Shown here: positions 1 through 64,000 of the stretch, piece after piece
How the letters are laid out: every line of letters begins with the position of its first letter
Position numbering within the stretch: position 1 is the first letter of the stretch
NCBI RefSeq assembly: GCF_008180155.1
Contig: NZ_VSZS01000057.1
Coordinates: 1 to 64,000 of the forward strand
Source: Neoaquamicrobium microcysteis
GTDB taxonomy: Bacteria > Pseudomonadota > Alphaproteobacteria > Rhizobiales > Rhizobiaceae
Reading direction: 5' to 3'
Length of the DNA: 64,000 bases
The notes under the pieces: model-generated
Told to the model about the DNA's origin: nothing
What the model saw: the letters and a program-made list of their open reading frames with translations, nothing else
Database searches by the model: none
Program-made: the position numbers and the translations under genes

Positions 1-767
1 ACCGCCTTCGCCATCTCGCCGATCTCGTCGCCGCGATCAACCGCCGGAACCTCGACCGCGTTGTCGCCAGACGCAAGACGACCCATAACACCCGTCAGGG
101 ACGTGACGGGCGAGGCGATCATACGCGTCAAGAAGTAGCCGAGCATGATCGCGATGACGACTGCAATGCCGACACCGACATAGAGCACGCGCTCGGTGAG
201 CACGGTTGCGGCATCGCGCAACTGGATGGCACTCGCGGACTCTGCGCGCTCGTATTCGAGCAGGGCATCCATCGCGTCCTCGACGACGGACATGTGCTGG
301 TCGGCCTGCCCGTCCGGGCCGATCATGTCCAGAACCTTGTATCGGAAGATGGGGTTCGCGAAGAGCGTCACACCCTCGTCCACGACCTCGCGCTGCCAGG
401 TATCCATTGCGGCTGTGGCGGCATCGAGCTGGGCTGCGATCTCGGCTTCACCCTCATGGCCCGCTCTGGCCTGTCGAAGCTGCGTCAGGTGGGCGTCGAA
501 GGCGGCGCGATGCGCGGCCAGCCGTTCGAGATAGTAGCCGTTGTTGGTGAGCAGGAACCCGCGATAGGAGTTTTCCTGCCGCGCAAGCCTGAATTGCGCA
601 TTGGTGATGATGTCAATGGAGGTGCCCGCCCTGTCTTCGGCATACACCGCATCTTCGAGCCTTTGCAGGTTCCAGAAGATGACGGCCGTCATGACCACGA
701 TGGTCGTGATGACGGCTGCAAAAGCGAGCCCCAGCTTGTGCGCGATTTTCAGATTTGTGAACGACAC
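1..767 (-). CDS. methyl-accepting chemotaxis protein, N-terminal part (cut by window edge)
   Basis: This is the sensory half of a chemoreceptor in the inner membrane. Reading the minus strand from a GTG at 767 gives about 255 residues: a first membrane segment near residues 12-32, a mostly helical periplasmic region rich in Glu, Ala and Arg (a four-helix-bundle sensor by appearance), a second membrane segment near 192-212, and then a HAMP domain ending in DEIGEMAKA at the window edge. The signalling domain lies outside the window. A purine-rich stretch (TTGGGGGT) precedes the GTG. The family call rests on topology plus HAMP; a histidine kinase could begin the same way, but the sensor type favours an MCP. 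The ligand is not readable. Confidence 0.8.
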   Translation of the reverse strand, partial: MSFTNLKIAHKLGLAFAAVITTIVVMTAVIFWNLQRLEDAVYAEDRAGTSIDIITNAQFRLARQENSYRGFLLTNNGYYLERLAAHRAAFDAHLTQLRQARAGHEGEAEIAAQLDAATAAMDTWQREVVDEGVTLFANPIFRYKVLDMIGPDGQADQHMSVVEDAMDALLEYERAESASAIQLRDAATVLTERVLYVGVGIAVVIAIMLGYFLTRMIASPVTSLTGVMGRLASGDNAVEVPAVDRGDEIGEMAKA

Positions 768-1059
768 GGCGACCCCCAAGTCTCGTGATCCCGCCCCGGT
801 GCGTCTCACGCTCCGGAGCTCCCCGCGCACACCCATTCCCCCGAGCGTGCACCTCACTCATGTCGTGACAAACTTAATAAGCGCCTAATAAACCCTTGCC
901 TGAACCGCTAAAAGTTAAGGATATCGGCGCTGAGGGGCAATTTGTTTCGAGTCCGAATCGGACCTTGCCCATCATAAGGTGTCACGGTCGCCGCTGCACG
1001 AGAGGCGCTCGGGTAATCCGCCGAGATCGTTTCGAGAGCGAATCGAAGTGTGGGGCTAA

Positions 1060-2319
1060 TCAGGACAACGCACCGACGACGCGCAGCTGAAGCTGGTCGA
1101 GATGCCTTCGGATATGGGCTGCCTCCGCCGGCGTCTTGGCGATGGAGATCGCCTTTTCGAATGCGCCGCGCGCCTCGCGGTCGCGACCCAGTTCGAGCAG
1201 CAGCGCGCCGCGCACGCCATGGAAATGGAAATAGCCGGAAAGGGGTCCGGCAAGCGGCTCGATCAGGTCGAGCGCGGCGGCAGGCCCCTCATGCTTCGAC
1301 ACCGCGACGGCCCGGTTGAGCGTCACGACCGGCGACGGGCTCAGCACTTCCAGCATGCGGTAGTACTGTCCGATCGCAGACCAGTCGGTGTCGCTCGCCT
1401 GTCTGGCCTTGGCGTGCTCGTAGGCGATGGCGGCCTGAATCTGGTATGCGCCGGGACGGCTGTGACGGGCGGCCTTCTCGATCAGGGCTGCGGCTTCGTC
1501 GATGAGCTTGCCGCGCCACAGGCTGCGATCCTGATCGTCAAGCAGGATGATTTCGCCCTCGGCGTCGAGGCGGGCGGGCACGCGGGCGTGCTGGAACAGC
1601 ATCAGGGCGACCAGCCCCATCAGCTCAGGTTCGGCCGGGAACATGCGCAGCAACAGGTAGCCGAGCCTTATCGCCTCGTCGCAGAGCGGCTCGCGGATAT
1701 GGGCCTCGCCGCCGCTGGCCGAATAGCCCTCGTTGAAGAGCAGGTAGACCATGGCGGCGACGGTGGCGATGCGCTCCACCCGCTCGGCGGCCGAAGGCGT
1801 CTCGAACGCTATGCCCGCGGCGGCCACCTTGCGCTTGGCGCGGGTGATGCGCTGCTCCATCGCCGCTTCCGATACGAGGAAGGCGCTGGCGATCTCCTCC
1901 ACCGTGAGGCCGGACACGATGCGCAGCGCCAGCGCGATCTGCTGCGTGGAGGGCAGGTCGGGATGGCAGCAAATGAAGAGCAGCCGCAGCACGTCGTCAC
2001 GATAGTCGGCGCTGTCGAGGCGCTCGGCCATGGACGGCTCGGCGTCTTCCAGATCCGACAGGACCTCCTCGTCCGGCAGCGCCTGCTGGCGGCTGCGCTT
2101 GCGGATATCGTCCACGCCCGCATTGCGGCCGACGAAGATCAGCCATGCAGCAGGATCGCGGGGCGGCCCCTTGCGAGGCCAGTTCTTCAACGCCCGAAGG
2201 CAGGCTTCCTGAAAGGCTTCCTCGGCCGTATCGAGATCGCGGAAATAGCGCATCAGCGCGCCCACGACCTGCGGACGAACCGCGGAAAGGGCCTGATCTA
2301 TCCAGGAAAGGTCGTTCAC
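1060..2319 (-). CDS. ECF-type RNA polymerase sigma factor with long C-terminal TPR-like extension
   Basis: This 419-residue protein redirects RNA polymerase to an unknown regulon. Sigma region 2 lies near residues 10-75 (EEAFQEACLRALKNWP, then the AWLIFVGRNAGVDDIRKR stretch) and region 4 near 110-165 (GLTVEEIASAFLVSEAAMEQRI). The remaining roughly 240 residues form a helical, TPR-like extension (YQIQAAIAYEHA, TLNRAVAVSK, ARGAFEKAI). Such an extension together with an upstream YCII/DGPF gene is the signature of the ECF42 group. The GTG start at 2319 overlaps the stop of the YCII gene as GTGA, so the two genes are translationally coupled. No anti-sigma factor gene is nearby, which fits this group. 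Confidence 0.9.
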   Translation of the reverse strand: MNDLSWIDQALSAVRPQVVGALMRYFRDLDTAEEAFQEACLRALKNWPRKGPPRDPAAWLIFVGRNAGVDDIRKRSRQQALPDEEVLSDLEDAEPSMAERLDSADYRDDVLRLLFICCHPDLPSTQQIALALRIVSGLTVEEIASAFLVSEAAMEQRITRAKRKVAAAGIAFETPSAAERVERIATVAAMVYLLFNEGYSASGGEAHIREPLCDEAIRLGYLLLRMFPAEPELMGLVALMLFQHARVPARLDAEGEIILLDDQDRSLWRGKLIDEAAALIEKAARHSRPGAYQIQAAIAYEHAKARQASDTDWSAIGQYYRMLEVLSPSPVVTLNRAVAVSKHEGPAAALDLIEPLAGPLSGYFHFHGVRGALLLELGRDREARGAFEKAISIAKTPAEAAHIRRHLDQLQLRVVGALS

Positions 2320-2684
2320 TTTGCCTCCGAAGGGGGTAGGTAGGCGGAGATCGGCCGCACCTCGATGCCGCCGAATTCCCGTTCGCGCGCCAGATGCCTG
2401 CCGGCGTCGATCGCGTCTTCGAGCGAGGCGCAGTCGACGATCCAGAAGCCCAGAAGCTGCTCCTTGGTCTCGGCGAACGGCCCGTCGATCACCATCGGGT
2501 CCTGCCCGGCCTTGACGAAGGTGGCGGCCGTGGTGGGCATCAGCCGCAGGCGTGGCCCGAAGGAACTCTTTGCGACGATCTTCTCTTCGGCCGCACGCAC
2601 GCGGCCCATCATCGCGTCGTCTTCCTCCTTGGAAAGACCGCAGACCGCCGCCTCGTTGTTGTAGCAGAGAAGGGCATAAAGCAT
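2316..2684 (-). CDS. YCII/DGPF-domain protein, partner of the ECF sigma factor
   Basis: This small 122-residue protein has the YCII-related ferredoxin-like fold. The DGPF signature is present as VIDGPFAETKEQLLGFW, along with the usual MLYALLCYN start. DGPF proteins are regularly encoded with ECF42 sigma factors; their biochemical role is not settled. Here the gene lies directly upstream of the sigma gene and overlaps it by four bases. A second DGPF protein at 45857-46210 keeps the same core motif but has no sigma gene beside it. Confidence 0.88.
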   Translation of the reverse strand: MLYALLCYNNEAAVCGLSKEEDDAMMGRVRAAEEKIVAKSSFGPRLRLMPTTAATFVKAGQDPMVIDGPFAETKEQLLGFWIVDCASLEDAIDAGRHLAREREFGGIEVRPISAYLPPSEAK

Positions 2685-2787
2685 GACGCTTCCTCATCGT
2701 TCGGTTCAAGGACGCGCGACTATGCTCCCGGCAGACAGGCCGGTCCAATTTTTTCGCCGGCTGGATCAAGAGGTGGGAGCGGGAAGC

Positions 2788-5700
2788 CTAGCCCGGCAAT
2801 CCGGCCTCCATCTCGGCTCTCACCTTGCGCGCCGCATCCTCCTTGACGGGACCGTAGCCGCGTATCTGCATCGGCTTTTCCATCAGCGCGCACAGTGCCT
2901 CGTGTGTCTCCGATGACAGCCGCGCAAGGGCGGCCTCGACCTTTCGCTCGTACCAACCGATCAATTCGCGCTCCACGCGCCGCTCGGCCGTGTAGCCGAA
3001 GGGATCGAGCGGGGTGCCCCGCAGCCGCTTCATCCGCGCCAGGAGGGCGAGCGGCGTCCTGATCCACGGGCCGAAGCTGCGCTTGCGCGGGCGTCCGCGC
3101 GCGTCCCTTTCGCCGCCGAGGAAGGGCGGCGCGAGATGATGCACGATGCGAAAATCGCCCTCGAACTCCTGAGCCAGCCGTGCCTCGAAGCCGGTCTGCA
3201 TATGCAGGCGCGCCACCTCGTACTCGTCCTTGCAGGCCATGAGCTTGAACAGCGAACGCGCCACCGCAACCGTCAAGCGCTCGGACCCTAAAAGCCCCTC
3301 CGCCTTGCGAACGCGCTCTACCAGTTTCCGGTAACGGCCAGCATAGGCCGCATCCTGATAGTCGGCGAGGAACGAAGAACGCCGGCTAACGATCTCGTCG
3401 AGCGTCTCGCCGCCGGCCTTCGCGGGCGCGATCAGTTCGCCGAGCTTTTCCGGCACAACGGCGGCGATGCGGCCGAGCAGGAAGGCCCTGTGGTTCGCCT
3501 CGACGGCAACGCCGTTGAGCACGATGGCCTGTGCGAGCGCAGCGCCGCCCAGCGGCACGAGGCCCTGCTGCCAGGCAAAGCCGAGCATCATCACGTTGGC
3601 GAACACGGTGTCGCCCATCAGCCGCTCGGCCAGATGGTTGGCGTCGATGGCGGCCAGCCCACCCTCGCCGCTCACTTCACGGATCGCGCCCAGCCGCCGA
3701 TCAACGGCGAGGTCGGCATCGCGTTTGCGCACAATATCGCCGGTCGGCATCTTCGCCAGATTGACGACCGCCTTCATGCCCGGGCGGTAACTGGCCGATG
3801 CCTTGGGCGAGGTGGAGACGACGATGTCGCAGCCGATCAGCGCGTCGGCCGCGCCCCTATCTATGCGCACCTGATTGATCGCCTCCGGCTTCTGCGCCAG
3901 TCTGACGAAGGACAGAACCGGCCCGAACTTCTGCGCGAACCCGGTGAAATCGAGCACCGACGAGCCCTTCGCCTCCAGATGCGCGGCCATCGTGACCAGC
4001 GCACCGACCGTAACGACGCCGGTCCCGCCGACGCCGGTGATGAGCAGATCGTAGGGCCGGTCGAGCGCCGGCAGTTCCGGCTGGGGCAGGCAGGCCGCAA
4101 GTGCGGTGAGGTCCAATTCTGCGCCCGTCTTCTTTCTGCGCCTTGCGCCCTCGAGCGTGACGAAGGAGGGGCAGAAGCCGTTGGTGCACGAGAAGTCCTT
4201 GTTGCAGGAAGACTGGTTGATGCGGCGCTTCGTGCCGAACTCCGTCTCGATGGGCTCGACCGACAGACAGTTGGATTCGACGGAGCAGTCGCCGCACCCC
4301 TCGCAGACGAGCTCGTTGATGACGACGACCCGGGCAGGGTCCTCCATCGTTCCGCGCTTGCGGCGCTTGCGCTTCTCGGTCGCGCAGGTCTGTTCGTATA
4401 TCAGGACGGAAACGCCCTTCACCTCGCGCAACTCGCGCTGGACGGCGTCGAGGTCGCGCCGGTGGTGGATGGTGGTGCCGGCTGGAAAATCCCGGACCGC
4501 GAATTTATCGGGCTGGTCGCTGACGAGCGCGATGCGCTCCACACCCTCGGCCCGCACCTCCTGCGCGATGGCATGGACGGAGACGGGCCCGTCCACCGGC
4601 TGCCCGCCGGTCATGGCGACGGCGTCGTTGTAGAGGATCTTGTAGGTGATGTTCGCCTTCGCCGCGATGGCCTGCCGGATCGCCATCGAGCCGGAGTGGT
4701 AATAGGTCCCCTCGCCGAGGTTCTGGAAGATGTGGCCCTTGCCGGTGAACAGCGAGGAAGCCGCCCAGTTCACGCCCTCGCCGCCCATCTGGATGAGCGA
4801 CGTCGTCTCGCGGTCCATCCATGACGCCATGAAATGGCAGCCGATGCCGGCCAGCGCCTTGGAACCCTCCGGCACCTTGGTGGACGTGTTGTGTGGGCAG
4901 CCCGAGCAGAAATACGGCGTGCGGGTTGCCCCTTCGACGCTGATCGAGATGGCCGGAGCCTGCGTTATCCGTGCCGCGCGCTCCATGAACCCCTGGTCCG
5001 GAAACACACCGTCGAGCCGCTTCGCCACTATGGGCACGAGCTGGCGTGGCGACAGTTCGCCGGTCCACGGGATGAGGCGTTCGCCGTTCTCGTCGCGCTT
5101 GCCCACCATGACGCGCGGTTTGTGGCCTGGCCAGTCGTAGAAATATTCCTTGAACTGGCTCTCGATGATGCCGCGCTTTTCCTCGACGACCAGCACCTCT
5201 TCCTTGTCGCGCACGAAGTCGAGCGCGTCGCGGCGGGCAAGCGGCCAGACCATGCCGACCTTGTATATGTCGATGCCGAGTTCGCGACACTCCGCCTCGC
5301 CGATGCCCAGCAGCCGCAGCGCCTCCATCAGGTCGAGATGGCCCTTGCCGGTGGTCACGATCCCGAAGCGTGCACGTCTCACGTCGTAGATGTGCCGGTC
5401 AAGCCGATTGGCTTCCGCGAAGGCGAACACGGCCTGCTTCTTGGCCTCCATCCGCTCCTCGATCTGCGGGCCGGGGAGATCCGGCCAGCGATAGTGCAAC
5501 CCTGTCGATGGCGGCGTGAAGTCGGGTGTCTCGAAACGGCGATCAGGCAGGAGATCGAAAGAGGCGGCCGATTCCACCGTCTCCGAGATGGCCTTGAAGC
5601 CCACCCACATGCCGGAGTACCGCGACAGCGCGTAGCCCCATTCGCCGAACGCGAGATATTCCGACACGCTGGCGGGGTTAAGCGTCGGCATGAACCACGC

Positions 5701-6213
5701 CATGAACGCCACGTCGGACTGATGCGGCATCGAAGACGAGACGCACCCGTGATCGTCGCCCGCCACCACCAGCACGCCTCCATGAGGCGACGAGCCGTAG
5801 GCGTTGCCGTGCTTCAGCGCATCGCCCGCGCGGTCGACGCCGGGGCCCTTCCCGTACCACATGGCGAAAACGCCCTCGACCTTGCGGTCGGGGTTGGTCT
5901 CTACCTGCTGGGAGCCCAGAACTGCTGTGGCCGCCAGATCCTCGTTCACCGCCGGCAGGAACTCGATACCGGCATCGGCCACGAGCTTCTTGTTCTTCCA
6001 CAATTCGAGATCGACGCCACCAAGCGGCGAGCCCCGATAGCCGGAGATGAAGCCGCCGGTGTTCAATCCCGCTTCGCGGTCGCGCCGCGCCTGATCCAGC
6101 GCGATACGCACCAGAGCCTGAGTGCCGGTCATGAACACGCGGCCGGAATTCTGGGCGTAGCGGTCTTCGAGGCGGTAGCGCTTGAGATCGCGGAGCGGCG
6201 GATGCGCGGTCAT
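2788..6213 (-). CDS. indolepyruvate:ferredoxin oxidoreductase, fused alpha-beta form
   Basis: This 1141-residue cytoplasmic enzyme oxidatively decarboxylates aryl 2-oxoacids such as indolepyruvate to acyl-CoA and passes electrons to ferredoxin. Seen in order: an N-terminal pyruvate-oxidoreductase-like region (GGFISGYRGSPLGG), a CSGCPHNTS motif and a thiamine-diphosphate region (GGEGVNWAAS, then NDAVAMTGG), a cysteine-rich iron-sulfur stretch (CEGCGDCSVESNC, followed by CNKDFSCTNGFCP), and a C-terminal IorB-like Rossmann part (GVGGTGVVTVG). Start choice: the ATG at 6213 has AAGGAGG five bases upstream; an earlier in-frame ATG at 6243 lacks this. It is divergent from an Lrp-type regulator gene, its likely controller. 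Confidence 0.95.
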   Translation of the reverse strand: MTAHPPLRDLKRYRLEDRYAQNSGRVFMTGTQALVRIALDQARRDREAGLNTGGFISGYRGSPLGGVDLELWKNKKLVADAGIEFLPAVNEDLAATAVLGSQQVETNPDRKVEGVFAMWYGKGPGVDRAGDALKHGNAYGSSPHGGVLVVAGDDHGCVSSSMPHQSDVAFMAWFMPTLNPASVSEYLAFGEWGYALSRYSGMWVGFKAISETVESAASFDLLPDRRFETPDFTPPSTGLHYRWPDLPGPQIEERMEAKKQAVFAFAEANRLDRHIYDVRRARFGIVTTGKGHLDLMEALRLLGIGEAECRELGIDIYKVGMVWPLARRDALDFVRDKEEVLVVEEKRGIIESQFKEYFYDWPGHKPRVMVGKRDENGERLIPWTGELSPRQLVPIVAKRLDGVFPDQGFMERAARITQAPAISISVEGATRTPYFCSGCPHNTSTKVPEGSKALAGIGCHFMASWMDRETTSLIQMGGEGVNWAASSLFTGKGHIFQNLGEGTYYHSGSMAIRQAIAAKANITYKILYNDAVAMTGGQPVDGPVSVHAIAQEVRAEGVERIALVSDQPDKFAVRDFPAGTTIHHRRDLDAVQRELREVKGVSVLIYEQTCATEKRKRRKRGTMEDPARVVVINELVCEGCGDCSVESNCLSVEPIETEFGTKRRINQSSCNKDFSCTNGFCPSFVTLEGARRRKKTGAELDLTALAACLPQPELPALDRPYDLLITGVGGTGVVTVGALVTMAAHLEAKGSSVLDFTGFAQKFGPVLSFVRLAQKPEAINQVRIDRGAADALIGCDIVVSTSPKASASYRPGMKAVVNLAKMPTGDIVRKRDADLAVDRRLGAIREVSGEGGLAAIDANHLAERLMGDTVFANVMMLGFAWQQGLVPLGGAALAQAIVLNGVAVEANHRAFLLGRIAAVVPEKLGELIAPAKAGGETLDEIVSRRSSFLADYQDAAYAGRYRKLVERVRKAEGLLGSERLTVAVARSLFKLMACKDEYEVARLHMQTGFEARLAQEFEGDFRIVHHLAPPFLGGERDARGRPRKRSFGPWIRTPLALLARMKRLRGTPLDPFGYTAERRVERELIGWYERKVEAALARLSSETHEALCALMEKPMQIRGYGPVKEDAARKVRAEMEAGLPG

Positions 6214-6328
6214 GGGTGCCTCCTTGCAGGTGCCTATCCTCATGATAGCGCCGTTGGTCTGGCAGAACTTTCCAGAATGCCTCGCAATCAGATCGTTCTT
6301 GGCATATCCTTTCGTTCAGAAGGAGAAT

Positions 6329-6367
6329 ATGAAAGAAATGACCGACTGGCAGGCGCTCGATGGATGA
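6329..6367 (+). CDS. possible 12-codon leader ORF coupled to the Lrp-type regulator
   Basis: A short reading frame, MKEMTDWQALDG, has a strong ribosome binding site (AAGGAG, four bases before its ATG). Its TGA stop overlaps the ATG of the regulator gene at 6360. The regulator itself has no recognisable Shine-Dalgarno sequence at its start, and an in-frame TGA a few codons upstream rules out a longer regulator. The simplest reading is that ribosomes load on the mini-ORF and re-initiate on the regulator. Whether the single Trp codon matters is unknown. Confidence 0.45.
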   Translation: MKEMTDWQALDG

Positions 6368-6821
6368 ACTGACGGAACAGGATCGGCGCCTGCTACGCGT
6401 CCTGCAGACTAATGCCCGCATCTCGAACCAGGAGCTGGCCGACGAGGCAGGCATGTCGCCCTCGGCGTGCTGGCGGCGCGTGCGTGCGCTCGAGGAAACA
6501 GGTGTCATCCGCCGCTACGCGGCTATCGTCGACGCTTCCCGAACCGGCCAGAAATTCCACGCCATCGCCCATGTCATGCTGACGCGCCACGACCACCGGC
6601 ACGTCGATACCTTCATTGCCGAGGTCCAGCGCCGCCCTGAGGTGCTCGACTGTTTCGCCACCACCGGCGACGCCGACTATCACCTGCGTGTGGTTTGCGA
6701 GGATCTGGATGCCTACAACCGCTTCCTCGAAGGCTTTCTCTTCCGCCTGCCGGGGATCGCGAATGTCCGCACCAACCTCGTGCTCAAGGACATCAAGCAG
6801 GAGACCGCTGTGCCGCTATGA
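6360..6821 (+). CDS. Lrp/AsnC family transcriptional regulator
   Basis: This 153-residue protein has an N-terminal helix-turn-helix (residues about 8-50: ARISNQELADEAGMSPSACWRRV) and a C-terminal RAM/ACT-like effector domain (residues about 65-145), the standard Lrp layout and length. It is transcribed divergently from the indolepyruvate ferredoxin oxidoreductase gene, with about 145 bp between the two starts, so control of that gene in response to an amino or aryl-oxo acid is likely. Translation probably depends on the upstream mini-ORF at 6329-6367. Confidence 0.92.
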   Translation: MDELTEQDRRLLRVLQTNARISNQELADEAGMSPSACWRRVRALEETGVIRRYAAIVDASRTGQKFHAIAHVMLTRHDHRHVDTFIAEVQRRPEVLDCFATTGDADYHLRVVCEDLDAYNRFLEGFLFRLPGIANVRTNLVLKDIKQETAVPL

Positions 6822-6934
6822 CGGCGGCTTGCGCGTAAGACATTCTTCACCACACAGGCATCTTTCGCGAGACTGAAACGGTCCGGCCATGTGCCGCATG
6901 ATACAAGCGGATCCTCCATCCGGACACGGCATCA

Positions 6935-8074
6935 GTGATCGACCAGAGTTCCCTTTTCATATCGGCCGGCATATGTGCGGCCGCCCTTGCACTGACCATG
7001 CTGAGCGTCTGGCTGCACAATCGCGACGACCGCTTTCTTATCGGCTGGACGGCGGGCATGCTGCTGCTGGGATGCGGCGTCATCCTCTATTCGGTTATGC
7101 CGCCCGACAACATGGCCATCGTGGCCACAGCCTTCACCATGGAAGTGGTCGGCTTCGTGATCGTGTTCGTCGCGGCCCGACAGTTTACCGGCAGTCAAAC
7201 CTCGCTCCTGCAGGTCAGCGCGCTGCTTTTGACGGTGGTTCCGGTGACGCTGCCGATACTGCTCGGCTTCGACGGCCTCGGCATCATGATCTACAATTTC
7301 CTGGCAGGCGGCTTCCTCGCCGCAACGGCGGGCCAGTACTGGAACGCGCGCTCGGAAGCGCCCTCTTCGATGGCGGTGCTGTGCCTGCTCTATATGCTGG
7401 CGGCGCTATCGTTCTTCGCCTGCGGCACCATCCTCATGCATGAGGCAGAATGGATCATGGGCGCCCGGCCGGACAACTGGGCCGAGCACTTCAATGCCAT
7501 CATGTGCATCGTCGGCATAACCGGCATCGGCGCACTCTCGCTGGGCCTGAACCATGCCCGCGCGGCAAGACGCCATCGGCTGGAGGCGCGCACCGACATG
7601 TTGACCGGGCTGCTCAACCGCCGCGCCCTCTTCGATAGCATGGCGACGCAGGACCTACGCCCCGGCCACGCGATCATCGCGTTCGACCTCGACGGCTTCA
7701 AAGCCATCAACGACCGCCATGGCCACGCGGCGGGCGATGCGGTGCTGCGCTGCTTTTCCGACGCGGTGCGGATGAATCTGCGCGACGGCGATATTGCCGC
7801 GCGAACCGGAGGCGAGGAATTCGTGCTGGTGTTGCGCGACGCATCCTTCAAGCTCGCCACGAGCACCGCGGAACGCATTCGCGCCATCTTCGCCGAGAAC
7901 GAGGTTGCTACCGCCAAGGGGCCGCTTTCAGGCACCGCCAGCGCGGGCGTCGCACTCGTGGAGAATAACGGCGAAAGCTTCGAGGAAGTGCTGCATCGTG
8001 CCGACACGTCGCTCTACCGGGCGAAGGCTGGCGGCCGCAACAGGGTCGTGGCGGAACTTCAGGCCGTAGCCTGA
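6935..8074 (+). CDS. membrane-bound diguanylate cyclase (GGDEF)
   Basis: This 379-residue protein makes cyclic di-GMP. About six hydrophobic segments occupy residues 5-205, followed by a GGDEF domain (residues about 220-375). The active-site loop is RTGGEEF, and an RxxD inhibitory site (RDGD) lies five residues before it, so product inhibition should operate. No EAL domain is present. The sensory membrane region has no recognised ligand domain. Start is the GTG at 6935. It follows the Lrp gene by 113 bp and is probably a separate unit. Confidence 0.93.
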   Translation: MIDQSSLFISAGICAAALALTMLSVWLHNRDDRFLIGWTAGMLLLGCGVILYSVMPPDNMAIVATAFTMEVVGFVIVFVAARQFTGSQTSLLQVSALLLTVVPVTLPILLGFDGLGIMIYNFLAGGFLAATAGQYWNARSEAPSSMAVLCLLYMLAALSFFACGTILMHEAEWIMGARPDNWAEHFNAIMCIVGITGIGALSLGLNHARAARRHRLEARTDMLTGLLNRRALFDSMATQDLRPGHAIIAFDLDGFKAINDRHGHAAGDAVLRCFSDAVRMNLRDGDIAARTGGEEFVLVLRDASFKLATSTAERIRAIFAENEVATAKGPLSGTASAGVALVENNGESFEEVLHRADTSLYRAKAGGRNRVVAELQAVA

Positions 8075-8083
8075 GGCGAGAAG

Positions 8084-8911
8084 TCAGCCTACGAAGGCGC
8101 GTTCGACGACGAATTCCGCCGGCTTGTTGTTCGAGCCTTCGGTGAGCCCGAAACCCTCAACAAGCGTCTTCACGTCGCGGATCATGTCCATCGAGCCGCA
8201 GATCATCACACGATCGACTGCGGGGTCGAAGGGCGAGGTGCCGGTATCCCTGAACAGCTGGCCGCTCTCGATCAGCGTGGTGATGCGGCCCATGCGCACG
8301 AAGGCCTCACGAGTCGTCGTCGCATGGTGCACGAAGCGCCCGTTGACGAGTTCGCCGATCAGCGGGTCGGCGCCAAGGTCGCGCGCCAGTTCCTCGCCAT
8401 AGGCGAGCTCCGCGACATCGCGCGTGGTGTGGGTGAGGATGACCTGCTCGAACTTCTCGTAGGTCTCGGGGTCGCGCATCAGGCTGGCGAAGGGTGCGAT
8501 GCCTGTGCCGGTCGAGATCATCCACAAACGGCTTCCCGGCGTCAGCGCATCCAGCACCAGCGTGCCGGTCGACTTCTGGCGCATCAGAACGGTATCGCCG
8601 GGCTGGATCTTCTGCAGGTGCTGCGTCAGCGGGCCGTCGGGCACCTTGATGGAGAAGAACTCCAGTTCCTCGTCCCACGAGGGACTTGCTATGGAATAGG
8701 CCCGGAACACCGGCTTCTCCGCATTCGGCAGCCCGATCATGACGAACTCGCCCGAGCGGAAGCGAAAGCTCTGCGGACGCGTGATGCGGAAGGAGAACAG
8801 GCGATCCGTATAATGCCTCACCGAAACCACGCGCTCGGCATGAACGCCGGCTGGAATGGGAAACTCGATCGGGCGTGCGGTGCCGATGTCCTGGCGCGCG
8901 GCTGTGTTCAT
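8084..8911 (-). CDS. fpr: ferredoxin--NADP+ reductase
   Basis: This 275-residue flavoprotein moves electrons between NADPH and ferredoxin or flavodoxin. The FAD-binding motif RAYSIAS is seen, followed by the NADP region GTGIAPFASLMRDP, a CGSMDM segment and the C-terminal EFVVERAFVG typical of bacterial Fpr. The ATG at 8911 has AGGA eight bases upstream; an ATG at 8920 is also possible. The gene is divergent from hyuA, and the shared 170 bp promoter region carries one of three similar palindromes linked to the nicotinate-like block. This suggests it may feed low-potential electrons to the reductase encoded at 14733-16259; that role is inferred from position only. Confidence 0.92.
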   Translation of the reverse strand: MNTAARQDIGTARPIEFPIPAGVHAERVVSVRHYTDRLFSFRITRPQSFRFRSGEFVMIGLPNAEKPVFRAYSIASPSWDEELEFFSIKVPDGPLTQHLQKIQPGDTVLMRQKSTGTLVLDALTPGSRLWMISTGTGIAPFASLMRDPETYEKFEQVILTHTTRDVAELAYGEELARDLGADPLIGELVNGRFVHHATTTREAFVRMGRITTLIESGQLFRDTGTSPFDPAVDRVMICGSMDMIRDVKTLVEGFGLTEGSNNKPAEFVVERAFVG

Positions 8912-8984
8912 CGATGGCATCCTGTGCTGACGGGTGGCCGGAAGAAGGTCTCGGCGGGTGGAAGGTCTGCGCTTGCCACCCGAG

Positions 8985-9004
8985 ATTATTAGTATACAAA
9001 TGAT
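8985..9004. promoter_or_regulatory. candidate operator, site A (fpr/hyuA intergenic)
   Basis: A 20-bp imperfect palindrome, ATTATTAGTA followed by TACAAATGAT (8 of 10 arm positions match), lies between the divergent fpr and hyuA starts. The right arm recurs almost unchanged at 19899-19908 (TGCAAATGAT), and a weaker relative is at 25314-25333. Length and symmetry suit a dimeric winged-helix regulator; the MarR protein encoded at 12868-13287 is the natural candidate. Confidence 0.5.
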
Positions 9005-9082
9005 TATTGCGTCAAGATCAGAGCATAGGGCGGTATTCCAAATTGTGCTTCTTCGGCAGTTTCTCCGTTTCGGAAATCCCGC

Positions 9083-11143
9083 ATGACTGAGAAAGAAGCT
9101 GCAGACGGCATTGTCGCCGGTATCGACGTCGGAGGCACCTTTACCGACCTGCTGCTGCTGGAACCAGATAGTGGCCGCGTGCGCGTCGGCAAGGTTCCGA
9201 CCACCGTTCACAACCAGGCTTTCGGCGTTGTGTCCGCCCTCGAAGCGACCGGGCGACCCATATCCGAGATCGACCTGATCGTCCACGGCACGACGACCAC
9301 TACCAATGCGGTTCTCGAACGCCGCCTTGCCAGGACCGGTATGATTACCACCGCCGGTTTTCGCGACGTGATCGAACTTGGCCGTCGCACGCGGCCGCAG
9401 CCTTATGGCATGACCGGCGTTTTCGCACCCGTCATCCCGCGCAACCTGCGACTTGAGGTTTCCGAGCGGCTTGAAGCTTCAGGCAAGGTGCGCATCCCTC
9501 TTGACGAACACGGGCTGCGCACAGCCATCGGCCGATTGATCGAGGAAGGCTGCGAATCCCTCGTCATCCATTTCCTCCATGCCTACGCCAACCCGGCACA
9601 CGAACTGCGCGCCGCCGAGATCGCACGCGAGATGTGGCCGAACGAGCACGTGACGACTGGCCACTCTCTGCTTTCGGAAGCACGCGAGTTCGAACGCGGC
9701 GTTACCGCGGCGGTCAACGCATCCGTCCAGCCGATCCTCAAGCGCTACATCGGCCGGCTGGCCGACGAGTTGCGGTCGCGCGGCTACGGCCGTGATTTTC
9801 TGGTGATGAACGGCAATGGCGGCATGATCTCCGCCCGCTTCGTGACAGAAGAGGCCGCCAAGACGGTGATGTCCGGCCCCGCCTCGGGCGTGATGGCGGC
9901 CGCCTATACCGCGCGGCGTGCCGGCTTCGCCAACGTCGTCACCTACGACATGGGCGGCACTTCCACCGACGTTGCGCTGATCCGCAACGCCCGGCCCGCA
10001 GTGTCGAACGAGATCGAGATCGAATATGCGATGCCGATCCACGTTCCGATGGTCGATGTGCACACGGTGGGCGCGGGCGGCGGCTCGATCGCTAGGATCG
10101 ACGATGCGGGGCTCATCCGCGTGGGCCCGGAAAGCGCGGGCGCGACGCCGGGTCCGATCTGCTACGGCCGCGGCGGGATCGAACCCACCATATCCGACGC
10201 CAACCTCGTCCTGGGTCGACTGAACCCGAACAAGCTGCTCGCGGTGGACAGCCCGGTCTCCGTCGGCACGGTTGCGCAAATCTTTGAAGACCGGATCGGC
10301 CGCAGGGCCCGCCTGGACGGCGTTGCGGCGGCAGGTGCCGTGCTGAGGCTCGGCAATCTGAAGATGGCCGGCGCGATCCGCATGGTGTCGGTCGCCAAGG
10401 GGCACGATCCGCGAGATTTCGCGCTGTTTGCCTTCGGCGGCGCGGGCCCGCTGCATGCCTGCGCTCTGGCGCGCGAGCTTTCAATCCCCAGGGTGATCGT
10501 GCCGGCGCGCCCAGGCATCACCAACGCGCTAGGCTGCGTGGTGGCCGACATGCGCCATGACTTCGTGCGCACGGTGAACCGGCCGGTCGCCGATCTGGAC
10601 GAGGGCCTGCTTGCCGCGATCCTGAACGAACAGGCCGACGAAGGCCGCGCCCTGATCGCCAAGGAAGCGGTGCGGCCCGAGACTGTGCGCGTCATGCACT
10701 CGGCCGACATGCAGTTCGTCGGGCAGACCCATCTCATCAACGTCTCGCTGCCCGGCGCGACTGTGTCGCGGCAGGAAGTGCAGACGCTTTTCGAGCAGGC
10801 CTATTTCGCGCGTTTCAAGGTCTCGCTGCCGGAAATCCGCGCCAATCTCGTCAATCTGAACACCTCCGTCATCGGCGAGCGCAAGCAGATCGACCTGTCG
10901 GTGCTGATCGACCCTGCCGGGCGCGAGGCGACACTGGATGCGGCGCGGACCGAAACCCGCCCCGCCTGGTTCGACGGCGAGTGGATCGACACGCCGGTCT
11001 ACGCGCGCGAGAAACTGCCGCTCGATGCACATATCGTAGGCCCGGCGATCCTGGAGCAGCTCGACGCCACCACTGTCATCGAACCCGGCGACCGGGCGAC
11101 GGGAGACGCTGACGGCAACATCATCATCGAGGTGGCAAGATGA
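9083..11143 (+). CDS. hyuA: hydantoinase/oxoprolinase A subunit (HyuA-like)
   Basis: This 686-residue protein is the ATP-binding subunit of an HyuA/HyuB enzyme, a family that uses ATP to hydrolyse cyclic amides such as hydantoins and 5-oxoproline. Motifs of the actin-like ATPase fold are visible: IDVGGTFTDLL near the N-terminus, DMGGTSTDVAL in the middle, and FGGAGPLHACALARE towards the C-terminus. Length is normal for the family. It overlaps hyuB by four bases (ATGA). In this neighbourhood a plausible substrate is the six-membered lactam 1,4,5,6-tetrahydro-6-oxonicotinate; a hydantoin or oxoproline is the alternative. Confidence 0.9.
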   Translation: MTEKEAADGIVAGIDVGGTFTDLLLLEPDSGRVRVGKVPTTVHNQAFGVVSALEATGRPISEIDLIVHGTTTTTNAVLERRLARTGMITTAGFRDVIELGRRTRPQPYGMTGVFAPVIPRNLRLEVSERLEASGKVRIPLDEHGLRTAIGRLIEEGCESLVIHFLHAYANPAHELRAAEIAREMWPNEHVTTGHSLLSEAREFERGVTAAVNASVQPILKRYIGRLADELRSRGYGRDFLVMNGNGGMISARFVTEEAAKTVMSGPASGVMAAAYTARRAGFANVVTYDMGGTSTDVALIRNARPAVSNEIEIEYAMPIHVPMVDVHTVGAGGGSIARIDDAGLIRVGPESAGATPGPICYGRGGIEPTISDANLVLGRLNPNKLLAVDSPVSVGTVAQIFEDRIGRRARLDGVAAAGAVLRLGNLKMAGAIRMVSVAKGHDPRDFALFAFGGAGPLHACALARELSIPRVIVPARPGITNALGCVVADMRHDFVRTVNRPVADLDEGLLAAILNEQADEGRALIAKEAVRPETVRVMHSADMQFVGQTHLINVSLPGATVSRQEVQTLFEQAYFARFKVSLPEIRANLVNLNTSVIGERKQIDLSVLIDPAGREATLDAARTETRPAWFDGEWIDTPVYAREKLPLDAHIVGPAILEQLDATTVIEPGDRATGDADGNIIIEVAR

Positions 11144-12888
11144 GCGCGCTCGACACCATTACGCTCTCCGTCATCGAGGCCGCCTTGCAGCAGGTCTGCG
11201 ATGAGATGGACCTGGCCTTCTCCCGTTCCGCCTTCTCGCCGATCATCGCCGAGGCCAACGACCGCTCCGACGGCATCTACTCGGCCGAGGACGGCTCGCT
11301 GATCGCCCAAGGGGTGGGCGGCCTGCCGGTCTTCGTGGGCGTCATGCAGTATTCGACGCGCACGGTGATTGAGATGATCGCGCAGGGCCGCGTCCTGCCG
11401 CCGGAAGAAGGCGACATCTACATCGTCAACGATCCCTACCTTGGCGGTACGCATCTCATGGATGTGCGCTTCGCCATGCCGGTCTGGCGCAACGGCGCGA
11501 TATTCTGCTGGGTCTCCAATACCGGCCACTGGCCCGATATCGGCGGCGCGGTACCGGGCGGCTTTTCGGCTTCCGCCACCGCGGTCGAGCAGGAAGGGCT
11601 GCGGCTGCCGCCGGTCAAGCTGTTCAAGAAGGGCGTGCTGGACCCGGAAATCTACGCCATCATCACGTCCAACATCCGCATCGCCGAGCAGCGCATCGGC
11701 GACATCAAGGCACAGGCGGCCGCCTTGCAGGTGGGGCGGGACCGGTTGTTTGAAATCCTGGATCGTTACGGAGACGATACGGTTGTAACGGCAATCGCGG
11801 AGTTGCGCCGACGCGCAGCCATGCAGATGCGCGCCCGCATCGCCGCCATCGATGACGGCACCTATCTCGGCGTCGCCTTCGTGGACTCGGACGGGGTGGT
11901 GGATGAGCCGTTGGAGATCAGGCTCGCTGTCGAGAAGAAGGACGACACGCTCACCTTCGATTTTTCGGGATCGAGCGAGCCCTGCCTCGGCCCGATGAAC
12001 TCGGTTCTGGCGACGACGCATTCGTCGGTGTATCTCGCCATGCGCCACATTTTTCCGGATGTGCCGATCAGCGCGGGAGCGTTCGAGCCGCTGGTCATCC
12101 TGCGGCCGGAAGGAACGTTCCTCGACGCGCAGTACCCAAGGCCGGTTTCGGGCTGCGCGGCGGAAGTATCCCAACGCATCGCCGAGGCCGTCTTCTCTGC
12201 CATGGTGAAGGCGCTGCCCGACAAGGTGACGGCCGCGCCTGCTGGCTCGAGCGGCAATTTCGGGCTCGGCGGCTTCGACCCCCAGCGCGGGCGGCCCTTC
12301 GTTCTCTACCAGCTTTCCGGTGGCGGCTATGGCGGCAATGCCGACCATGACGGGCTTTCGAACGGGTGCTCCACGATCGGCATCTCCAAATCGCCGCCCG
12401 TTGAGATCATGGAACAGGCCTACCCCATCCTCTACAACCACTATCGCCTGCGCGAAGGCTCGGGAGGGGCGGGCAAGCAGCGCGGCGGGCTCGGCCTCGA
12501 CTACGAGATCGAGCTGCTGAGAGGCGACGCGCGCGCTTCTTTCGTCATGGATCACGGCCGCTACGGGCCGCAGGGCGCTCTGGGCGGCGATGACGGGGCG
12601 GTCAACACCGTAACCGTCTTCCGCAACGGCGAGGCGCATGTGCCAAAGCATCTTTCGAAGGAGCAGGACATTCCGCTCTCCGCCGGCGACCGCGTTCGTG
12701 TCGGCACGCCCGGCGGTGGTGGATACGGCGATCCACGGATGCGTGACCCTCAGGCCGTGCGGCGCGACGTGGAGCTCGGATACTACACGGCCGACGACGC
12801 GAAGCGGCTGTTCGCGGTCGTGCTCGAAAACGGGACAGTAAGCGAGCAAGCGACCGTGCGGCTGCGCTCAGCTGATCTTCGCCAGTAA
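11140..12888 (+). CDS. hyuB: hydantoinase/oxoprolinase B subunit (HyuB-like)
   Basis: This 582-residue protein is the partner of the upstream HyuA subunit in ATP-dependent hydrolysis of a cyclic amide. Typical HyuB stretches are present: the N-terminal SVIEAALQQVCDEMDLAF, NDPYLGGTHLMDV, SNTGHWPDIGG, and the glycine-rich C-terminal GTPGGGGYGDP. The gene starts inside the hyuA stop (ATGA) and converges with the MarR gene, overlapping its 3' end by 21 bp. The size is full length. Confidence 0.9.
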   Translation: MSALDTITLSVIEAALQQVCDEMDLAFSRSAFSPIIAEANDRSDGIYSAEDGSLIAQGVGGLPVFVGVMQYSTRTVIEMIAQGRVLPPEEGDIYIVNDPYLGGTHLMDVRFAMPVWRNGAIFCWVSNTGHWPDIGGAVPGGFSASATAVEQEGLRLPPVKLFKKGVLDPEIYAIITSNIRIAEQRIGDIKAQAAALQVGRDRLFEILDRYGDDTVVTAIAELRRRAAMQMRARIAAIDDGTYLGVAFVDSDGVVDEPLEIRLAVEKKDDTLTFDFSGSSEPCLGPMNSVLATTHSSVYLAMRHIFPDVPISAGAFEPLVILRPEGTFLDAQYPRPVSGCAAEVSQRIAEAVFSAMVKALPDKVTAAPAGSSGNFGLGGFDPQRGRPFVLYQLSGGGYGGNADHDGLSNGCSTIGISKSPPVEIMEQAYPILYNHYRLREGSGGAGKQRGGLGLDYEIELLRGDARASFVMDHGRYGPQGALGGDDGAVNTVTVFRNGEAHVPKHLSKEQDIPLSAGDRVRVGTPGGGGYGDPRMRDPQAVRRDVELGYYTADDAKRLFAVVLENGTVSEQATVRLRSADLRQ

Positions 12889-13287
12889 GCGCATCAGCGT
12901 CGCCATCTCGCGCTCGTTCAGAGGTGCGGAGGTCTGTTCGGTAATGTGCCGCGCCAGCGGCAACAGCCGTTCGACCGCTTCCTGTCCGGTCGCCGTGAGA
13001 CTGACGACGAGCCGCCTCTTGTCCTCGTCATGCTTGGTGAGATCGACGAGGCCCCGCGCTTTCAGGCGGTCGATGACGCCCTTGATGGTGGCCGCATCCA
13101 TGGCGATCAGCGCGCCCAGCTGGTTCTGGGAGGTCGCGCCGACCTCGGCCAGCTTTGCCAGAGCGGCGAACTGAGGCGGCGTCAGCTCGCCGATGTGGCG
13201 CGCGAAAATCGCAATGTGGCGCTGGCTGGCCTTGCGCAGCACGAAGCCGATCTGGTCTTCCAGATGATAAGGCCGGTCGCCACTCAC
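12868..13287 (-). CDS. MarR family transcriptional regulator
   Basis: This 139-residue winged-helix protein (from a GTG at 13287) carries the usual MarR layout: dimerisation helices at both ends and a DNA-binding core around LTPPQFAALAKLAEVG and AATIKGVIDRLKARGL, with the wing sequence KHDEDKRRLVVSLT. The GTG overlaps the preceding stop as GTGA, which favours it; a TTG at 13317 with a GGAGG-like site would give 149 residues. As the last gene of the operon beginning at 19854, it probably senses a pathway intermediate and may bind the palindromes near 8995, 19899 and 25324. Confidence 0.9.
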   Translation of the reverse strand: MSGDRPYHLEDQIGFVLRKASQRHIAIFARHIGELTPPQFAALAKLAEVGATSQNQLGALIAMDAATIKGVIDRLKARGLVDLTKHDEDKRRLVVSLTATGQEAVERLLPLARHITEQTSAPLNEREMATLMRLLAKIS

Positions 13288-13868
13288 CGAAGGCCGTCCT
13301 CGCCCTTGACCTGCCAAGCCTCCAGCCCGCCCATTCGCGAGTGGATGCGCGGGCCGCAGGCCATGGCCAGCACGAAGAGGATTTCATCCGGGCGTGGCCC
13401 GTCCGGCGCGGCGACCTCGATTGCGTCGAAATGGCTGCGAACGTAGGCGGCATTGGTGTGGCCGAGCGGCACGTCGAGCCGGCTGCCGAAGGCGCCGACC
13501 TTCATCGCCGAGGGCACGATAGCCTTCGAAACGCCCAGCCGTTCGCGCATCGCATAACCTCCCGGAACATGCCACAGCGCGCCGTGTTCTATCTCGCCCG
13601 CCGTCCCGACGATCGCGCCCTTGCCGTAACCGTCGATCGCCGCGGTGTCGCCGCCAAGCGCGGCAATGAGCCTGTTCGTCAGCATCCGACCGAGCGGCTT
13701 CAGATCGTCCATCGCGGATTGAAGCTCGTCCGCGTAGCCACCGGCGAACGGGTTTTTCACCAGCGCCATCGCTGCGCCGCGGCGGCGCGCCGTGTCCGGC
13801 TTCGGTCCGCCGTCATGCAGGATTTCCTCGGTGAACACCGCAATCTTGCGGATGGCAAATTCAGGCAT
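13284..13868 (-). CDS. amino acid synthesis family protein (PF06684)
   Basis: This 194-residue protein belongs by sequence to the family labelled 'amino acid synthesis' (PF06684), whose biochemical function I do not know. The start MPEFAIRKIAVFTEEILHDGG and the segments RRGAAMALVKNPFAGGY and LVKNPFAGGYADEL are typical. There is no signal peptide or membrane segment, so it is cytosolic. The ATG at 13868 overlaps the stop of the UPF0280 gene by eight bases and has GGGAGGGAG upstream. Being locked between the UPF0280 and MarR genes, it probably acts in the same pathway. Confidence 0.85.
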   Translation of the reverse strand: MPEFAIRKIAVFTEEILHDGGPKPDTARRRGAAMALVKNPFAGGYADELQSAMDDLKPLGRMLTNRLIAALGGDTAAIDGYGKGAIVGTAGEIEHGALWHVPGGYAMRERLGVSKAIVPSAMKVGAFGSRLDVPLGHTNAAYVRSHFDAIEVAAPDGPRPDEILFVLAMACGPRIHSRMGGLEAWQVKGEDGLR

Positions 13869-14736
13869 GGGCCAGCTCCCTCCCCGTGGAGTTTCGGTCG
13901 GACGGGAGCGTGCCGGCCACCCGGTGCTCGCCGTTGAGAAACAGTGCAGCCGACAAGACAAGCCCGCGCCCGACAAATTCTTCCGCCACAAGAAGCCCGG
14001 CTTCCAGAGCATCGGCCGTCTCTGTGGCAGACAGGCGACTAACCGCAGTGGTTACCATTCGTGACCCCAGATCGCTGTCGGGTGCAAGGTCGTTTGCCGG
14101 CATTCGTTTGATCGCCGGATGGCCGGGCAGATCGACTGCGTTGGCGATGAGCGTCGCGGCGGCATCGGCCGAGGCAGCGTCACGCGCTAGGACGGTGACG
14201 GCATCGGCGATGCCCAGTGAATGGCTGCGCCCGCGCCAGCCGCTGGTGGCGATGCCGCGAACCGTATCCTCAAACCGGATCGTCACCCTGTCGGCAAAGC
14301 CATGGCCGGTGCCGGCAACTGCCGCCCTCATTTGCATGCCCGGCGCGAGATGAAACGAGATGTCGCCACCATTGTTGGCATAGGAGCGGTCGAGGCGCCG
14401 ACCGGATGTCATTGCCGCCAGAACCTCATCGGCCACGCTGCCGGCCACGGCTGCCATGGGCGTGATGAACCGGCCGGACATTCGGCAGACCGCTTGTTCC
14501 ATCCGCCGAGCCGTCGCACCGGTGAAAGAGCGAGGGTTGGCGCAGGCCGGACGACGCAATTCGGCAAGCTCGCCGACGAGTTCGATCAGAACGGTATCGA
14601 AACGAAGCTTGGCCTGCCTATAAGCGGCATCCACTTCCATAGGGTCGCCGAACGCCTCGACGATCAGGTCGATCGGCCCGTGATTGAGATGCAGCCGCCG
14701 TCCGTCCGAAAGCATCGCCGCCTGAGGGCCGATCAT
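13861..14736 (-). CDS. UPF0280 family protein (ApbE-like)
   Basis: This 291-residue protein of the UPF0280 family is related to the ApbE flavin transferase fold. Recognisable stretches are LNHGPIDLIVEAFG, SYANNGGDISFHL and GRSHSLGIADAVTVLA; the NGGDI segment corresponds to the ApbE-type core. It starts inside the stop of the reductase gene (ATGA). Characterised 6-hydroxynicotinate reductase from Eubacterium barkeri carries covalently bound flavin, so a role in attaching flavin to its neighbour is an attractive inference, unproven. No signal peptide is seen. Confidence 0.85.
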   Translation of the reverse strand: MIGPQAAMLSDGRRLHLNHGPIDLIVEAFGDPMEVDAAYRQAKLRFDTVLIELVGELAELRRPACANPRSFTGATARRMEQAVCRMSGRFITPMAAVAGSVADEVLAAMTSGRRLDRSYANNGGDISFHLAPGMQMRAAVAGTGHGFADRVTIRFEDTVRGIATSGWRGRSHSLGIADAVTVLARDAASADAAATLIANAVDLPGHPAIKRMPANDLAPDSDLGSRMVTTAVSRLSATETADALEAGLLVAEEFVGRGLVLSAALFLNGEHRVAGTLPSDRNSTGRELAHA

Positions 14737-16259
14737 TGTGGGCGCTCGCGACGAAGCTGGGCGAGAGGCGGCCAGGTGTTGCCAGCCGGCGCGGCTGTCG
14801 CCGTCCGCTCGTTGAAATACTCGCCGCCAGCCGCCAGCACATCCTCGACCGAGCGAACCTGCGAGGCATAGCCACCCAACGCCTCGTAATGATCCCGGCG
14901 CAGGGTGAACTCGATTGGCGCCACCAGCGCCGGCGTCGGGACATAGCCAAAGGCGTTGTCGGGCAGGCGCATCACGTCAACCATCAGCGTGATGCCGCCG
15001 CCCGGCCAGATGTACACGGGCGCACCGCCACAGGTGACATATGTCCGCAACCCCTGGACCGAGCGCGTCAGGTTCACCGGGTTCTCGGTCACGCCGGCGC
15101 GAAGCGAGCCGCCGGCCCCGCCCATGAAAAGCACGGTGCAGAGCGCGGGCTCGCAATTGTCCTCGATCAGATCGACCGACTTGCGCAAGCGATCTGGGAA
15201 CGGCTTCTCGACGGGAACGAGACCATCGTCCAGCTCGAAATAGGCGAACTGTTCGCCGGTGGTGGACACCATGAGCAGCGACAGGCCGGGCCTTGCGCCC
15301 TTCTTCTGGTTCCACGGACCGAGTATTTCCAAGGGGTCGGTAAGCGTGGTGCCGCCCCAGCCGAGGCCGGGCTCGGATACCTTGAAATAGCGACCCGGCG
15401 TCGAGCGACGCCCGATGATCTTGATACCGGTATCGGGCCAGCCAATGACCTTGCCGGCCTGATGCTCGGATACGACGCCGGTGATGTGATCGTCGACAAC
15501 CACCACCTCGTCCACCAGATCCTTCCACTGCGTGGCGAACATGCCGATGGTGGCGGACCCGCACCCCACCCGCATGCGATGCTCGGCGCGCCCGTCGATG
15601 ACCGGCGGCTGACCCGCCTGCACGACCACGGTCGACCCGCCGTCGATGGAAAGCTCCACCGCCTGCTTGTTGCACAGCGCCAGCATCGTATCGCAGGTCA
15701 CGCGACCTTCGCTCTTGGAGCCGCCGGTGAGGTGACGCACGCCGCCGAGCGACAGCATCTGCGAGCCGTATTCGGCCGTCGTCACGTGGCCGACCGGCTC
15801 GCCCTGCGAAAACACCGTGGCGGTCTCGGGCCCGATATGGCGGTCGGTGTCGATCTTCACCTTGACCCCGCAGTAGGAGAAAATGCCCTCCGTCACCACG
15901 GTGACCAGATCGACGCCTTCGACTTCCTGACTGACGATAAAGGGTGCGGGCTTGAAGTCGGGATAGGTGGTTCCAGCACCAATGCCGCTGACGAAACGGC
16001 GGGCTCGATTGACCGGATTGCCGTCCCACTCCTCGCTGGCGAGCGGGACGACCTCGCCGCCGTTTTCAACCCGGTAGTCGAGCACCGCTACGGCATCGCA
16101 GCGCACGATACGGCCACCGAAATTGCCGTAGCGATCGCATGCGCCGGTGCGCCCCTCGGCGATGTAGCACATCACCGGGCAGGCATCGCAGCGCAGCTTT
16201 TCGCCGGCCTTTGCCTCGCCGGGATCGTGTGTCTCGAAACGCTCTGAAAGCTCGCTCAT
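14733..16259 (-). CDS. hnr: 6-hydroxynicotinate reductase-like iron-sulfur flavoprotein
   Basis: This 508-residue protein matches the family annotated as 6-hydroxynicotinate reductase, which reduces 6-hydroxynicotinate to 1,4,5,6-tetrahydro-6-oxonicotinate. An N-terminal cysteine cluster, C24-x2-C27-x3-C31-x9-C41, could hold an iron-sulfur centre; further cysteines are at 54, 130, 189, 196, 233, 374 and 410. Residues 257-263 read DHITGVV, resembling the Dxx(S/T)GA-type site where ApbE attaches FMN, though with V for A. It overlaps both neighbours by four bases: the molybdenum hydroxylase gene upstream and the UPF0280 gene downstream. Substrate is inferred from family naming and context. Confidence 0.82.
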   Translation of the reverse strand: MSELSERFETHDPGEAKAGEKLRCDACPVMCYIAEGRTGACDRYGNFGGRIVRCDAVAVLDYRVENGGEVVPLASEEWDGNPVNRARRFVSGIGAGTTYPDFKPAPFIVSQEVEGVDLVTVVTEGIFSYCGVKVKIDTDRHIGPETATVFSQGEPVGHVTTAEYGSQMLSLGGVRHLTGGSKSEGRVTCDTMLALCNKQAVELSIDGGSTVVVQAGQPPVIDGRAEHRMRVGCGSATIGMFATQWKDLVDEVVVVDDHITGVVSEHQAGKVIGWPDTGIKIIGRRSTPGRYFKVSEPGLGWGGTTLTDPLEILGPWNQKKGARPGLSLLMVSTTGEQFAYFELDDGLVPVEKPFPDRLRKSVDLIEDNCEPALCTVLFMGGAGGSLRAGVTENPVNLTRSVQGLRTYVTCGGAPVYIWPGGGITLMVDVMRLPDNAFGYVPTPALVAPIEFTLRRDHYEALGGYASQVRSVEDVLAAGGEYFNERTATAAPAGNTWPPLAQLRRERPQ

Positions 16260-18991
16260 GACGCCCGCGCCTTCTGGATCGCCTTGAGCACGCGGTCGGG
16301 CGTTGCCGGCGCCTTCTCGATCCTGGCGCCCGAGGCATGCCGGATCGCGTTGAGGATAGCCGGCGCGGTGGGGATCAGGACATGCTCGCCAAGCCCCTTT
16401 GCGCCATACGGCCCTTCCGGGTCGGGCACCTCGATCAGGATCGTCTCGATCTCGGGCACGTCGCCGATCGTCGGGATGAGATAATCGTGCAGGTTTTCGG
16501 TGCGACCGGGAACATACTCTTCCATAAGCGCAAGGCCGATCCCCTGCGCGATACCGCCCTCGACCTGGCCTTCTGCCAGCAGCGGATTGATCGCCCGGCC
16601 GACATCGTGGGCGGCGGTGATTTTCAAAAGCTTCACGGTCCCGAGCTTCATGTCGACCTCGAGCTCGGCAATCTGCGCGCCCCAGCCGTAGACGGCATAG
16701 GGCTTTCCCTGTCCCTTCGCGTCGAGCGGGACCGTCGGCGGGTCGTAGCTTTCACATGCGGCAAAGACGAACCCGTCTTCGTCGGCGGGTAGATCGGCGA
16801 GCGCGATGGTGCGGCTGGCCTCGCCTTCCCGAAGGGTCAGCACGCCGCCGTCCAGCGACAGCCGGGCTGCATCGGAGACGTTGGCATAGCGCAGTATTCT
16901 CTCCCGCAGGGCTTTGCCCGACAGTTCGGCAGCCTTGCCGGAAATATAGGTCTGGCGCGAGCCGGAGGTTTTGCCCGCATCGGGCGTCAACGCCGTGTCG
17001 CCATGGACGAAGGTGAAATCATCCAGCGGAAGCCCCAGCGCTTCGGCGGCGATCTGCGGTATCACCGTGTTGGAGCCCTGCCCGATATCCACAGCACCCT
17101 GATGCATCACCAGCCGCCCGTCGGCGGTGATGCCCATCTTCATCGTGGACGGGTTGGGAATGCCGGTGTTGCCACAGCCATACCAGCAGGAGGCCACGCC
17201 GACGCCGCGCTTCGTGGCTTCGTTGGCGGCGTTGAAGGCGTCTGCTTCCACAAGCGCCCTTTGCCACGGCTCCGAGAGCGCTTCGAGGCAGGCGGCGATG
17301 CCGACGCCGGTTTCCATCACGTGACCGCTGACCGTTGCCTGGCCGTCCCGCAGCGCGTTGTTCAGGCGAAACTCCAGACGGTCGATGCCGAGCTTCTCCG
17401 CCAGTTCGTCGTAAAGCGTTTCCTGCATGAGCGCGGCCTGCGGCACGCCGAAGCCGCGAAACGCGCCTGAGATGGGGCCGTTGGTGTGGACTGCGCGACC
17501 GAGTGCCCGATAGTTGGGCGTGAAATACGGACCAGACGCGTGGACCGGCACACGGGTCGCCACCGTCGGCCCCCAGCTCGCATAGGCCCCGGTGTTGAAA
17601 TCGCCTTCGAAAACCATGCCCGCGATGCGCCCGTCCGCATCCGCGGCGATGGTGGCATTCATCAGGGCGGGATGGCGCTTGGTCGTGGAGGCCATGGATT
17701 CCTGACGGGAGTAGACGAGGGCTGCCGGTCGACCTGTCTTAATCGCCACTAGGGCGATTAGGGGCTGGACGGACAGATCGAGCTTCGAGCCGAAACCGCC
17801 TCCTGTGGCGCTGGGTATGATCCGAACATTGTCTGCGCAGCTTCCCATGATAGCCGCCGTATCGTCCCGATCCATCACCGGCGATTGGGTGCATGCCTTG
17901 ATGACGAGCGTATCGCCGTCCATGAAGGCATAGCCGGCCTCCGGCTCGATGTAGGCATGCTCGACATACGAGGTCTCGAGCGAGCCGGAGACGGTTACCG
18001 CCGCACCGGCCAACGCCGCGTCCACGTCTCCGCGCTCCACGACTCCTTGCAGGAGGATGTTGCCCTCGCGGCCAGGATGCAATGGCGCGAAACCGTTGCG
18101 CGCCTCAGGCACGGTCAGCGCGTGGGGCAGTTCTTCCCATGTGATCGGAAACGCGGAAATATCCAGTTGCGAGATCGCCTCGGGCTCTCCGGCGACGACC
18201 GCTACCGCTTCGCCGCGAAACAGGGCAACGCCTTCTGCCAGCGCCGGCTGGTCGGCGAAGGGCGGGATGACGCCGAAGCGGTTGCGCCCCGGAATGTCCT
18301 TTGCCGTGAAGGCGCCCACGACGCCCGGATGCCTTTCGACGAAGGCATCGAGATCGCCGAACGAAAAGCGCGCATGCCAATGCGGGGAACGGATGACGAG
18401 AACCGCCAGCGCATTTTCGGGCCGCTCGTCGGCGCCGAACAGTTCCGAGCCGCAGACCTTGGGCTCGCCATCCAGCCGTGGGACGGACGCGCCGACGCCA
18501 CTCCCGCCGCTGGCCGGTTGGGGCGGGGCGATGCCCGCCTCCATCACCGCCTTGACGATCTTGCGATAGCCGGTGCAGCGGCAAAGCACGCCGCCGAGCG
18601 CGTCCTTCACCTCCTGTTCGGAGGGCTTCGGATTCGTTTCCAGCAGCGCCGTGGCCGTGACCAGCAGGCCGGGCGTGCAGATGCCGCATTGTGCCGCGCC
18701 GTGACGCAGGAACGATTCCTGCAGGGCGGAAAGCCGGCCGTTCGCCAGTCCCTCCACGGTGGTCACTCGCGCGCCGTCGACACCGGCGGCAGGAACGAGA
18801 CATGAGCAGACCGGCGCGCCATCGACCAGAACCGTGCACGCGCCGCAATCGCCCGCATCGCATCCTACCTTTGTCCCGGTCAGGTGCAGTTCGTCGCGCA
18901 GAAGCGACGACAACCGCATGACGGGCGGCACCTCCACACTATACGGCTGCCCGTTGACCTCGATCGACAGGGGGATGGACGCCATGCTCAT
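16256..18991 (-). CDS. molybdenum hydroxylase, fused [2Fe-2S] and molybdopterin subunit
   Basis: This 911-residue xanthine dehydrogenase-family protein is best read as a nicotinate-type dehydrogenase hydroxylating a heteroaromatic ring. Residues 1-155 hold two [2Fe-2S] clusters: C44/C49/C52 with C62 or C64, and C102/C105 with C137/C139 (QCGICTPG, LCRCTGYRK). The rest is the molybdopterin domain, with GGGFGSK, GAFRGFG and the C-terminal GLGEH carrying the expected catalytic glutamate. Start: the ATG at 18991 has AGGGGG seven bases upstream and overlaps the FAD-subunit stop as ATGA. Fusing the FeS and Mo parts differs from the multi-subunit clostridial nicotinate dehydrogenase. Xanthine or another N-heterocycle is the alternative substrate. 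Confidence 0.88.
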   Translation of the reverse strand: MSMASIPLSIEVNGQPYSVEVPPVMRLSSLLRDELHLTGTKVGCDAGDCGACTVLVDGAPVCSCLVPAAGVDGARVTTVEGLANGRLSALQESFLRHGAAQCGICTPGLLVTATALLETNPKPSEQEVKDALGGVLCRCTGYRKIVKAVMEAGIAPPQPASGGSGVGASVPRLDGEPKVCGSELFGADERPENALAVLVIRSPHWHARFSFGDLDAFVERHPGVVGAFTAKDIPGRNRFGVIPPFADQPALAEGVALFRGEAVAVVAGEPEAISQLDISAFPITWEELPHALTVPEARNGFAPLHPGREGNILLQGVVERGDVDAALAGAAVTVSGSLETSYVEHAYIEPEAGYAFMDGDTLVIKACTQSPVMDRDDTAAIMGSCADNVRIIPSATGGGFGSKLDLSVQPLIALVAIKTGRPAALVYSRQESMASTTKRHPALMNATIAADADGRIAGMVFEGDFNTGAYASWGPTVATRVPVHASGPYFTPNYRALGRAVHTNGPISGAFRGFGVPQAALMQETLYDELAEKLGIDRLEFRLNNALRDGQATVSGHVMETGVGIAACLEALSEPWQRALVEADAFNAANEATKRGVGVASCWYGCGNTGIPNPSTMKMGITADGRLVMHQGAVDIGQGSNTVIPQIAAEALGLPLDDFTFVHGDTALTPDAGKTSGSRQTYISGKAAELSGKALRERILRYANVSDAARLSLDGGVLTLREGEASRTIALADLPADEDGFVFAACESYDPPTVPLDAKGQGKPYAVYGWGAQIAELEVDMKLGTVKLLKITAAHDVGRAINPLLAEGQVEGGIAQGIGLALMEEYVPGRTENLHDYLIPTIGDVPEIETILIEVPDPEGPYGAKGLGEHVLIPTAPAILNAIRHASGARIEKAPATPDRVLKAIQKARAS

Positions 18992-19854
18992 GCAGCCACC
19001 CCCTCTTTCACCGAAGCACAAGACGCGAGCGCGAGCGCGATACCGCGCCAAACGATCTCGCGTGCGGCGTTAAGGCGGTATTCGGCCGTCGCGCGCACGT
19101 CGTCTATCGGCGACAACTCATCAAAATCATGCGCGTTGATGAGGTGATGCAGCGCACCACCCTCCACCTCGCCCCGCAGCGCCGCCTCCAGTGCGGTCAA
19201 TCTCACAGCTACCGCCGAGCAGGAACCGACCGCGATGGCCGCTTCCTCGATCCGGCCGTCTTCGTCCGTCACGATGCGGGCCGCCGCCATGGCAATCGAG
19301 ATCACCAGATAGCGGCGGGCACCCAGCTTTACGAAATGCGAATGGCCGGCGGCGGATCGCTTCGGCACCCGCACCGCCGTGAGCATTTCGCCCGGGCCGA
19401 GCGCAGTGCGGCGATTGCCCAGTATGAAATCGCCAAGCGGTAATACCCGCGCACGGTCCGAGGAGCGCAGTTCGACCTCGGCGTCGAGAGACAGAAGCGG
19501 CGGCACGCCATCCGCCGCCGGCGAAGCGTTGCAGAGGTTGCCCGCGATGGTTCCTGCGTTCTGGATCTGTACCGAACCCACCTCGCGGGCGGCGAGTTTC
19601 AGCGCATCGAACGCAGGTGGAAGCTTCGCGCGGATGATATCGGTCCAGCTTGCCCGCGCGCCGAAGACGAAATGGGTCTCCGTTTCCGATACGTGCCGAA
19701 GGTCGGACAGTCCGTTGAGGTCGAGTATGTCTTCGCGAATGGGTCGTGCGCCCTGCGCGGGATAAAAGTCGGTGCCGCCGGCCAGAAGACGCCAGCGCCC
19801 TTCTGCCAGTAGCGCGAGTGCCTCGTCTGTCGACTTCGGTTTCGCGTATCGCAT
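18988..19854 (-). CDS. molybdenum hydroxylase FAD-binding subunit
   Basis: This 288-residue protein is the CoxM/XdhA-type FAD subunit. The flavin-binding LLAGGTDFYP motif is near residue 25, and QIQNAGTIAGNLCNASPAAD supplies the second FAD contact region. It accepts electrons from the iron-sulfur clusters of the protein encoded next. It is the first gene of the six-gene operon; the ATG at 19854 is used here, with a possible ATG five codons upstream. The promoter region up to pncA carries palindrome site B, which suggests regulation together with fpr/hyuAB and the importer. Confidence 0.9.
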   Translation of the reverse strand: MRYAKPKSTDEALALLAEGRWRLLAGGTDFYPAQGARPIREDILDLNGLSDLRHVSETETHFVFGARASWTDIIRAKLPPAFDALKLAAREVGSVQIQNAGTIAGNLCNASPAADGVPPLLSLDAEVELRSSDRARVLPLGDFILGNRRTALGPGEMLTAVRVPKRSAAGHSHFVKLGARRYLVISIAMAAARIVTDEDGRIEEAAIAVGSCSAVAVRLTALEAALRGEVEGGALHHLINAHDFDELSPIDDVRATAEYRLNAAREIVWRGIALALASCASVKEGVAA

Positions 19855-19888
19855 CGTTCCTGCTCCCATTGGGAAGCATGCGCCGAAA

Positions 19889-19908
19889 TTCGTTCGTATG
19901 CAAATGAT
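19889..19908. promoter_or_regulatory. candidate operator, site B (FAD subunit/pncA intergenic)
   Basis: The arm TGCAAATGAT at 19899-19908 matches site A (TACAAATGAT) in nine of ten positions; the left arm TTCGTTCGTA is a weaker mirror (6 of 10). It lies between the divergent operon starting at 19854 and the pncA gene starting at 19986, so one bound regulator could control both. Confidence 0.45.
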
Positions 19909-19985
19909 ATCCGAACTCGCCTCTTGCCAAGCCGGCAATTCGCCGTAAGCCTGTCGCAACGTCCGCGCACAAGGGGAAACACACC

Positions 19986-20581
19986 ATGGCCGACAAGGCA
20001 CTGATCGTCATCGACGTGCAGAAGGATTTCTGTCCCGGCGGCGCGCTAGCGGTTGCAGGCGGCGACGAGATCGTGCCGCTCGTCAACCGGCTGATCGGCG
20101 AGTTCGACCACGTCGTGCTGACGCAGGACTGGCATCCCGCCCGACACTCGTCCTTCGCTTCGACGCATCCAGGCAGGAACCCGTTCGAGACGGTGGAGAT
20201 GCCCTATGGCCAGCAGACGCTGTGGCCCGACCACTGTGTCCAGGGTTCGGCCGGAGCGGAATTTCATCCGCAGCTGGAATGGACCAAGGCCGAGTTGATT
20301 GTCCGCAAGGGCTTTCGCCCAGGCATCGACTCCTACTCGGCGTTTTTCGAGAACGACCATCGTACGCCGACGGGACTTGCCGGCTATCTGCGCGAACGCG
20401 GCATATCCGACCTGACGCTGGTCGGTCTGGCTACCGATTTCTGCGTGGCCTACTCCGCGCTCGACGCGGTGCGCTCGGGCTTTTCGGCGACAGTACTTCT
20501 CGACGCCTGCCGTGCGATCGACCTGGACGGATCGCTGGCCGCGATGAAGGACGAAATGGCTGCCGAGGGCGTCAGGCTGGG

Positions 20582-20585
<4 letters not shown>
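19986..20585 (+). CDS. pncA: nicotinamidase (bifunctional nicotinamidase/pyrazinamidase type)
   Basis: This 199-residue cytosolic hydrolase converts nicotinamide to nicotinate and ammonia. The catalytic triad is visible: D10 (VIDVQKDF), K108 (VRKG) and C153 (ATDFCVAYSALD). The metal site is D48, H50 (TQDWH) and H83 (WPDHCVQG). Length fits the E. coli-type enzyme. AAGGGGA precedes the ATG by nine bases. It is divergent from the molybdenum hydroxylase operon and converges on the importer operon with a four-base overlap. The placement supplies nicotinate to the neighbouring pathway, though a role in NAD salvage is also normal for PncA. Confidence 0.95.
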
Positions 20586-21281
<696 letters not shown>

Positions 21282-21289
<8 letters not shown>

Positions 21290-22028
21290 CGCGTCCGGTC
21301 CCTAGATACGCTTCCTGCACCGCCGCATTCGCGCGGATTTCTTCTGCACTGCCTTCGGCCAGCACGCGGCCGAAATTCATCACCGTGATTTTTTGCGCAA
21401 GCTGCATGACCACGGGCATGTTGTGCTCGATCAGAAGTACGGTGGCTTCCTTCGCGATCTCGCGCACGAGCGCGATGAAGCCTTCGATCTCGCCGTCGGA
21501 GAGACCCTGCGTGGGCTCGTCGAGGATGAGGAGGCGCGGCTCCAGCGCCAGACCCATCGCCACTTCCAGAAGGCGCTGGTGGCCGTAGGCGAGATTGCCG
21601 GCAAGGGTCTGCGCACGATCGGCAAGCCCCACACGCGCCAATGCCTGTGCCACGCCGGCGTCGAGTTCGCCCGCCACGACACGCCCCGCCTTCAGAAGCC
21701 TGCGCTGTACCGAGAGCGCGACGTTGTCGTAGACCGTCAGCTTCGGGAAAATGCTGGTGATCTGGAACGTGTAGGCGATGCCGGCCAGCACGCGCTTGTG
21801 TGCCGGCAATCGGGTGATGTCGTTCCCATCCAGCGCGATCGAACCGGAACTCGGCGCGATGCGGCCGCAGATCAGGCTGACGAAGGTGGTCTTGCCGGCG
21901 CCGTTGGGCCCGATGATCGCGCGGATCTCACCGGGCTGGAGGGTAAAGTCCACCGCCTCGACGGCCTTTAGCCCGCCGAAATGCCGCGACAGCGCCCGGG
22001 TTTCGATCAGCGGGGTCACGGCAGCCAT
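21282..22028 (-). CDS. ABC transporter ATP-binding protein, LivG type
   Basis: This 248-residue ATPase is the second nucleotide-binding subunit. Walker A is GPNGAGKTT and Walker B LLILDEPTQGL; the signature position reads LAYGHQRLLE, the usual LivG variant. The ATG at 22028 lies inside the 3' end of the permease gene (13 bp overlap), so production is coupled. It forms the heterodimeric ATPase with the LivF-type protein. Confidence 0.92.
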
Positions 22029-22981
22029 TTCAGCCACCTTTCGCGCACGGTGCCCAGAAGCCCCTTGGGGAAGAACAGGATGAGCAGGATCAGCGCGACG
22101 CCGACCAGCAGCAGGTAGGCCGTGGTGAAGCCGGAAGTGTAGTCGATGATGTAGAACATGAAGAGCGTGCCGACCAGCGGCCCGAGCGTCGTTGCCGCGC
22201 CACCCAGCAGCACCCACAGCAGCGGCAGGATGGAATACTGGATGGACGCGAAGCCGGAGCCGACATACCCGAAGAGCAGCCCGTAGGCCGCGCCGGCTGA
22301 AGCGCAGAACAGTCCCGACAGCACGACCGCGGTCAGCTTGGCGCGGAAGACGTCGTAGCCCAGCATCCGCATGCGCTCCTCGTTCTCGCGGATCGCGACC
22401 AGCGTGCGACCGAAGGGCGAGCGCACCAGCCGCAACATCAGGAGCAGGACGGCTGAAAACAGCGTCAGCGCGATCAGGTAGCGGGTAGACGGATTGCTGA
22501 GGCTGATGTCGAGCCCCGCGGGGTCGATTGTCCGCATCGCCTGCGACAGGACCAGCCCTTCCTCGCCGCGCGTCCATGTCGTGAAGTAGAGCGTGGTCAG
22601 GTAGAAGACCTGAGCGAACATCATCGTGACGATCATGAACGCCACACCCGTGGTGCGCAGCGCCAGCACGCCGATCACGAGCGCAAGCGTCCCGCCCGCA
22701 AGGATGCCGGTGCCAAATGATAGGGGGACACTCCAGCCCAGATGGTAGACAGGCAGCCCGGCCCCGTAGAGCCCTGCCGCAAAGAACATGGCGTGGCCGA
22801 GGCTGAGCAGGCCGGTATAGCCGAACAGCAAATTGTAACCCATCGCGAAGGTCGCCAGCACCAGCACGCGCGAGAACACGCCGCGATGATATTCCGGCAG
22901 CACGAAGTTTGCCGCGAGGAGCAGGGCGATAACCCCCAGATGCAGCGCCCAGACACGTGTGTTGCTGCCGACGGCGCTCAT
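22016..22981 (-). CDS. ABC transporter permease, LivM type
   Basis: This 321-residue inner-membrane permease has about nine hydrophobic segments and the conserved LivM stretch AIRENEERMRMLGYDVFRAKL that contacts the ATPases. It begins inside the stop of the LivH-type gene (ATGA, four bases) and overlaps the LivG-type gene. With its partner it forms the channel for the substrate captured by the periplasmic protein encoded at 23938-25242. Confidence 0.92.
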   Translation of the reverse strand: MSAVGSNTRVWALHLGVIALLLAANFVLPEYHRGVFSRVLVLATFAMGYNLLFGYTGLLSLGHAMFFAAGLYGAGLPVYHLGWSVPLSFGTGILAGGTLALVIGVLALRTTGVAFMIVTMMFAQVFYLTTLYFTTWTRGEEGLVLSQAMRTIDPAGLDISLSNPSTRYLIALTLFSAVLLLMLRLVRSPFGRTLVAIRENEERMRMLGYDVFRAKLTAVVLSGLFCASAGAAYGLLFGYVGSGFASIQYSILPLLWVLLGGAATTLGPLVGTLFMFYIIDYTSGFTTAYLLLVGVALILLILFFPKGLLGTVRERWLKWLP

Positions 22982-23859
22982 CGTGCAGGCACCCCGAACA
23001 AGCCCTGCGGGCGGAAGACCAGCACCATGGCGACAAGGCCCGTCGCCAGCATCTTGGCCAGCGTCGGCGAGAAGAAAACCGAGATGATGCCGTCGGACAG
23101 TCCGATCAGCAATGCCGCGATCACCGTGCCGCGCAGCGAACCAAGCCCGCCGATGATGACGACGATGAAGGACAGCAGCAGCGGGTCGCGGCCCATCAGG
23201 TAATGCGCCTGCTGGATCGGCACGATCAGCACGGCTGCGACAGCCGCCAGCATCGCACCGAGCGCGAACACGCCTGCATAGACGCGGTCGACCGGGATGC
23301 CGAAAGCCTGCGCCGTCTCACTGTCATATTGCGTGGCGCGCATGAGGAGACCGACCTTGGTGCGCGTCAGCACGAACCATGTCGCCAGCATCAGCACGAT
23401 GGCAGCGCCGATGACGAACAGCTTGTAGCCGGAATAGCCGAACCAAGGCAGCTGGATGCGCACGTTGAACGGAGCCTGAACCGGCCTCGCATCGGCACCG
23501 TAGAAGGTAAGCGCGAGTTGCTGGATGATATAGAGCATGCCGATGGTGGCCACGATCGTCGCTTCGGGATCGTAGTTCAGCCGGCGCAGAACCAGCCGCT
23601 CGGAAAGCAGCGCCGCACCGCCGACTACCAACGGCGCGACCAGCAGCGCCGCGGCGAAGCCGATGGACGGATGTCCGGCAAAAGCCGTGGACACGGCCCA
23701 CGCCAGCACCGCGCCGAGCATGAAGAACTCGCCATGCGCGACGTTGACCACGCGCATCACGCCGAAGACCAGCGACAGGCCCAGCGCGGTAAGCGCAAGC
23801 ACCGCCGCCGTGACGAGGCCTTCAAGGGTTGCCAGCAGGAAGTAGGGTCCGAAAGCCAT
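22978..23859 (-). CDS. ABC transporter permease, LivH type
   Basis: This 293-residue inner-membrane permease of the LivH class shows multiple hydrophobic segments, the N-terminal GLSLVFGVMRVVNVAHGEF motif and the C-terminal GGLGSLRGTVIAALLIGL typical of the family. It lies 78 bp downstream of the binding protein gene and overlaps the next permease gene by four bases. Confidence 0.92.
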   Translation of the reverse strand: MAFGPYFLLATLEGLVTAAVLALTALGLSLVFGVMRVVNVAHGEFFMLGAVLAWAVSTAFAGHPSIGFAAALLVAPLVVGGAALLSERLVLRRLNYDPEATIVATIGMLYIIQQLALTFYGADARPVQAPFNVRIQLPWFGYSGYKLFVIGAAIVLMLATWFVLTRTKVGLLMRATQYDSETAQAFGIPVDRVYAGVFALGAMLAAVAAVLIVPIQQAHYLMGRDPLLLSFIVVIIGGLGSLRGTVIAALLIGLSDGIISVFFSPTLAKMLATGLVAMVLVFRPQGLFGVPAR

Positions 23860-23937
23860 TCAGAACGCGTTTTCCCTGGCGCGGGCGGAGCGTCCGCGCT
23901 TCATGTCCAACTGAGTTGCGAAAGCCGCAACCGGCGA

Positions 23938-25242
23938 TCAAAGCGGCTGTGTGGTGTAGTCCGCTTCCGGCTCGTACATGCCGTCCTCGATGGAGGTACG
24001 ATGCACGACGTTGAGCCTGCCGTTCTCGACGACCGAGATGCTCTGACTGCCGAACACCTGATGGATCTTGCCGTTGAACACCTTGGCGCCCTGCGGATGT
24101 GCAGGCCCTTCCGGAAATTCCGTCATCGCCTCGGTAGCCTCGATCAGCTTGGCGCGATCCTCAGGCCCGCGATAGTCGGCCGCCTCCATCGCGTCCTTGA
24201 TAATGTGCAGCGTCTCCCAGCAGCCGAACATGTGCGCCGCCGTCGATACGTCGTTGGCATCGTTGACGCTGGCGCCTGTCTCGTCGAGCCCGACAGCCTC
24301 GCGATAGGCCTTCTCGGCATCAGTAGCGTCTTCCTGCAGGTAGCGCGGCATGCCTTCCCAGAAATGGCTGCCTTCAAGGAACTCAAGCCCGGGGCTGTTG
24401 ATGTTTACCGCCTCGAGGCTGTCGATGAAGCCGAACAGCTTCGGCCCGCTGCCGCCGTAGAACTCTCCCAGTTCCTTGACGAAGGTGAGCACCGCCGGCC
24501 CGACCATCACGTGATAGATCACGTCGGTATCGGCGGGGATTTGCGGGAAGTAGCGCGTGAACGACGATTCTGTCGGCGGGATCGGGATTTGTGCGACCAC
24601 TTCGCCGCCTTGCTCGGCCGCAGCCGGGCCGAAGAAGTCGCGGTGATCGTGGCCGAATGCGTAGTCGGGATAGATCATGGTGATCTTCTTGCCGACATTC
24701 GACGTGATCCAAGGCGCGACCGAGCGACACTGAGCACGCACGTCGGTGATGCCCGGCTGAAGCACGTAGCGGTTCATCTTGCCTGACGCTACATGGTAGC
24801 CCTCGCTGACCACGTAGTAGGGTATCTTCAGCTCGCCCGCGGCCGGGGCCGAGCCGACCACGACGTGGCTGAACAGCGTTCCGTAGACGATGTCGGTGCG
24901 GTGCTGGTTGGCGAATTTCTCCACCACCTCCGCGCCGCGCGCAGCATCGGTGCCGTCGTCCTCGGTGATGATCTCGACCGGCCGGCCGTTGATGCCGCCG
25001 GCGTCGTTGATGGCTTTGACGGCCGCAGCCGTCGTGCGCTCGTACCAGCGGCCGTAGGCGGCGCCGATGCCGGTGCGGTGCGCCTGAAAGCCGATCTTGA
25101 TCGGAGCAGACGACTGGGCCTGCGCGTAGCGCACGAAGCCGGGCGCGGTGCCGATGGCGGCCGCAGCGCCGAGTCCCTTGAGCGCGTTTCGTCTTGAAAT
25201 CGTGGATGTGAGAAGGCTGGAAGGCTTACGAATATCGGTCAT
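23938..25242 (-). CDS. periplasmic binding protein of a Liv-type ABC importer, Tat signal
   Basis: This 434-residue binding protein defines what the importer takes up. The N-terminus has a twin-arginine signal (SRRNALKGLGAAAAIG) with cleavage likely after the AQA near residue 43. The mature protein begins APIKIGFQAHRTGIG and shows type I periplasmic-binding folds (INGRPVEIITEDDGTD, YPDYAFGHDHRDFF). Start is the ATG at 25242 with AAGGGG eight bases upstream. Candidate operator site C lies 70-90 bp upstream. The ligand cannot be read from sequence; nicotinate or nicotinamide is the contextual guess. Confidence 0.9.
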   Translation of the reverse strand: MTDIRKPSSLLTSTISRRNALKGLGAAAAIGTAPGFVRYAQAQSSAPIKIGFQAHRTGIGAAYGRWYERTTAAAVKAINDAGGINGRPVEIITEDDGTDAARGAEVVEKFANQHRTDIVYGTLFSHVVVGSAPAAGELKIPYYVVSEGYHVASGKMNRYVLQPGITDVRAQCRSVAPWITSNVGKKITMIYPDYAFGHDHRDFFGPAAAEQGGEVVAQIPIPPTESSFTRYFPQIPADTDVIYHVMVGPAVLTFVKELGEFYGGSGPKLFGFIDSLEAVNINSPGLEFLEGSHFWEGMPRYLQEDATDAEKAYREAVGLDETGASVNDANDVSTAAHMFGCWETLHIIKDAMEAADYRGPEDRAKLIEATEAMTEFPEGPAHPQGAKVFNGKIHQVFGSQSISVVENGRLNVVHRTSIEDGMYEPEADYTTQPL

Positions 25243-25313
25243 CTGGGTTCCCCTTGACGTCTGCCTGCTGACGAGCGTTCCGCCGTTTACGATGCATTTC
25301 CGCACTGCAGAAA

Positions 25314-25333
25314 ATTGCATGTGTACAAACTAA
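25314..25333. promoter_or_regulatory. candidate operator, site C (upstream of binding protein gene)
   Basis: ATTGCATGTG followed by TACAAACTAA shares the TACAAA core with site A and lies upstream of the importer operon. The two arms mirror each other in only 5 of 10 positions, so this is the weakest of the three sites. It is listed because each of the three promoter regions of the block has one related element. Confidence 0.3.
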
Positions 25334-25400
25334 ATCACCATTCCTTGGAAGTGGCAACAGATCAATTCCGCAACGGAAGGCGACAGGGAAATCTTCGGCC

Positions 25401-26849
25401 TCACGCAGCCGTGGGCGACGAGAGAAGCCACAGGCCGAAAACGGTGTAGAGCACCATCAGCACGGCCAGCGGAACCTGGCTGCGCGTTGCGGCATCCGCC
25501 GAGCCGTACAGCCGGAACGCCACCGCGTGCGCGACGAGCACGGCAAGCAGGTGCCCGCCGACGATGGCCGCCGCCTGCAGGTTCCACACAAGCCACGCCC
25601 GCTCCGCGCCCATGAGCATGCCCGCCTGCACATGCATGCCAGCGGTGCCGAAGAGATCCGCGCCGCTCATCAAAGGGTCCGACAGGGCGGCCAGCGCATA
25701 TTGGCCGTTGATGACGAAGCTGGTGAGGTAATGAGAGAAGTGGTAGGCCATCGAGATGGGGATGATCGACCACACCAGCGCGCCCGCCGCCGACGAGATG
25801 CTTTCAGATGCGCCGGCCAGTCTCTCGCCCAGAGCAACCGCCGCGTGAAAGGCCGCCCCGAGCACGACGAAGGTCGCCAGCAGCCCAAAGCTGCTGATGC
25901 CGGTCACCGCGCTGCGGCCGGGAAATTCGAGCGGGTTCACGCCGAACAGGCCGAGCCAGAGGAAGGTGCGCATCAGCCCGTCGAACGATACCGTGCTCAG
26001 CGCCAGCAGCAGGAACAGCGTGCCGCTGGGCGGCAGCGGTTCCGCAGACACGAGCTTCGCGCCCGGCAGGCAGAGTGCGATGCGACGGCGGCCACTCTCG
26101 ACCTTGCTGCCCTCGACGATCGCAAGGCGGGCTATCATGCCCAGAAACACTGACAGGCATTCGCCACGCCGCGTCCACTCCTCGTAGCCGAAGGCCAGGG
26201 CAGCTACGAGATTTGCGGAGAAGTATATGGTCACGACCGTGGCCAGTCGCGCGGGATCGTCGGGCGCTAGGTAGACCAGCTCGAACCACGCAAAGCCGAA
26301 GAAAAGCGCCACCGCCGGCCAGTAACCCAATCTGTCGGGCATTGGGACGAACCCCTCGCGGTGGCCCGTCAGCCCCGTCAGTGCGCGCCAAGGGGCGTAG
26401 AGGGGGTTGATCCACCACCAGAGATTGCCGACGACGCCCTGGAGCAACGTCAGCCCGATCCAGAAGACCGTCCAGAACACAAGCGGCAGCGGGTTTGAAA
26501 GGGGGTCGCGGCTGCCGAGAATGCCGGCGGTGACGAGGCCGATCAGAAGCAGGAACGTCGCGGCGCTTGTGACCATGCGCAGGCGTGTGGGCACAGAGCC
26601 GATCGCGAGTCTGACCCGCGCCAGCCCCTCCAGCAGCGATGGCGGCATGAAAGCCAGCGCCAGAAATGTCAGCGCGACGGCGGCAGCGCCTCCCAGAAGG
26701 TAGTAGCCCGTGGGAAGCAGCAGTACATGGCCACGGTCTGCGGCATGGGCCAACGCCTCGGCCGGGAAGAGAGCCGGGCCTGCCAGTCCGAACACGATGC
26801 CCCATCTCCCGGCTGGCCGCATCCCGCGTGTTCGGTTTGAAAAAAGCAT
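25401..26849 (-). CDS. polytopic membrane protein of unknown function
   Basis: This protein of about 482 residues has roughly twelve hydrophobic segments. I do not recognise an experimentally known family; relatives are sometimes labelled fenitrothion hydrolase, which nothing here supports. Visible features are a histidine-containing start (HAADRGHVLLLPTGYY), NLWWWINPLY, and a conserved-looking AYHFSHYLTSFVINGQYALA near residue 380. The ATG at 26849 has AGGGGC about ten bases upstream; an ATG at 26822 would give a signal-like N-terminus. It lies 158 bp from the importer operon and reads the same way, but across site C, so it is probably a separate unit. Confidence 0.75.
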   Translation of the reverse strand: MLFSNRTRGMRPAGRWGIVFGLAGPALFPAEALAHAADRGHVLLLPTGYYLLGGAAAVALTFLALAFMPPSLLEGLARVRLAIGSVPTRLRMVTSAATFLLLIGLVTAGILGSRDPLSNPLPLVFWTVFWIGLTLLQGVVGNLWWWINPLYAPWRALTGLTGHREGFVPMPDRLGYWPAVALFFGFAWFELVYLAPDDPARLATVVTIYFSANLVAALAFGYEEWTRRGECLSVFLGMIARLAIVEGSKVESGRRRIALCLPGAKLVSAEPLPPSGTLFLLLALSTVSFDGLMRTFLWLGLFGVNPLEFPGRSAVTGISSFGLLATFVVLGAAFHAAVALGERLAGASESISSAAGALVWSIIPISMAYHFSHYLTSFVINGQYALAALSDPLMSGADLFGTAGMHVQAGMLMGAERAWLVWNLQAAAIVGGHLLAVLVAHAVAFRLYGSADAATRSQVPLAVLMVLYTVFGLWLLSSPTAA

Positions 26850-27163
26850 GTTGGTGGCTGCCCCTTGCACACCGCCGGAGACTAGACACGTTTGGAGGTC
26901 ATGGAAACGGCCCTGCCGCAAATGGCGCCGGATTGTCATCGGCAGAATAACGTGCGACCGATCGATTTACGGGAGCTGCGTCGATTTCCGGAGATTTGGA
27001 AGGTGGAACGTTCGTTCACACTCCAACGGGCCGCCGGCATGACAGGTTCGCAGAACAGTCACCTGCTTGGTCGATGCAACGAAAACTGTGCGAGTTTGCT
27101 CTTGTCGGCAGGCTTTACAGTCGCTATGTGTGCGCCCGCGCCGCAAGGCCGACCACGCCCCGC
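26850..27163. other. intergenic region upstream of tRNA-Ser
   Basis: No convincing gene is seen in these 314 bases. The only readable element is a promoter-like sequence before the tRNA (27101-27129); the other reading frames here have no ribosome binding site and no family resemblance. Confidence 0.5.
27101..27129 (+). promoter_or_regulatory. likely promoter of tRNA-Ser
   Basis: CTTGTC and CTATGT are separated by 17 bp and lie about 35 bp before the tRNA 5' end. They match the alphaproteobacterial housekeeping pattern CTTGAC-N17-CTATAT at 10 of 12 positions. Confidence 0.5.
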
Positions 27164-27253
27164 GGAGAGGTGGCAGAGTGGTTGAATGCACCGCACTCGA
27201 AATGCGGCATGGGTGCAAGCCCATCGGGGGTTCGAATCCCTCCCTCTCCGCCA
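27164..27253 (+). tRNA. tRNA-Ser, anticodon CGA
   Basis: A 90-base type II tRNA. The acceptor arms are GGAGAGG (27164-27170) and CCTCTCC (27243-27249) with encoded CCA at 27251-27253. The anticodon stem CCGCA/TGCGG encloses the loop CTCGAAA, giving anticodon CGA at 27198-27200, which reads UCG serine codons. The long variable arm and the GGTTCGAATCC T-arm are typical of tRNA-Ser. Confidence 0.96.
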
Positions 27254-27367
27254 GCTTGATATTCAAATCATCCTAGCTTCGGCGTGCCCGCTGGTTGCAT
27301 CAGTCTCTTCTGGGCAGCGATGCGGAATGGGCGTTTGGGGCGCATTGCCCTTCTGGCCGTTGCGCTG

Positions 27368-27490
27368 TTACACGGTCTGGAAGAAAAACCCGTCGCCGAA
27401 CATTCGGCTGTAGAGCCGGAAATATTCGCCGCCGGCATCGTCACGGTCGCAAAGGATGACACCGTAGCGATGGAGGTTCTTATGGCGGCA
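27368..27490 (-). pseudogene. C-terminal remnant of a sugar-isomerase/4-hydroxyphenylpyruvate dioxygenase-like protein
   Basis: Directly after the aldolase stop and in the same frame, 40 codons read NLHRYGVILCDRDDAGG, then EYFRLYSRMFGDGFFFQTV and a stop. This resembles the C-terminal end of the VOC domain of HPPD-like or 3-dehydroshikimate dehydratase-like proteins, where a phrase such as FGDRFFFEIVQR contains an iron-binding Glu; here that position is Gln and the tail is missing. No start codon with a ribosome binding site lies ahead, and the rest of such a gene is absent. It is most likely what remains after a deletion beside the tRNA gene. Confidence 0.5.
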
Positions 27491-28288
27491 TCAATATCGG
27501 CTGACGGCCGTTTGACCGGTCACGCTGCCGAGTTGCGTATCACGCTCCGCCGCAGCCTGACGGGCACCATTGACGATGAGCGACACGTCGTTCGGGCCGA
27601 TGATGAAGCGATAGCCGAGCCTCGCGAGATCGGCGAAGTTGCGCCCGGCTCCGACGATCGTGCCAAGCGGCTTGCCTGCCGCCGCAGCCCCATCCTCGAT
27701 GCGCTTGAGCAGGGCCTGCGGTTCCGGCTCCAGCATGCGCTCCATCTTGCCGATCGAGGCGGCGAGGTCGTTCGGCCCGACGAAAAGCACGTCGATACCG
27801 GGCACCGCCGCGATGGCCGCCAGATTGTCCACCGCCTCATGATGCTCGATCTGGACCATCAGCAGCAGTTCCTCATGCGCGTTGGCCGCATAGTCGGCGC
27901 GAGCGCCGTATCGCGAAGCGCGCAGGATGGGGGCGGCGTATCCCCTGCGCCCGCGGGAGGGATAGGTGCAGAATTCGGCAATCGCGCGTGCGTATTCAGG
28001 CGTGTTGACCTGCGGCACGATCAGGGAGCGGATACCTCGGTCGAGAACCCGCTTCAATGTCGTCTCCGAACCGTCCGGAACCCGCATGACGACTTCGCCG
28101 CCCGCAGCCTCCACCGCGCGTGCGACGTGAACCGCCTCCTCGATGCCGCCGATCCCGTGTTCACCGTCGATCACGATGACTGGCCAGCCATTCATGGCCA
28201 TGGCCTCGGCATTGTCCGGGCTGCCTATTTCCGACCAGGCGGCCGTGATGGTTTCACCTGCGAGAATGCGCTTTTTGATCGCGTTCAC
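27491..28288 (-). CDS. HpcH/HpaI family aldolase
   Basis: This 265-residue class II aldolase is of the type that cleaves 4-hydroxy-2-oxoacids or 2-keto-3-deoxy sugar acids to pyruvate and an aldehyde. The metal-binding glutamate is in MVQIEHHEA, the aspartate in FVGPNDLAASIG, and VIDGEHG is the conserved active-site loop. It starts in the stop of the FAD-dependent dehydrogenase gene (ATGA). As the last intact gene of the TRAP operon it probably cleaves the 2-oxoacid made by the upstream dehydrogenase. Confidence 0.9.
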   Translation of the reverse strand: MNAIKKRILAGETITAAWSEIGSPDNAEAMAMNGWPVIVIDGEHGIGGIEEAVHVARAVEAAGGEVVMRVPDGSETTLKRVLDRGIRSLIVPQVNTPEYARAIAEFCTYPSRGRRGYAAPILRASRYGARADYAANAHEELLLMVQIEHHEAVDNLAAIAAVPGIDVLFVGPNDLAASIGKMERMLEPEPQALLKRIEDGAAAAGKPLGTIVGAGRNFADLARLGYRFIIGPNDVSLIVNGARQAAAERDTQLGSVTGQTAVSRY

Positions 28289-29709
28289 GATGCGGCCTCC
28301 GCTTTAAGGTCGATGACCTTTCCGGGGTTGAGGATGTTGTGCGGGTCGAGCGCCTTCTTGATGGTTGCCATCAGGGCTAGTTCCTCGGGGCTGCGGGAAA
28401 ATGAGAGATACGGCTTCTTGATCGTGCCGATGCCGTGCTCGGCCGAAACCGTGCCGCCAAACGCGCGCACCGTCTCGTAGACGATCCGGTTGATGCGGCT
28501 TGAGGGCTGCGTGGCAGCGCCCTCGACCAGAGCGACGATATGCAGATTGCCGTCGCCGATATGGCCGTAATAGACCGACAGGCAGCCCGGCACCTCAGCT
28601 TCCAGACGCGACCGGCATGCCTGTGCGAAATCATCCATGGCCGCGACTGGCAGGCCGATGTCGAACGCGCAATGCGGGCCGAGCACCGTCTGGAATTCGC
28701 CGGCCGCGTCACGTGTGCGCCAGAACGCCAGCGCATCCGCCTTGCTTTGGGCAATCGCGGCGTCGGCGATGAGGCCGGTCTCGAACTGGCTCTCCAGCCA
28801 AGTCTGGAACCGTTCGCCGTCCAGCTTCTCGTCGAGGCCCTGTGCTTCGACAAGCACGTAGAAGGCATGGTCGCCTTCCACCGGGCGCCGCACGCCAGGC
28901 ACACGCACCGTTGCGGCGTGCCAGTAGTCCGGCCACATCACCTCGAAGGCCGAAAGGAGAGGCCCAAGCCCGCGACGGGCACCGCTGAGCAGCTTCACAA
29001 CGCTCTCATAGTCGTCCACTCCGCACAGGGCCGCCATCGTGCATCCGGGCTGCGGGTGAAGCCGGAGCACGGTCCGCGTGATGACGCCAAGCGTGCCTTC
29101 GGACCCGATGAACAACTGCTTCAGGTCGAAACCGGCATTGTTCTTGATCATCTTATTGAGGCTGGTCATCAACGTACCGTCGGCAAGCGCCACCTCGATG
29201 CCGAGCACCATCTCCCGCGCCATGCCGTAGCGTATCACGCGATTGCCGCCGGCATTGGTTCCCAGATTGCCGCCAATGGCGCAGCTTCCACGCGCGCCCA
29301 GATCAAGCGGAATGAAGAAGCCGGCGTCATCGGCGACCTTCTGGATCACTTCGAGCGGCGTGCCCGCGCGCACCGTCATGGTCGCGGCGGCGCGGTCGAT
29401 TTCTTCGATGCCCTGCAGGCGCTCCAGCGACAATGCGATCGCACCCTCGATCGGATGGGCACCACCGGCCAGTCCTGTCATACCGCCTTGGGGAACGACT
29501 GCGACGCCGTGCGCCGAGCAGATGGCCAACGCGTCGGCGACACCTTGCGGCGTGTCTGGCCGGACGACGGCGAGCGGGCGCAGGCGCGGCAGAAAGCTCG
29601 TATCCGCCATATTACGGGCCGGGATGTCCTCGCCGACCAGAACAGTGTTTCGGTCGAACTTTGCGCAAAGCGCTTCGATGCAGTCGCCGGCGCGGGGATG
29701 AGCGGTCAT
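28285..29709 (-). CDS. FAD-linked D-2-hydroxyacid dehydrogenase (FAD_binding_4 / FAD-oxidase C)
   Basis: This 474-residue flavoenzyme is of the D-lactate/glycolate/D-2-hydroxyglutarate dehydrogenase class, oxidising a 2-hydroxyacid to a 2-oxoacid. The N-terminal FAD domain shows VVPQGGMTGLAGGA and GGNLGTNAGGNRVIRYG; the C-terminal cap ends with YYGHIGDGNLHIVAL and SAEHGIGTIKKPYL. It lies between the TRAP binding protein gene and the aldolase gene and should act on the imported compound or a product of it. Exact substrate not readable. Confidence 0.92.
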   Translation of the reverse strand: MTAHPRAGDCIEALCAKFDRNTVLVGEDIPARNMADTSFLPRLRPLAVVRPDTPQGVADALAICSAHGVAVVPQGGMTGLAGGAHPIEGAIALSLERLQGIEEIDRAAATMTVRAGTPLEVIQKVADDAGFFIPLDLGARGSCAIGGNLGTNAGGNRVIRYGMAREMVLGIEVALADGTLMTSLNKMIKNNAGFDLKQLFIGSEGTLGVITRTVLRLHPQPGCTMAALCGVDDYESVVKLLSGARRGLGPLLSAFEVMWPDYWHAATVRVPGVRRPVEGDHAFYVLVEAQGLDEKLDGERFQTWLESQFETGLIADAAIAQSKADALAFWRTRDAAGEFQTVLGPHCAFDIGLPVAAMDDFAQACRSRLEAEVPGCLSVYYGHIGDGNLHIVALVEGAATQPSSRINRIVYETVRAFGGTVSAEHGIGTIKKPYLSFSRSPEELALMATIKKALDPHNILNPGKVIDLKAEAAS

Positions 29710-29745
29710 GTCGTGGCTGGTCCTGGGATATGGAAGAAGTTCCGA

Positions 29746-29767
29746 CGGCGCGACATGCGCCGCGCCG
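29746..29767. terminator. GC-rich hairpin downstream of the TRAP binding protein gene
   Basis: CGGCGCG and CGCGCCG form a perfect 7-bp stem with an 8-base loop in the 78-bp gap between the binding protein gene and the dehydrogenase gene. There is no clear U run, so partial termination or protection of the upstream message is more likely than full termination. Confidence 0.4.
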
Positions 29768-29787
29768 CCGGCTTGGGAGGATGCAGC

Positions 29788-30795
29788 CTATTCGCCGCGC
29801 ATTGCGGCAAGCTGGTCCTGAACGAGCGTGAAGGCTTCCTCGCCGATCGCATCCTTGTTGGCCTCGTACACTGGCTGGATGGCTTCGCGCAGGCGACCCA
29901 TCTCGGCCTCGTCGAGCGTCTCGACGACCTCCACGCCATGACCCTTCAGCGCATCCAGCGCCTCCAGCGCCGCGGCGCGGCTGCGCTCGAGTTGGGCGGT
30001 GCGGGCCTCGGTGGCACAGGTCTGGAGAAGCTCCTGCTCCTGTGGGGTGTAGCTGTCCCAGACGCGCTTGGAGAACAGGACGGGCGTCGGCGAATAGGCG
30101 TGGCGCGTCATCGTCAGATACTTCTGCACCTCGTAGAATTTGGCAGCTTCGATCAGCGGCAGCGGATTTTCCTGGCCGTCTACAGCCTTGGTCTCCAGCG
30201 CGGTGAAGACTTCGCCGAACGCCATCGGAACCGGGTTGGCACCGAGGCGGCGGAACGTATCGAGGAAGATGTTGTTCTGCATGACCCGGAAGTTGAGGCC
30301 ACGGAAGTCCTCGATGCTGGTGATCGGGTGCTTGGAATTGGTCGTGTTGCGGAAACCGTTCTCCCAGAAGGAGAGCAGGATGAGATCATGACCGGGCATC
30401 CGCTCCTTGACATAGTCATAGAACGGACCGGTCAGGACCGCGTCGGCTTCCTCGTCGGAAGCAAAGAGGAATGGCAGGCCGAACACGTTCATCGCCGGCT
30501 CGATGCCGGCGAGCGCATCGGCACCGGCAACGACCATCTCGATCGAACCGGAGCGGGTGGACTGCGTCGCGTCGAGGTCGTCGCCCAGCGCGCCAGAATA
30601 GAACCCACGCAGGGTCATCTTGCCGTCGGAGCCGGCTTCTAGGCATGCAGACATGGCATCGACGCCGGCGGCCACTGGGTGGTCCTTGGGTGCGCCGTTC
30701 GACACCTTGATGGTACGGCTGTTGAATTCGGCGGACGCGGTGCCGGCGAACACGGTTGCAGCCATCAGGGCGGCGGCGAAAATCTTCAGCTTCAT
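29788..30795 (-). CDS. TRAP transporter substrate-binding protein (DctP type)
   Basis: This 335-residue periplasmic protein captures an organic acid for the TRAP permease. It has a signal peptide (MKLKIFAAALMAATVFAGTASA) and typical DctP segments: FNSRTIKVSNGAPKDHPVA, FRGLNFRVMQNNIFLDTFRRLGANPVPM with the conserved carboxylate-binding Arg, and GEVFTALETKAVDGQENP. Start is the ATG at 30795 preceded by GGAGGAAA. It follows the large permease gene by about 55 bp. A hydroxy-dicarboxylate or sugar acid is the likely ligand class. Confidence 0.93.
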   Translation of the reverse strand: MKLKIFAAALMAATVFAGTASAEFNSRTIKVSNGAPKDHPVAAGVDAMSACLEAGSDGKMTLRGFYSGALGDDLDATQSTRSGSIEMVVAGADALAGIEPAMNVFGLPFLFASDEEADAVLTGPFYDYVKERMPGHDLILLSFWENGFRNTTNSKHPITSIEDFRGLNFRVMQNNIFLDTFRRLGANPVPMAFGEVFTALETKAVDGQENPLPLIEAAKFYEVQKYLTMTRHAYSPTPVLFSKRVWDSYTPQEQELLQTCATEARTAQLERSRAAALEALDALKGHGVEVVETLDEAEMGRLREAIQPVYEANKDAIGEEAFTLVQDQLAAMRGE

Positions 30796-30850
30796 TTTCA
30801 GTTTCCTCCAGAATTGAGGCGCAGTGAACGATTTCACCGCGCCCAGAGCC

Positions 30851-32128
30851 TCACCGCAGGAATTCCAGCGGCACGAGAACGAGTTGCGGGAACATGACGA
30901 GCAGGAACAGGACGATGACCTGCGCGCTGATGAACGGCAGCGAGCCCTTGATCACCTCATGCAGCGGTATGCGCGCCACACCGCTCGCCACGCTCATGAC
31001 GATGCCGACCGGCGGCGTGATGAGGCCTATGGCGCAGTTGATGACGAACAGCACGCCGAAATAGACCGGGTCGATACCCGCTGCAGTCACGACAGGCAGC
31101 AGGACCGGAGCCAGGATCAGGATGGTCGGCCCCATGTCGAGCGCCATGCCGATGACGAGGATGATCAGCATGATGACTGCGAGCAGCAGCTTGGGATTGT
31201 CCGCCAGCGGGCCGACGAGATCCATGACGACGCCGGAAAGGTCGGCAATCGCGATGAACCACGCCGTCGTCAGTGCGGCTGCGGCCAGAAGCATCACCAC
31301 GGCCGTGGTAACGGCAGCGTTGCGCAGCGCTTCGTATGTCGCGCGAACGGTCAGCTCGCGGTGCATGATCGCCCCGACGACGATCGCATAGACTGCCGCC
31401 ACAACGGCCGCCTCCGTCGGCGTGACGATGCCGAACCGTATGCCGCCGAGGATGATGACCGGCATCCCGAGCGACCAGCCGGCAGCACCCAGCGTCTGCA
31501 GGCGCACCCTCCAGCCCTGACGTGGCATCACATCGACATTGTCCTTGCGCGATACGATCGCCCAGGCAATGGCGAGGCCGACACCCATCATCAGGCCGGG
31601 CACGATGCCGGCGAGGAAAAGCTGGGTGATCGAAACATTCGTCGCGACGCCGAAGATGATGTAGGCGATCGAGGGCGGAATGATCGGGGCGATTGTTCCG
31701 CCGGCGGCCATCAGGCCGACCGAGCGGCCCTGGTCGTAGCCTGCCGCGCGCATCATGGGCAGCAGCATTGCGATGAGCGCTGCGGTGTCGGCTGCCGCCG
31801 ATCCTGAAAGGCTGGCCATGATGACGGCGGCCAGGATCGCGACGAAGCCGAGGCCGCCGCGGCGATGGCCGAGGAAGGAGCTTGCGAAAGCGATGATGCG
31901 CTTCGACATGCCGCCCGCATTCATGAGTTCTCCTGCGAGCAGGAAGAACGGGATCGCGAGCAGCGGAAAGCTGTTTGCGCCGACGACCAGGCGTTGAGCG
32001 ATGATCTGCGTATCGAACAGGTCGAGATAGATGCCCATCGTCAAGGCGCACAGGATGAGCGCAAAGGCGACAGGAACGCCGACAGCAAGCGTGGCCCCCA
32101 GAGTGCCGATGAAGATCGCGAGGGTCAT
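30851..32128 (-). CDS. TRAP transporter large permease (DctM type)
   Basis: This 425-residue inner-membrane protein is the ion-coupled transport subunit, with about twelve hydrophobic segments. Family stretches are FALILCALTMGIYL, PFFLLAGELMNAGGMSKRI, MAAGGTIAPIIPPSIAYIIFG and CAIGLITPPVGIVM. It starts in the stop of the small permease gene (ATGA) and works with that subunit and the periplasmic protein encoded downstream. Confidence 0.94.
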   Translation of the reverse strand: MTLAIFIGTLGATLAVGVPVAFALILCALTMGIYLDLFDTQIIAQRLVVGANSFPLLAIPFFLLAGELMNAGGMSKRIIAFASSFLGHRRGGLGFVAILAAVIMASLSGSAAADTAALIAMLLPMMRAAGYDQGRSVGLMAAGGTIAPIIPPSIAYIIFGVATNVSITQLFLAGIVPGLMMGVGLAIAWAIVSRKDNVDVMPRQGWRVRLQTLGAAGWSLGMPVIILGGIRFGIVTPTEAAVVAAVYAIVVGAIMHRELTVRATYEALRNAAVTTAVVMLLAAAALTTAWFIAIADLSGVVMDLVGPLADNPKLLLAVIMLIILVIGMALDMGPTILILAPVLLPVVTAAGIDPVYFGVLFVINCAIGLITPPVGIVMSVASGVARIPLHEVIKGSLPFISAQVIVLFLLVMFPQLVLVPLEFLR

Positions 32129-32646
32129 ACCGCATGCTCCGCCATGGCTTCGGGCGAACGGGCCGCGGCATAGGGATCATATGACCCGCGCACGGCACCG
32201 ATCATCCGGTGGATTGCGATAATGCCAATGCCGATGGCGGACGGAATGACGATGCCGAAGACGAAGATCATGGACAGGCCGGTCACCGGCGAGCGGTCGG
32301 TCGCAGTGACCCCCGACTGCAGCCACGCTCCATTCAGGAGCAGCCAGCACACGAAGAGAATGAGACCGTTCGATATGAACAGCAGCACGCGCCTTATGCC
32401 GGGGCTCGATGCGGTCACGAGAAGGTCGAAGCCCATATGGGCGTGATGGCGCATGGCCACGATCGCGCCGATGAAGATCAGCCAAACGAAGAAAAAGCGC
32501 GACAGTTCTTCGGAGATGTCGAGGCCCGAGCTGAAAACGTAGCGCAGGATGACGTTGGCGAAGACCATGACGGTCATCCCGGCCAGGAGGGCGACGAGAA
32601 CCGCCTCAAGCAGCTTGAAAAACAGGTCGATCGTTCGTTCGATCAT
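32125..32646 (-). CDS. TRAP transporter small permease (DctQ type)
   Basis: This 173-residue protein has four hydrophobic segments and the DctQ phrases FANVILRYVF, ISEELSRFFFVWLIFIGA and RHHAHMGFDLL. The ATG at 32646 follows GGAGGAAAGAA and overlaps the SDR stop by four bases; it overlaps the large permease gene by four as well. It supports assembly of the TRAP complex. Confidence 0.93.
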   Translation of the reverse strand: MIERTIDLFFKLLEAVLVALLAGMTVMVFANVILRYVFSSGLDISEELSRFFFVWLIFIGAIVAMRHHAHMGFDLLVTASSPGIRRVLLFISNGLILFVCWLLLNGAWLQSGVTATDRSPVTGLSMIFVFGIVIPSAIGIGIIAIHRMIGAVRGSYDPYAAARSPEAMAEHAV

Positions 32647-33365
32647 TTCTTTCCTCCCGAAACGGTCATCACCTCGCCGGTCGTGTAGGTGGCGCGGAAA
32701 AGGAGCCACACGGCGGCCTGCGCCACATCGACGGCCTCGCCGAGGCGATGAAGCGGTATGGTTGCGATGCGGGTGTTCATCTCGTCGCGATCGGCAAAGA
32801 CATCCTTCTGGATATCTGTGTCGATGATGCCCGGCGCGAGCGCGTTGACGCGGATCGCCGGCGCCAACTCGCGCGCCATCGCGAACGTCAGAGACTGCAA
32901 AGCGCCCTTGCTGGCCGCGTATGCTGCATTGCCGGCAGCCCCTCCATTGCCGGCAGCTATGGACGAGAGGTTGACGATCGCCGCATCCGCGCGCTCGGCG
33001 CGCATGCGAAGGAAAGCACGTGTCGCGACGAACGCGCTGCGGACGTTGACAGCGAGGACGCGATCGACCTCGGCCGGATCGACCTCCGCCAGCGTCATGC
33101 GACGGCCGATGATGCCGGCATTGTTGACGAGATGGGTTGGTGCCCAGTCGTCGCGAAGTTCTGCCGAAGCAGCATCGACGGCATCTGTGTCGGACACGTC
33201 GACGCGCTGGGTGCGCACCTGGTCGCCGAGATCGGCCCCCGCTTTTTCGAGCCGTTGAGCATCGACATCCCACAGGATGGCGCGCGCACCCTCGGCCGCC
33301 ACGGCATCCGCGATGGCGCGGCCTATGCCGGCCGCACCACCGGTTATGAGCACGACGGCCGTCAT
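32643..33365 (-). CDS. short-chain dehydrogenase/reductase
   Basis: This 240-residue classical SDR interconverts an alcohol and a ketone with NAD(P). The nucleotide motif is ITGGAAGIGRAI, LVNNAGIIG follows, the catalytic Ser is in NLSSIAAG, and Tyr and Lys are in AAYAASKGAL. An aspartate after the second strand (LWDVDAQ) favours NAD over NADP. It lies between the isocitrate-lyase-superfamily gene and the TRAP genes with four-base overlaps on both sides, so it belongs to the same catabolic route. Confidence 0.92.
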   Translation of the reverse strand: MTAVVLITGGAAGIGRAIADAVAAEGARAILWDVDAQRLEKAGADLGDQVRTQRVDVSDTDAVDAASAELRDDWAPTHLVNNAGIIGRRMTLAEVDPAEVDRVLAVNVRSAFVATRAFLRMRAERADAAIVNLSSIAAGNGGAAGNAAYAASKGALQSLTFAMARELAPAIRVNALAPGIIDTDIQKDVFADRDEMNTRIATIPLHRLGEAVDVAQAAVWLLFRATYTTGEVMTVSGGKK

Positions 33366-34222
33366 TGTCCGTAGCTTTCGTCGAGCTTCTGGTGGAAGCC
33401 AAGATCGACCATCTCGCAGAATTCGGCATAGCTGTGCTTGGCCGGCCCGCCCTCCGGAGCGCCGGTCGCGCGCAGCTGTGCGAAGGCGTCTTCCATAGCC
33501 CGCGTGGCACTCAGAAGCGCTGTAAGCGCATAGAAAACGACGCTGAAACCCATCTCCTGCAGATCGGCCGTTTTCAGCGCCGTGGTCTCGTTGCCATCGA
33601 CGATGGACACAACCTTCGGCCCCGCCAGCTCCCTTGCCACGGTCTCGACATCAGCGATCCTCTTGATCCCGTCGATGAAAACGAGGTCGATGCCCGCATC
33701 CTGATAGAGCTTCGCCCGGTAAAGCGCTTCGTCGATGCCCTCAGCCTGCAGGGCGTCGGTGCGCCCGATAATGACGAGATCGTCCTCGCCGCGTGCCGAG
33801 ATCGCCGCCTTCAGCCGCAACGCGGATTCCTCGCGGCCCATCAACTTCACGCCGGCCATCTGGCCGCAGCGCTTGGGAGCGACCTGATCCTCAAGATGGA
33901 TCGCGGCGACGCCTGCCTGCACGTATTCGCGCATCGTGCGATGAATGTTCGACGGCCCGCCATACCCTGTATCCGCGTCCGCGATGACCGGGATCGAAAC
34001 CGCGCGGGTCATGTTGCGGGCATGCTCCGTCATCTCGGTCTGCGTCAAAAGCCCGATGTCGGGCGTGCCGAGCCGCGTCGCGGTCGCGCCGAAACCTGTC
34101 ATGTAGATGGCCTCGAAGCCGGCACGTTGCACAAGCCGGGCGCTTAGGCTGTCCGGGGCACCGGGGGCCGCGATGATCCTTCCGCCTTGCAGAAGGCGGC
34201 GCAATTCGTTTGCCTGGGTCAT
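33362..34222 (-). CDS. isocitrate lyase/PEP mutase superfamily enzyme
   Basis: This 286-residue protein belongs to the group that includes oxaloacetate decarboxylase, 2-methylisocitrate lyase and 2,3-dimethylmalate lyase, which break or rearrange C-C or C-P bonds next to a carboxylate. ADADTGYGG holds the metal-binding aspartates and EDQVAPKRCGQM the flexible active-site loop. In lyases this loop normally ends KRCGH; here position 121 is Gln. The gene follows the GntR gene by six bases and is the first metabolic gene of the operon. C-C lyase acting on a substituted malate is a reasonable guess. Confidence 0.88.
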   Translation of the reverse strand: MTQANELRRLLQGGRIIAAPGAPDSLSARLVQRAGFEAIYMTGFGATATRLGTPDIGLLTQTEMTEHARNMTRAVSIPVIADADTGYGGPSNIHRTMREYVQAGVAAIHLEDQVAPKRCGQMAGVKLMGREESALRLKAAISARGEDDLVIIGRTDALQAEGIDEALYRAKLYQDAGIDLVFIDGIKRIADVETVARELAGPKVVSIVDGNETTALKTADLQEMGFSVVFYALTALLSATRAMEDAFAQLRATGAPEGGPAKHSYAEFCEMVDLGFHQKLDESYGQ

Positions 34223-34228
34223 GATTTC

Positions 34229-34921
34229 CTACCGGCTCCCGCCGCCCTCTTCCTTGGGCAGTGCATCGCGGGCGACACGCAGCGTTCGCCAGACATGCTC
34301 ATCCATGATGGCGGCAAGGGCGTCGGCATCCTTCGCGACGATCAGGTCGGCCATCTGCCTGTGCTCGGCATAGCTTTGATCGCCGGGGCGGCCGTAAGCT
34401 ACGCTCAGGGAACTGCGGATCGCGCCGAGCTGACCTTCGGCGACCGTATAGGCGTCTTCGATCAGCCGATTGCCGCAGGACTCGAAAAATGCCCGATGAA
34501 ACGCGGCGTCGGCGCGCGCATAGGCGAATTGATCGCCGGCTTCGAGCGCATCAGTCATTGCGGCCACGGCCGACTGGATCGTACTGACAAGCTGTGCGTG
34601 ATTGCGCTTCAACGACAGGCGTAATGCCTGCATTTCCAGCATCAGCCGGTATTCGCAAAGCGTCTCGACATCGGCAAGCGTCGGGGAAAAGACGAAGCTT
34701 CCCCGCTTGGGCCGCACGACCACGAGCCCCGAGTTCTGAAGCTGTGACAGCGCATCGCGCACCGGGGTCCTGCTGACGCCGAACGCCTCGGCGAGCTTGT
34801 CTTCGGAAATGTTTTCACCAAGCCCGAAATGGCCGTCGACGATCGCTTCGCGCAATCGTTCGACGACCATCTGCGAGATCGATTGGGGTTGCTTGATGCG
34901 TAACTGGCGAGCGCCTGACAA
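34229..34921 (-). CDS. GntR family regulator with FCD domain
   Basis: This 230-residue regulator has an N-terminal winged helix (residues about 15-75, LREAIVDGHFGLGENISEDKLAEAFGVSRTPVRDALSQL) and an all-helical FCD effector domain (about 90-215), a type that usually binds small organic acids through a metal. It heads the operon running to 27491 and very likely controls it and itself through the palindrome at 34946-34968, 25 bp before its start. AGGAGGAGG precedes the ATG. Confidence 0.93.
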   Translation of the reverse strand: MSGARQLRIKQPQSISQMVVERLREAIVDGHFGLGENISEDKLAEAFGVSRTPVRDALSQLQNSGLVVVRPKRGSFVFSPTLADVETLCEYRLMLEMQALRLSLKRNHAQLVSTIQSAVAAMTDALEAGDQFAYARADAAFHRAFFESCGNRLIEDAYTVAEGQLGAIRSSLSVAYGRPGDQSYAEHRQMADLIVAKDADALAAIMDEHVWRTLRVARDALPKEEGGGSR

Positions 34922-35236
34922 CCGAGACCTCCTCCTGTCCGGCTTCTGTTATGTGTTACATACAACAGGATTTCGGACTTCGCTACCGTTTTCTTCAAGC
35001 GAGCGTCTGCCCGCCCGCCATCGCGTCCAGATTGGATATCCACGCGGCCCAGACCTGGCCGAATAGAATGCGCATCCGGCGAGGGCTGGAGCCGCGTCGG
35101 GAGGGGCAGGAAAGTAAGGTTCGGGTACGGGAGGAGGTGGTCGCGCAGCCGTGTGGCACAGGCGAGCACCGCTGGAGGGCCCGACGACCGGCAATCTTCA
35201 CGCTGCCAGACTGTCAGGCCGAGGCCCTGCGTCCGC
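34922..35236. other. intergenic region between gntR-type gene and cueR
   Basis: These 315 bases hold the promoter region of the GntR operon, including the palindrome at 34946-34968, and the sequence downstream of cueR. No further gene or clear terminator is seen. Confidence 0.5.
34946..34968. promoter_or_regulatory. candidate GntR operator
   Basis: CTGTTATGTGT and ACATACAACAG mirror each other around a central T with 9 of 11 matches. The TGT...ACA spacing resembles FadR/VanR-type operators, and the site sits 25 bp before the regulator's own start codon, where it could give autoregulation of the whole operon. Confidence 0.6.
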
Positions 35237-35632
35237 TCAGTGTGTAACCTTGCCGGCCAACCCGTCGATGATCGGACAATCGGGGCGGTCGTCGCCGTGG
35301 CAGCTCGACACCAGATGGCCCAGCATATGTCGCAGGCCGGTGAGTTCGGCGATCTTGCGGTCGATCTCGCCCAGCTTTTCCTGTGCGATCGCCTTCACGT
35401 CGGCGCTGGCGCGGTCACGGTCGGAGTAGAGGGAAAGAAGCTGGCGGCATTCTTCAACCGAAAAACCGAGGCTTCGCGCCCGCTGGACGAAGCGCAGGCG
35501 GTGGATGTCCTCGGTGGAATAATCGCGGTAGCCGTTGGCCGCCCGGTCGGCACGCAACAACCCTATCTCTTCATAGTAGCGGATCGTCTTGGCAGGCAGG
35601 CCAGACTGGCGCGCGGCGGCTCCTATGTTCAT
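35237..35632 (-). CDS. cueR: Cu(I)-responsive MerR family regulator
   Basis: This 131-residue activator senses monovalent copper, silver or gold. The N-terminal MerR helix-turn-helix is IGAAARQSGLPAKTIRYYEEIGLL, followed by the long dimer helix. The metal loop near the C-terminus has the CueR pair of cysteines seven residues apart (SCHGDDRPDCP). It lies 17 bp downstream of the small metal-binding protein gene and is co-transcribed with it from a CueR-type promoter at 35881-35911. Confidence 0.93.
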   Translation of the reverse strand: MNIGAAARQSGLPAKTIRYYEEIGLLRADRAANGYRDYSTEDIHRLRFVQRARSLGFSVEECRQLLSLYSDRDRASADVKAIAQEKLGEIDRKIAELTGLRHMLGHLVSSCHGDDRPDCPIIDGLAGKVTH

Positions 35633-35649
35633 CTCATCTTTCCTCGCGA

Positions 35650-35853
35650 TCAGGCCATCGGCTGCGACGGAAAACCTGCGTCCTCGAGCACCCCACGAAA
35701 CGCCTGTTCATCATGTGAAGAACCTACGGTGACGCTCTTCGTTTCCAGATCGATCTCGACCGATGCTCCCGGGTCGACCGAATGGATCGACTTCGTGACG
35801 CTCTTTGCGCATCCCCCACAGTTCATGTTGTCGATCCGGAACTTCATCGCCAT
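35650..35853 (-). CDS. copZ: small heavy-metal-associated (CopZ-like) copper chaperone
   Basis: This 67-residue single HMA domain carries the copper site MNCGGC at the N-terminus and the usual beta-alpha-beta pattern. It probably carries Cu(I) in the cytosol to the CopA pump or to CueR. The site is GGC where chaperones more often have xxC with other residues; both cysteines are present. It is divergent from copA across a 140-bp region holding two CueR boxes. Confidence 0.9.
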   Translation of the reverse strand: MAMKFRIDNMNCGGCAKSVTKSIHSVDPGASVEIDLETKSVTVGSSHDEQAFRGVLEDAGFPSQPMA

Positions 35854-35880
35854 GTCCTTCGCAAGCGTTCGATCGAAACG

Positions 35881-35911
35881 AAGATAGGGATTCCAGTGAC
35901 GGGAAGGTCAA
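35881..35911 (-). promoter_or_regulatory. CueR-type promoter for copZ-cueR
   Basis: On the minus strand TTGACC and TATCTT are separated by 19 bp, and the spacer carries the dyad CTTCC-N7-GGAA. The overlong spacer with a central dyad is the hallmark of MerR-family promoters. Confidence 0.8.
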
Positions 35912-35944
35912 GGGTCGCACTTACAATTATTGCACCGTTGGGCG

Positions 35945-35975
35945 TTGACCTTCCATCGACTGGAAGCCCCACATA
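35945..35975 (+). promoter_or_regulatory. CueR-type promoter for copA
   Basis: TTGACC (35945-35950) is followed by a 19-bp spacer with the dyad CTTCC-ATCGACT-GGAAG and a weak -10 (CACATA). It nearly copies the opposite-strand copy at 35881-35911, so CueR should activate both transcripts. Confidence 0.75.
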
Positions 35976-35993
35976 GGGTGCGATGAACCTGTC

Positions 35994-38510
35994 ATGGAGC
36001 AGACGGTGAACGCGCGGATATCCGCAACAGGCGAAACCACGGCGACAAAGGCCGAAAAGGTGACGCTCCAGATCGAAGGCATGACCTGCGCGTCCTGCGT
36101 CGCCCGCGTCGAGAAGGCGCTTTCTCGCGTCGAAGGCGTGGCGACTGCGAACGTCAATCTCGCAACGGAACGCGCCGAAGTGACGCTGGCACGGCCGGTC
36201 GATGCCTCGGTGCTGGCCAAGGCTGTGGAAGATGCGGGCTACGACCTAGCGGCTCGCACGCAGACATTCTCGATCGACGGGATGACCTGCGCATCCTGCG
36301 TTGCAAGGGTGGAAAAGGCGCTGAAGGCAGTGCCCGGCGTAAAGGCGGCCACGGTCAACCTCGCCACGGAGCGCGCCGCAGTGACTGCGGCAGGCAGTGT
36401 GGGGACGGCAACGCTGGTCGGCGCGATAGAGCAGGCCGGCTACGGCGCCCGCGCGATCGCCGGCGCCGATGACGGCAAGGCGCATGAAGAACGCAAAAAG
36501 CGGGAAGAAGAAAAGCTGAAGCGCGACCTGGCCATTGCCGCTTCGTTGACGCTTCCAGTCTTCGTGCTCGAAATGGGCTCCCACCTCGTCCCGGCGATCC
36601 ACGACTTCGTCATGGGCACGATCGGCATGAGGGAGAGCTGGTATCTCCAGTTCGTGCTCACATCCATCGTGCTCTTCTGGCCGGGGCTGCGCTTCTACCG
36701 CATCGGCATCCCCGCGCTCCTGAAAGGCGCGCCGGACATGAACTCGCTGGTGGCCGTGGGAACGCTGGCTGCGTGGTCGTATTCGGTGGTAGCCACGTTC
36801 GCGCCCGCATTGTTGCCGTCGGGAACGGTCAACGTCTACTATGAGGCGGCAGCAGTCATCGTTACGCTCATTCTCTTGGGTCGATATCTGGAAGCACGGG
36901 CCAAGGGACGCACTTCCGATGCCATCAGGCGACTGGTCGGCCTGCAGCCCCGCACCGCGCATCTGCGCCGCGACGGCCGCACGGTCGAGGTGCCGATCGA
37001 AGACGTTGTGGCAGGCGATCTCGTTGCGGTTCGGCCCGGCGAACGCATCGCCGTGGACGGCGAGGTGGTGGAAGGCAAGTCCTTCATCGACGAATCGATG
37101 ATAACGGGGGAGCCTATGCCGGTTGGCAAGGGCCATGGCGACAGGGTGGTTGGCGGCACGGTCAATCAGACTGGCGCGATCACCTTCCGCGCGACCGCCG
37201 TTGGCGCCGACACGATGCTCGCCCAGATCATTCGCATGGTCGAGGAGGCGCAGGGGTCGAAACTGCCCATCCAGGCTTTGGTAGACCGCGTGACGATGTG
37301 GTTCGTGCCGGCGGTGATGGCCGCCGCCGCGCTTACCTTCGTCGTCTGGCTGGCTTTCGGCCCAGAACCAGCGCTGACATTCGGCTTGGTCAACGCGGTG
37401 GCTGTGCTGATTATTGCCTGCCCCTGCGCGATGGGCCTTGCCACGCCGACATCCATAATGGTCGGCACCGGGCGCGGCGCGGAAATGGGCGTGCTGTTCC
37501 GCAAGGGCGAGGCGCTGCAAAGTCTGAAAAGCATCGGCGTTGTGGCGGTCGACAAGACCGGCACGCTGACGGAAGGCAGGCCGGCGCTGACGGATATTCA
37601 TGTGCCGGAAGGGTTCGACCGCGCGGAAGTTCTGCCGCTGGTTGCCGCCGTGGAAGCCAGATCCGAGCATCCGATCGCGCGCGCCATCGTGCAGGCGGCG
37701 GAAGCAGAAGGGCTTGCTCTCCCGGATGTTTCGGCATTCGAAAGCGTTACCGGCTTCGGCGTGAAGGCCGAGGTCGGCGGACGGCAGGTGGAGGTGGGCG
37801 CGGACCGTCTGATGACAAGGCTCGGGCTCGACGTTTCGCTCTTCGCCGAAACGGCGGCCACGCTGGGCGAAGATGGCAAAACCCCGCTTTTTGCGGCGAT
37901 CGACGGAAAGCTTGCCGCCATTCTCGCCGTTGCCGATCCGATCAAGCCGACCACGCCGAAGGCGATCGCAGCCCTCCACCGGCAGGGTCTAAAGGTGGCG
38001 ATGATAACCGGAGACAATCGCCGCACGGCACAGGCCATCGCGCGAAGGCTTGGCATCGATGATGTCGTCGCAGAGGTTCTGCCCGAAGGCAAGGTCGAGG
38101 CGGTTCGGCGGCTGAAGCGTGAGCATGGCAGCCTCGCCTATGTCGGCGACGGCATCAATGACGCGCCGGCGCTGGCGGAAGCCGATGTAGGCATCGCGAT
38201 CGGCACCGGCACGGACATCGCCATCGACGCGGCGGACGTGGTGCTGATGTCGGGCAACCTGGAGGGGGTCGCTCACGCCATAGCGCTCTCGCGGGCCACG
38301 ATACGCAACATCCACGAGAACCTGTTCTGGGCGTTCGCCTACAACACCGCGCTGATTCCCGTGGCGGCCGGCATCCTCTATCCGCAGTTCGGGCTGCTGC
38401 TCTCCCCGGTACTGGCGGCGGGCGCGATGGCGATGTCCAGCGTCTTCGTGATCGGCAACGCGCTCCGTCTGCGCCGATTCCGTGTCGTGGCGGAAGACGC
38501 CGGGGGGTGA
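35994..38510 (+). CDS. copA: copper-exporting P1B-type ATPase
   Basis: This 838-residue inner-membrane pump expels Cu(I). Two N-terminal metal-binding domains each carry MTCASC (Cys32/35 and Cys99/102). Eight membrane segments follow; the actuator loop has TGEP, the transport site is C476-P-C478 (IACPCAMGL), the phosphorylated aspartate is D520 in DKTGT, and SEHPIA, MITGDN and [10 protein letters not shown] complete the ATP-binding domain. Length is typical. It is driven by a CueR-type promoter and is divergent from copZ-cueR. Confidence 0.97.
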
Positions 38511-38558
38511 TTCGAAATGTCTGCAATCGCGGGCGTTGCAAACCCTCGCAAATCGTGT

Positions 38559-38582
38559 CGTTATTCCCTCGTGAATATAACG
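38559..38582. promoter_or_regulatory. ModE operator upstream of modA
   Basis: CGTTAT and ATAACG are separated by 12 bases, the same arm sequences and spacing as the known E. coli modA operator. The site ends directly at the modA ribosome binding site, so molybdate-loaded ModE should block the operon when molybdenum is plentiful. Confidence 0.75.
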
Positions 38583-38591
38583 GAGGAGACG

Positions 38592-39380
38592 ATGCTGAAG
38601 AGTGTTACACACCTTTTTTACGGTCTGGCGCTTGCGACAGGCTTGTCTGGCGCCCCCGTTCTGGCGCAAAATGAAGTGCCTGTCGTTGCCGCGGCCGCAA
38701 ATCTGCAATTCGCCATCGAGGAAATCGCGGAGCAGTTCACGGAAGATACCGGATCGCAAGTGCGCCTTTCGATAGGGTCAACTGGGAATATTGCGCGACA
38801 GATCAGGCAGGGCGCACCCTTCGAACTCTTTCTTTCGGCCGACGATACGACCATCGCCGGGCTGGACGATGTAGGGCTGACCCGCGACGAAGGGATGATC
38901 TATGCGGTGGGGCGTATCGTCATCATCGCGCCCACGGGATCGCCGCTGCGCGTGGACGGAAACCTCGATGGCCTCGCCTCCGCACTCGAGGCGGGCGAGA
39001 TTTCCCGTTTCGCCATCGCCAATCCCGAACACGCTCCATTCGGAGTGGCCGCACGTAAAGCCCTCCAGCACAAGGGACTCTGGGAAGCGCTTCAGACGCA
39101 TCTCGTGCTGGGCGAGAATATCAGCCAGGCAGCGCAATTCGCGCTTTCTGGCAATGCCGAAGGCGGCATCATCGCCTATTCGTTGGCGCTTGCGGCCGAA
39201 GTCGGCGGCAACGGGACTTTCGAACTCATCCCGGAAGACTGGCATGAGCCCTTGCGTCAGCGTATGGCTCTGCTCAAAGATGCCGGGCCGGCGGCGGAGG
39301 CTTTCTACGATTATCTCCAGGGGCCGCCGGCACGGGAAATCATGGAAAGATACGGCTTCGTCCTTCCGAAGGGAGAGTGA
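38592..39380 (+). CDS. modA: molybdate-binding periplasmic protein
   Basis: This 262-residue binding protein captures molybdate or tungstate. It has a signal peptide ending near LSGAPVLA-Q and ModA motifs: VAAAANLQFAIEEIA, FSIGSTG-like RLSIGSTGNIARQI, GAPFELFLSADD and the C-terminal YDYLQGPPAREIMERYGF. Start is the ATG at 38592 behind GGAGGAGA. The next gene begins directly after its stop. The operon would supply molybdenum to enzymes such as the hydroxylase encoded at 16256-19854. Confidence 0.95.
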   Translation: MLKSVTHLFYGLALATGLSGAPVLAQNEVPVVAAAANLQFAIEEIAEQFTEDTGSQVRLSIGSTGNIARQIRQGAPFELFLSADDTTIAGLDDVGLTRDEGMIYAVGRIVIIAPTGSPLRVDGNLDGLASALEAGEISRFAIANPEHAPFGVAARKALQHKGLWEALQTHLVLGENISQAAQFALSGNAEGGIIAYSLALAAEVGGNGTFELIPEDWHEPLRQRMALLKDAGPAAEAFYDYLQGPPAREIMERYGFVLPKGE

Positions 39381-40049
39381 ATGGACTGGACGGCGCTTTG
39401 GCTGTCGCTGCGGCTCGCGGGCTGGACGGTCGTCGTCCTGCTGCCTATCTCCATCCTGATGGGACGTTTCCTCGCCTACCGTCAGTTCCGCTCAAAAGGG
39501 CTGGTGGAAGCCCTGGTGATGCTGCCGCTGGTGCTGCCGCCGACCGTCTTCGGCTTTTACCTACTTGTGGCGTTTGGGGCCAACAGCCCCATCGGCCAGT
39601 TCTGGCGCGAGACGTTTGGTCACCAGCTCGTCTTTTCCTTCGAAGGGCTTGTGGTCGCGTCCGTCATCTTCAACCTTCCCTTTGCCATCCAGCCGGCGCA
39701 GCGCGGGTTCGAGGCCATTCCGGTCGAGGTTCGCGAGGCAGCGCAATGCTGCGGCCTCTCGCCCTGGCGCTCGTTGTGGAAGGTGGAGTTGCCGCTCGCC
39801 TGGCCGGGGCTGGTGACGGCCATGGTTCTGACCTTCGCCCACACGCTGGGGGAGTTCGGAATCGTGCTGATGGTAGGCGGGTCCATTCCCGGCGAGACCA
39901 AGACCATTGCCATAGCCATCTATGACCGGGTGCAGGCTTTCGACGACCGTTCGGCGGGCATCATGTCGGCCGTGCTGCTGGCGATCTCGCTGGTGACGAT
40001 CACGGTGACGTTCTGGCTGTCGGCGCGTGTCGGCCGGAGGCTTTCCTGA
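39381..40049 (+). CDS. modB: molybdate ABC transporter permease
   Basis: This 222-residue inner-membrane protein has five to six hydrophobic segments and the ModB phrases LPLVLPPTVFGFYLLV, IPVEVREAAQCCGLSPW (the loop contacting the ATPase) and AHTLGEFGIVLMVGG. It is flanked without gaps by modA and modC; its stop overlaps the modC ATG by one base. Confidence 0.96.
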   Translation: MDWTALWLSLRLAGWTVVVLLPISILMGRFLAYRQFRSKGLVEALVMLPLVLPPTVFGFYLLVAFGANSPIGQFWRETFGHQLVFSFEGLVVASVIFNLPFAIQPAQRGFEAIPVEVREAAQCCGLSPWRSLWKVELPLAWPGLVTAMVLTFAHTLGEFGIVLMVGGSIPGETKTIAIAIYDRVQAFDDRSAGIMSAVLLAISLVTITVTFWLSARVGRRLS

Positions 40050-41155
40050 TGGCGCTGGAGGTCATGGCACGGGCAGCGGGGCCCATTCCGCTGGACATTG
40101 CCTTCCGCGTCGAGCCAGGTGAACTGCTGGCGCTGGTGGGGCATTCGGGCTCCGGCAAATCGACGATGCTGCGAACCATCGCCGGCCTGTGGACCCCAAC
40201 CGAGGCAAAGGTGACGGGCAACGGCCATACGTGGCTGGATACAAAAGAGCGGGTCAACGTTCCCGCGTTTCGCAGGCCTGTAGGTTTCGTCTTCCAGTCC
40301 TATGCTCTGTTCCCGCACATGACAGCGCTGGGGAACGTGATGGCGGCGATGGAAGGGCGCCCGGTGGCAGAGAGGGAGCGGGAGGCGCGACGGCTGCTCG
40401 CACTCGTAAGCCTTGCCGGGCTGGAAGAACGCCGGCCCGCAGCCCTGTCCGGCGGCCAGCAACAACGTGTGGCGGTGGCGCGGGCGCTGGCCCGGAAGCC
40501 GGCGGCGCTGCTGCTCGATGAACCGTTTTCTGCCGTCGACCGCGCGACGCGCGAACGGCTCTACGAAGAAATCCGACAGCTTCGCGCGCATCTGGAAATG
40601 CCCACCGTGCTGGTGACACACGACATGGAGGAAGCGCGGATGCTTGCCGACCGGATGGTGGTGATCGAGCATGGTAAGATCGTGCGCTCCGGCGCGGCCG
40701 CCGATGTGCTGTTCGACCCTGTCGCCTTGCGGGCCATGGGGCTGCGCGATGTCGGCTCCAGCCTTCCGGCAGTTTTGGAAGCACAGGAGGATGATGGGCT
40801 GACGCGGTTCGAAACCCCTGCCGGCCCCATCTGGCTGCCTAAGGTCGAGGGCGGGCCGGGCCTGAGCGTACGGGTGCGTATCCTTGCCCATGAGGTGATC
40901 GTAGCGCGCCAAAGGCCTGAAGGGCTATCTGCCCTCAATGCGCTTCCGGCGGTGGTGACCGATGTCGCGGTCGGCGAAGGGCCGGGGGCCATCGTGCGGC
41001 TGGACATCAGGGGGCACGAGATATTGGCGCGCATCACCGCCCGCTCGGCGCGAACGCTCGAACTGGTGCCGGGCGCGCATTGCTTTGCGATCCTTAAATC
41101 CATGGCCGTGGCGCGCGGCGATGTCACCGTAGGCAACGGCCACGACGTCGCGTAA
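40049..41155 (+). CDS. modC: molybdate ABC transporter ATP-binding protein
   Basis: This 368-residue ATPase energises molybdate import. Walker A is GHSGSGKST, signature LSGGQQQRV, Walker B LLLDEPFSAVD. A C-terminal Mop/TOBE domain (residues about 290-355) is present, as usual for ModC, and may sense cytosolic molybdate. Confidence 0.96.
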   Translation: MALEVMARAAGPIPLDIAFRVEPGELLALVGHSGSGKSTMLRTIAGLWTPTEAKVTGNGHTWLDTKERVNVPAFRRPVGFVFQSYALFPHMTALGNVMAAMEGRPVAEREREARRLLALVSLAGLEERRPAALSGGQQQRVAVARALARKPAALLLDEPFSAVDRATRERLYEEIRQLRAHLEMPTVLVTHDMEEARMLADRMVVIEHGKIVRSGAAADVLFDPVALRAMGLRDVGSSLPAVLEAQEDDGLTRFETPAGPIWLPKVEGGPGLSVRVRILAHEVIVARQRPEGLSALNALPAVVTDVAVGEGPGAIVRLDIRGHEILARITARSARTLELVPGAHCFAILKSMAVARGDVTVGNGHDVA

Positions 41156-41230
41156 TGACACTGCGCGCCCGACGCGCTAGATCGGCGAGGGGGTCGGCAT
41201 CCGGCCGCCTGCCGGCGAAAAGGAACCGCC

Positions 41231-41566
41231 ATGCCTTCGCTCAGCCTGCGCATTGATCTCGATCCGGAAGGTCGCATCGGACCCGGCAAGATCGAGCTGC
41301 TGGAGCACATCGCCTCCTTCGGATCGATCTCCGCCGGCGCGCGGCAGATGAACATGTCCTACAAGCACGCCTGGGGGCTGATCGAGGAGCTGAACCAGCT
41401 TTTCGGCAAGCCTGTCGTCGAAGCCCAGAAAGGCGGAGCGAAAGGCGGCGGTGCGGGCCTGACGACCGTGGGCATGGCACTCGTCACGCGCTACCGGGCG
41501 ATCGAGCGGGCTGCAGAAGCGGCCGCATCGGAGCACTTGCAGGCCCTGCAGCGCGAGATCGGATGA
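41231..41566 (+). CDS. modE: ModE-type transcriptional regulator, DNA-binding domain only
   Basis: This 111-residue protein has the LysR-like winged helix of ModE (IELLEHIASFGSISAGARQMNMSYKHAWGLIEELNQ). E. coli ModE is about 262 residues and has a C-terminal molybdate-binding Mop pair, which is missing here. It may therefore need ModC or another Mop protein to sense molybdate, or act without ligand. It lies 75 bp after modC in the same direction and ahead of a strong hairpin. Confidence 0.88.
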   Translation: MPSLSLRIDLDPEGRIGPGKIELLEHIASFGSISAGARQMNMSYKHAWGLIEELNQLFGKPVVEAQKGGAKGGGAGLTTVGMALVTRYRAIERAAEAAASEHLQALQREIG

Positions 41567-41571
41567 AAGAA

Positions 41572-41594
41572 GGCCCGCGCCGATGGCGCGGGCC
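41572..41594. terminator. bidirectional terminator hairpin between modE and amtB
   Basis: GGCCCGCGCC and GGCGCGGGCC form a perfect 10-bp stem around GAT. On the minus strand it is followed by TTCTTTC, making it a good terminator for amtB; on the plus strand the U run is poor. Confidence 0.75.
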
Positions 41595-41643
41595 TCAATG
41601 TGTGACGGCCTACGGAGCCGCCACGACGGGATAATGAGAGCGC

Positions 41644-43041
41644 TTAGCGAATAGTACCCGCACCGAACTCCGGATAGGCCTCGACGCCGACTTCCGCCTT
41701 GTCGAGACCAAGCACTTCGTCTTCTTCGGTCGGGCGCAGGCCCATGACCGCCTTCAGGATCGCCCACAGGACGAAGCTGGTGACGAAGACGAACACGCCG
41801 ACCACGACGATGGCGATTAGCTGCGTACCGATGCTCGCATCACCGTTGGTGAACACGACGGCGATGGTGCCCCAGATGCCGGCGAAAAGGTGGACCGGGA
41901 TCGCGCCGACCACGTCGTCGATGCGGAACTTGTCCAGCAGCGGCACCGTCAGCACCACGATCACGCCGCCGACCGCACCGATCAGCGTCGCAGCGCCGAG
42001 GCTCGGCGTCAGCGGTTCGGCCGTGATGGACACGAGACCGGCCAGCGCACCGTTCAGCACGAAGGTCAGATCGACCTTCTTGTAGAGGAACTGCGTCAGG
42101 ATGAGCGCGGCGAGCGCACCGCCGACCGCACCGGCATTGGTGTTGGCCATCACGCGACCGACATCGGCGATGTCGCCGATGGTGCCCATGGCAAGCTGCG
42201 ACGCGCCGTTGAAGCCGTACCAGCCCATCCACAGGATGAAGGTGCCGAGGAAGGCCAGCGGCATGCTCGAACCCGGCAGAGGGTTGACCGAGCCATCGGA
42301 GTTGTACTTGCCTTTGCGTGCGCCGATCAGGATGGCGCCCGCCAGAGCGGCCCAGCCGCCGACCGAGTGAACGACGGTCGAACCGGCGAAGTCGAGGAAG
42401 CCCATCTCGTCGAGGAACCCGCCGCCCCACTTCCACGATGCCTGGATCGGGTAGATCAGTGCGGTCAGAACCACGACGAAGACGAGAAACGGCCACAGCT
42501 TCAGGCGCTCGGCGACGGTGCCCGAGACGATCGAGGCAGCCGTTGCGCAGAACATGACCTGGAAGAAGAAGTCCGAGCTTGTCGTCGCGTAGGTGATGTC
42601 GTCGGCGGCATCGGCCGTGACTGCGACTGCCTCGAGGCCGGCCGTGCCGAACGCGCCGAGTATGCCGCTTATCATCCACGCATCGCCCGGATACATGATG
42701 CTGTAGCCGATCAGGTAGTACATGAAGCACGCGGTGGAATAGAGCGCGATGTTCTTCAGAAGCTGCATCGACACGTTCTTGGTGCGGACCAGGCCGGCTT
42801 CCAGCATGGCGAAACCGGCTGCCATCCAGAACACCAGGATGCCGCCCAGCAGCATCAGCAGGCTGTTGAGGATGAATTTGACCTGAGTGCTTGGTTCTAC
42901 GAGCACGTCGCTTGCTTCCGCAGCCTCTTCTGCCGCCTCAGCAGCTTCCTGCGCGAGAGCCGGCTCGATCGCCAGCACGGCCGCCAGTGCCGCCACGCCC
43001 AGCAGCGACCGCGCGGCGGTAGGAACAGTTGGAATTCTCAT
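41644..43041 (-). CDS. amtB: ammonium transporter
   Basis: This 465-residue Amt-family channel moves ammonium across the inner membrane. A cleavable signal-like N-terminus (LLGVAALAAVLAIEPALAQ) precedes eleven hydrophobic segments. Signature stretches are FAGSTVVHSVGGWAALAGA and GAIPVHLFAGIWGTIAVV, with the twin-histidine region. The ATG at 43041 has GGAG six bases upstream; an ATG at 43053 is the alternative. It lies 28 bp after glnK, the usual partner that plugs the channel under nitrogen excess. Confidence 0.95.
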   Translation of the reverse strand: MRIPTVPTAARSLLGVAALAAVLAIEPALAQEAAEAAEEAAEASDVLVEPSTQVKFILNSLLMLLGGILVFWMAAGFAMLEAGLVRTKNVSMQLLKNIALYSTACFMYYLIGYSIMYPGDAWMISGILGAFGTAGLEAVAVTADAADDITYATTSSDFFFQVMFCATAASIVSGTVAERLKLWPFLVFVVVLTALIYPIQASWKWGGGFLDEMGFLDFAGSTVVHSVGGWAALAGAILIGARKGKYNSDGSVNPLPGSSMPLAFLGTFILWMGWYGFNGASQLAMGTIGDIADVGRVMANTNAGAVGGALAALILTQFLYKKVDLTFVLNGALAGLVSITAEPLTPSLGAATLIGAVGGVIVVLTVPLLDKFRIDDVVGAIPVHLFAGIWGTIAVVFTNGDASIGTQLIAIVVVGVFVFVTSFVLWAILKAVMGLRPTEEDEVLGLDKAEVGVEAYPEFGAGTIR

Positions 43042-43069
43042 AGCAATCTCCATGGATGGACCGTGCAGC

Positions 43070-43414
<345 letters not shown>

Positions 43415-43496
43415 TCACCCTTCGCTTATGCGGATCCCCCGCGTTTGCCGTGACTTCGCCGGACTGCCTGGACAGCCGAGGAGTGCGAAAGGTGAA

Positions 43497-43511
43497 TCAA
43501 GCCGCGTGCCA
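43497..43511 (-). promoter_or_regulatory. sigma-54 promoter of glnK-amtB
   Basis: On the minus strand the sequence is TGGCAC-N5-TTGA, matching the -24/-12 pattern TGGCAC-N5-TTGC except for the last base. Location about 90 bp upstream of glnK and the nitrogen-control function of the operon support it. Confidence 0.7.
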
Positions 43512-43587
43512 GTTGCCCCGACAGCGGCTTAATCCTTTGTAAATGCTGATAAATGAGTCGCAACGGCGCGTAGCCGTTCGCAGGTGC

Positions 43588-43602
43588 AGCAATTCAATTG
43601 CT
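43588..43602. repeat. 15-bp palindrome upstream of the glnK promoter
   Basis: AGCAATT-C-AATTGCT is a perfect inverted repeat about 80-90 bp upstream of the sigma-54 promoter, where enhancer sites for NtrC usually lie. It does not match the GC-rich NtrC consensus, so the binding protein is unknown. Confidence 0.4.
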
Positions 43603-43630
43603 TAAAAAATATGCAAATGCACCATTTCGA

Positions 43631-44506
43631 CTATTTTGGAGGCCTCGTACGCAGGCGCACCAGACCTTCCTGCGCCGTCGAAGCGACGAGCGACCCGTCT
43701 CGTGCGTAGAGGAACCCGCGCGAGAACCCGCGGGAACCGATCGTGTTGGGGCTGTCCTGAGTATAGAGCAGCCAGTCATCGAGCCGGTGAGGACGGTGAA
43801 ACCACATCGCGTGGTCGAGGCTCGCCATCTGGATTTCCGGGTCGAACCCGATGCGCCCATGCGCGAAGGTCGAGGTGTCGAGCAGGGTCATGTCGGACAG
43901 ATAGGCGAGGATCGCAGCCTGCAGCCGCCTGTCGTCCGGCACGGAACCGTTGACGCGCACCCAGACATTCTGGCGCGGCGGCAGCTTTTCGCGGCTGGTA
44001 TAGTGCTCGATGTTGACCGGCTTGATCTCCAGCGGCCGCTCCCGAGCCCAGAATTTGCGCACTGTCTCCGGCACTTCGTGGCCGGTTTCCTCCAAGAGCT
44101 CGAATTGCGAGCGCAGCTGCTCGGGCGGCGGCACGTCGAGCGGCATCGGCATCTGGTGCTCCAGCCCTTCCTCCTCGATCTGGAAGGAGCATTCGAGCGA
44201 AAAGATCGCGTGTCCGTGCTGGATTGCCGTCACCCGCCTCGTCGTGAAAGAGCCGCCGTCGCGGAGCCGGTCGACCTGATAGACGATGGGAACTGAGGGG
44301 TCGCCAGGTCGCATGAAGTAGCAATGGAGCGAGTGTACGAGGCGTTCTTCGACGACCGTTCGCTGGGCTGCAACCAGCGCCTGGCCGATGACCTGCCCGC
44401 CGAATACGCGTTGCCAACCTACCTTGTGGCTGCGACCACGATACAGGTTGTGTTCGATCTGCTCGAGGTCGAGTATCTCGAGAAGTTCCTGCATCGCCTG
44501 CGTCAT
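43631..44506 (-). CDS. tesB: acyl-CoA thioesterase II
   Basis: This 291-residue double-hotdog enzyme hydrolyses acyl-CoA thioesters to free acid and CoA. Family segments are GGQVIGQALVAAQRTV, SLHCYFMRPGDPSVPIVYQVDRLRDGGSF and the C-terminal SLDHAMWFHRP. The ATG at 44506 has GGAG nine bases upstream and gives a length close to E. coli TesB; an ATG at 44548 would add fourteen residues. Divergent from the UbiH-type gene with about 100 bp between starts. Confidence 0.93.
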   Translation of the reverse strand: MTQAMQELLEILDLEQIEHNLYRGRSHKVGWQRVFGGQVIGQALVAAQRTVVEERLVHSLHCYFMRPGDPSVPIVYQVDRLRDGGSFTTRRVTAIQHGHAIFSLECSFQIEEEGLEHQMPMPLDVPPPEQLRSQFELLEETGHEVPETVRKFWARERPLEIKPVNIEHYTSREKLPPRQNVWVRVNGSVPDDRRLQAAILAYLSDMTLLDTSTFAHGRIGFDPEIQMASLDHAMWFHRPHRLDDWLLYTQDSPNTIGSRGFSRGFLYARDGSLVASTAQEGLVRLRTRPPK

Positions 44507-44611
44507 CTGGTATGTCTCCGGATATCGAACCGGCTTCGTTTCCGACATAAGGCCGGAACAAGTCAAGGCGGCGCAGGTTGGGGTCTGGCGACCGACAGAA
44601 AGGAACTGAAG

Positions 44612-45856
44612 ATGGATGCGCGTGACAATCGCTTCGACGTGATCGTGGCCGGCGCCGGGTATGTGGGGCTTGCGGTTGCCGTCGGCATCGCGCAAGCACG
44701 CCCGAACCTTTCGATCGCCGTGGTCGATGCAGCGCCCGCGGGCGTGTGGAAGAAGGACACACGCGCTTCTGCCATCGCCGCTGCCGCCACGCGCATGCTC
44801 GACCAGCTTGGATGCTGGGAGGAGATCGCTCCCAACGCGCAGGCGATGACCGAGATGATCGTCACCGATTCGCGAACGGCCGATCCGGTGCGTCCGGTGC
44901 TGCTTACTTTCGACGGCGAGGTCGCGCCCGGCGAGGCATTCGCCCATATGGTGGCCAATCGTGATCTCAACGCCGCGCTGCGGCGGCGCGCGGTCCAACT
45001 GGATATCGATCTGATAGAAGGCGTCGGGGTCTCGGGCTTCGAGGAAGGGGTGCAGGAAACCATCGTTCACCTTGCCGATGGCATCGGCCTGCGCACGCGC
45101 CTGCTGGTTGCGGCAGACGGCGTGCGGTCACGCCTGCGCGACATGGCCGGCATCAGGACGGTGAGCTGGAATTATGGCCAGTCCGGCATCGTCTGCACCG
45201 TCCATCACGAGCGGCCGCATATGGGCCGCGCCGAAGAGCATTTCCTGCCCGCCGGCCCCTTCGCAATCCTGCCGCTCAAACCGGATGAGAAGGGCGGCAA
45301 CCGCTCGTCCATCGTGTGGACCGAACGGACCGAGGATGCCGACCGGCTGGTGGCCGAGGACGACATCGTCTTCGAGGCAGAACTCGAAACGCGCTTCGGC
45401 TTCAAGCTTGGGGAAATCCGCGTGGCCGACAAGCCGCGCGCGTGGCCGCTCGGCCTCACCCTTGCGCGCGATTTCGTCAAGCCGCGCTTCGCGCTGGCGG
45501 GCGACGCAGCACACGGCATCCACCCTATCGCCGGGCAGGGCCTGAACCTCGGCTTCAAGGATGCCGCCGCACTCGCCGAAGTGGTGGTCGAGGCCGATCG
45601 GCTAGGGCAGGATATCGGCGCGATCGACGTGCTGGAGCGCTACCAGCTGTGGCGGCGGTTCGACACCTTCCAGATGGGCGCGACCACGGACGTGCTCAAC
45701 CGCATGTTCTCGAACGACTTCGGCCCGCTGCGGGCGGTGCGCGATTTCGGGCTGGGGCTGGTCGAGCGGATGCCGCGAATGAAGGATTTCTTCATCCGAC
45801 AGGCATCCGGACTTTCCGAGCGAGCGCCGCGCCTTCTGCGAGGCGAGCCCATCTGA
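44612..45856 (+). CDS. UbiH/Coq6-type FAD-dependent monooxygenase
   Basis: This 414-residue flavoprotein hydroxylates an aromatic ring, most likely in ubiquinone synthesis. The FAD motif is VIVAGAGYVGLAVAVGI, the second motif AADGVRSRLRD, and the third FALAGDAAHGIHPIAGQGLNLGFKDA. The last phrase is typical of UbiF/UbiH/Coq6. AAGGA lies seven bases before the ATG. Which ring position it modifies cannot be told; rhizobia often use a single enzyme for several positions. Confidence 0.9.
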   Translation: MDARDNRFDVIVAGAGYVGLAVAVGIAQARPNLSIAVVDAAPAGVWKKDTRASAIAAAATRMLDQLGCWEEIAPNAQAMTEMIVTDSRTADPVRPVLLTFDGEVAPGEAFAHMVANRDLNAALRRRAVQLDIDLIEGVGVSGFEEGVQETIVHLADGIGLRTRLLVAADGVRSRLRDMAGIRTVSWNYGQSGIVCTVHHERPHMGRAEEHFLPAGPFAILPLKPDEKGGNRSSIVWTERTEDADRLVAEDDIVFEAELETRFGFKLGEIRVADKPRAWPLGLTLARDFVKPRFALAGDAAHGIHPIAGQGLNLGFKDAAALAEVVVEADRLGQDIGAIDVLERYQLWRRFDTFQMGATTDVLNRMFSNDFGPLRAVRDFGLGLVERMPRMKDFFIRQASGLSERAPRLLRGEPI

Positions 45857-46210
45857 CTACTCGTGGATGGAGTAGGCCTCGCGGACTTCCACATGGCCGC
45901 TGCGAGCAAGCGGCAGCTTGCCGATAATGGAGACCGCCTCATCCATGTCCCTGGCTTCGATAACGATAAGCCCGATGATCTGCTCCTTAGTCTCGGCAAA
46001 CGGCCCGTCAGTCACTATAGGCTTCTTGCGGCGCGTACGCACCGTCTTCGCATCGCCAGGAAGTTTGAGCGCATGGGCGAAGACGAACTTTCCCTCACGC
46101 ATGAGCTGCTGGTCGTAGCTCACCGAATCGGTCTCCATCGCGCCATGTTCGGCCGGCGACATCTGGGCGAAGGCTTCCTGCGTGTGATGGATAAGACAGA
46201 CGAATTTCAT
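45857..46210 (-). CDS. YCII/DGPF-domain protein
   Basis: This 117-residue protein of the YCII-related fold carries the DGPF motif as VTDGPFAETKEQIIGL. It resembles the partner of the ECF sigma factor at 2316-2684, but no sigma gene is beside it. Its stop abuts the stop of the UbiH-type gene directly, and its start overlaps the stop of a small membrane protein gene (ATGA). Function unknown. Confidence 0.88.
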   Translation of the reverse strand: MKFVCLIHHTQEAFAQMSPAEHGAMETDSVSYDQQLMREGKFVFAHALKLPGDAKTVRTRRKKPIVTDGPFAETKEQIIGLIVIEARDMDEAVSIIGKLPLARSGHVEVREAYSIHE

Positions 46211-46404
46211 CTCTGCGCCTCCGTAAGCAGCGCGTCGGCCACCGATGGCCGCATCTTCGCATCGTGCGCGAACGAGGCTACGGCAATCGCTGCCAGTATA
46301 GCCACCAGCATTGCGAAAGCGCCGCGCGCGAGGCGCAGCCCCGTGCGCTGCTGACGGCTCTGCGGCATCTGCCGCAGATGATCGAGTATCAGCATGGGTT
46401 CCAT
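46207..46404 (-). CDS. small single-span membrane protein
   Basis: A 65-residue protein, not recognised. The first 28 residues are polar and basic, followed by one hydrophobic segment (GAFAMLVAILAAIAVASFA, about residues 31-49) and a short polar tail. The ATG at 46404 has GGAG nine bases before it. It overlaps the YCII gene by four bases, so the pair forms a small operon. Confidence 0.6.
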   Translation of the reverse strand: MEPMLILDHLRQMPQSRQQRTGLRLARGAFAMLVAILAAIAVASFAHDAKMRPSVADALLTEAQR

Positions 46405-46552
46405 GATCGTTACTCCGATTTGACGCGCCGAAATGGCGCTGTCACGGGAGTGACGGGCGCGACCGCACCGAGCCGACATTTTTGTCTGGCGCAGGATGCG
46501 AAATTTTTGGCGTTGGATTGCCGGGCACCACGCCATCGGCTAGTTCGGGCCT

Positions 46553-47011
46553 ATGAGCCTCGAATCCGTCCGCACCTTCTTTGCCGAAAAAGCTCCGGAT
46601 ATTTCCGTCATCGTGACCGGGCAAAGCTCGGCCACGGTGGACCTTGCAGCGCAGGCGCACGGGGTCGAGCCGGCCCAGATCGCCAAGACCATATGCCTGC
46701 GCTCCGGAGAGCAGACGATGCTGATCGTGGCGAGCGGCACTGCAAGACTCGACAACAAAAAGTTCAAGGCGATGTTCGGTGGCAAGCCGAGGATGCTGGG
46801 TGCAGACGAGGTGGTCGAAATCACGAGCCATCCCGTCGGCGGCGTGTGTCCTTTCGGCCTGCCCGCGCCCATGCCGGTCTATTGCGACGCCTCGCTACGC
46901 GCATTCGATGAAGTGGTGCCGGCGGCGGGCGCAACCAATGCGGCGGTTCGCATCCCGCCGGAGCGACTGGCATTGCTGACCGGAGCGCAATGGGTAGACG
47001 TCTGCCAGTAG
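46553..47011 (+). CDS. YbaK/EbsC-type aminoacyl-tRNA deacylase
   Basis: This 152-residue protein resembles the domain that clears mischarged tRNAs (Cys-tRNAPro, Ala-tRNAPro and others). Typical features are the conserved lysine in AQIAKTICLR, the ASGTARLDNKKF segment and the GGVCPFGLP loop. It is a free-standing editing factor acting in the cytosol. The exact substrate class (YbaK, ProX or YeaK) cannot be told. Confidence 0.88.
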   Translation: MSLESVRTFFAEKAPDISVIVTGQSSATVDLAAQAHGVEPAQIAKTICLRSGEQTMLIVASGTARLDNKKFKAMFGGKPRMLGADEVVEITSHPVGGVCPFGLPAPMPVYCDASLRAFDEVVPAAGATNAAVRIPPERLALLTGAQWVDVCQ

Positions 47012-47077
47012 ACGCGCCGCGCCGGTACCCTATCTTGGTGGCGGGCAGCAGCCTCAACACCATTCAGGGAGACGATC

Positions 47078-47503
47078 ATGGATCGCCACGCAACCGCAGT
47101 CTGGAAAGGCAATCTGAAAGAAGGGGCCGGCACGCTCGATCTGCAGAGCGGAGTCTTTTCCGGCCAACCATACTCATTCAAGGCGCGTTTCGAGGACGAG
47201 AGCGGCAAATCCGGCACCAACCCGGAGGAACTCATCGCCGCCGCCCATGCGGGCTGCTTTGCCATGCAGCTTTCGCACTTTCTCGCCGAAAACGGCACAC
47301 CGGCCGAAAAGCTCGACGCAAAGGCGGTGGTAACGCTCGTTCCGGGCACGGGCATCACCGGTAGCGCGCTGACCCTGGTCGGAACCGTTCCAGGCATCGA
47401 CGAGGCCAAGTTCAAGGAACTTGCCAACAAAGCCAAGGAAGGCTGCCCCGTATCGAAGGCGCTGGGCGCGATCGACGTCTCTCTCGACGCAAAGCTGGCC
47501 TGA
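47078..47503 (+). CDS. osmC: OsmC family peroxiredoxin
   Basis: This 141-residue protein reduces organic hydroperoxides using a pair of cysteines. The first is in AAAHAGCFAMQLS and the second in AKEGCPVSKALG, the normal OsmC positions. The N-terminal AVWKGNLKEGAGTLDLQSG is typical of the OsmC rather than Ohr branch. GGGAGACGATC precedes the ATG. A GC-rich hairpin follows the gene. Confidence 0.93.
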   Translation: MDRHATAVWKGNLKEGAGTLDLQSGVFSGQPYSFKARFEDESGKSGTNPEELIAAAHAGCFAMQLSHFLAENGTPAEKLDAKAVVTLVPGTGITGSALTLVGTVPGIDEAKFKELANKAKEGCPVSKALGAIDVSLDAKLA

Positions 47504-47517
47504 GTTTGAGGTTTAGG

Positions 47518-47543
47518 GCGGGCGGGCCGAAAGACCCGCCCGC
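47518..47543 (+). terminator. hairpin downstream of osmC
   Basis: GCGGGCGGG and CCCGCCCGC form a 9-bp stem with an eight-base loop, 15 bp after the osmC stop. The U run is weak (ACATATT), so termination may be partial. Confidence 0.5.
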
Positions 47544-47669
47544 GACATATTAGGCAAGATGAACCGATTGGACCCGCAACGGAAGATCGCGAGGAATGCA
47601 CACTTCGAAACCAAAAACCGCGTTTTCACGCTAGTATCCGCGAGCAGAGCAACATTCGGGAGGAATGCC

Positions 47670-48794
47670 ATGCTGCACGCACACGAGGCGCGGACGCTGC
47701 GCCCACAGAAAACAGCGTCGACCTTGAAAATGACGGATATTACGGAGAGGGCTGCGCGGCTTTCGGCGTTCGACGGCCACGAGCATGTCTGGCTGGGCGA
47801 GGACGAGACACGCGGGCTTACCGCCATCGTCTCCATCCACAACACCGCGCTGGGTCCTGCACTGGGCGGCACCCGCGTCTGGCCTCACGCCACATTCGAC
47901 GATGCCCTTACCGACGCGCTGCGCCTTTCGCGCGGGATGACGTTCAAGTCGGCCATTGCCGGCATGCCCTTCGGTGGCGGCAAGGCGGTTATCAAGGCCG
48001 ATCCGAAGACCGAGAAGACGCCCGCCATGCTGGAGGCCTATGCCGAGATGCTGGCGGCACTCAACGGCCAGTACTACACCGGCGAGGATGTGGGCCTGAC
48101 GCTGGCCGACGCCAATTTCCTGCGGGAGCGCACGCCCAACGTTTCGGGAACGACCACCGGCGGCAGCGGCAATCCCTCTCCCGTCACCGCACTGGGCACG
48201 TTTCTCGGCGTCAAAGCCGCGCTGAAGCACGCGCTGGGCAGCAACAGTGTGAAGGGCCTGCGCATCGCGGTGCAGGGTCTCGGCTCGGTCGGCTGGTCTC
48301 TGTGCGAGCGGCTTCATGCGGAAGGCGCCTCGCTCATCGTTGCCGACATCGACGAAACACGCGCCAGACAGGCAAAGGAAGCCTTTGCCGCCGACGTCGT
48401 GGAAAGCGCGACCATCGTGACGGCGGAAGCAGACCTTTTCGCCCCATGCGCGCTCGGCGCGGTGCTATCGAAGGATACGATCCCGCATCTCGGTGCGAAG
48501 ATCGTTGCCGGTGCTGCCAACAACCAGCTTGCCCGACACGAGGACGCCGGCCACCTGATGCCTCGCGGCGTACTCTATGCGCCCGATTACGTCATCAATG
48601 CCGGTGGTCTTATCAACGTGGCGGCGGAGCTTGACGCCGACGGCTATGACCGCGAGGCGGTGATGGCGCATGTCCGGCGCATCCCTGAAACACTGACGCA
48701 CATTTTCGAGCGCGCCCACGCCGAGGGACGTCCGACCAACGACATCGCACAGGCGATGGCGGAGGAGCGGATCGGGCGCGCCTGCGCCGCCTGA
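47670..48794 (+). CDS. leucine/phenylalanine/valine-type dehydrogenase
   Basis: This 374-residue enzyme of the Glu/Leu/Phe/Val dehydrogenase family oxidatively deaminates a hydrophobic amino acid with NAD. The N-terminal catalytic domain shows ALGGTRVW, MTFKSAIAGMPFGGGKAVI (with the two catalytic lysines), and the NAD domain has VQGLGSVGWSLCERL. Start choice: the ATG at 47670 follows GGGAGGAA; the conserved body begins about 20 residues later. It could supply oxoacids for the 2-oxoacid oxidoreductase at 2788-6213, but the two genes are far apart. Confidence 0.9.
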   Translation: MLHAHEARTLRPQKTASTLKMTDITERAARLSAFDGHEHVWLGEDETRGLTAIVSIHNTALGPALGGTRVWPHATFDDALTDALRLSRGMTFKSAIAGMPFGGGKAVIKADPKTEKTPAMLEAYAEMLAALNGQYYTGEDVGLTLADANFLRERTPNVSGTTTGGSGNPSPVTALGTFLGVKAALKHALGSNSVKGLRIAVQGLGSVGWSLCERLHAEGASLIVADIDETRARQAKEAFAADVVESATIVTAEADLFAPCALGAVLSKDTIPHLGAKIVAGAANNQLARHEDAGHLMPRGVLYAPDYVINAGGLINVAAELDADGYDREAVMAHVRRIPETLTHIFERAHAEGRPTNDIAQAMAEERIGRACAA

Positions 48795-48868
48795 CGTACC
48801 GTCCCAGTTCCGTCAATTGAGGGGAGCCGGCACCGGGAAACCGCACGACAGATGCGGCCCCGGCCGGA

Positions 48869-49450
48869 CTATTGCGCGAGTGCCTTCTCGATCTCGGGCA
48901 TCAAGCCACTCGTCATGCTCTGCGGCGTGAAGGGGCCGACATGCTTCCACGCGATCCTGCCGTCCTTGCCGACGAGGAAGGTCTCGGGCACGCCATAGAC
49001 GCCCCATTCGATCGCCGCACGGCCTGAATCGTCCACACCCACCGCGCTGTAGGGATTGCCCAACTCGCCAAGGAAGCGGCGCGCGTTTTCGGGGCGGTCC
49101 TTGTAGTTGAGACCGACGATCTCGACGCGCTCGTCGGCGGCAAGCTGCATCAGCAGCGGATGCTCCTGCCGGCACGGCGCGCACCAGGATGCCCACACGT
49201 TCACCAGCGTCACCTTGCCCTCGAACATCGCGGGATCGAGGCCGGGCAGGCCCGTCCCGTCCAGTGGCGGCAGCGGCGTATCGGGCGCCTCCGCGTCGAT
49301 CAGCGCGGACGGCACGACCGAGCTGTCGCGGCCTGACAGAAGCTGCGCCATGAAGATGCCCGCAAGCGCAAGGAAAAGCGCCAGCGGCAGCAACGCCAGC
49401 CAGCGGCGGGGCCGCCGCGTCGGCTGGCCGCCTTCTGCCTGCGTGCTCAT
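48869..49450 (-). CDS. ccmG: cytochrome c maturation thiol:disulfide protein
   Basis: This 193-residue membrane-anchored thioredoxin-like protein (also called DsbE or CycY) faces the periplasm and keeps the haem-binding cysteines of apocytochrome c reduced. One membrane segment lies at residues 17-37; the active site is WCAPC (VWASWCAPCRQEHP), and GVYGVPETFLV is the conserved cis-Pro region. It overlaps ccmD by four bases and is the last gene of the ccm operon. Confidence 0.95.
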   Translation of the reverse strand: MSTQAEGGQPTRRPRRWLALLPLALFLALAGIFMAQLLSGRDSSVVPSALIDAEAPDTPLPPLDGTGLPGLDPAMFEGKVTLVNVWASWCAPCRQEHPLLMQLAADERVEIVGLNYKDRPENARRFLGELGNPYSAVGVDDSGRAAIEWGVYGVPETFLVGKDGRIAWKHVGPFTPQSMTSGLMPEIEKALAQ

Positions 49451-49617
49451 GTCGACTTCGCCGGCGGGTCGGAGCGGCGGCGTACGCCGGCCGCCTCGAG
49501 CGCGGCAAGCTCACGCCTTCGCGCGCGCTGGTCGATCATGATCCACAGCGCCAGCCCGGCCAGCACGATCGCAGAGATGCCATAGGCGGAAGCAACGTAG
49601 ATGGCGTGTGCGCTCAT
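49447..49617 (-). CDS. ccmD: haem exporter protein CcmD
   Basis: This 56-residue single-span protein (HAIYVASAYGISAIVLAGLALWIMIDQRARRRELAALE) has the family pattern: short N-terminus, one membrane segment, then basic residues. It helps release holo-CcmE from the CcmABC complex. Overlaps of four bases with ccmC and ccmG fix its position. Confidence 0.92.
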   Translation of the reverse strand: MSAHAIYVASAYGISAIVLAGLALWIMIDQRARRRELAALEAAGVRRRSDPPAKST

Positions 49618-50381
49618 GGGGCCGTCGCCTCCGCATTGCGCGCAGCCAAGCGGCGCATGGCCGACACCCGGCGGCGCCATATTTCGGTGCGCATCGCCAT
49701 CAGGTGCAGCGTGAAGAACAGAAGCGTAAAGCCGAGCGCACATACGAGCAGCGGCCACAAAAGCGACGGGTGGATCGTCGGGCCGTCGAGCCTGATGACG
49801 GACGCCGGCTGATGCAGCGTGTTCCACCAGTCGACCGAGAACTTGATGATCGGGATGTTGATGAAGCCCACCAGCGTGACGATGGCGGCCGCCTTGGCGC
49901 TCCTGCCCGGATCGTCGAGCGCGCGTGTCAGCGCCATGATGCCAAGATACATGATGAAGAGCACGAAGACGGAGGTGAGGCGCGCGTCCCACACCCACCA
50001 CGTTCCCCACATCGGCTTGCCCCAAACCGAGCCGGTGACCAAGGCAAGAAGAGTGAACGCGGCCCCGATGGGAGCGGCCGCCTTGAGCGATACATCGGCC
50101 AGCGGATGCCGCCAGACCAGCGTGCCGAGCGCCGAAAGCGCCATGACCGAGTAGCACATCATCGCCAGCCACGCGAACGGCACGTGAATATACATGATGC
50201 GCACCGTGATGCCCTGTTGGTAATCTTCCGGTGCGGCAAAGCCCATCCACAGGCCTGCCGCGAGCGTCACCAGCGTCACGACGGCAAGCCAGGGCAGAAC
50301 CCGATCCACGAGCGCGATGAAGCGCGTCGGGTTGGCGAGGTCGATCCAGCGGACGCCTTGTTGTGTCGCAGTGTCGCTCAT
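49614..50381 (-). CDS. ccmC: haem handling protein CcmC
   Basis: This 255-residue inner-membrane protein loads haem on CcmE. It has six hydrophobic segments and the tryptophan-rich WGTWWVWDARLTS motif of the haem-handling family between conserved histidines. It lies between a small MORN-like gene and ccmD. Confidence 0.95.
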   Translation of the reverse strand: MSDTATQQGVRWIDLANPTRFIALVDRVLPWLAVVTLVTLAAGLWMGFAAPEDYQQGITVRIMYIHVPFAWLAMMCYSVMALSALGTLVWRHPLADVSLKAAAPIGAAFTLLALVTGSVWGKPMWGTWWVWDARLTSVFVLFIMYLGIMALTRALDDPGRSAKAAAIVTLVGFINIPIIKFSVDWWNTLHQPASVIRLDGPTIHPSLLWPLLVCALGFTLLFFTLHLMAMRTEIWRRRVSAMRRLAARNAEATAP

Positions 50382-50464
50382 GGCTGCCTACATAAACGCG
50401 GTCGCTTTGGTCCGCAATTCGCCGCTCTTGTCGCAGCTTCGCGGTGAAGCGATTGTGATCGAGG

Positions 50465-50719
50465 TCAAATGCGCGTCAGGGTTTTGGCACTCTGGCCCTT
50501 GCCCGGTTTGATCGTGGTCACCTTGTAGGGTTCGCCGGCCTTGTCGTAGGTCGTCCATTCCCCGACCTGCTCGCCGTTGTCGAAGTGTCCGGAACGCAAC
50601 TTCGTCCCATTCTTGCGAAACCATTCCCAGTAGCCGTCCGCCAATCCTTCGACCGTCTGGCCACGCGCCCAGAGCGATCCGTCCCTGTGTCGCTGAATAT
50701 GCTGCTTTGCGTCGGGCAT
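50465..50719 (-). CDS. small MORN/YwqK-like repeat protein within the ccm operon
   Basis: This 84-residue soluble protein has three repeats of the MORN/YwqK kind (GSLWARGQTVEGLADGYWEWF, GTKLRSGHFDNGEQVGEW, YDKAGEPYKV). Similar domains are sometimes named toxin-antitoxin YwqK, without proof here. It lies between ccmB and ccmC in the same direction, a place not normally occupied, 18 bp after ccmB. Function unknown. Confidence 0.75.
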   Translation of the reverse strand: MPDAKQHIQRHRDGSLWARGQTVEGLADGYWEWFRKNGTKLRSGHFDNGEQVGEWTTYDKAGEPYKVTTIKPGKGQSAKTLTRI

Positions 50720-50737
50720 TCCATGCCTCCTTCGCGG

Positions 50738-51403
50738 TCAATCCGACAAATGCTTTAGCGCCAGCGCGGCCGCAAACGGCCCGATGACGGCAAAGAACAT
50801 CGTCAGGGCGGCGAGAATGAGGAATGGCGGCAGGAACGGGCTGGGATCGTTGACCGCCCCGTAGGCAGCCGTGACCCCGAAAATCAGCACGGGTATGGTC
50901 AGCGGCAGCACCAGTACCGAGACGAGCAGACCGCCACGCGGGAGCGATACGGCAACGGCCGCGCCGACCGCGCCGATGAGGGCGATGGCAGGCGTACCGA
51001 CCAGCAGCGTCAGCGTCGTCGCGGCTATGCCGGTCGGCTCCATGTTCATGAACAGCCCGAGAAGCGGCGACGCTATCACCAGCGGCAGTACGGAGGCCGC
51101 CCAGTGGGCGAGACATTTGACGAACACCGTGAAGGCAAGCATGTGGCGGGCATCGGACAGGATCATCAGGTCGAGCGAGCCATCTTCCCTATCCGCCTGA
51201 AATAGCCGGTCGAGCCCGAGCAGCGAGGCAAGCAGCGCGCCGATCCAGAGGATGGCGGGGCCAATGCGCGCCAGAAGATTGAGGTCCGGCCCGACGCCGA
51301 ACGGAACCACGGCAACGACGGCGAGGAAGAAGAGGACACCCACCAGCGCCCCGCCACCGGCGCGGATGCCCAGGCGCAGGTCGCGGACGAAGAGGGCTAG
51401 CAT
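50738..51403 (-). CDS. ccmB: haem exporter permease CcmB
   Basis: This 221-residue inner-membrane permease has six hydrophobic segments and ends as CcmB proteins do. DREDGSLDLMILSD near residue 60 is the family hallmark. Start is the ATG at 51403, giving the standard CcmB length. It works with CcmA and lies 25 bp after it. Confidence 0.94.
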   Translation of the reverse strand: MLALFVRDLRLGIRAGGGALVGVLFFLAVVAVVPFGVGPDLNLLARIGPAILWIGALLASLLGLDRLFQADREDGSLDLMILSDARHMLAFTVFVKCLAHWAASVLPLVIASPLLGLFMNMEPTGIAATTLTLLVGTPAIALIGAVGAAVAVSLPRGGLLVSVLVLPLTIPVLIFGVTAAYGAVNDPSPFLPPFLILAALTMFFAVIGPFAAALALKHLSD

Positions 51404-51428
51404 GTCGGGCTCGTTCCCGGACGGCGCA

Positions 51429-52037
51429 TCATAGCCCTTCCCCCATCCGCAACGCTCCAACTCCTTCCAGCCCAAGGGGGATATGCGTGGCGGCGAGGAT
51501 GATGCCACCATCTTCAAGATGTGCGCCCATCAGCGCTGCGAATTGCGCTTCCGAAGCCTTGTCGAGTCCCGCCGTGGGCTCGTCCAGCAGCCACACCGGC
51601 CGATAGCTCACCAGCAGCTTGGCGATCGAGACACGCCGCCTCTGCCCGGTCGAAAGATAGCCGTAGGGCAGGTCGCCCACCTGTGGCAGCCCCACCATAT
51701 CGAGTGCCTCGCCGACGGACAGATGCGGGTCACCGGCAAATTCCTGCCAGAAACGCAGATTCTCATTCACCGACAGCGCGGTCTTCAAGGCGTTGCCATG
51801 GCCGAGATAGTGGCAGGCGGAGGCCGCGTCGGGAAATGTCTCCCGGCCACCGGCCAGGCGAATCAGCCCGCCCGATGCCGGCAGCAGCCCCGCCACCACA
51901 CGCAGCAGCGTCGACTTGCCCGATCCGTTCGGCCCGGTGACGAGCAGCGCATCGCCCTCACCCAGATCGAAGCCGATACCTTGAAAGACCTGTTCGCCGC
52001 CGCGTTCACCGCACAGATTTTCGGCAATCAGCCTCAT
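51429..52037 (-). CDS. ccmA: haem exporter ATP-binding protein CcmA
   Basis: This 202-residue ATPase powers release of haem-loaded CcmE. Walker A is GPNGSGKST, signature LSTGQRRRV (the CcmA variant), Walker B VWLLDEPTAGL. It heads the ccm operon and is divergent from acnA, an arrangement common in rhizobia. Confidence 0.95.
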   Translation of the reverse strand: MRLIAENLCGERGGEQVFQGIGFDLGEGDALLVTGPNGSGKSTLLRVVAGLLPASGGLIRLAGGRETFPDAASACHYLGHGNALKTALSVNENLRFWQEFAGDPHLSVGEALDMVGLPQVGDLPYGYLSTGQRRRVSIAKLLVSYRPVWLLDEPTAGLDKASEAQFAALMGAHLEDGGIILAATHIPLGLEGVGALRMGEGL

Positions 52038-52102
52038 GCCCGTCCCGCTTTCGTCTTGGCGCGAAACCTGAAGGGGCCACGCAGCAATTTCACCAGAACC
52101 GC

Positions 52103-52119
52103 TCTAGAATCATTTTAAG
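52103..52119. promoter_or_regulatory. possible Irr (ICE-like) iron-control box upstream of acnA
   Basis: TCTAGAA-TCA-TTTTAAG resembles the rhizobial Irr box TTTAGAA-N3-TTCTAAA with several mismatches. It lies in the ccmA/acnA intergenic region. Both haem and aconitase functions depend on iron, which makes such control plausible, but the match is weak. Confidence 0.3.
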
Positions 52120-52316
52120 AATTTCTCTATATGCGGGGCAACCGTGCCAGCGGTCGGCACGGGAACCATATTGCGCCGAACCAGCGCGCGCGCCGCCTTG
52201 AACGGCCGGGTCGCACGGGGACGGACAGCGGAAATGACCGTACCCGCACCTTTGCGCGTGATGAGCATGCACTGGCGTCCGTTACCCAATCGGCAACCGA
52301 ACGTTAGGGATCGCAC

Positions 52317-55007
<2,691 letters not shown>

Positions 55008-55032
55008 GGTCGCCGCAAAGCACGAAATCGAA

Positions 55033-55067
55033 GGCCGCCGGCGCAATCACGCCGGCGGCCTTTCTTT
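55033..55067 (+). terminator. intrinsic terminator of acnA
   Basis: GGCCGCCGGCG and CGCCGGCGGCC form a perfect 11-bp stem with the loop CAATCA, followed by TTTCTTT, 25 bp after the acnA stop. Confidence 0.92.
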
Positions 55068-55308
55068 GACTGGCAGCCAATCGCCAGCCGGCCGCTCTTG
55101 AGTCCAAAAATCCACGCTCCGCAGGCCTGCAAAGGCGCCGATGCTGAGCTTCGAAGCGTCAAACCTCGCACTGGACGCTCGAAATTGGTGTTTGGCCTAA
55201 ATTTTTCACCGCAACGTGACTTTCCGTTGAGCTTGGGCCTGCCTAATGTGCGCGCATCAAGACGGGTCCTTCGGGCCCGGTGAGGACATTCGGACAAGAT
55301 CGTTGGGC

Positions 55309-56064
55309 GTGAACCTCCTGAAGCTGGCGACGGCTCTGCTTATCCTTGTATTGCCCTGGGGCGCGACAGCCGCGGAGCATGTCAAGCGGCCCGTGGCAGT
55401 CGTCGAGCTCTTCACAAGCCAGGGCTGCACATCCTGCCCGCCGGCCGACGAGATGCTGAGCGAGTTGGCCGCGAGCGGCGATGTCGTGGCCCTTGCTTAT
55501 CACGTCGACTACTGGGACTACCTCGGCTGGCGCGACACGCTGGCGAGCCCCGATAACACCGCGCGGCAGCAGGAGTACAGCCGCAGCTTCGGCAACCGCT
55601 CGGTATACACGCCCCAGGCGGTCGTGAACGGCCGCCAGCAGATGAACGGAGCCAAGCACTACAAGGTTCACGCAGCGATCGACCGCATGAAAGGCACGCG
55701 GGAAGGCCTCGTCATCGACGTGGACGTTTCCTACAGTGGTGACTCCGTGGTGATCGAGACCGGAGCAGCGGAGCGTAAGGTCGATAACGCCCATGTAGTG
55801 CTGGTGTATTTCAATTCGGCTACCGAGGTCGAGATCACCCGCGGCGAGAACAAGGGGCGCAGCTTCACCTACTGGAACGCCGTGGCGGGCTTCCACACCG
55901 CAGGCATGTGGCATGGCAGCAAGGCGCGCTTCGAGCTTCCAATGAGCGAGATCGCCAAGAAAGGCGCCGGCGGTTGCGCTGTGCTGGTGCAGGAAAGGCG
56001 GGAGGGCGGCCTGCCGGGCGCGATCCTCGGGGCAGCCATCATCACCCGTCCACAAAACTGGTAA
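55309..56064 (+). CDS. DUF1223 domain protein, exported
   Basis: This protein of about 251 residues belongs to the DUF1223 family, with a thioredoxin-like fold. After a signal sequence (LLKLATALLILVLPWGATAAE) comes ELFTSQGCTSCPPADEML, with a CxxC pair in the position of a redox centre. Typical family length. The GTG at 55309 places the signal at the start; an ATG at 55246 gives a longer N-terminus with no ribosome site. It follows acnA, a neighbourhood conserved in rhizobia. Likely periplasmic redox role; unproven. Confidence 0.85.
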   Translation: MNLLKLATALLILVLPWGATAAEHVKRPVAVVELFTSQGCTSCPPADEMLSELAASGDVVALAYHVDYWDYLGWRDTLASPDNTARQQEYSRSFGNRSVYTPQAVVNGRQQMNGAKHYKVHAAIDRMKGTREGLVIDVDVSYSGDSVVIETGAAERKVDNAHVVLVYFNSATEVEITRGENKGRSFTYWNAVAGFHTAGMWHGSKARFELPMSEIAKKGAGGCAVLVQERREGGLPGAILGAAIITRPQNW

Positions 56065-56477
56065 GGTCGCCAGCCCCACAAAAACAAAAACCGGCACTGA
56101 AGTCAGCACCGGTGATTGCTTTGGGATCGTCGTACCGTCGATGATCCGGTTGGACCTGGAGTTGGTTCGATCCGACCTTGCCCCGTGGGCGGGGGGCTTG
56201 GGGTTACAGGGCCTTGCCGGACCGAACCGTCTCAGGCAACAGGGGGATGGTCGCGGCACATTGGGGCGCGAGATTGGATAAAAGACGGCCAAAATATGGC
56301 GGATCATCACCAATGGCGACACGCTGTGGCTCTTTGTGATCGTTCGTGAGGAAACGTAGCGTCGCCGCACCGCAACCGGTGGTAGATCCGCATATAGACG
56401 ACCCGTCAGGGGCTTGCATTTCAGCGCCGGAAGGACGACCTTTCTTCAGTCGTAGAACTGTCACGAAAGGCCACTGC
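56065..56477. other. intergenic region between DUF1223 and DUF2794 genes
   Basis: In these 413 bases no gene with a plausible start is seen. There are G/C-rich short dyads near 56090-56115 and 56180-56220 (CCCCGTGGGCGGGG) that could fold, but no known RNA family was recognised. Confidence 0.4.
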
Positions 56478-56864
56478 ATGACCGATCACGGCGCGGGCGC
56501 GGAGGATAGGGACGACTCCGCAATACTGATCCCGCTGCACGAGGCAAGGCGTGTCCGGGAGAATCTGCCTGTAACGTTCCATCGGCGCGAGCTCGACGAA
56601 ATCCTCAAAATTTATAGCGTGATGGTCGGTGCCGGCGAATGGCGCGACTATGCGATCGACCACATGCGCGACCGCGCGGTATTTTCGGTATTCCGGCGCA
56701 CCAGCGAAGTGCCGCTCTTTCAGATCGTCAAGACGCCGGCTCTCGCGCGAAAGCAGGGCGCATTCTCCGTCATAGCCGCAAGCGGTCTTATCATGAAACG
56801 CGGCCACGACCTCGCCCGCGTGCTCACCGTCTTCGACAAGTCTCTCAAGGTCGTGCGTGCGTAG
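56478..56864 (+). CDS. DUF2794 domain protein
   Basis: This 128-residue cytosolic protein matches the DUF2794 family of alphaproteobacteria (VTFHRRELDEILKIYSVMVGAGEWRDYAIDHM, followed by AVFSVFRRTSEVPLFQIVK). Function unknown. The ATG at 56478 has AAAGG seven bases before it. It converges on the btuD gene with a four-base gap. Confidence 0.88.
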   Translation: MTDHGAGAEDRDDSAILIPLHEARRVRENLPVTFHRRELDEILKIYSVMVGAGEWRDYAIDHMRDRAVFSVFRRTSEVPLFQIVKTPALARKQGAFSVIAASGLIMKRGHDLARVLTVFDKSLKVVRA

Positions 56865-56868
56865 CGCC

Positions 56869-57660
56869 TTACCGCTGGGCATCAGGCAAGCTTGAAAGAT
56901 CGAGCGGGTATACCACGAGCCCCCCGCCGACCTCGCCGATATACGCCTCGATGTTATAGACGTCGCGCAACCGCGCTTGCGTCAGCACCTCGGCAGGGGT
57001 GCCGTCCGCCACGATTCTGCCGGCATCCAGCAGCACCAGCCGAGTGCACCAGCGCGCCGCCAGGCCCAGATCGTGAAGGCATGCGACGACACTGGCGCCT
57101 TCCCGCGCGAGCGCTGCGAAGACCCGCATCAGCGCAATCTGATGCAAAGGGTCCAGACCGGCGGTAGGCTCATCCGCCAGCATCAGCGGCGCTTCCTGCG
57201 CCAGCGCGCGGGCGATTAGCACGCGAGCTTTCTCACCCCCGGACAATTCGGTTGCAGGCCGTGCCGCAAATTCGGCAACGTCCATGCGCTGCATGGCGCG
57301 CAGAACTGCTGCGTTGTCGCGTTCGCCTAGGCCGGCAAAGGCCGGCATATGCGGCGAGCGACCCAGCCCTACAAGCCGCTCGGCAGTAACCGGCCATGCG
57401 ATCTCGCGTTCCTGCGGCAGATAGGAGACGATCTTCGCTCGCGCCGTCGCGCTCAGGTTTAAGGCCGGCGTTCCACCGATGTCGATTTCTCCCGAAGACG
57501 GCGTCAAACCGAGCACCGCCCGAAGAAGCGTCGACTTGCCTGCGCCGTTTGGCCCGATCAGGCCGACGAACTCTCCTTCGCGGATGGAAAGATCGACGCC
57601 ATCCAGCACCGCCTTGCCACCGAGCCGAGCCGAAACGTCGCTGAGACGAAGCAGGCTCAC
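56869..57660 (-). CDS. btuD: vitamin B12 ABC transporter ATP-binding protein
   Basis: This 263-residue ATPase of the FecE/BtuD/HmuV class powers import across the inner membrane. Walker A is GPNGAGKST, signature LSGGEKARV, Walker B LMLADEPTAGL. Start is the GTG at 57660 overlapping the permease stop as GTGA. By sequence alone it could be named HmuV (haem); the cobalamin riboswitch and BtuB-like receptor upstream favour cobalamin. Confidence 0.88.
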   Translation of the reverse strand: MSLLRLSDVSARLGGKAVLDGVDLSIREGEFVGLIGPNGAGKSTLLRAVLGLTPSSGEIDIGGTPALNLSATARAKIVSYLPQEREIAWPVTAERLVGLGRSPHMPAFAGLGERDNAAVLRAMQRMDVAEFAARPATELSGGEKARVLIARALAQEAPLMLADEPTAGLDPLHQIALMRVFAALAREGASVVACLHDLGLAARWCTRLVLLDAGRIVADGTPAEVLTQARLRDVYNIEAYIGEVGGGLVVYPLDLSSLPDAQR

Positions 57661-58658
57661 AGCATCTGCCTCCGCGTCCGCCAGATCAGCCACAGGAAGA
57701 ACGGCGCGCCGACGATTGCCGTCAGCACACCCAGCTTGAGATCCCGGCCGGGCGCGATAAGCCGTACCAGCACATCGGCGGCCAGCAGCACGGATGCTCC
57801 GCCGAGCGCACTGGCCGGTAGCAGCCGCGAAGGCACAGAACCCACCAGCGGGCGCAGGAGGTGCGGAACGACCAGCCCGACGAAGCCGATCGCGCCGGCA
57901 ACCGCAGTTGCTCCGCCCACCGAAGCGGCGGTACCGGTGATGGCCAGAAACTGCACCCTGCGCATGTCTATCCCGATGCTGGAGGCGGCGTCCGCGCCCA
58001 GCGTCAGTACGTCGAGCGGCCGGGCCAGCATCGCCAGCATCACCCATCCGGCAACCATGAAGGGGCCCGACAGCCACAGATGCGTCATCGACCTGTCGGC
58101 AAGCGAGCCGAGCATCCAGAACACGATCTCCAGCGCTGCGAAAGGGTTGGAAGAAAGGTTCAATGCGAGCGAGGTCATCGCTCCGGCAAAGGCGGAGATA
58201 GCCACACCGGCCAGGATGATCGTCAGCGTGCCGCCGCGTTCTCCCGCCATTGCGCGTACGAGCAATACGGCAATGACAGCGCCTGCGAGTGCGGCAAGCG
58301 GGAGGCCGAGCGCAAATGTGGCCGACAACCCCGTGTAAATGGCCAGCACCGCGCCGAGCGACGCCGAAGCGCTGATGCCTAAAAGTCCGGGTTCGGCCAA
58401 CGGGTTGCGCAGGTAGCCTTGCAGCACTGCGCCCGAAAGGCCGAGTGTCGCGCCGATCATCAGGCCCAGAACGGCGCGCGGCAGGCGTATCTCACGCATC
58501 ACCAGCGACATGAGGTCCCCCTCATCGACAAACAGCGCAGCCAGGCTCTGCCGGAAACCCGCCTCGGCTGGCCCCGTCGTCAGCGAGGCGATGAAAAGCG
58601 ATAGCGTGAGAACGGCCAGAGCCAGCAAAACCGCCGCATATCGGGCTTGCTCGCTCAT
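57657..58658 (-). CDS. btuC: vitamin B12 ABC transporter permease (FecCD family)
   Basis: This 333-residue inner-membrane permease has about ten hydrophobic segments. Family stretches are LPRAVLGLMIGATLGLSGAVLQGYLRNPLAEPGLLGI and GFVGLVVPHLLRPLVG. It starts in the stop of the binding protein gene (ATGA) and overlaps btuD by four bases. Confidence 0.9.
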   Translation of the reverse strand: MSEQARYAAVLLALAVLTLSLFIASLTTGPAEAGFRQSLAALFVDEGDLMSLVMREIRLPRAVLGLMIGATLGLSGAVLQGYLRNPLAEPGLLGISASASLGAVLAIYTGLSATFALGLPLAALAGAVIAVLLVRAMAGERGGTLTIILAGVAISAFAGAMTSLALNLSSNPFAALEIVFWMLGSLADRSMTHLWLSGPFMVAGWVMLAMLARPLDVLTLGADAASSIGIDMRRVQFLAITGTAASVGGATAVAGAIGFVGLVVPHLLRPLVGSVPSRLLPASALGGASVLLAADVLVRLIAPGRDLKLGVLTAIVGAPFFLWLIWRTRRQML

Positions 58659-59506
58659 TGCTCGGCAACCTCGCCGGCAGCCTGCCTGAGCATTCTGGCA
58701 GCCTCCAGTGTGAACGGCGCACCGCATATCCAGTAGCGGTCCGGTATGCGCACCAGCCGATCGCCGGACGCGATCGCCCTGAAAGCCGGGTGCTGGAAAT
58801 TCTCCTGCGCGAGGGCCGGTTTCTCGTAGTGCTGCTCACCGAGAACCACGATGTCGGGATCGGCAAGCACGAGCTGCTCCAGTGGAATCCGCTGCACGCC
58901 TGCAATGCCGAGCTTGTCGGTGATGTTGGTGAGCCCCGCCGCCTCGATCACGGCATGCGACAACGACCCCTCGCCCGACGTGTAGCTGTTTGCGGAATAG
59001 ACGGCGACCGAGAGGTTCGCCACAGGCTCTCGCAAAAGGTCGTCCAGCCCGGCTTCGAGCTCCGCAACCAGTTCTTCGGCGCGTTCCTGCCTGCCAAGCA
59101 ACTGTCCCATGCGCCGGATGCTGTCCCGAATGCCCTCGAAAGTGCTTTCTGGCGGAAACTGCTCGACCCGGAACCCAAGCCGGCGCAGCATCTCGACTGC
59201 CGGCTGCGCCGTAAAGGTGCCTGCAAGAACGAGATCGGGCCCCATCAGGAATACTTCCTCGCCCATGCCGTGATTGACGACGTAGCGTCCAGCCTCGTCC
59301 GCCAGAACCGAAATCCCCGGATCGGCGGCGAGATTCGAGACGGAATGAAGCTGCCCCTCGCCCGCCACCAGCATGGCGAGTTGATCCGTGCAAACGTTCA
59401 TGGACACGACGCGCTTCGGCGCCGTTTCGCCCGATGCAAACACATCCGTCGCGCCGCAGAAACCGGTCAAAGCGACAATCAAACCGGCAATGCGGGCGAC
59501 GGACAA
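58655..59506 (-). CDS. btuF: vitamin B12-type periplasmic binding protein
   Basis: This 283-residue class III binding protein delivers its ligand to BtuC. It has an N-terminal signal (GLIVALTGFCGATDVFA) and the TroA-like fold with the RVVSMNVCTDQLAML start and the EQLVLADPDIVVLGE region. It lies 12 bp after the receptor gene. Siderophore or haem binding would be possible from sequence alone; the riboswitch decides for cobalamin. Confidence 0.88.
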   Translation of the reverse strand: MSVARIAGLIVALTGFCGATDVFASGETAPKRVVSMNVCTDQLAMLVAGEGQLHSVSNLAADPGISVLADEAGRYVVNHGMGEEVFLMGPDLVLAGTFTAQPAVEMLRRLGFRVEQFPPESTFEGIRDSIRRMGQLLGRQERAEELVAELEAGLDDLLREPVANLSVAVYSANSYTSGEGSLSHAVIEAAGLTNITDKLGIAGVQRIPLEQLVLADPDIVVLGEQHYEKPALAQENFQHPAFRAIASGDRLVRIPDRYWICGAPFTLEAARMLRQAAGEVAEQ

Positions 59507-59518
59507 CTTTTCTTTTTC

Positions 59519-61396
59519 CTAGAAGAGACGCGTGAAGCTCAGATTGATGGTCCGGCCGGGCGCGCGATAGTCGGTTTGCGTCGAGTATTCTTCATCGAAC
59601 AGGTTCTCGACGGCGAACTTCAGGCTGGACTGGTCATCGAAGCGATAGTCGGCCGAAACATCCACTGTCACATAGTCGGGCAGCCGTGCCGTATTGGCGA
59701 CGTTGGAATGCCGCGACGAGCCGTAGAGCACCTTCGCCGTTACGTCGAGCTTTTCGGTCGCCGCGAAAGTGACCTCCGCCGCCGCCTTGAACCGATCCCG
59801 GTTGGGAATGTAGAGGCCCGTATCGAGGTTGATCGGCTCGCGCACGTCGATCGAGGCCTTGGCCGACCAACGGGCATCGAAGGCATGCGCCACCGAAGCC
59901 TCGAAACCCCTGATCCTCGCCCGTCCGATGTTCATCGGCGTGAAGGTGGAATCGAGCGTTATCAGATCGCGAAGGTTGCTCTGGTAGACGGCAAAATCGA
60001 TGGTCGTATCGACGGTCGGGCTCCACGTCAGGCCCACCTCGTAGGTCTGCGACTTCTCGGGACGCAGGTTCGGGTTCGAGAAGCCCGGATAGTAGAGGTC
60101 GTTGAAGGTCGGCGCGCGGAAGCCCGTTCCGTAGGACGCACGCGCGACGAGATCCGGCACGATCTCGTAGCTGGCGCCCAGATTGTAGGTCGTCGCACTG
60201 CCGAACTGCTCGTTGTAGTCGTGACGGATGCCGCTGTCGAAAGTCAGGGCGCCGAGTTCCGCCGAATACTGCGCGAAACCGGCAGCAAGCGTTCTCGACG
60301 TCACCGGAAAAATGACCGGGCCGAAGCTATCTACGCTTACGTCGATGCTCTCGCGATAGGCTTCTACGCCGCCAAGCAGGGTATGGGTTGCGGCGTCCGT
60401 CTCGAAGGTCTTCTCCGTCGAGGCGAACACGCCGTAGCGCACGGTGTCGAACTGGTCGGAGCCAGGCAGGCCATCGCGGAAATTCTCGCTCAGATCGATG
60501 CCGCTGGAGAGCTCGACCCGGGTGTTCCAGTCATGCGCATGGTCGATCCGCGCGCCGATCTTGCCGGCGAAGGTGGTGCTATCCACCTCGTTGTACTCGA
60601 ACGAATTGGCGTCGTACTGCGAGCGCGAACGTGAAAAGAGGCCGTCGGCGTAAATGCGCCCCCAGTCGAAGTCCCTGCCGACCGAGAAGTTCAGTGAGCC
60701 CTGCATGAAACCGTCATCGTCGGGCTCGTAGCCCCATGCGGTCGGGTAGGTGAAGTTGTAGCCTCTGGTTCCCAGAAGGCTGCCGCCGACGGCATAGTCC
60801 AGCCCGCCGGTCTGCCCCCGCACGTCCGCAGAGAGATGCGCGCCCCAAGGATGCGTGACACCCGTCGTTACGCTGCCGCAGAAGTCGCGCCCGTCGCCGC
60901 AGCTTCCGCCCTGCTTGGTAATGATGTTGATGACGCCGCCCATTGCGTCGGCGCCATACTGGGCCGAATGGGGCCCCTTTGCGATCTCGATCCGCTCGAT
61001 CGCGGACAACGGAATGGCAAACAGCGTGCTCGTTCCACTGGTCGCCGCGGCGGTGCGCACGCCGTTGACCAGAACCAGCGTCTGCGTGGATGACATGCCG
61101 CGAAGCTGGACGTTCGAGGTTGACCCCTGCCCGCCATAGGTGGTCACCGAAACTCCGGTATAGCGCTTCAGGAGCGAGGGCAGGTCGGGCGCGGCCGAAC
61201 GTGCAATCTCCTCTTCCTCGATCACGGTGACGGATGATGTCGAACGCACCAGCGGCGTCTCGCGCCGCAGCGGTGTCGTCACCACGATCGTCTCGAGCAG
61301 AGTTGCGCCGCTATCGGCGTTGTCAGGCGCCTGCGCGTGTGCCCCGCCGCCTGCCGCGAGCGCCAATACGCTTGCCGAAAGAATAAGTCTGTTCAT
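59519..61396 (-). CDS. btuB: TonB-dependent vitamin B12 receptor
   Basis: This 625-residue outer-membrane barrel imports cobalamin with TonB energy. A signal peptide (MNRLILSASVLALAAGGGAHA) is followed by a TonB box-like LLETIVVTTP, a plug domain (NVQLRGMSSTQTLVLVNGVR) and a barrel ending in the aromatic residue INLSFTRLF as outer-membrane proteins do. It is the first gene after the cobalamin riboswitch and heads btuB-F-C-D. Confidence 0.93.
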   Translation of the reverse strand: MNRLILSASVLALAAGGGAHAQAPDNADSGATLLETIVVTTPLRRETPLVRSTSSVTVIEEEEIARSAAPDLPSLLKRYTGVSVTTYGGQGSTSNVQLRGMSSTQTLVLVNGVRTAAATSGTSTLFAIPLSAIERIEIAKGPHSAQYGADAMGGVINIITKQGGSCGDGRDFCGSVTTGVTHPWGAHLSADVRGQTGGLDYAVGGSLLGTRGYNFTYPTAWGYEPDDDGFMQGSLNFSVGRDFDWGRIYADGLFSRSRSQYDANSFEYNEVDSTTFAGKIGARIDHAHDWNTRVELSSGIDLSENFRDGLPGSDQFDTVRYGVFASTEKTFETDAATHTLLGGVEAYRESIDVSVDSFGPVIFPVTSRTLAAGFAQYSAELGALTFDSGIRHDYNEQFGSATTYNLGASYEIVPDLVARASYGTGFRAPTFNDLYYPGFSNPNLRPEKSQTYEVGLTWSPTVDTTIDFAVYQSNLRDLITLDSTFTPMNIGRARIRGFEASVAHAFDARWSAKASIDVREPINLDTGLYIPNRDRFKAAAEVTFAATEKLDVTAKVLYGSSRHSNVANTARLPDYVTVDVSADYRFDDQSSLKFAVENLFDEEYSTQTDYRAPGRTINLSFTRLF

Positions 61397-61589
61397 GTCG
61401 GTCCCCAACTTCCAGAATGGAAGCGCCATGCGCCCCGGTTGCATCAGACCGCAGGCGTTCATGGCTGGGGGCAGTGATGGCGGATGCACATCGATCGCCC
61501 GGCCGTTTCCGGCATGCGGTAGCTTCTCGATGTCACCGCGACGGACGACCGCGCCTGGACACACCCCGTATCCTGGCATGGGTGACCGG

Positions 61590-61785
61590 AACGGGCAGGT
61601 CTCCTGGCTTCCGTGTCATCGCCTTGGTTCTTCCGCCTTCCCGACCTTGTTGGGGTCAGTGGCGTCCGGAAGATGGCTCAACGGTTACAGTTGCGGGGGC
61701 AGCCGCGGCATCAGCCCGAAGGCCTCACCGCGTTCCCATTTTCATCCACCTTGCGGCGGAACCTGTTCCGATATCGGTGCTAGCG
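61590..61785 (-). ncRNA. cobalamin riboswitch
   Basis: On the minus strand the leader of btuB contains the conserved blocks of the B12 riboswitch: AAAATGGGAACGCGGTGA, CCCGCAACTGTAA, GCCACTGA and the B12 box AGCCAGGAGACCTGCC (61594-61609). About 200 bases separate it from the btuB start. Binding of adenosylcobalamin or a related form should turn the operon off. Confidence 0.93.
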
Positions 61786-61837
61786 CTTGTTCACGCTCGC
61801 GTCAACGCGCTTGGACGGCTGTGCCGGAAACTGAACG

Positions 61838-62830
61838 TCAACCCCGGCTGTTGCGGTGCGACAGCGCCTTCTCCCAGGCGAGCGCGTCGCCCACGATCCC
61901 GTCGAGATTGTCGTGGGCGGGTTTCCAGCCGAGTTCCGAGCGCGCCAGTGTCGAGTCTGCCACGACGGCTGCGGCATCACCCGGCCGGCGCGGACCCATC
62001 GCGACGTTGAAGTCGCTGCCGAAGACCCGGCGAACCGAATCGAGCACCTCGAGCACCGAATAGCCGTGGTTGTAGCCGCAATTGGCGACAAGATTGCCAC
62101 CGCCGGCACGCAGCCGCTGAAGCGCCAGCAGATGAACGTTTGCGAGGTCCGACACATGAATGTAGTCGCGTACGCAGGTGCCGTCGGGGGTGGGATAGTC
62201 GTCGCCGAAAACCGTCAGCGAGGCTCGCTTGCCCAAGGCCGTCTCGCTTGCCACCTTGATGAGATGCGTCGCGCCCGGGGTGGACTGGCCGGTGCGGCCG
62301 CGCGGGTCTGCGCCGGCCACGTTGAAGTAGCGCAGCGCGGTGTAGGTGAAATCGTGCGCCGCGGCGGCGTCGCGCAGCATCAGCTCGCTCATCAGCTTGG
62401 ATGTGCCATAGGGCGATTCCGGCAGGAGCGGCGCCGTTTCCTGCACCGGGTCTATTCCGGCCGCGCCATAGACGGCGGCCGTGGAGGAGAAGATGAAATG
62501 CCGGACCGACCCCTTGACGGCGGCTTCCAGCAGCGTGCGTGTCTTGCAGGTGTTGTTGGAGTAGTAGCCGAGCGGGTCGGCCACCGACTCTGGCACCACG
62601 ATTGAGCCGGCGAAGTGGATGATCGCGTCCACCGAATGCTTCTCGATTAGCGAGCCCACCAGTTCGGCATCGCCTATGTCGCCCACCACCAGTCTTGCCT
62701 CCGGCGCGACCGCCCATTCGAAGCCGGTAGAGAGCCGGTCCAGCACGACCACGTCCTCGCCCGCATCCAGCAGGGCCCACACCATGTGGCTGCCGATATA
62801 GCCGGCCCCGCCTGTCACCAAGACTGCCAT
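61838..62830 (-). CDS. galE: UDP-glucose 4-epimerase
   Basis: This 330-residue SDR-type enzyme interconverts UDP-glucose and UDP-galactose for polysaccharide synthesis. The NAD motif VTGGAGYIGSHM is at the N-terminus; SSTAAVYG supplies the Ser and SPYGTSKLMSE the Tyr/Lys pair; RYFNVAGADP and DYIHVSDLA are family hallmarks. Reads leftward towards the btu riboswitch; nothing suggests co-regulation. Confidence 0.95.
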   Translation of the reverse strand: MAVLVTGGAGYIGSHMVWALLDAGEDVVVLDRLSTGFEWAVAPEARLVVGDIGDAELVGSLIEKHSVDAIIHFAGSIVVPESVADPLGYYSNNTCKTRTLLEAAVKGSVRHFIFSSTAAVYGAAGIDPVQETAPLLPESPYGTSKLMSELMLRDAAAAHDFTYTALRYFNVAGADPRGRTGQSTPGATHLIKVASETALGKRASLTVFGDDYPTPDGTCVRDYIHVSDLANVHLLALQRLRAGGGNLVANCGYNHGYSVLEVLDSVRRVFGSDFNVAMGPRRPGDAAAVVADSTLARSELGWKPAHDNLDGIVGDALAWEKALSHRNSRG

Positions 62831-62941
62831 TCGTCAAACCCTCGCCATTCAAGGAACCGGTTCTACCGCACCGCACAATGCGCAACCGCAACTCTTATGG
62901 CAACTGCCGATTTCAGGCCGGTTAACGCAGGGTGATGGGCG

Positions 62942-64000
62942 TCAAAAGCCGCTGACGCGCGGCAGCCATGTCGATAGCGCCGGCACGAAGGTCAGCAGCG
63001 CGAGAACCACGAGATGTGCGATGAAGAAGGGCGGCATTTCCCTCACAAGATCGGTCACCCTGATCTTCACTGTAGATGAGACGACGAAGAGCAGGCTTCC
63101 CACAGGCGGCGTGATGAGCCCCAGTGTCAGGTTTACGATAACAACGATCGCGAAGTGCACAGGGTCGATGCCGAGCGAGTGGGCGATCGGCGCCAGTATG
63201 GGAACCAGCACCATCACTCCCGGTAGCGGGTCCATGAACAGGCCGAAGACCAGCAGCAGGAGGTTCACGGCAAGCAGGAAGACGATCGGGCTGAGTTCCC
63301 AGCCGCCGATGGTGGCCGCAAGCGTCTGCGGCACGCTCTGTATGATGAGAACCCATGCGAAGGCGCGCGCCGCCGCGAGTATCAGCAGCACCGCCACGCT
63401 GACGAGTGCGGCGCGATAGACGATCTCGGGCAGGTCGCGCAGCTTGAGCGATCGGTAGACGAACATGCCGCAGACGAGGGCGTAGAACACCGCCACCACG
63501 GACGCTTCGGTGGGCGTGAAGATGCCTGCCCTGATGCCGCCGATGATGATGACTATCAGCATCAGCGCGGGTATCGCATGCAACGTGGTACGCATCATTT
63601 CGCCCGGCGAAGGCCGCGGTTCGGCGCTGCGATAGCCGCGCTGGCGGCAGACATACCAGTTAGCCGCACACAGCATCGCGGCCATCATCAGGCCCGGCAC
63701 AATGCCGGCCATGAACAGGGCACCCACGGACACGCGATCCACCTGCATCGCATAGAGGATCATGATGATCGACGGCGGGATGATCGGCCCGATCACCGCA
63801 CTCGACGCCGTAAGCGCGGCGGCGTACGGCCTGTCGTAGCCGCCCTTCTCCATCATCCGCACCATCATCGCGCCTGGACCGGCCGCGTCGGCCAGCGCCG
63901 ACCCCGAAATGCCCGCGAACATGGTGGACGACAGCACGTTGGCGTAGCCAAGCCCGCCGCGCAGGTGGCCGACGAACTGGGAGGCGAAGCGCAGCAGGAT
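62942..64000 (-). CDS. TRAP transporter large permease (DctM type), 5' end outside window
   Basis: This is the C-terminal 352 residues of a TRAP large permease. The first codons in the window read ILLRFASQFVGHLRGGLGYANV, continuous with the rest. Motifs: GISGSALADAAGPGAMMVRMMEKGGYDR, SAVIGPIIPPSIIMILY and LTLGLITPPVGSLLFV. Several membrane segments are present and the C-terminus is intact. It is distinct from the permease at 30851-32128. Its substrate genes lie beyond the window. Confidence 0.93.
   Translation of the reverse strand: MLLRFASQFVGHLRGGLGYANVLSSTMFAGISGSALADAAGPGAMMVRMMEKGGYDRPYAAALTASSAVIGPIIPPSIIMILYAMQVDRVSVGALFMAGIVPGLMMAAMLCAANWYVCRQRGYRSAEPRPSPGEMMRTTLHAIPALMLIVIIIGGIRAGIFTPTEASVVAVFYALVCGMFVYRSLKLRDLPEIVYRAALVSVAVLLILAAARAFAWVLIIQSVPQTLAATIGGWELSPIVFLLAVNLLLLVFGLFMDPLPGVMVLVPILAPIAHSLGIDPVHFAIVVIVNLTLGLITPPVGSLLFVVSSTVKIRVTDLVREMPPFFIAHLVVLALLTFVPALSTWLPRVSGF

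What the first reader, a model, noticed from the sequence alone, without database searches (positions are those of the whole stretch)
8084..25242. Candidate aerobic gene set for reductive nicotinamide/nicotinate breakdown
Genes for a nicotinamidase, a two-subunit molybdenum hydroxylase, a 6-hydroxynicotinate reductase-like protein, an ApbE-like protein, a PF06684 protein, a MarR regulator, an HyuAB cyclic amidase, a ferredoxin-NADP reductase and a complete ABC importer lie together in three or four closely packed units. Known biochemistry: Eubacterium barkeri ferments nicotinate through 6-hydroxynicotinate and 1,4,5,6-tetrahydro-6-oxonicotinate, and Azorhizobium caulinodans was reported to use the same first intermediates under air. 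The inference is that this block encodes uptake, deamidation, hydroxylation, ring reduction and ring opening with parts that differ from the clostridial set: no enamidase is seen, and HyuAB and Fpr appear instead.
Basis: partly seen in the sequence, partly recalled or inferred. Interest (0 to 1): 0.8.

Follow-up and report, generated by a model that had tools for sequence, protein, structure and literature searches.

The report
Nicotinate breakdown with swapped ring-opening enzyme
This stretch of a bacterial genome looks like a vitamin B3 (nicotinate) breakdown pathway of a known reductive kind, but the usual ring-opening enzyme is missing and an unrelated, probably ATP-driven enzyme seems to have taken its place, a swap that recurs in other bacteria and can be tested directly.

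Summary
The cluster type is not new: PMC3511419 (2012) describes one with 6-hydroxynicotinate reductase (Hnr) in Azorhizobium, Bradyrhizobium and relatives. The window's genome has no enamidase orthologue. Of 385 sampled alphaproteobacterial genomes, 68 carry Hnr: 39 of these carry a window-type HyuB (>=64% identity), 29 an enamidase (>=68%), none both, none neither. With a second sample, 84 Hnr genomes split 47 HyuB, 35 enamidase, 2 both, 0 neither. On the Hnr tree the two change at least 7 times. A shared palindrome lies before the hydroxylase/Hnr operon and before hyuAB/fpr here and in close relatives. The simplest reading: HyuAB, an ATP-dependent lactamase, opens the ring of 1,4,5,6-tetrahydro-6-oxonicotinate in place of enamidase. 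Searches listed no paper that I saw to say so. Limits: the cut-offs were set after seeing the data, distant homologues of both enzymes occur below them, and no substrate or activity was tested. Fpr's membership stays open.

The parts
8084..8911 (-). Ferredoxin-NADP+ reductase-like gene (Fpr), divergent from hyuA; the likely start is at 8911 or a few codons upstream
   Evidence: Pfam FAD_binding_6 and NAD_binding_1; PRK10926, E 5.8e-41, below the equivalog cut-off; the only match in its genome at E<=1e-40
8985..9004 (.). Operator-like palindrome ATTATTAGTATACAAATGAT between fpr and hyuA
9083..11143 (+). hyuA: ATP-binding subunit of an ATP-dependent lactamase (hydantoinase/caprolactamase family)
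   Evidence: Pfam Hydantoinase_A E 3.7e-86; DxGGT at residues 15 and 289, GxxPGP at 353; PDB 6yra_A E 3.7e-110
11140..12888 (+). hyuB: metal-site subunit of the lactamase, proposed to open the ring of tetrahydro-6-oxonicotinate
   Evidence: Pfam Hydantoinase_B E 2.8e-158; aligns end to end with caprolactamase CapB 6yra_B, metal ligands D41, H105, D108, H130 kept
12868..13317 (-). MarR-family regulator, last gene of the hydroxylase/Hnr operon
   Evidence: Pfam MarR E 1.3e-10
13284..13868 (-). PF06684 (AA_synth, DUF1185) protein, role unknown
   Evidence: Pfam E 6.2e-66; the only one in its genome; PDB 3byq E 7.4e-49
13861..14736 (-). UPF0280/COG2122 protein, proposed maturation factor of Hnr (ApbE-like fold)
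   Evidence: PRK04334 E 4.6e-111; model pLDDT 92 matches 2o34 and ApbE/Ftp structures
14733..16259 (-). hnr: 6-hydroxynicotinate reductase-like iron-sulphur protein
   Evidence: 62-70% identity to the Hnr of the eight enamidase-only genomes (62% in G207, 68-70% in the rest); Cys 24, 27, 31, 41, 130, 233, 369 invariant in 41 of 41
16256..18991 (-). Nicotinate hydroxylase candidate: fused 2Fe-2S and molybdopterin subunit
   Evidence: Pfam Fer2_2, Ald_Xan_dh_C, MoCoBD_1 and MoCoBD_2; hits include nicotinate dehydrogenase 3hrd
18988..19854 (-). FAD subunit of the hydroxylase
   Evidence: Pfam FAD_binding_5 E 1.4e-40
19889..19908 (.). Operator-like palindrome TTCGTTCGTATGCAAATGAT between the FAD-subunit gene and pncA
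19986..20585 (+). PncA-type nicotinamidase
   Evidence: Translation; Isochorismatase family match at this place; the genome's two other family members are not close to it
20582..25320 (-). Branched-chain-type ABC importer: two ATPases, two permeases, binding protein (23938-25320); nicotinate uptake inferred
   Evidence: Pfam ABC_tran, BPD_transp_2, Peripla_BP_6

Best explanation
The block is a regulon for aerobic, reductive breakdown of nicotinamide/nicotinate in which an ATP-dependent lactamase (HyuAB) replaces enamidase. Proposed order: the ABC importer takes up the vitamin; PncA deamidates nicotinamide; the FAD/2Fe-2S/Mo enzyme hydroxylates nicotinate to 6-hydroxynicotinate; Hnr, matured by the COG2122 protein and probably fed by ferredoxin, reduces it to 1,4,5,6-tetrahydro-6-oxonicotinate (THON); HyuA activates the lactam with ATP and HyuB, at its metal site, opens the ring to 2-(aminomethylene)glutarate, which hydrolyses to 2-formylglutarate and ammonia. 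A MarR protein would control both halves through a shared palindrome. Shown here: genes, neighbourhood, the HyuB/enamidase complementarity and the shared site. Inferred: every substrate and reaction, the roles of COG2122 and Fpr, and the MarR-site pairing.
For: (1) In 385 class-level genomes, each of the 68 with Hnr carries either a window-type HyuB (>=64% identity, 39) or an enamidase (>=68%, 29), none both and none neither (63 of them; all). (2) Reverse test on the 385: 39 of 39 HyuB at >=64% are in Hnr genomes; 29 of 30 enamidases are. (3) First sample: of 21 Hnr genomes 11 HyuB only, 8 enamidase only, 2 both, 0 neither; of 13 Hnr-free genomes 0 carry either. (4) On the Hnr tree 7 changes between the two over 82 rows; 4 of 4 independent pairs on starred branches go opposite ways. 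(5) The enamidase used aligns over residues 14-393 of 402 with solved enamidase 2vun, E 7.3e-109, about 47% identity. (6) In the 64 kb window only one other place matches the 23-base fpr/hyuA site at >=15/23, and it lies before the FAD-subunit gene and pncA; a site is kept in 13 of 13 scanned hyuA upstream regions of the close clade. Outside that clade a site (>=15 bits) lies before the FAD-subunit gene in 59 of 90 loci, hyuA in 5 of 32 and enamidase in 5 of 24, against 1-2% of random windows. (7) In locus L105 a molybdo-cytochrome hydroxylase (1184 aa) and nicotinate phosphoribosyltransferase lie beside Hnr. (8) Lactamase motifs and metal ligands are intact.
Against: No activity, substrate or expression was measured. 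Direct comparison with E. barkeri Hnr was not possible; the 42% identity is for a relative and comes from PMC3511419. The exclusivity depends on cut-offs set after seeing the data: 3 of the 36 newly tested HyuB genomes (G391, G563, G354) hold an enamidase homologue at 35-42%, not far from the 47% between the query and 2vun; 11 of the 27 enamidase genomes hold HyuB paralogues at 36-44%. Two genomes (G123, G194) hold both proper types. Nine Hnr-free genomes carry HyuB at 55-62%, four of one family at 61-62%, and one Hnr-free genome carries an enamidase. In 27 of 32 loci outside the close clade no site was found directly before hyuA, and in 19 of 24 none before enamidase. CapB Tyr136, a proposed acid/base residue, is Phe142 in this HyuB. 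In 17 of 40 HyuB-labelled loci hyuAB is not within the fetched stretch, some of them cut by contig ends. On strongly supported branches the pair test has only 4 pairs and cannot reach 0.05.
Confidence: 0.78

Rival explanations
1. The cluster degrades a different N-heteroaromatic acid by the same logic (hydroxylate, reduce, open the lactam); the nicotinate labels are borrowed from homologues.
For: The hydroxylase scores best against aldehyde oxidoreductases in PDB, ahead of nicotinate dehydrogenase; Mo-hydroxylase specificity cannot be read from family matches. The importer and the hydroxylase type vary between loci.
Against: PncA lies in the fetched stretch of 37 of 92 loci; the orthologous Hnr of L105 sits beside a molybdo-cytochrome hydroxylase and PncB; strain SG-6C, with the related cluster, grows on nicotinate with transient 6-hydroxynicotinate (PMC3511419, section 13).
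Confidence: 0.12
2. HyuAB belongs to the regulon but acts elsewhere (a later amide or a side product), and another protein, for example PF06684, opens the ring.
For: A second PF06684 type accompanies enamidase: present in 29 of 35 enamidase loci against 1 of 40 HyuB loci, so PF06684 proteins may be tied to this stage.
Against: The alternation of HyuB with enamidase, whose known step is ring opening plus deamination. 20 of 40 HyuB loci show no PF06684 in the fetched stretch, some of it cut by contig ends.
Confidence: 0.07
3. An enamidase-like amidohydrolase elsewhere in the genome, too distant for the cut-offs, opens the ring, and HyuAB is a linked hydantoinase of separate use.
For: The genome holds other amidohydrolases with weak matches (best E 1.6e-5, 25% identity). 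Three other HyuB genomes hold homologues at 35-42%.
Against: Enamidase orthologues score E<=1e-140 elsewhere; the window's genome and 33 of the 36 newly tested HyuB genomes have no match at E<=1e-30; the operator-like site is shared.
Confidence: 0.05

Closest known systems
Nicotinate cluster of Azorhizobium caulinodans ORS571 (AZC_2804-2790), Bradyrhizobium japonicum USDA110, R. palustris HaA2 and strain SG-6C (PMC3511419; legend of figure 4 and section 13 read)
   Same: Hnr-type reductase, nicotinate hydroxylase genes, ABC importer and two conserved unknown proteins in one cluster; aerobic organisms
Eubacterium barkeri nicotinate fermentation (Alhapel 2006, paper not held; pathway recalled and summarised in passages of PMC9304392)
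   Same: 6-hydroxynicotinate, then THON, then ring opening; Hnr family
   Different: Anaerobic; opens the ring with the amidohydrolase enamidase (PDB 2vun), of which the window's genome has no orthologue
ATP-dependent caprolactamase CapAB of Pseudomonas jessenii (PMC8453981, passages read; PDB 6yra)
   Same: Two-subunit architecture, ATP motifs and metal ligands
   Different: Distant (NCBIfam scores well under the equivalog cut-offs); Tyr136 replaced by Phe142; different predicted substrate
COG2122/UPF0280 of homocysteine synthesis (Desulfovibrio, methanogens; PMC5764234, passages read)
   Same: UPF0280 profile match; nearest solved fold is DVU1097, 2o34. That UPF0280 and COG2122 are one family is recalled
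   Different: Here it sits next to Hnr (within 300 bp in 90 of 92 loci); DUF39 and NIL/ferredoxin genes were not looked for

Membership tests
Reductive (THON) nicotinate catabolic cluster | 6-hydroxynicotinate reductase orthologue | tested here: met
   68 and 69% identity to Hnr of enamidase-bearing genomes G008 and G035; direct comparison with E. barkeri Hnr not made
Reductive (THON) nicotinate catabolic cluster | Molybdenum hydroxylase for nicotinate | tested here: inconclusive
   A Mo hydroxylase is present; its substrate cannot be told from sequence
Reductive (THON) nicotinate catabolic cluster | Enamidase for ring opening | tested here: not met
   Best match in the window's genome E 1.6e-5, 25% identity; absent at E<=1e-140
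Reductive (THON) nicotinate catabolic cluster | ABC importer in the cluster | tested here: met
   Five genes at 20582-25320
[quoted passage not shown]
   COG2122 and PF06684 are present, but I did not see which two proteins PMC3511419 means
Reductive (THON) nicotinate catabolic cluster | Growth on nicotinate through 6-hydroxynicotinate and THON | not testable with these tools
   Needs culture and LC-MS
ATP-dependent lactamase (HyuAB/CapAB/oxoprolinase) | ATP motifs DxGGT (twice) and GxxPGP in the A subunit | tested here: met
   Residues 15, 289 and 353 of HyuA; motifs from PMC8453981
ATP-dependent lactamase (HyuAB/CapAB/oxoprolinase) | Metal ligands of the B subunit (CapB D41, H99, D102, H124) | tested here: met
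   Aligned D41, H105, D108, H130
ATP-dependent lactamase (HyuAB/CapAB/oxoprolinase) | Tyr136 of CapB as proposed acid/base | tested here: not met
   Phe142 at that place; proposed for CapB in PMC8453981, not treated here as family-defining
ATP-dependent lactamase (HyuAB/CapAB/oxoprolinase) | ATP-dependent lactam hydrolysis | not testable with these tools
   Needs purified protein
COG2122/UPF0280 | Family profile above cut-off and ApbE-like fold | tested here: met
   PRK04334 370.6 bits against a cut-off of 290; Foldseek 2o34 E 3.4e-11, ApbE/Ftp/FmnB E from 1.6e-5
COG2122/UPF0280 | Covalent flavin transfer as in ApbE | tested here: inconclusive
   In Hnr I noted only GCGSAT, which is not the D-x-x-[S/T]-G-A-[S/T] target motif, and its T is Ala in 2 of 41 sequences; no systematic motif scan was run
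PncA nicotinamidase | Isochorismatase family with the PncA sequence pattern | tested here: met
   the recognition of the PncA pattern is recalled

The most novel reading that the evidence does not exclude
A new biochemical variant of nicotinate catabolism: an ATP-dependent lactamase (HyuAB) opens the ring of 1,4,5,6-tetrahydro-6-oxonicotinate. It has repeatedly and almost mutually exclusively exchanged with the ATP-independent metallo-enzyme enamidase across Alphaproteobacteria, within one MarR regulon.
Probability: 0.75. Interest if true: 0.68.

Novelty: new variant of a known kind. Interest (0 to 1): 0.6.

Why it matters
It gives a concrete gene-level proposal for how alphaproteobacteria with Hnr but without enamidase could finish reductive nicotinate breakdown, suggests what some genes annotated as hydantoinase/oxoprolinase do, and offers a case of repeated replacement of one enzyme by an unrelated one that spends ATP. 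It also singles out two neighbours of unknown role, COG2122 and PF06684, for direct test; COG2122 may link this pathway to an unexplained step in homocysteine synthesis.

Tried and rejected
Covalent flavin at Thr237 of Hnr (motif GCGSAT) as the target of COG2122: disfavoured, since Thr237 is Ala in 2 of 41 orthologues (L024, L027). That E. barkeri Hnr holds covalent flavin and uses ferredoxin is recalled only. [quoted passage not shown]

Fold of Hnr: the model has mean pLDDT 73 and no PDB match with E<=0.001. I draw nothing from it.

Fpr as a pathway-specific gene: not shown. All with coordinates: one match in each of 13 same-family genomes, four of them Hnr-free; next to hyuAB in 9 of 9 same-family Hnr genomes; beside hyuAB in 0 of 14 HyuB genomes of other families (7 have no match at E<=1e-40; in G569 it lies about 4 kb from Hnr). 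Of 19 enamidase-only genomes, Fpr lies beside enamidase in 7 (six of family f3, one of 2-3 copies; G207, its only copy, about 1 kb away on the same strand), elsewhere in 4, and has no match in 8.

An operator before the binding-protein gene: weak (mean best score 9.5 against 8.6 shuffled, 30 loci).

Operator controls are rough. The window scan used the fpr/hyuA site itself as pattern, so only the second site is a finding. Shuffles keep base composition only. In one search, 13 of the 26 hyuA upstream regions, those outside the close clade, scored 7-12 of 16; L029 did not enter that scan, presumably by its start filter. In one search the top hit lay upstream of a cluster gene in 74 of 113 loci (3.3 expected by position, not allowing for A+T-rich intergenic DNA); 8 of the 74 score under 15 bits; 39 loci do not fit. 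One search compares with random windows of the same loci, which are mostly coding.

Literature: '6-hydroxynicotinate reductase' (2 papers), 'Azorhizobium/nicotinate', 'nicotinate degradation', 'enamidase' (8 papers), 'caprolactamase/hydantoinase/nicotin' (36 papers, 20 listed), '6-hydroxynicotin' with 'hydantoinase' (none), 'formylglutarate' (5 papers). For most of these I saw the listing only. Alhapel 2006 and Kitts 1992 are not held; their content is recalled or cited through other papers.

Thresholds: HyuB >=64% and enamidase >=68% in the class sample (66% and 63% in the first sample) were set after seeing the gap. In some searches only the best 3 or 4 first-look candidates per genome were scored, so a miss is possible. 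The HyuB match of G354 is partial (residues 154-574 at a contig end).


Full report
What is there. Reading right to left, the minus strand carries a five-gene branched-chain-type ABC importer (20582-25320). A second tight minus-strand run follows: FAD subunit, fused 2Fe-2S/Mo subunit, Hnr, COG2122, PF06684, MarR (19854 down to 12868), whose genes overlap by a few to some tens of bases. pncA (19986-20585) is divergent from this run. hyuA and hyuB (9083-12888) run on the plus strand, and a Fpr-like gene is divergent from hyuA. Among named records the closest Hnr relatives are from Chelativorans, Rhizobiaceae MAGs, Aminobacter and Mesorhizobium, so the source is an alphaproteobacterium of that kind (inferred).

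What is already known. PMC3511419 (passages and section 13 read) reports a nicotinate cluster in A. caulinodans, B. japonicum, R. palustris HaA2 and strain SG-6C. It has an Hnr 42% identical to the E. barkeri enzyme, genes for the first three steps, an ABC importer and two conserved unknown proteins. The strain degrades nicotinate with transient 6-hydroxynicotinate. The cluster kind is therefore not new. The word enamidase does not occur in that paper's main text, and I did not see its figure.

Neighbourhood. In 92 loci (80 named; 12 unnamed) COG2122 lies within 300 bp of Hnr in 90, PncA is in the fetched stretch in 37, and HyuA or HyuB at 60% identity or more in 27. In a second count over 76 loci COG2122 lies within 300 bp of the best Hnr match in 72; of the other four one contig ends at Hnr (L185), one has Hnr split (L112), and in two it lies about half a kilobase off. 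In L105 it is a separate Fe-S subunit and a 1184-residue Mo subunit with a C-terminal cytochrome c region, next to nicotinate phosphoribosyltransferase; likening it to NicB is from memory.

The ring-opening swap. In some loci without HyuAB an amidohydrolase appears (L107:13178-14386). It aligns over residues 14-393 with enamidase 2vun, E 7.3e-109, about 47% identity. Counting both genes in whole genomes gave this. First sample (299 genomes, 21 with Hnr): 11 HyuB only, 8 enamidase only, 2 both, 0 neither; of 13 Hnr-free genomes tested none had either. Second sample (385 genomes, 68 with Hnr): the 63 not met before split 36 HyuB, 27 enamidase, 0 both, 0 neither; of 17 Hnr-free genomes tested beside them none passed the thresholds, the best being HyuB at 55% in G309. 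The 385-genome reverse search gave 39 HyuB at 64% or more, all with Hnr, and 30 enamidases, 29 with Hnr. If labels were dealt at random among the 68, no overlap has probability 7e-20; this ignores relatedness.

What speaks against strict exclusivity. Below the cut-offs lie distant homologues: enamidase-like proteins at 35-42% in 3 of the 36 HyuB genomes (G391, G563, G354) and at 37-43% beside the proper enamidase in others; HyuB paralogues at 36-44% in 11 of the 27 enamidase genomes; HyuB at 61-62% in four Hnr-free genomes of one family and at 55-57% in five more Hnr-free genomes; an enamidase in Hnr-free G369. 33 of the 36 HyuB genomes have no enamidase match at E<=1e-30.

Relatedness. On an 84-row Hnr tree (quick method) the two labels need 7 changes over the 82 rows that have one label only. 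Using starred branches alone, 4 independent pairs differ and all 4 go opposite ways; 7 pairs exist if all branches are trusted. Within single families both states occur: f100 (G445 enamidase, G610 HyuB) and f163 (G391 HyuB; G489, G574, G647 enamidase). The pattern is therefore not one old split, though the number of firmly supported switches is modest.

Shared control. With the fpr/hyuA palindrome ATTATTAGTATACAAATGATTAT as pattern, only one other place in the 64 kb window matches at 15 of 23 or better, and it lies between the FAD-subunit gene and pncA. In the close clade a site is found in 13 of 13 scanned hyuA upstream regions, scoring 13-16 of 16 where shuffles give about 9. With a matrix built from close-clade sites, loci of other groups show a site of 15 bits or more before the FAD-subunit gene in 59 of 90, before hyuA in 5 of 32 (L058, L101, L110, L125, L148), before enamidase in 5 of 24 (L108, L113, L115, L126, L146) and in the 350 bases before Hnr in 11 of 119, against 1-2% of random windows in the same loci. 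Many hyuA genes in those loci follow other genes on the same strand and may lie in longer operons; that is a guess. That MarR binds this site is inferred.

Mechanism. HyuA keeps the ATP motifs and HyuB the four metal ligands of caprolactamase. THON is a six-membered lactam, so ATP-driven lactam activation followed by metal-assisted hydrolysis would give 2-(aminomethylene)glutarate, which should lose ammonia in water (chemistry inferred). One difference from CapB is Phe142 in place of Tyr136. COG2122 has an ApbE-like fold in a confident model (pLDDT 92; 2o34 E 3.4e-11, ApbE/Ftp/FmnB from E 1.6e-5), and PMC5764234 (passages read) shows the family is needed for homocysteine synthesis in Desulfovibrio, step unknown. 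Its constant place beside Hnr suggests maturation of Hnr. I could not identify a flavin attachment site.

Fpr. It has one match in each of 13 same-family genomes, four of them Hnr-free, so it is probably the general Fpr. By coordinates it lies beside hyuAB in 9 of 9 same-family Hnr genomes but in 0 of 14 HyuB genomes of other families, and beside enamidase in 7 of 19 enamidase-only genomes, elsewhere in 4 and without a match in 8. A link to ferredoxin supply for Hnr is plausible and unproven.

Verdict. Known kind of pathway, with a ring-opening variant that I saw described in none of the papers listed. Interest 0.6.

Noticed in passing
window 2788-6243(-) and 6360-6821(+): A gene with POR and DUF6537 domains, likely a fused indolepyruvate:ferredoxin oxidoreductase (name recalled), divergent from an Lrp/AsnC regulator, a few kb from the cluster; it could be a source of reduced ferredoxin for Hnr.
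   Followed up: no
L107 and enamidase-type loci among L105-L185 (for example L132, L134, L165): Enamidase-type loci carry a second PF06684 paralogue (45% identical to the window's): 29 of 35 enamidase loci against 1 of 40 HyuB loci (L148, G391).
   Followed up: partly
L027-L036, L038, L041, L044, L045, L047, L049, L050, L054, L099: 19 Mesorhizobium-group loci have a CitMHS_2-type transporter gene beside pncA, absent from that place in the window.
   Followed up: partly
L027, L029, L049, L051 (partial in L028, L037): An aldehyde dehydrogenase gene (Pfam Aldedh) near the cluster, a candidate for oxidising glutarate semialdehyde later in the pathway.
   Followed up: partly
L190 (G496), L191 (G399): Genomes without detected Hnr carry HyuAB at about 60-62% next to a weak Mo-hydroxylase match (27-29%), perhaps a related route for another heterocycle.
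   Followed up: partly
L112 (G016), Hnr at about 9.2-10.7 kb: Hnr is split over two frames in this genome: either a sequencing error or a broken gene.
   Followed up: no
L186 (G123), L187 (G194): The two genomes with both ring-opening genes carry the enamidase on another contig than Hnr, with two PF06684 paralogues and a MarR-like gene beside it.
   Followed up: partly
L108, L113, L115: In these enamidase-type loci a strong operator-like site (31.7 bits) lies before the enamidase gene, on the side where Fpr is divergent, mirroring the fpr/hyuA region of the window.
   Followed up: partly
window 27164-27253(+): A tRNA-Ser (cga) gene just outside the cluster; no sign of mobile-element insertion was sought.
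   Followed up: no
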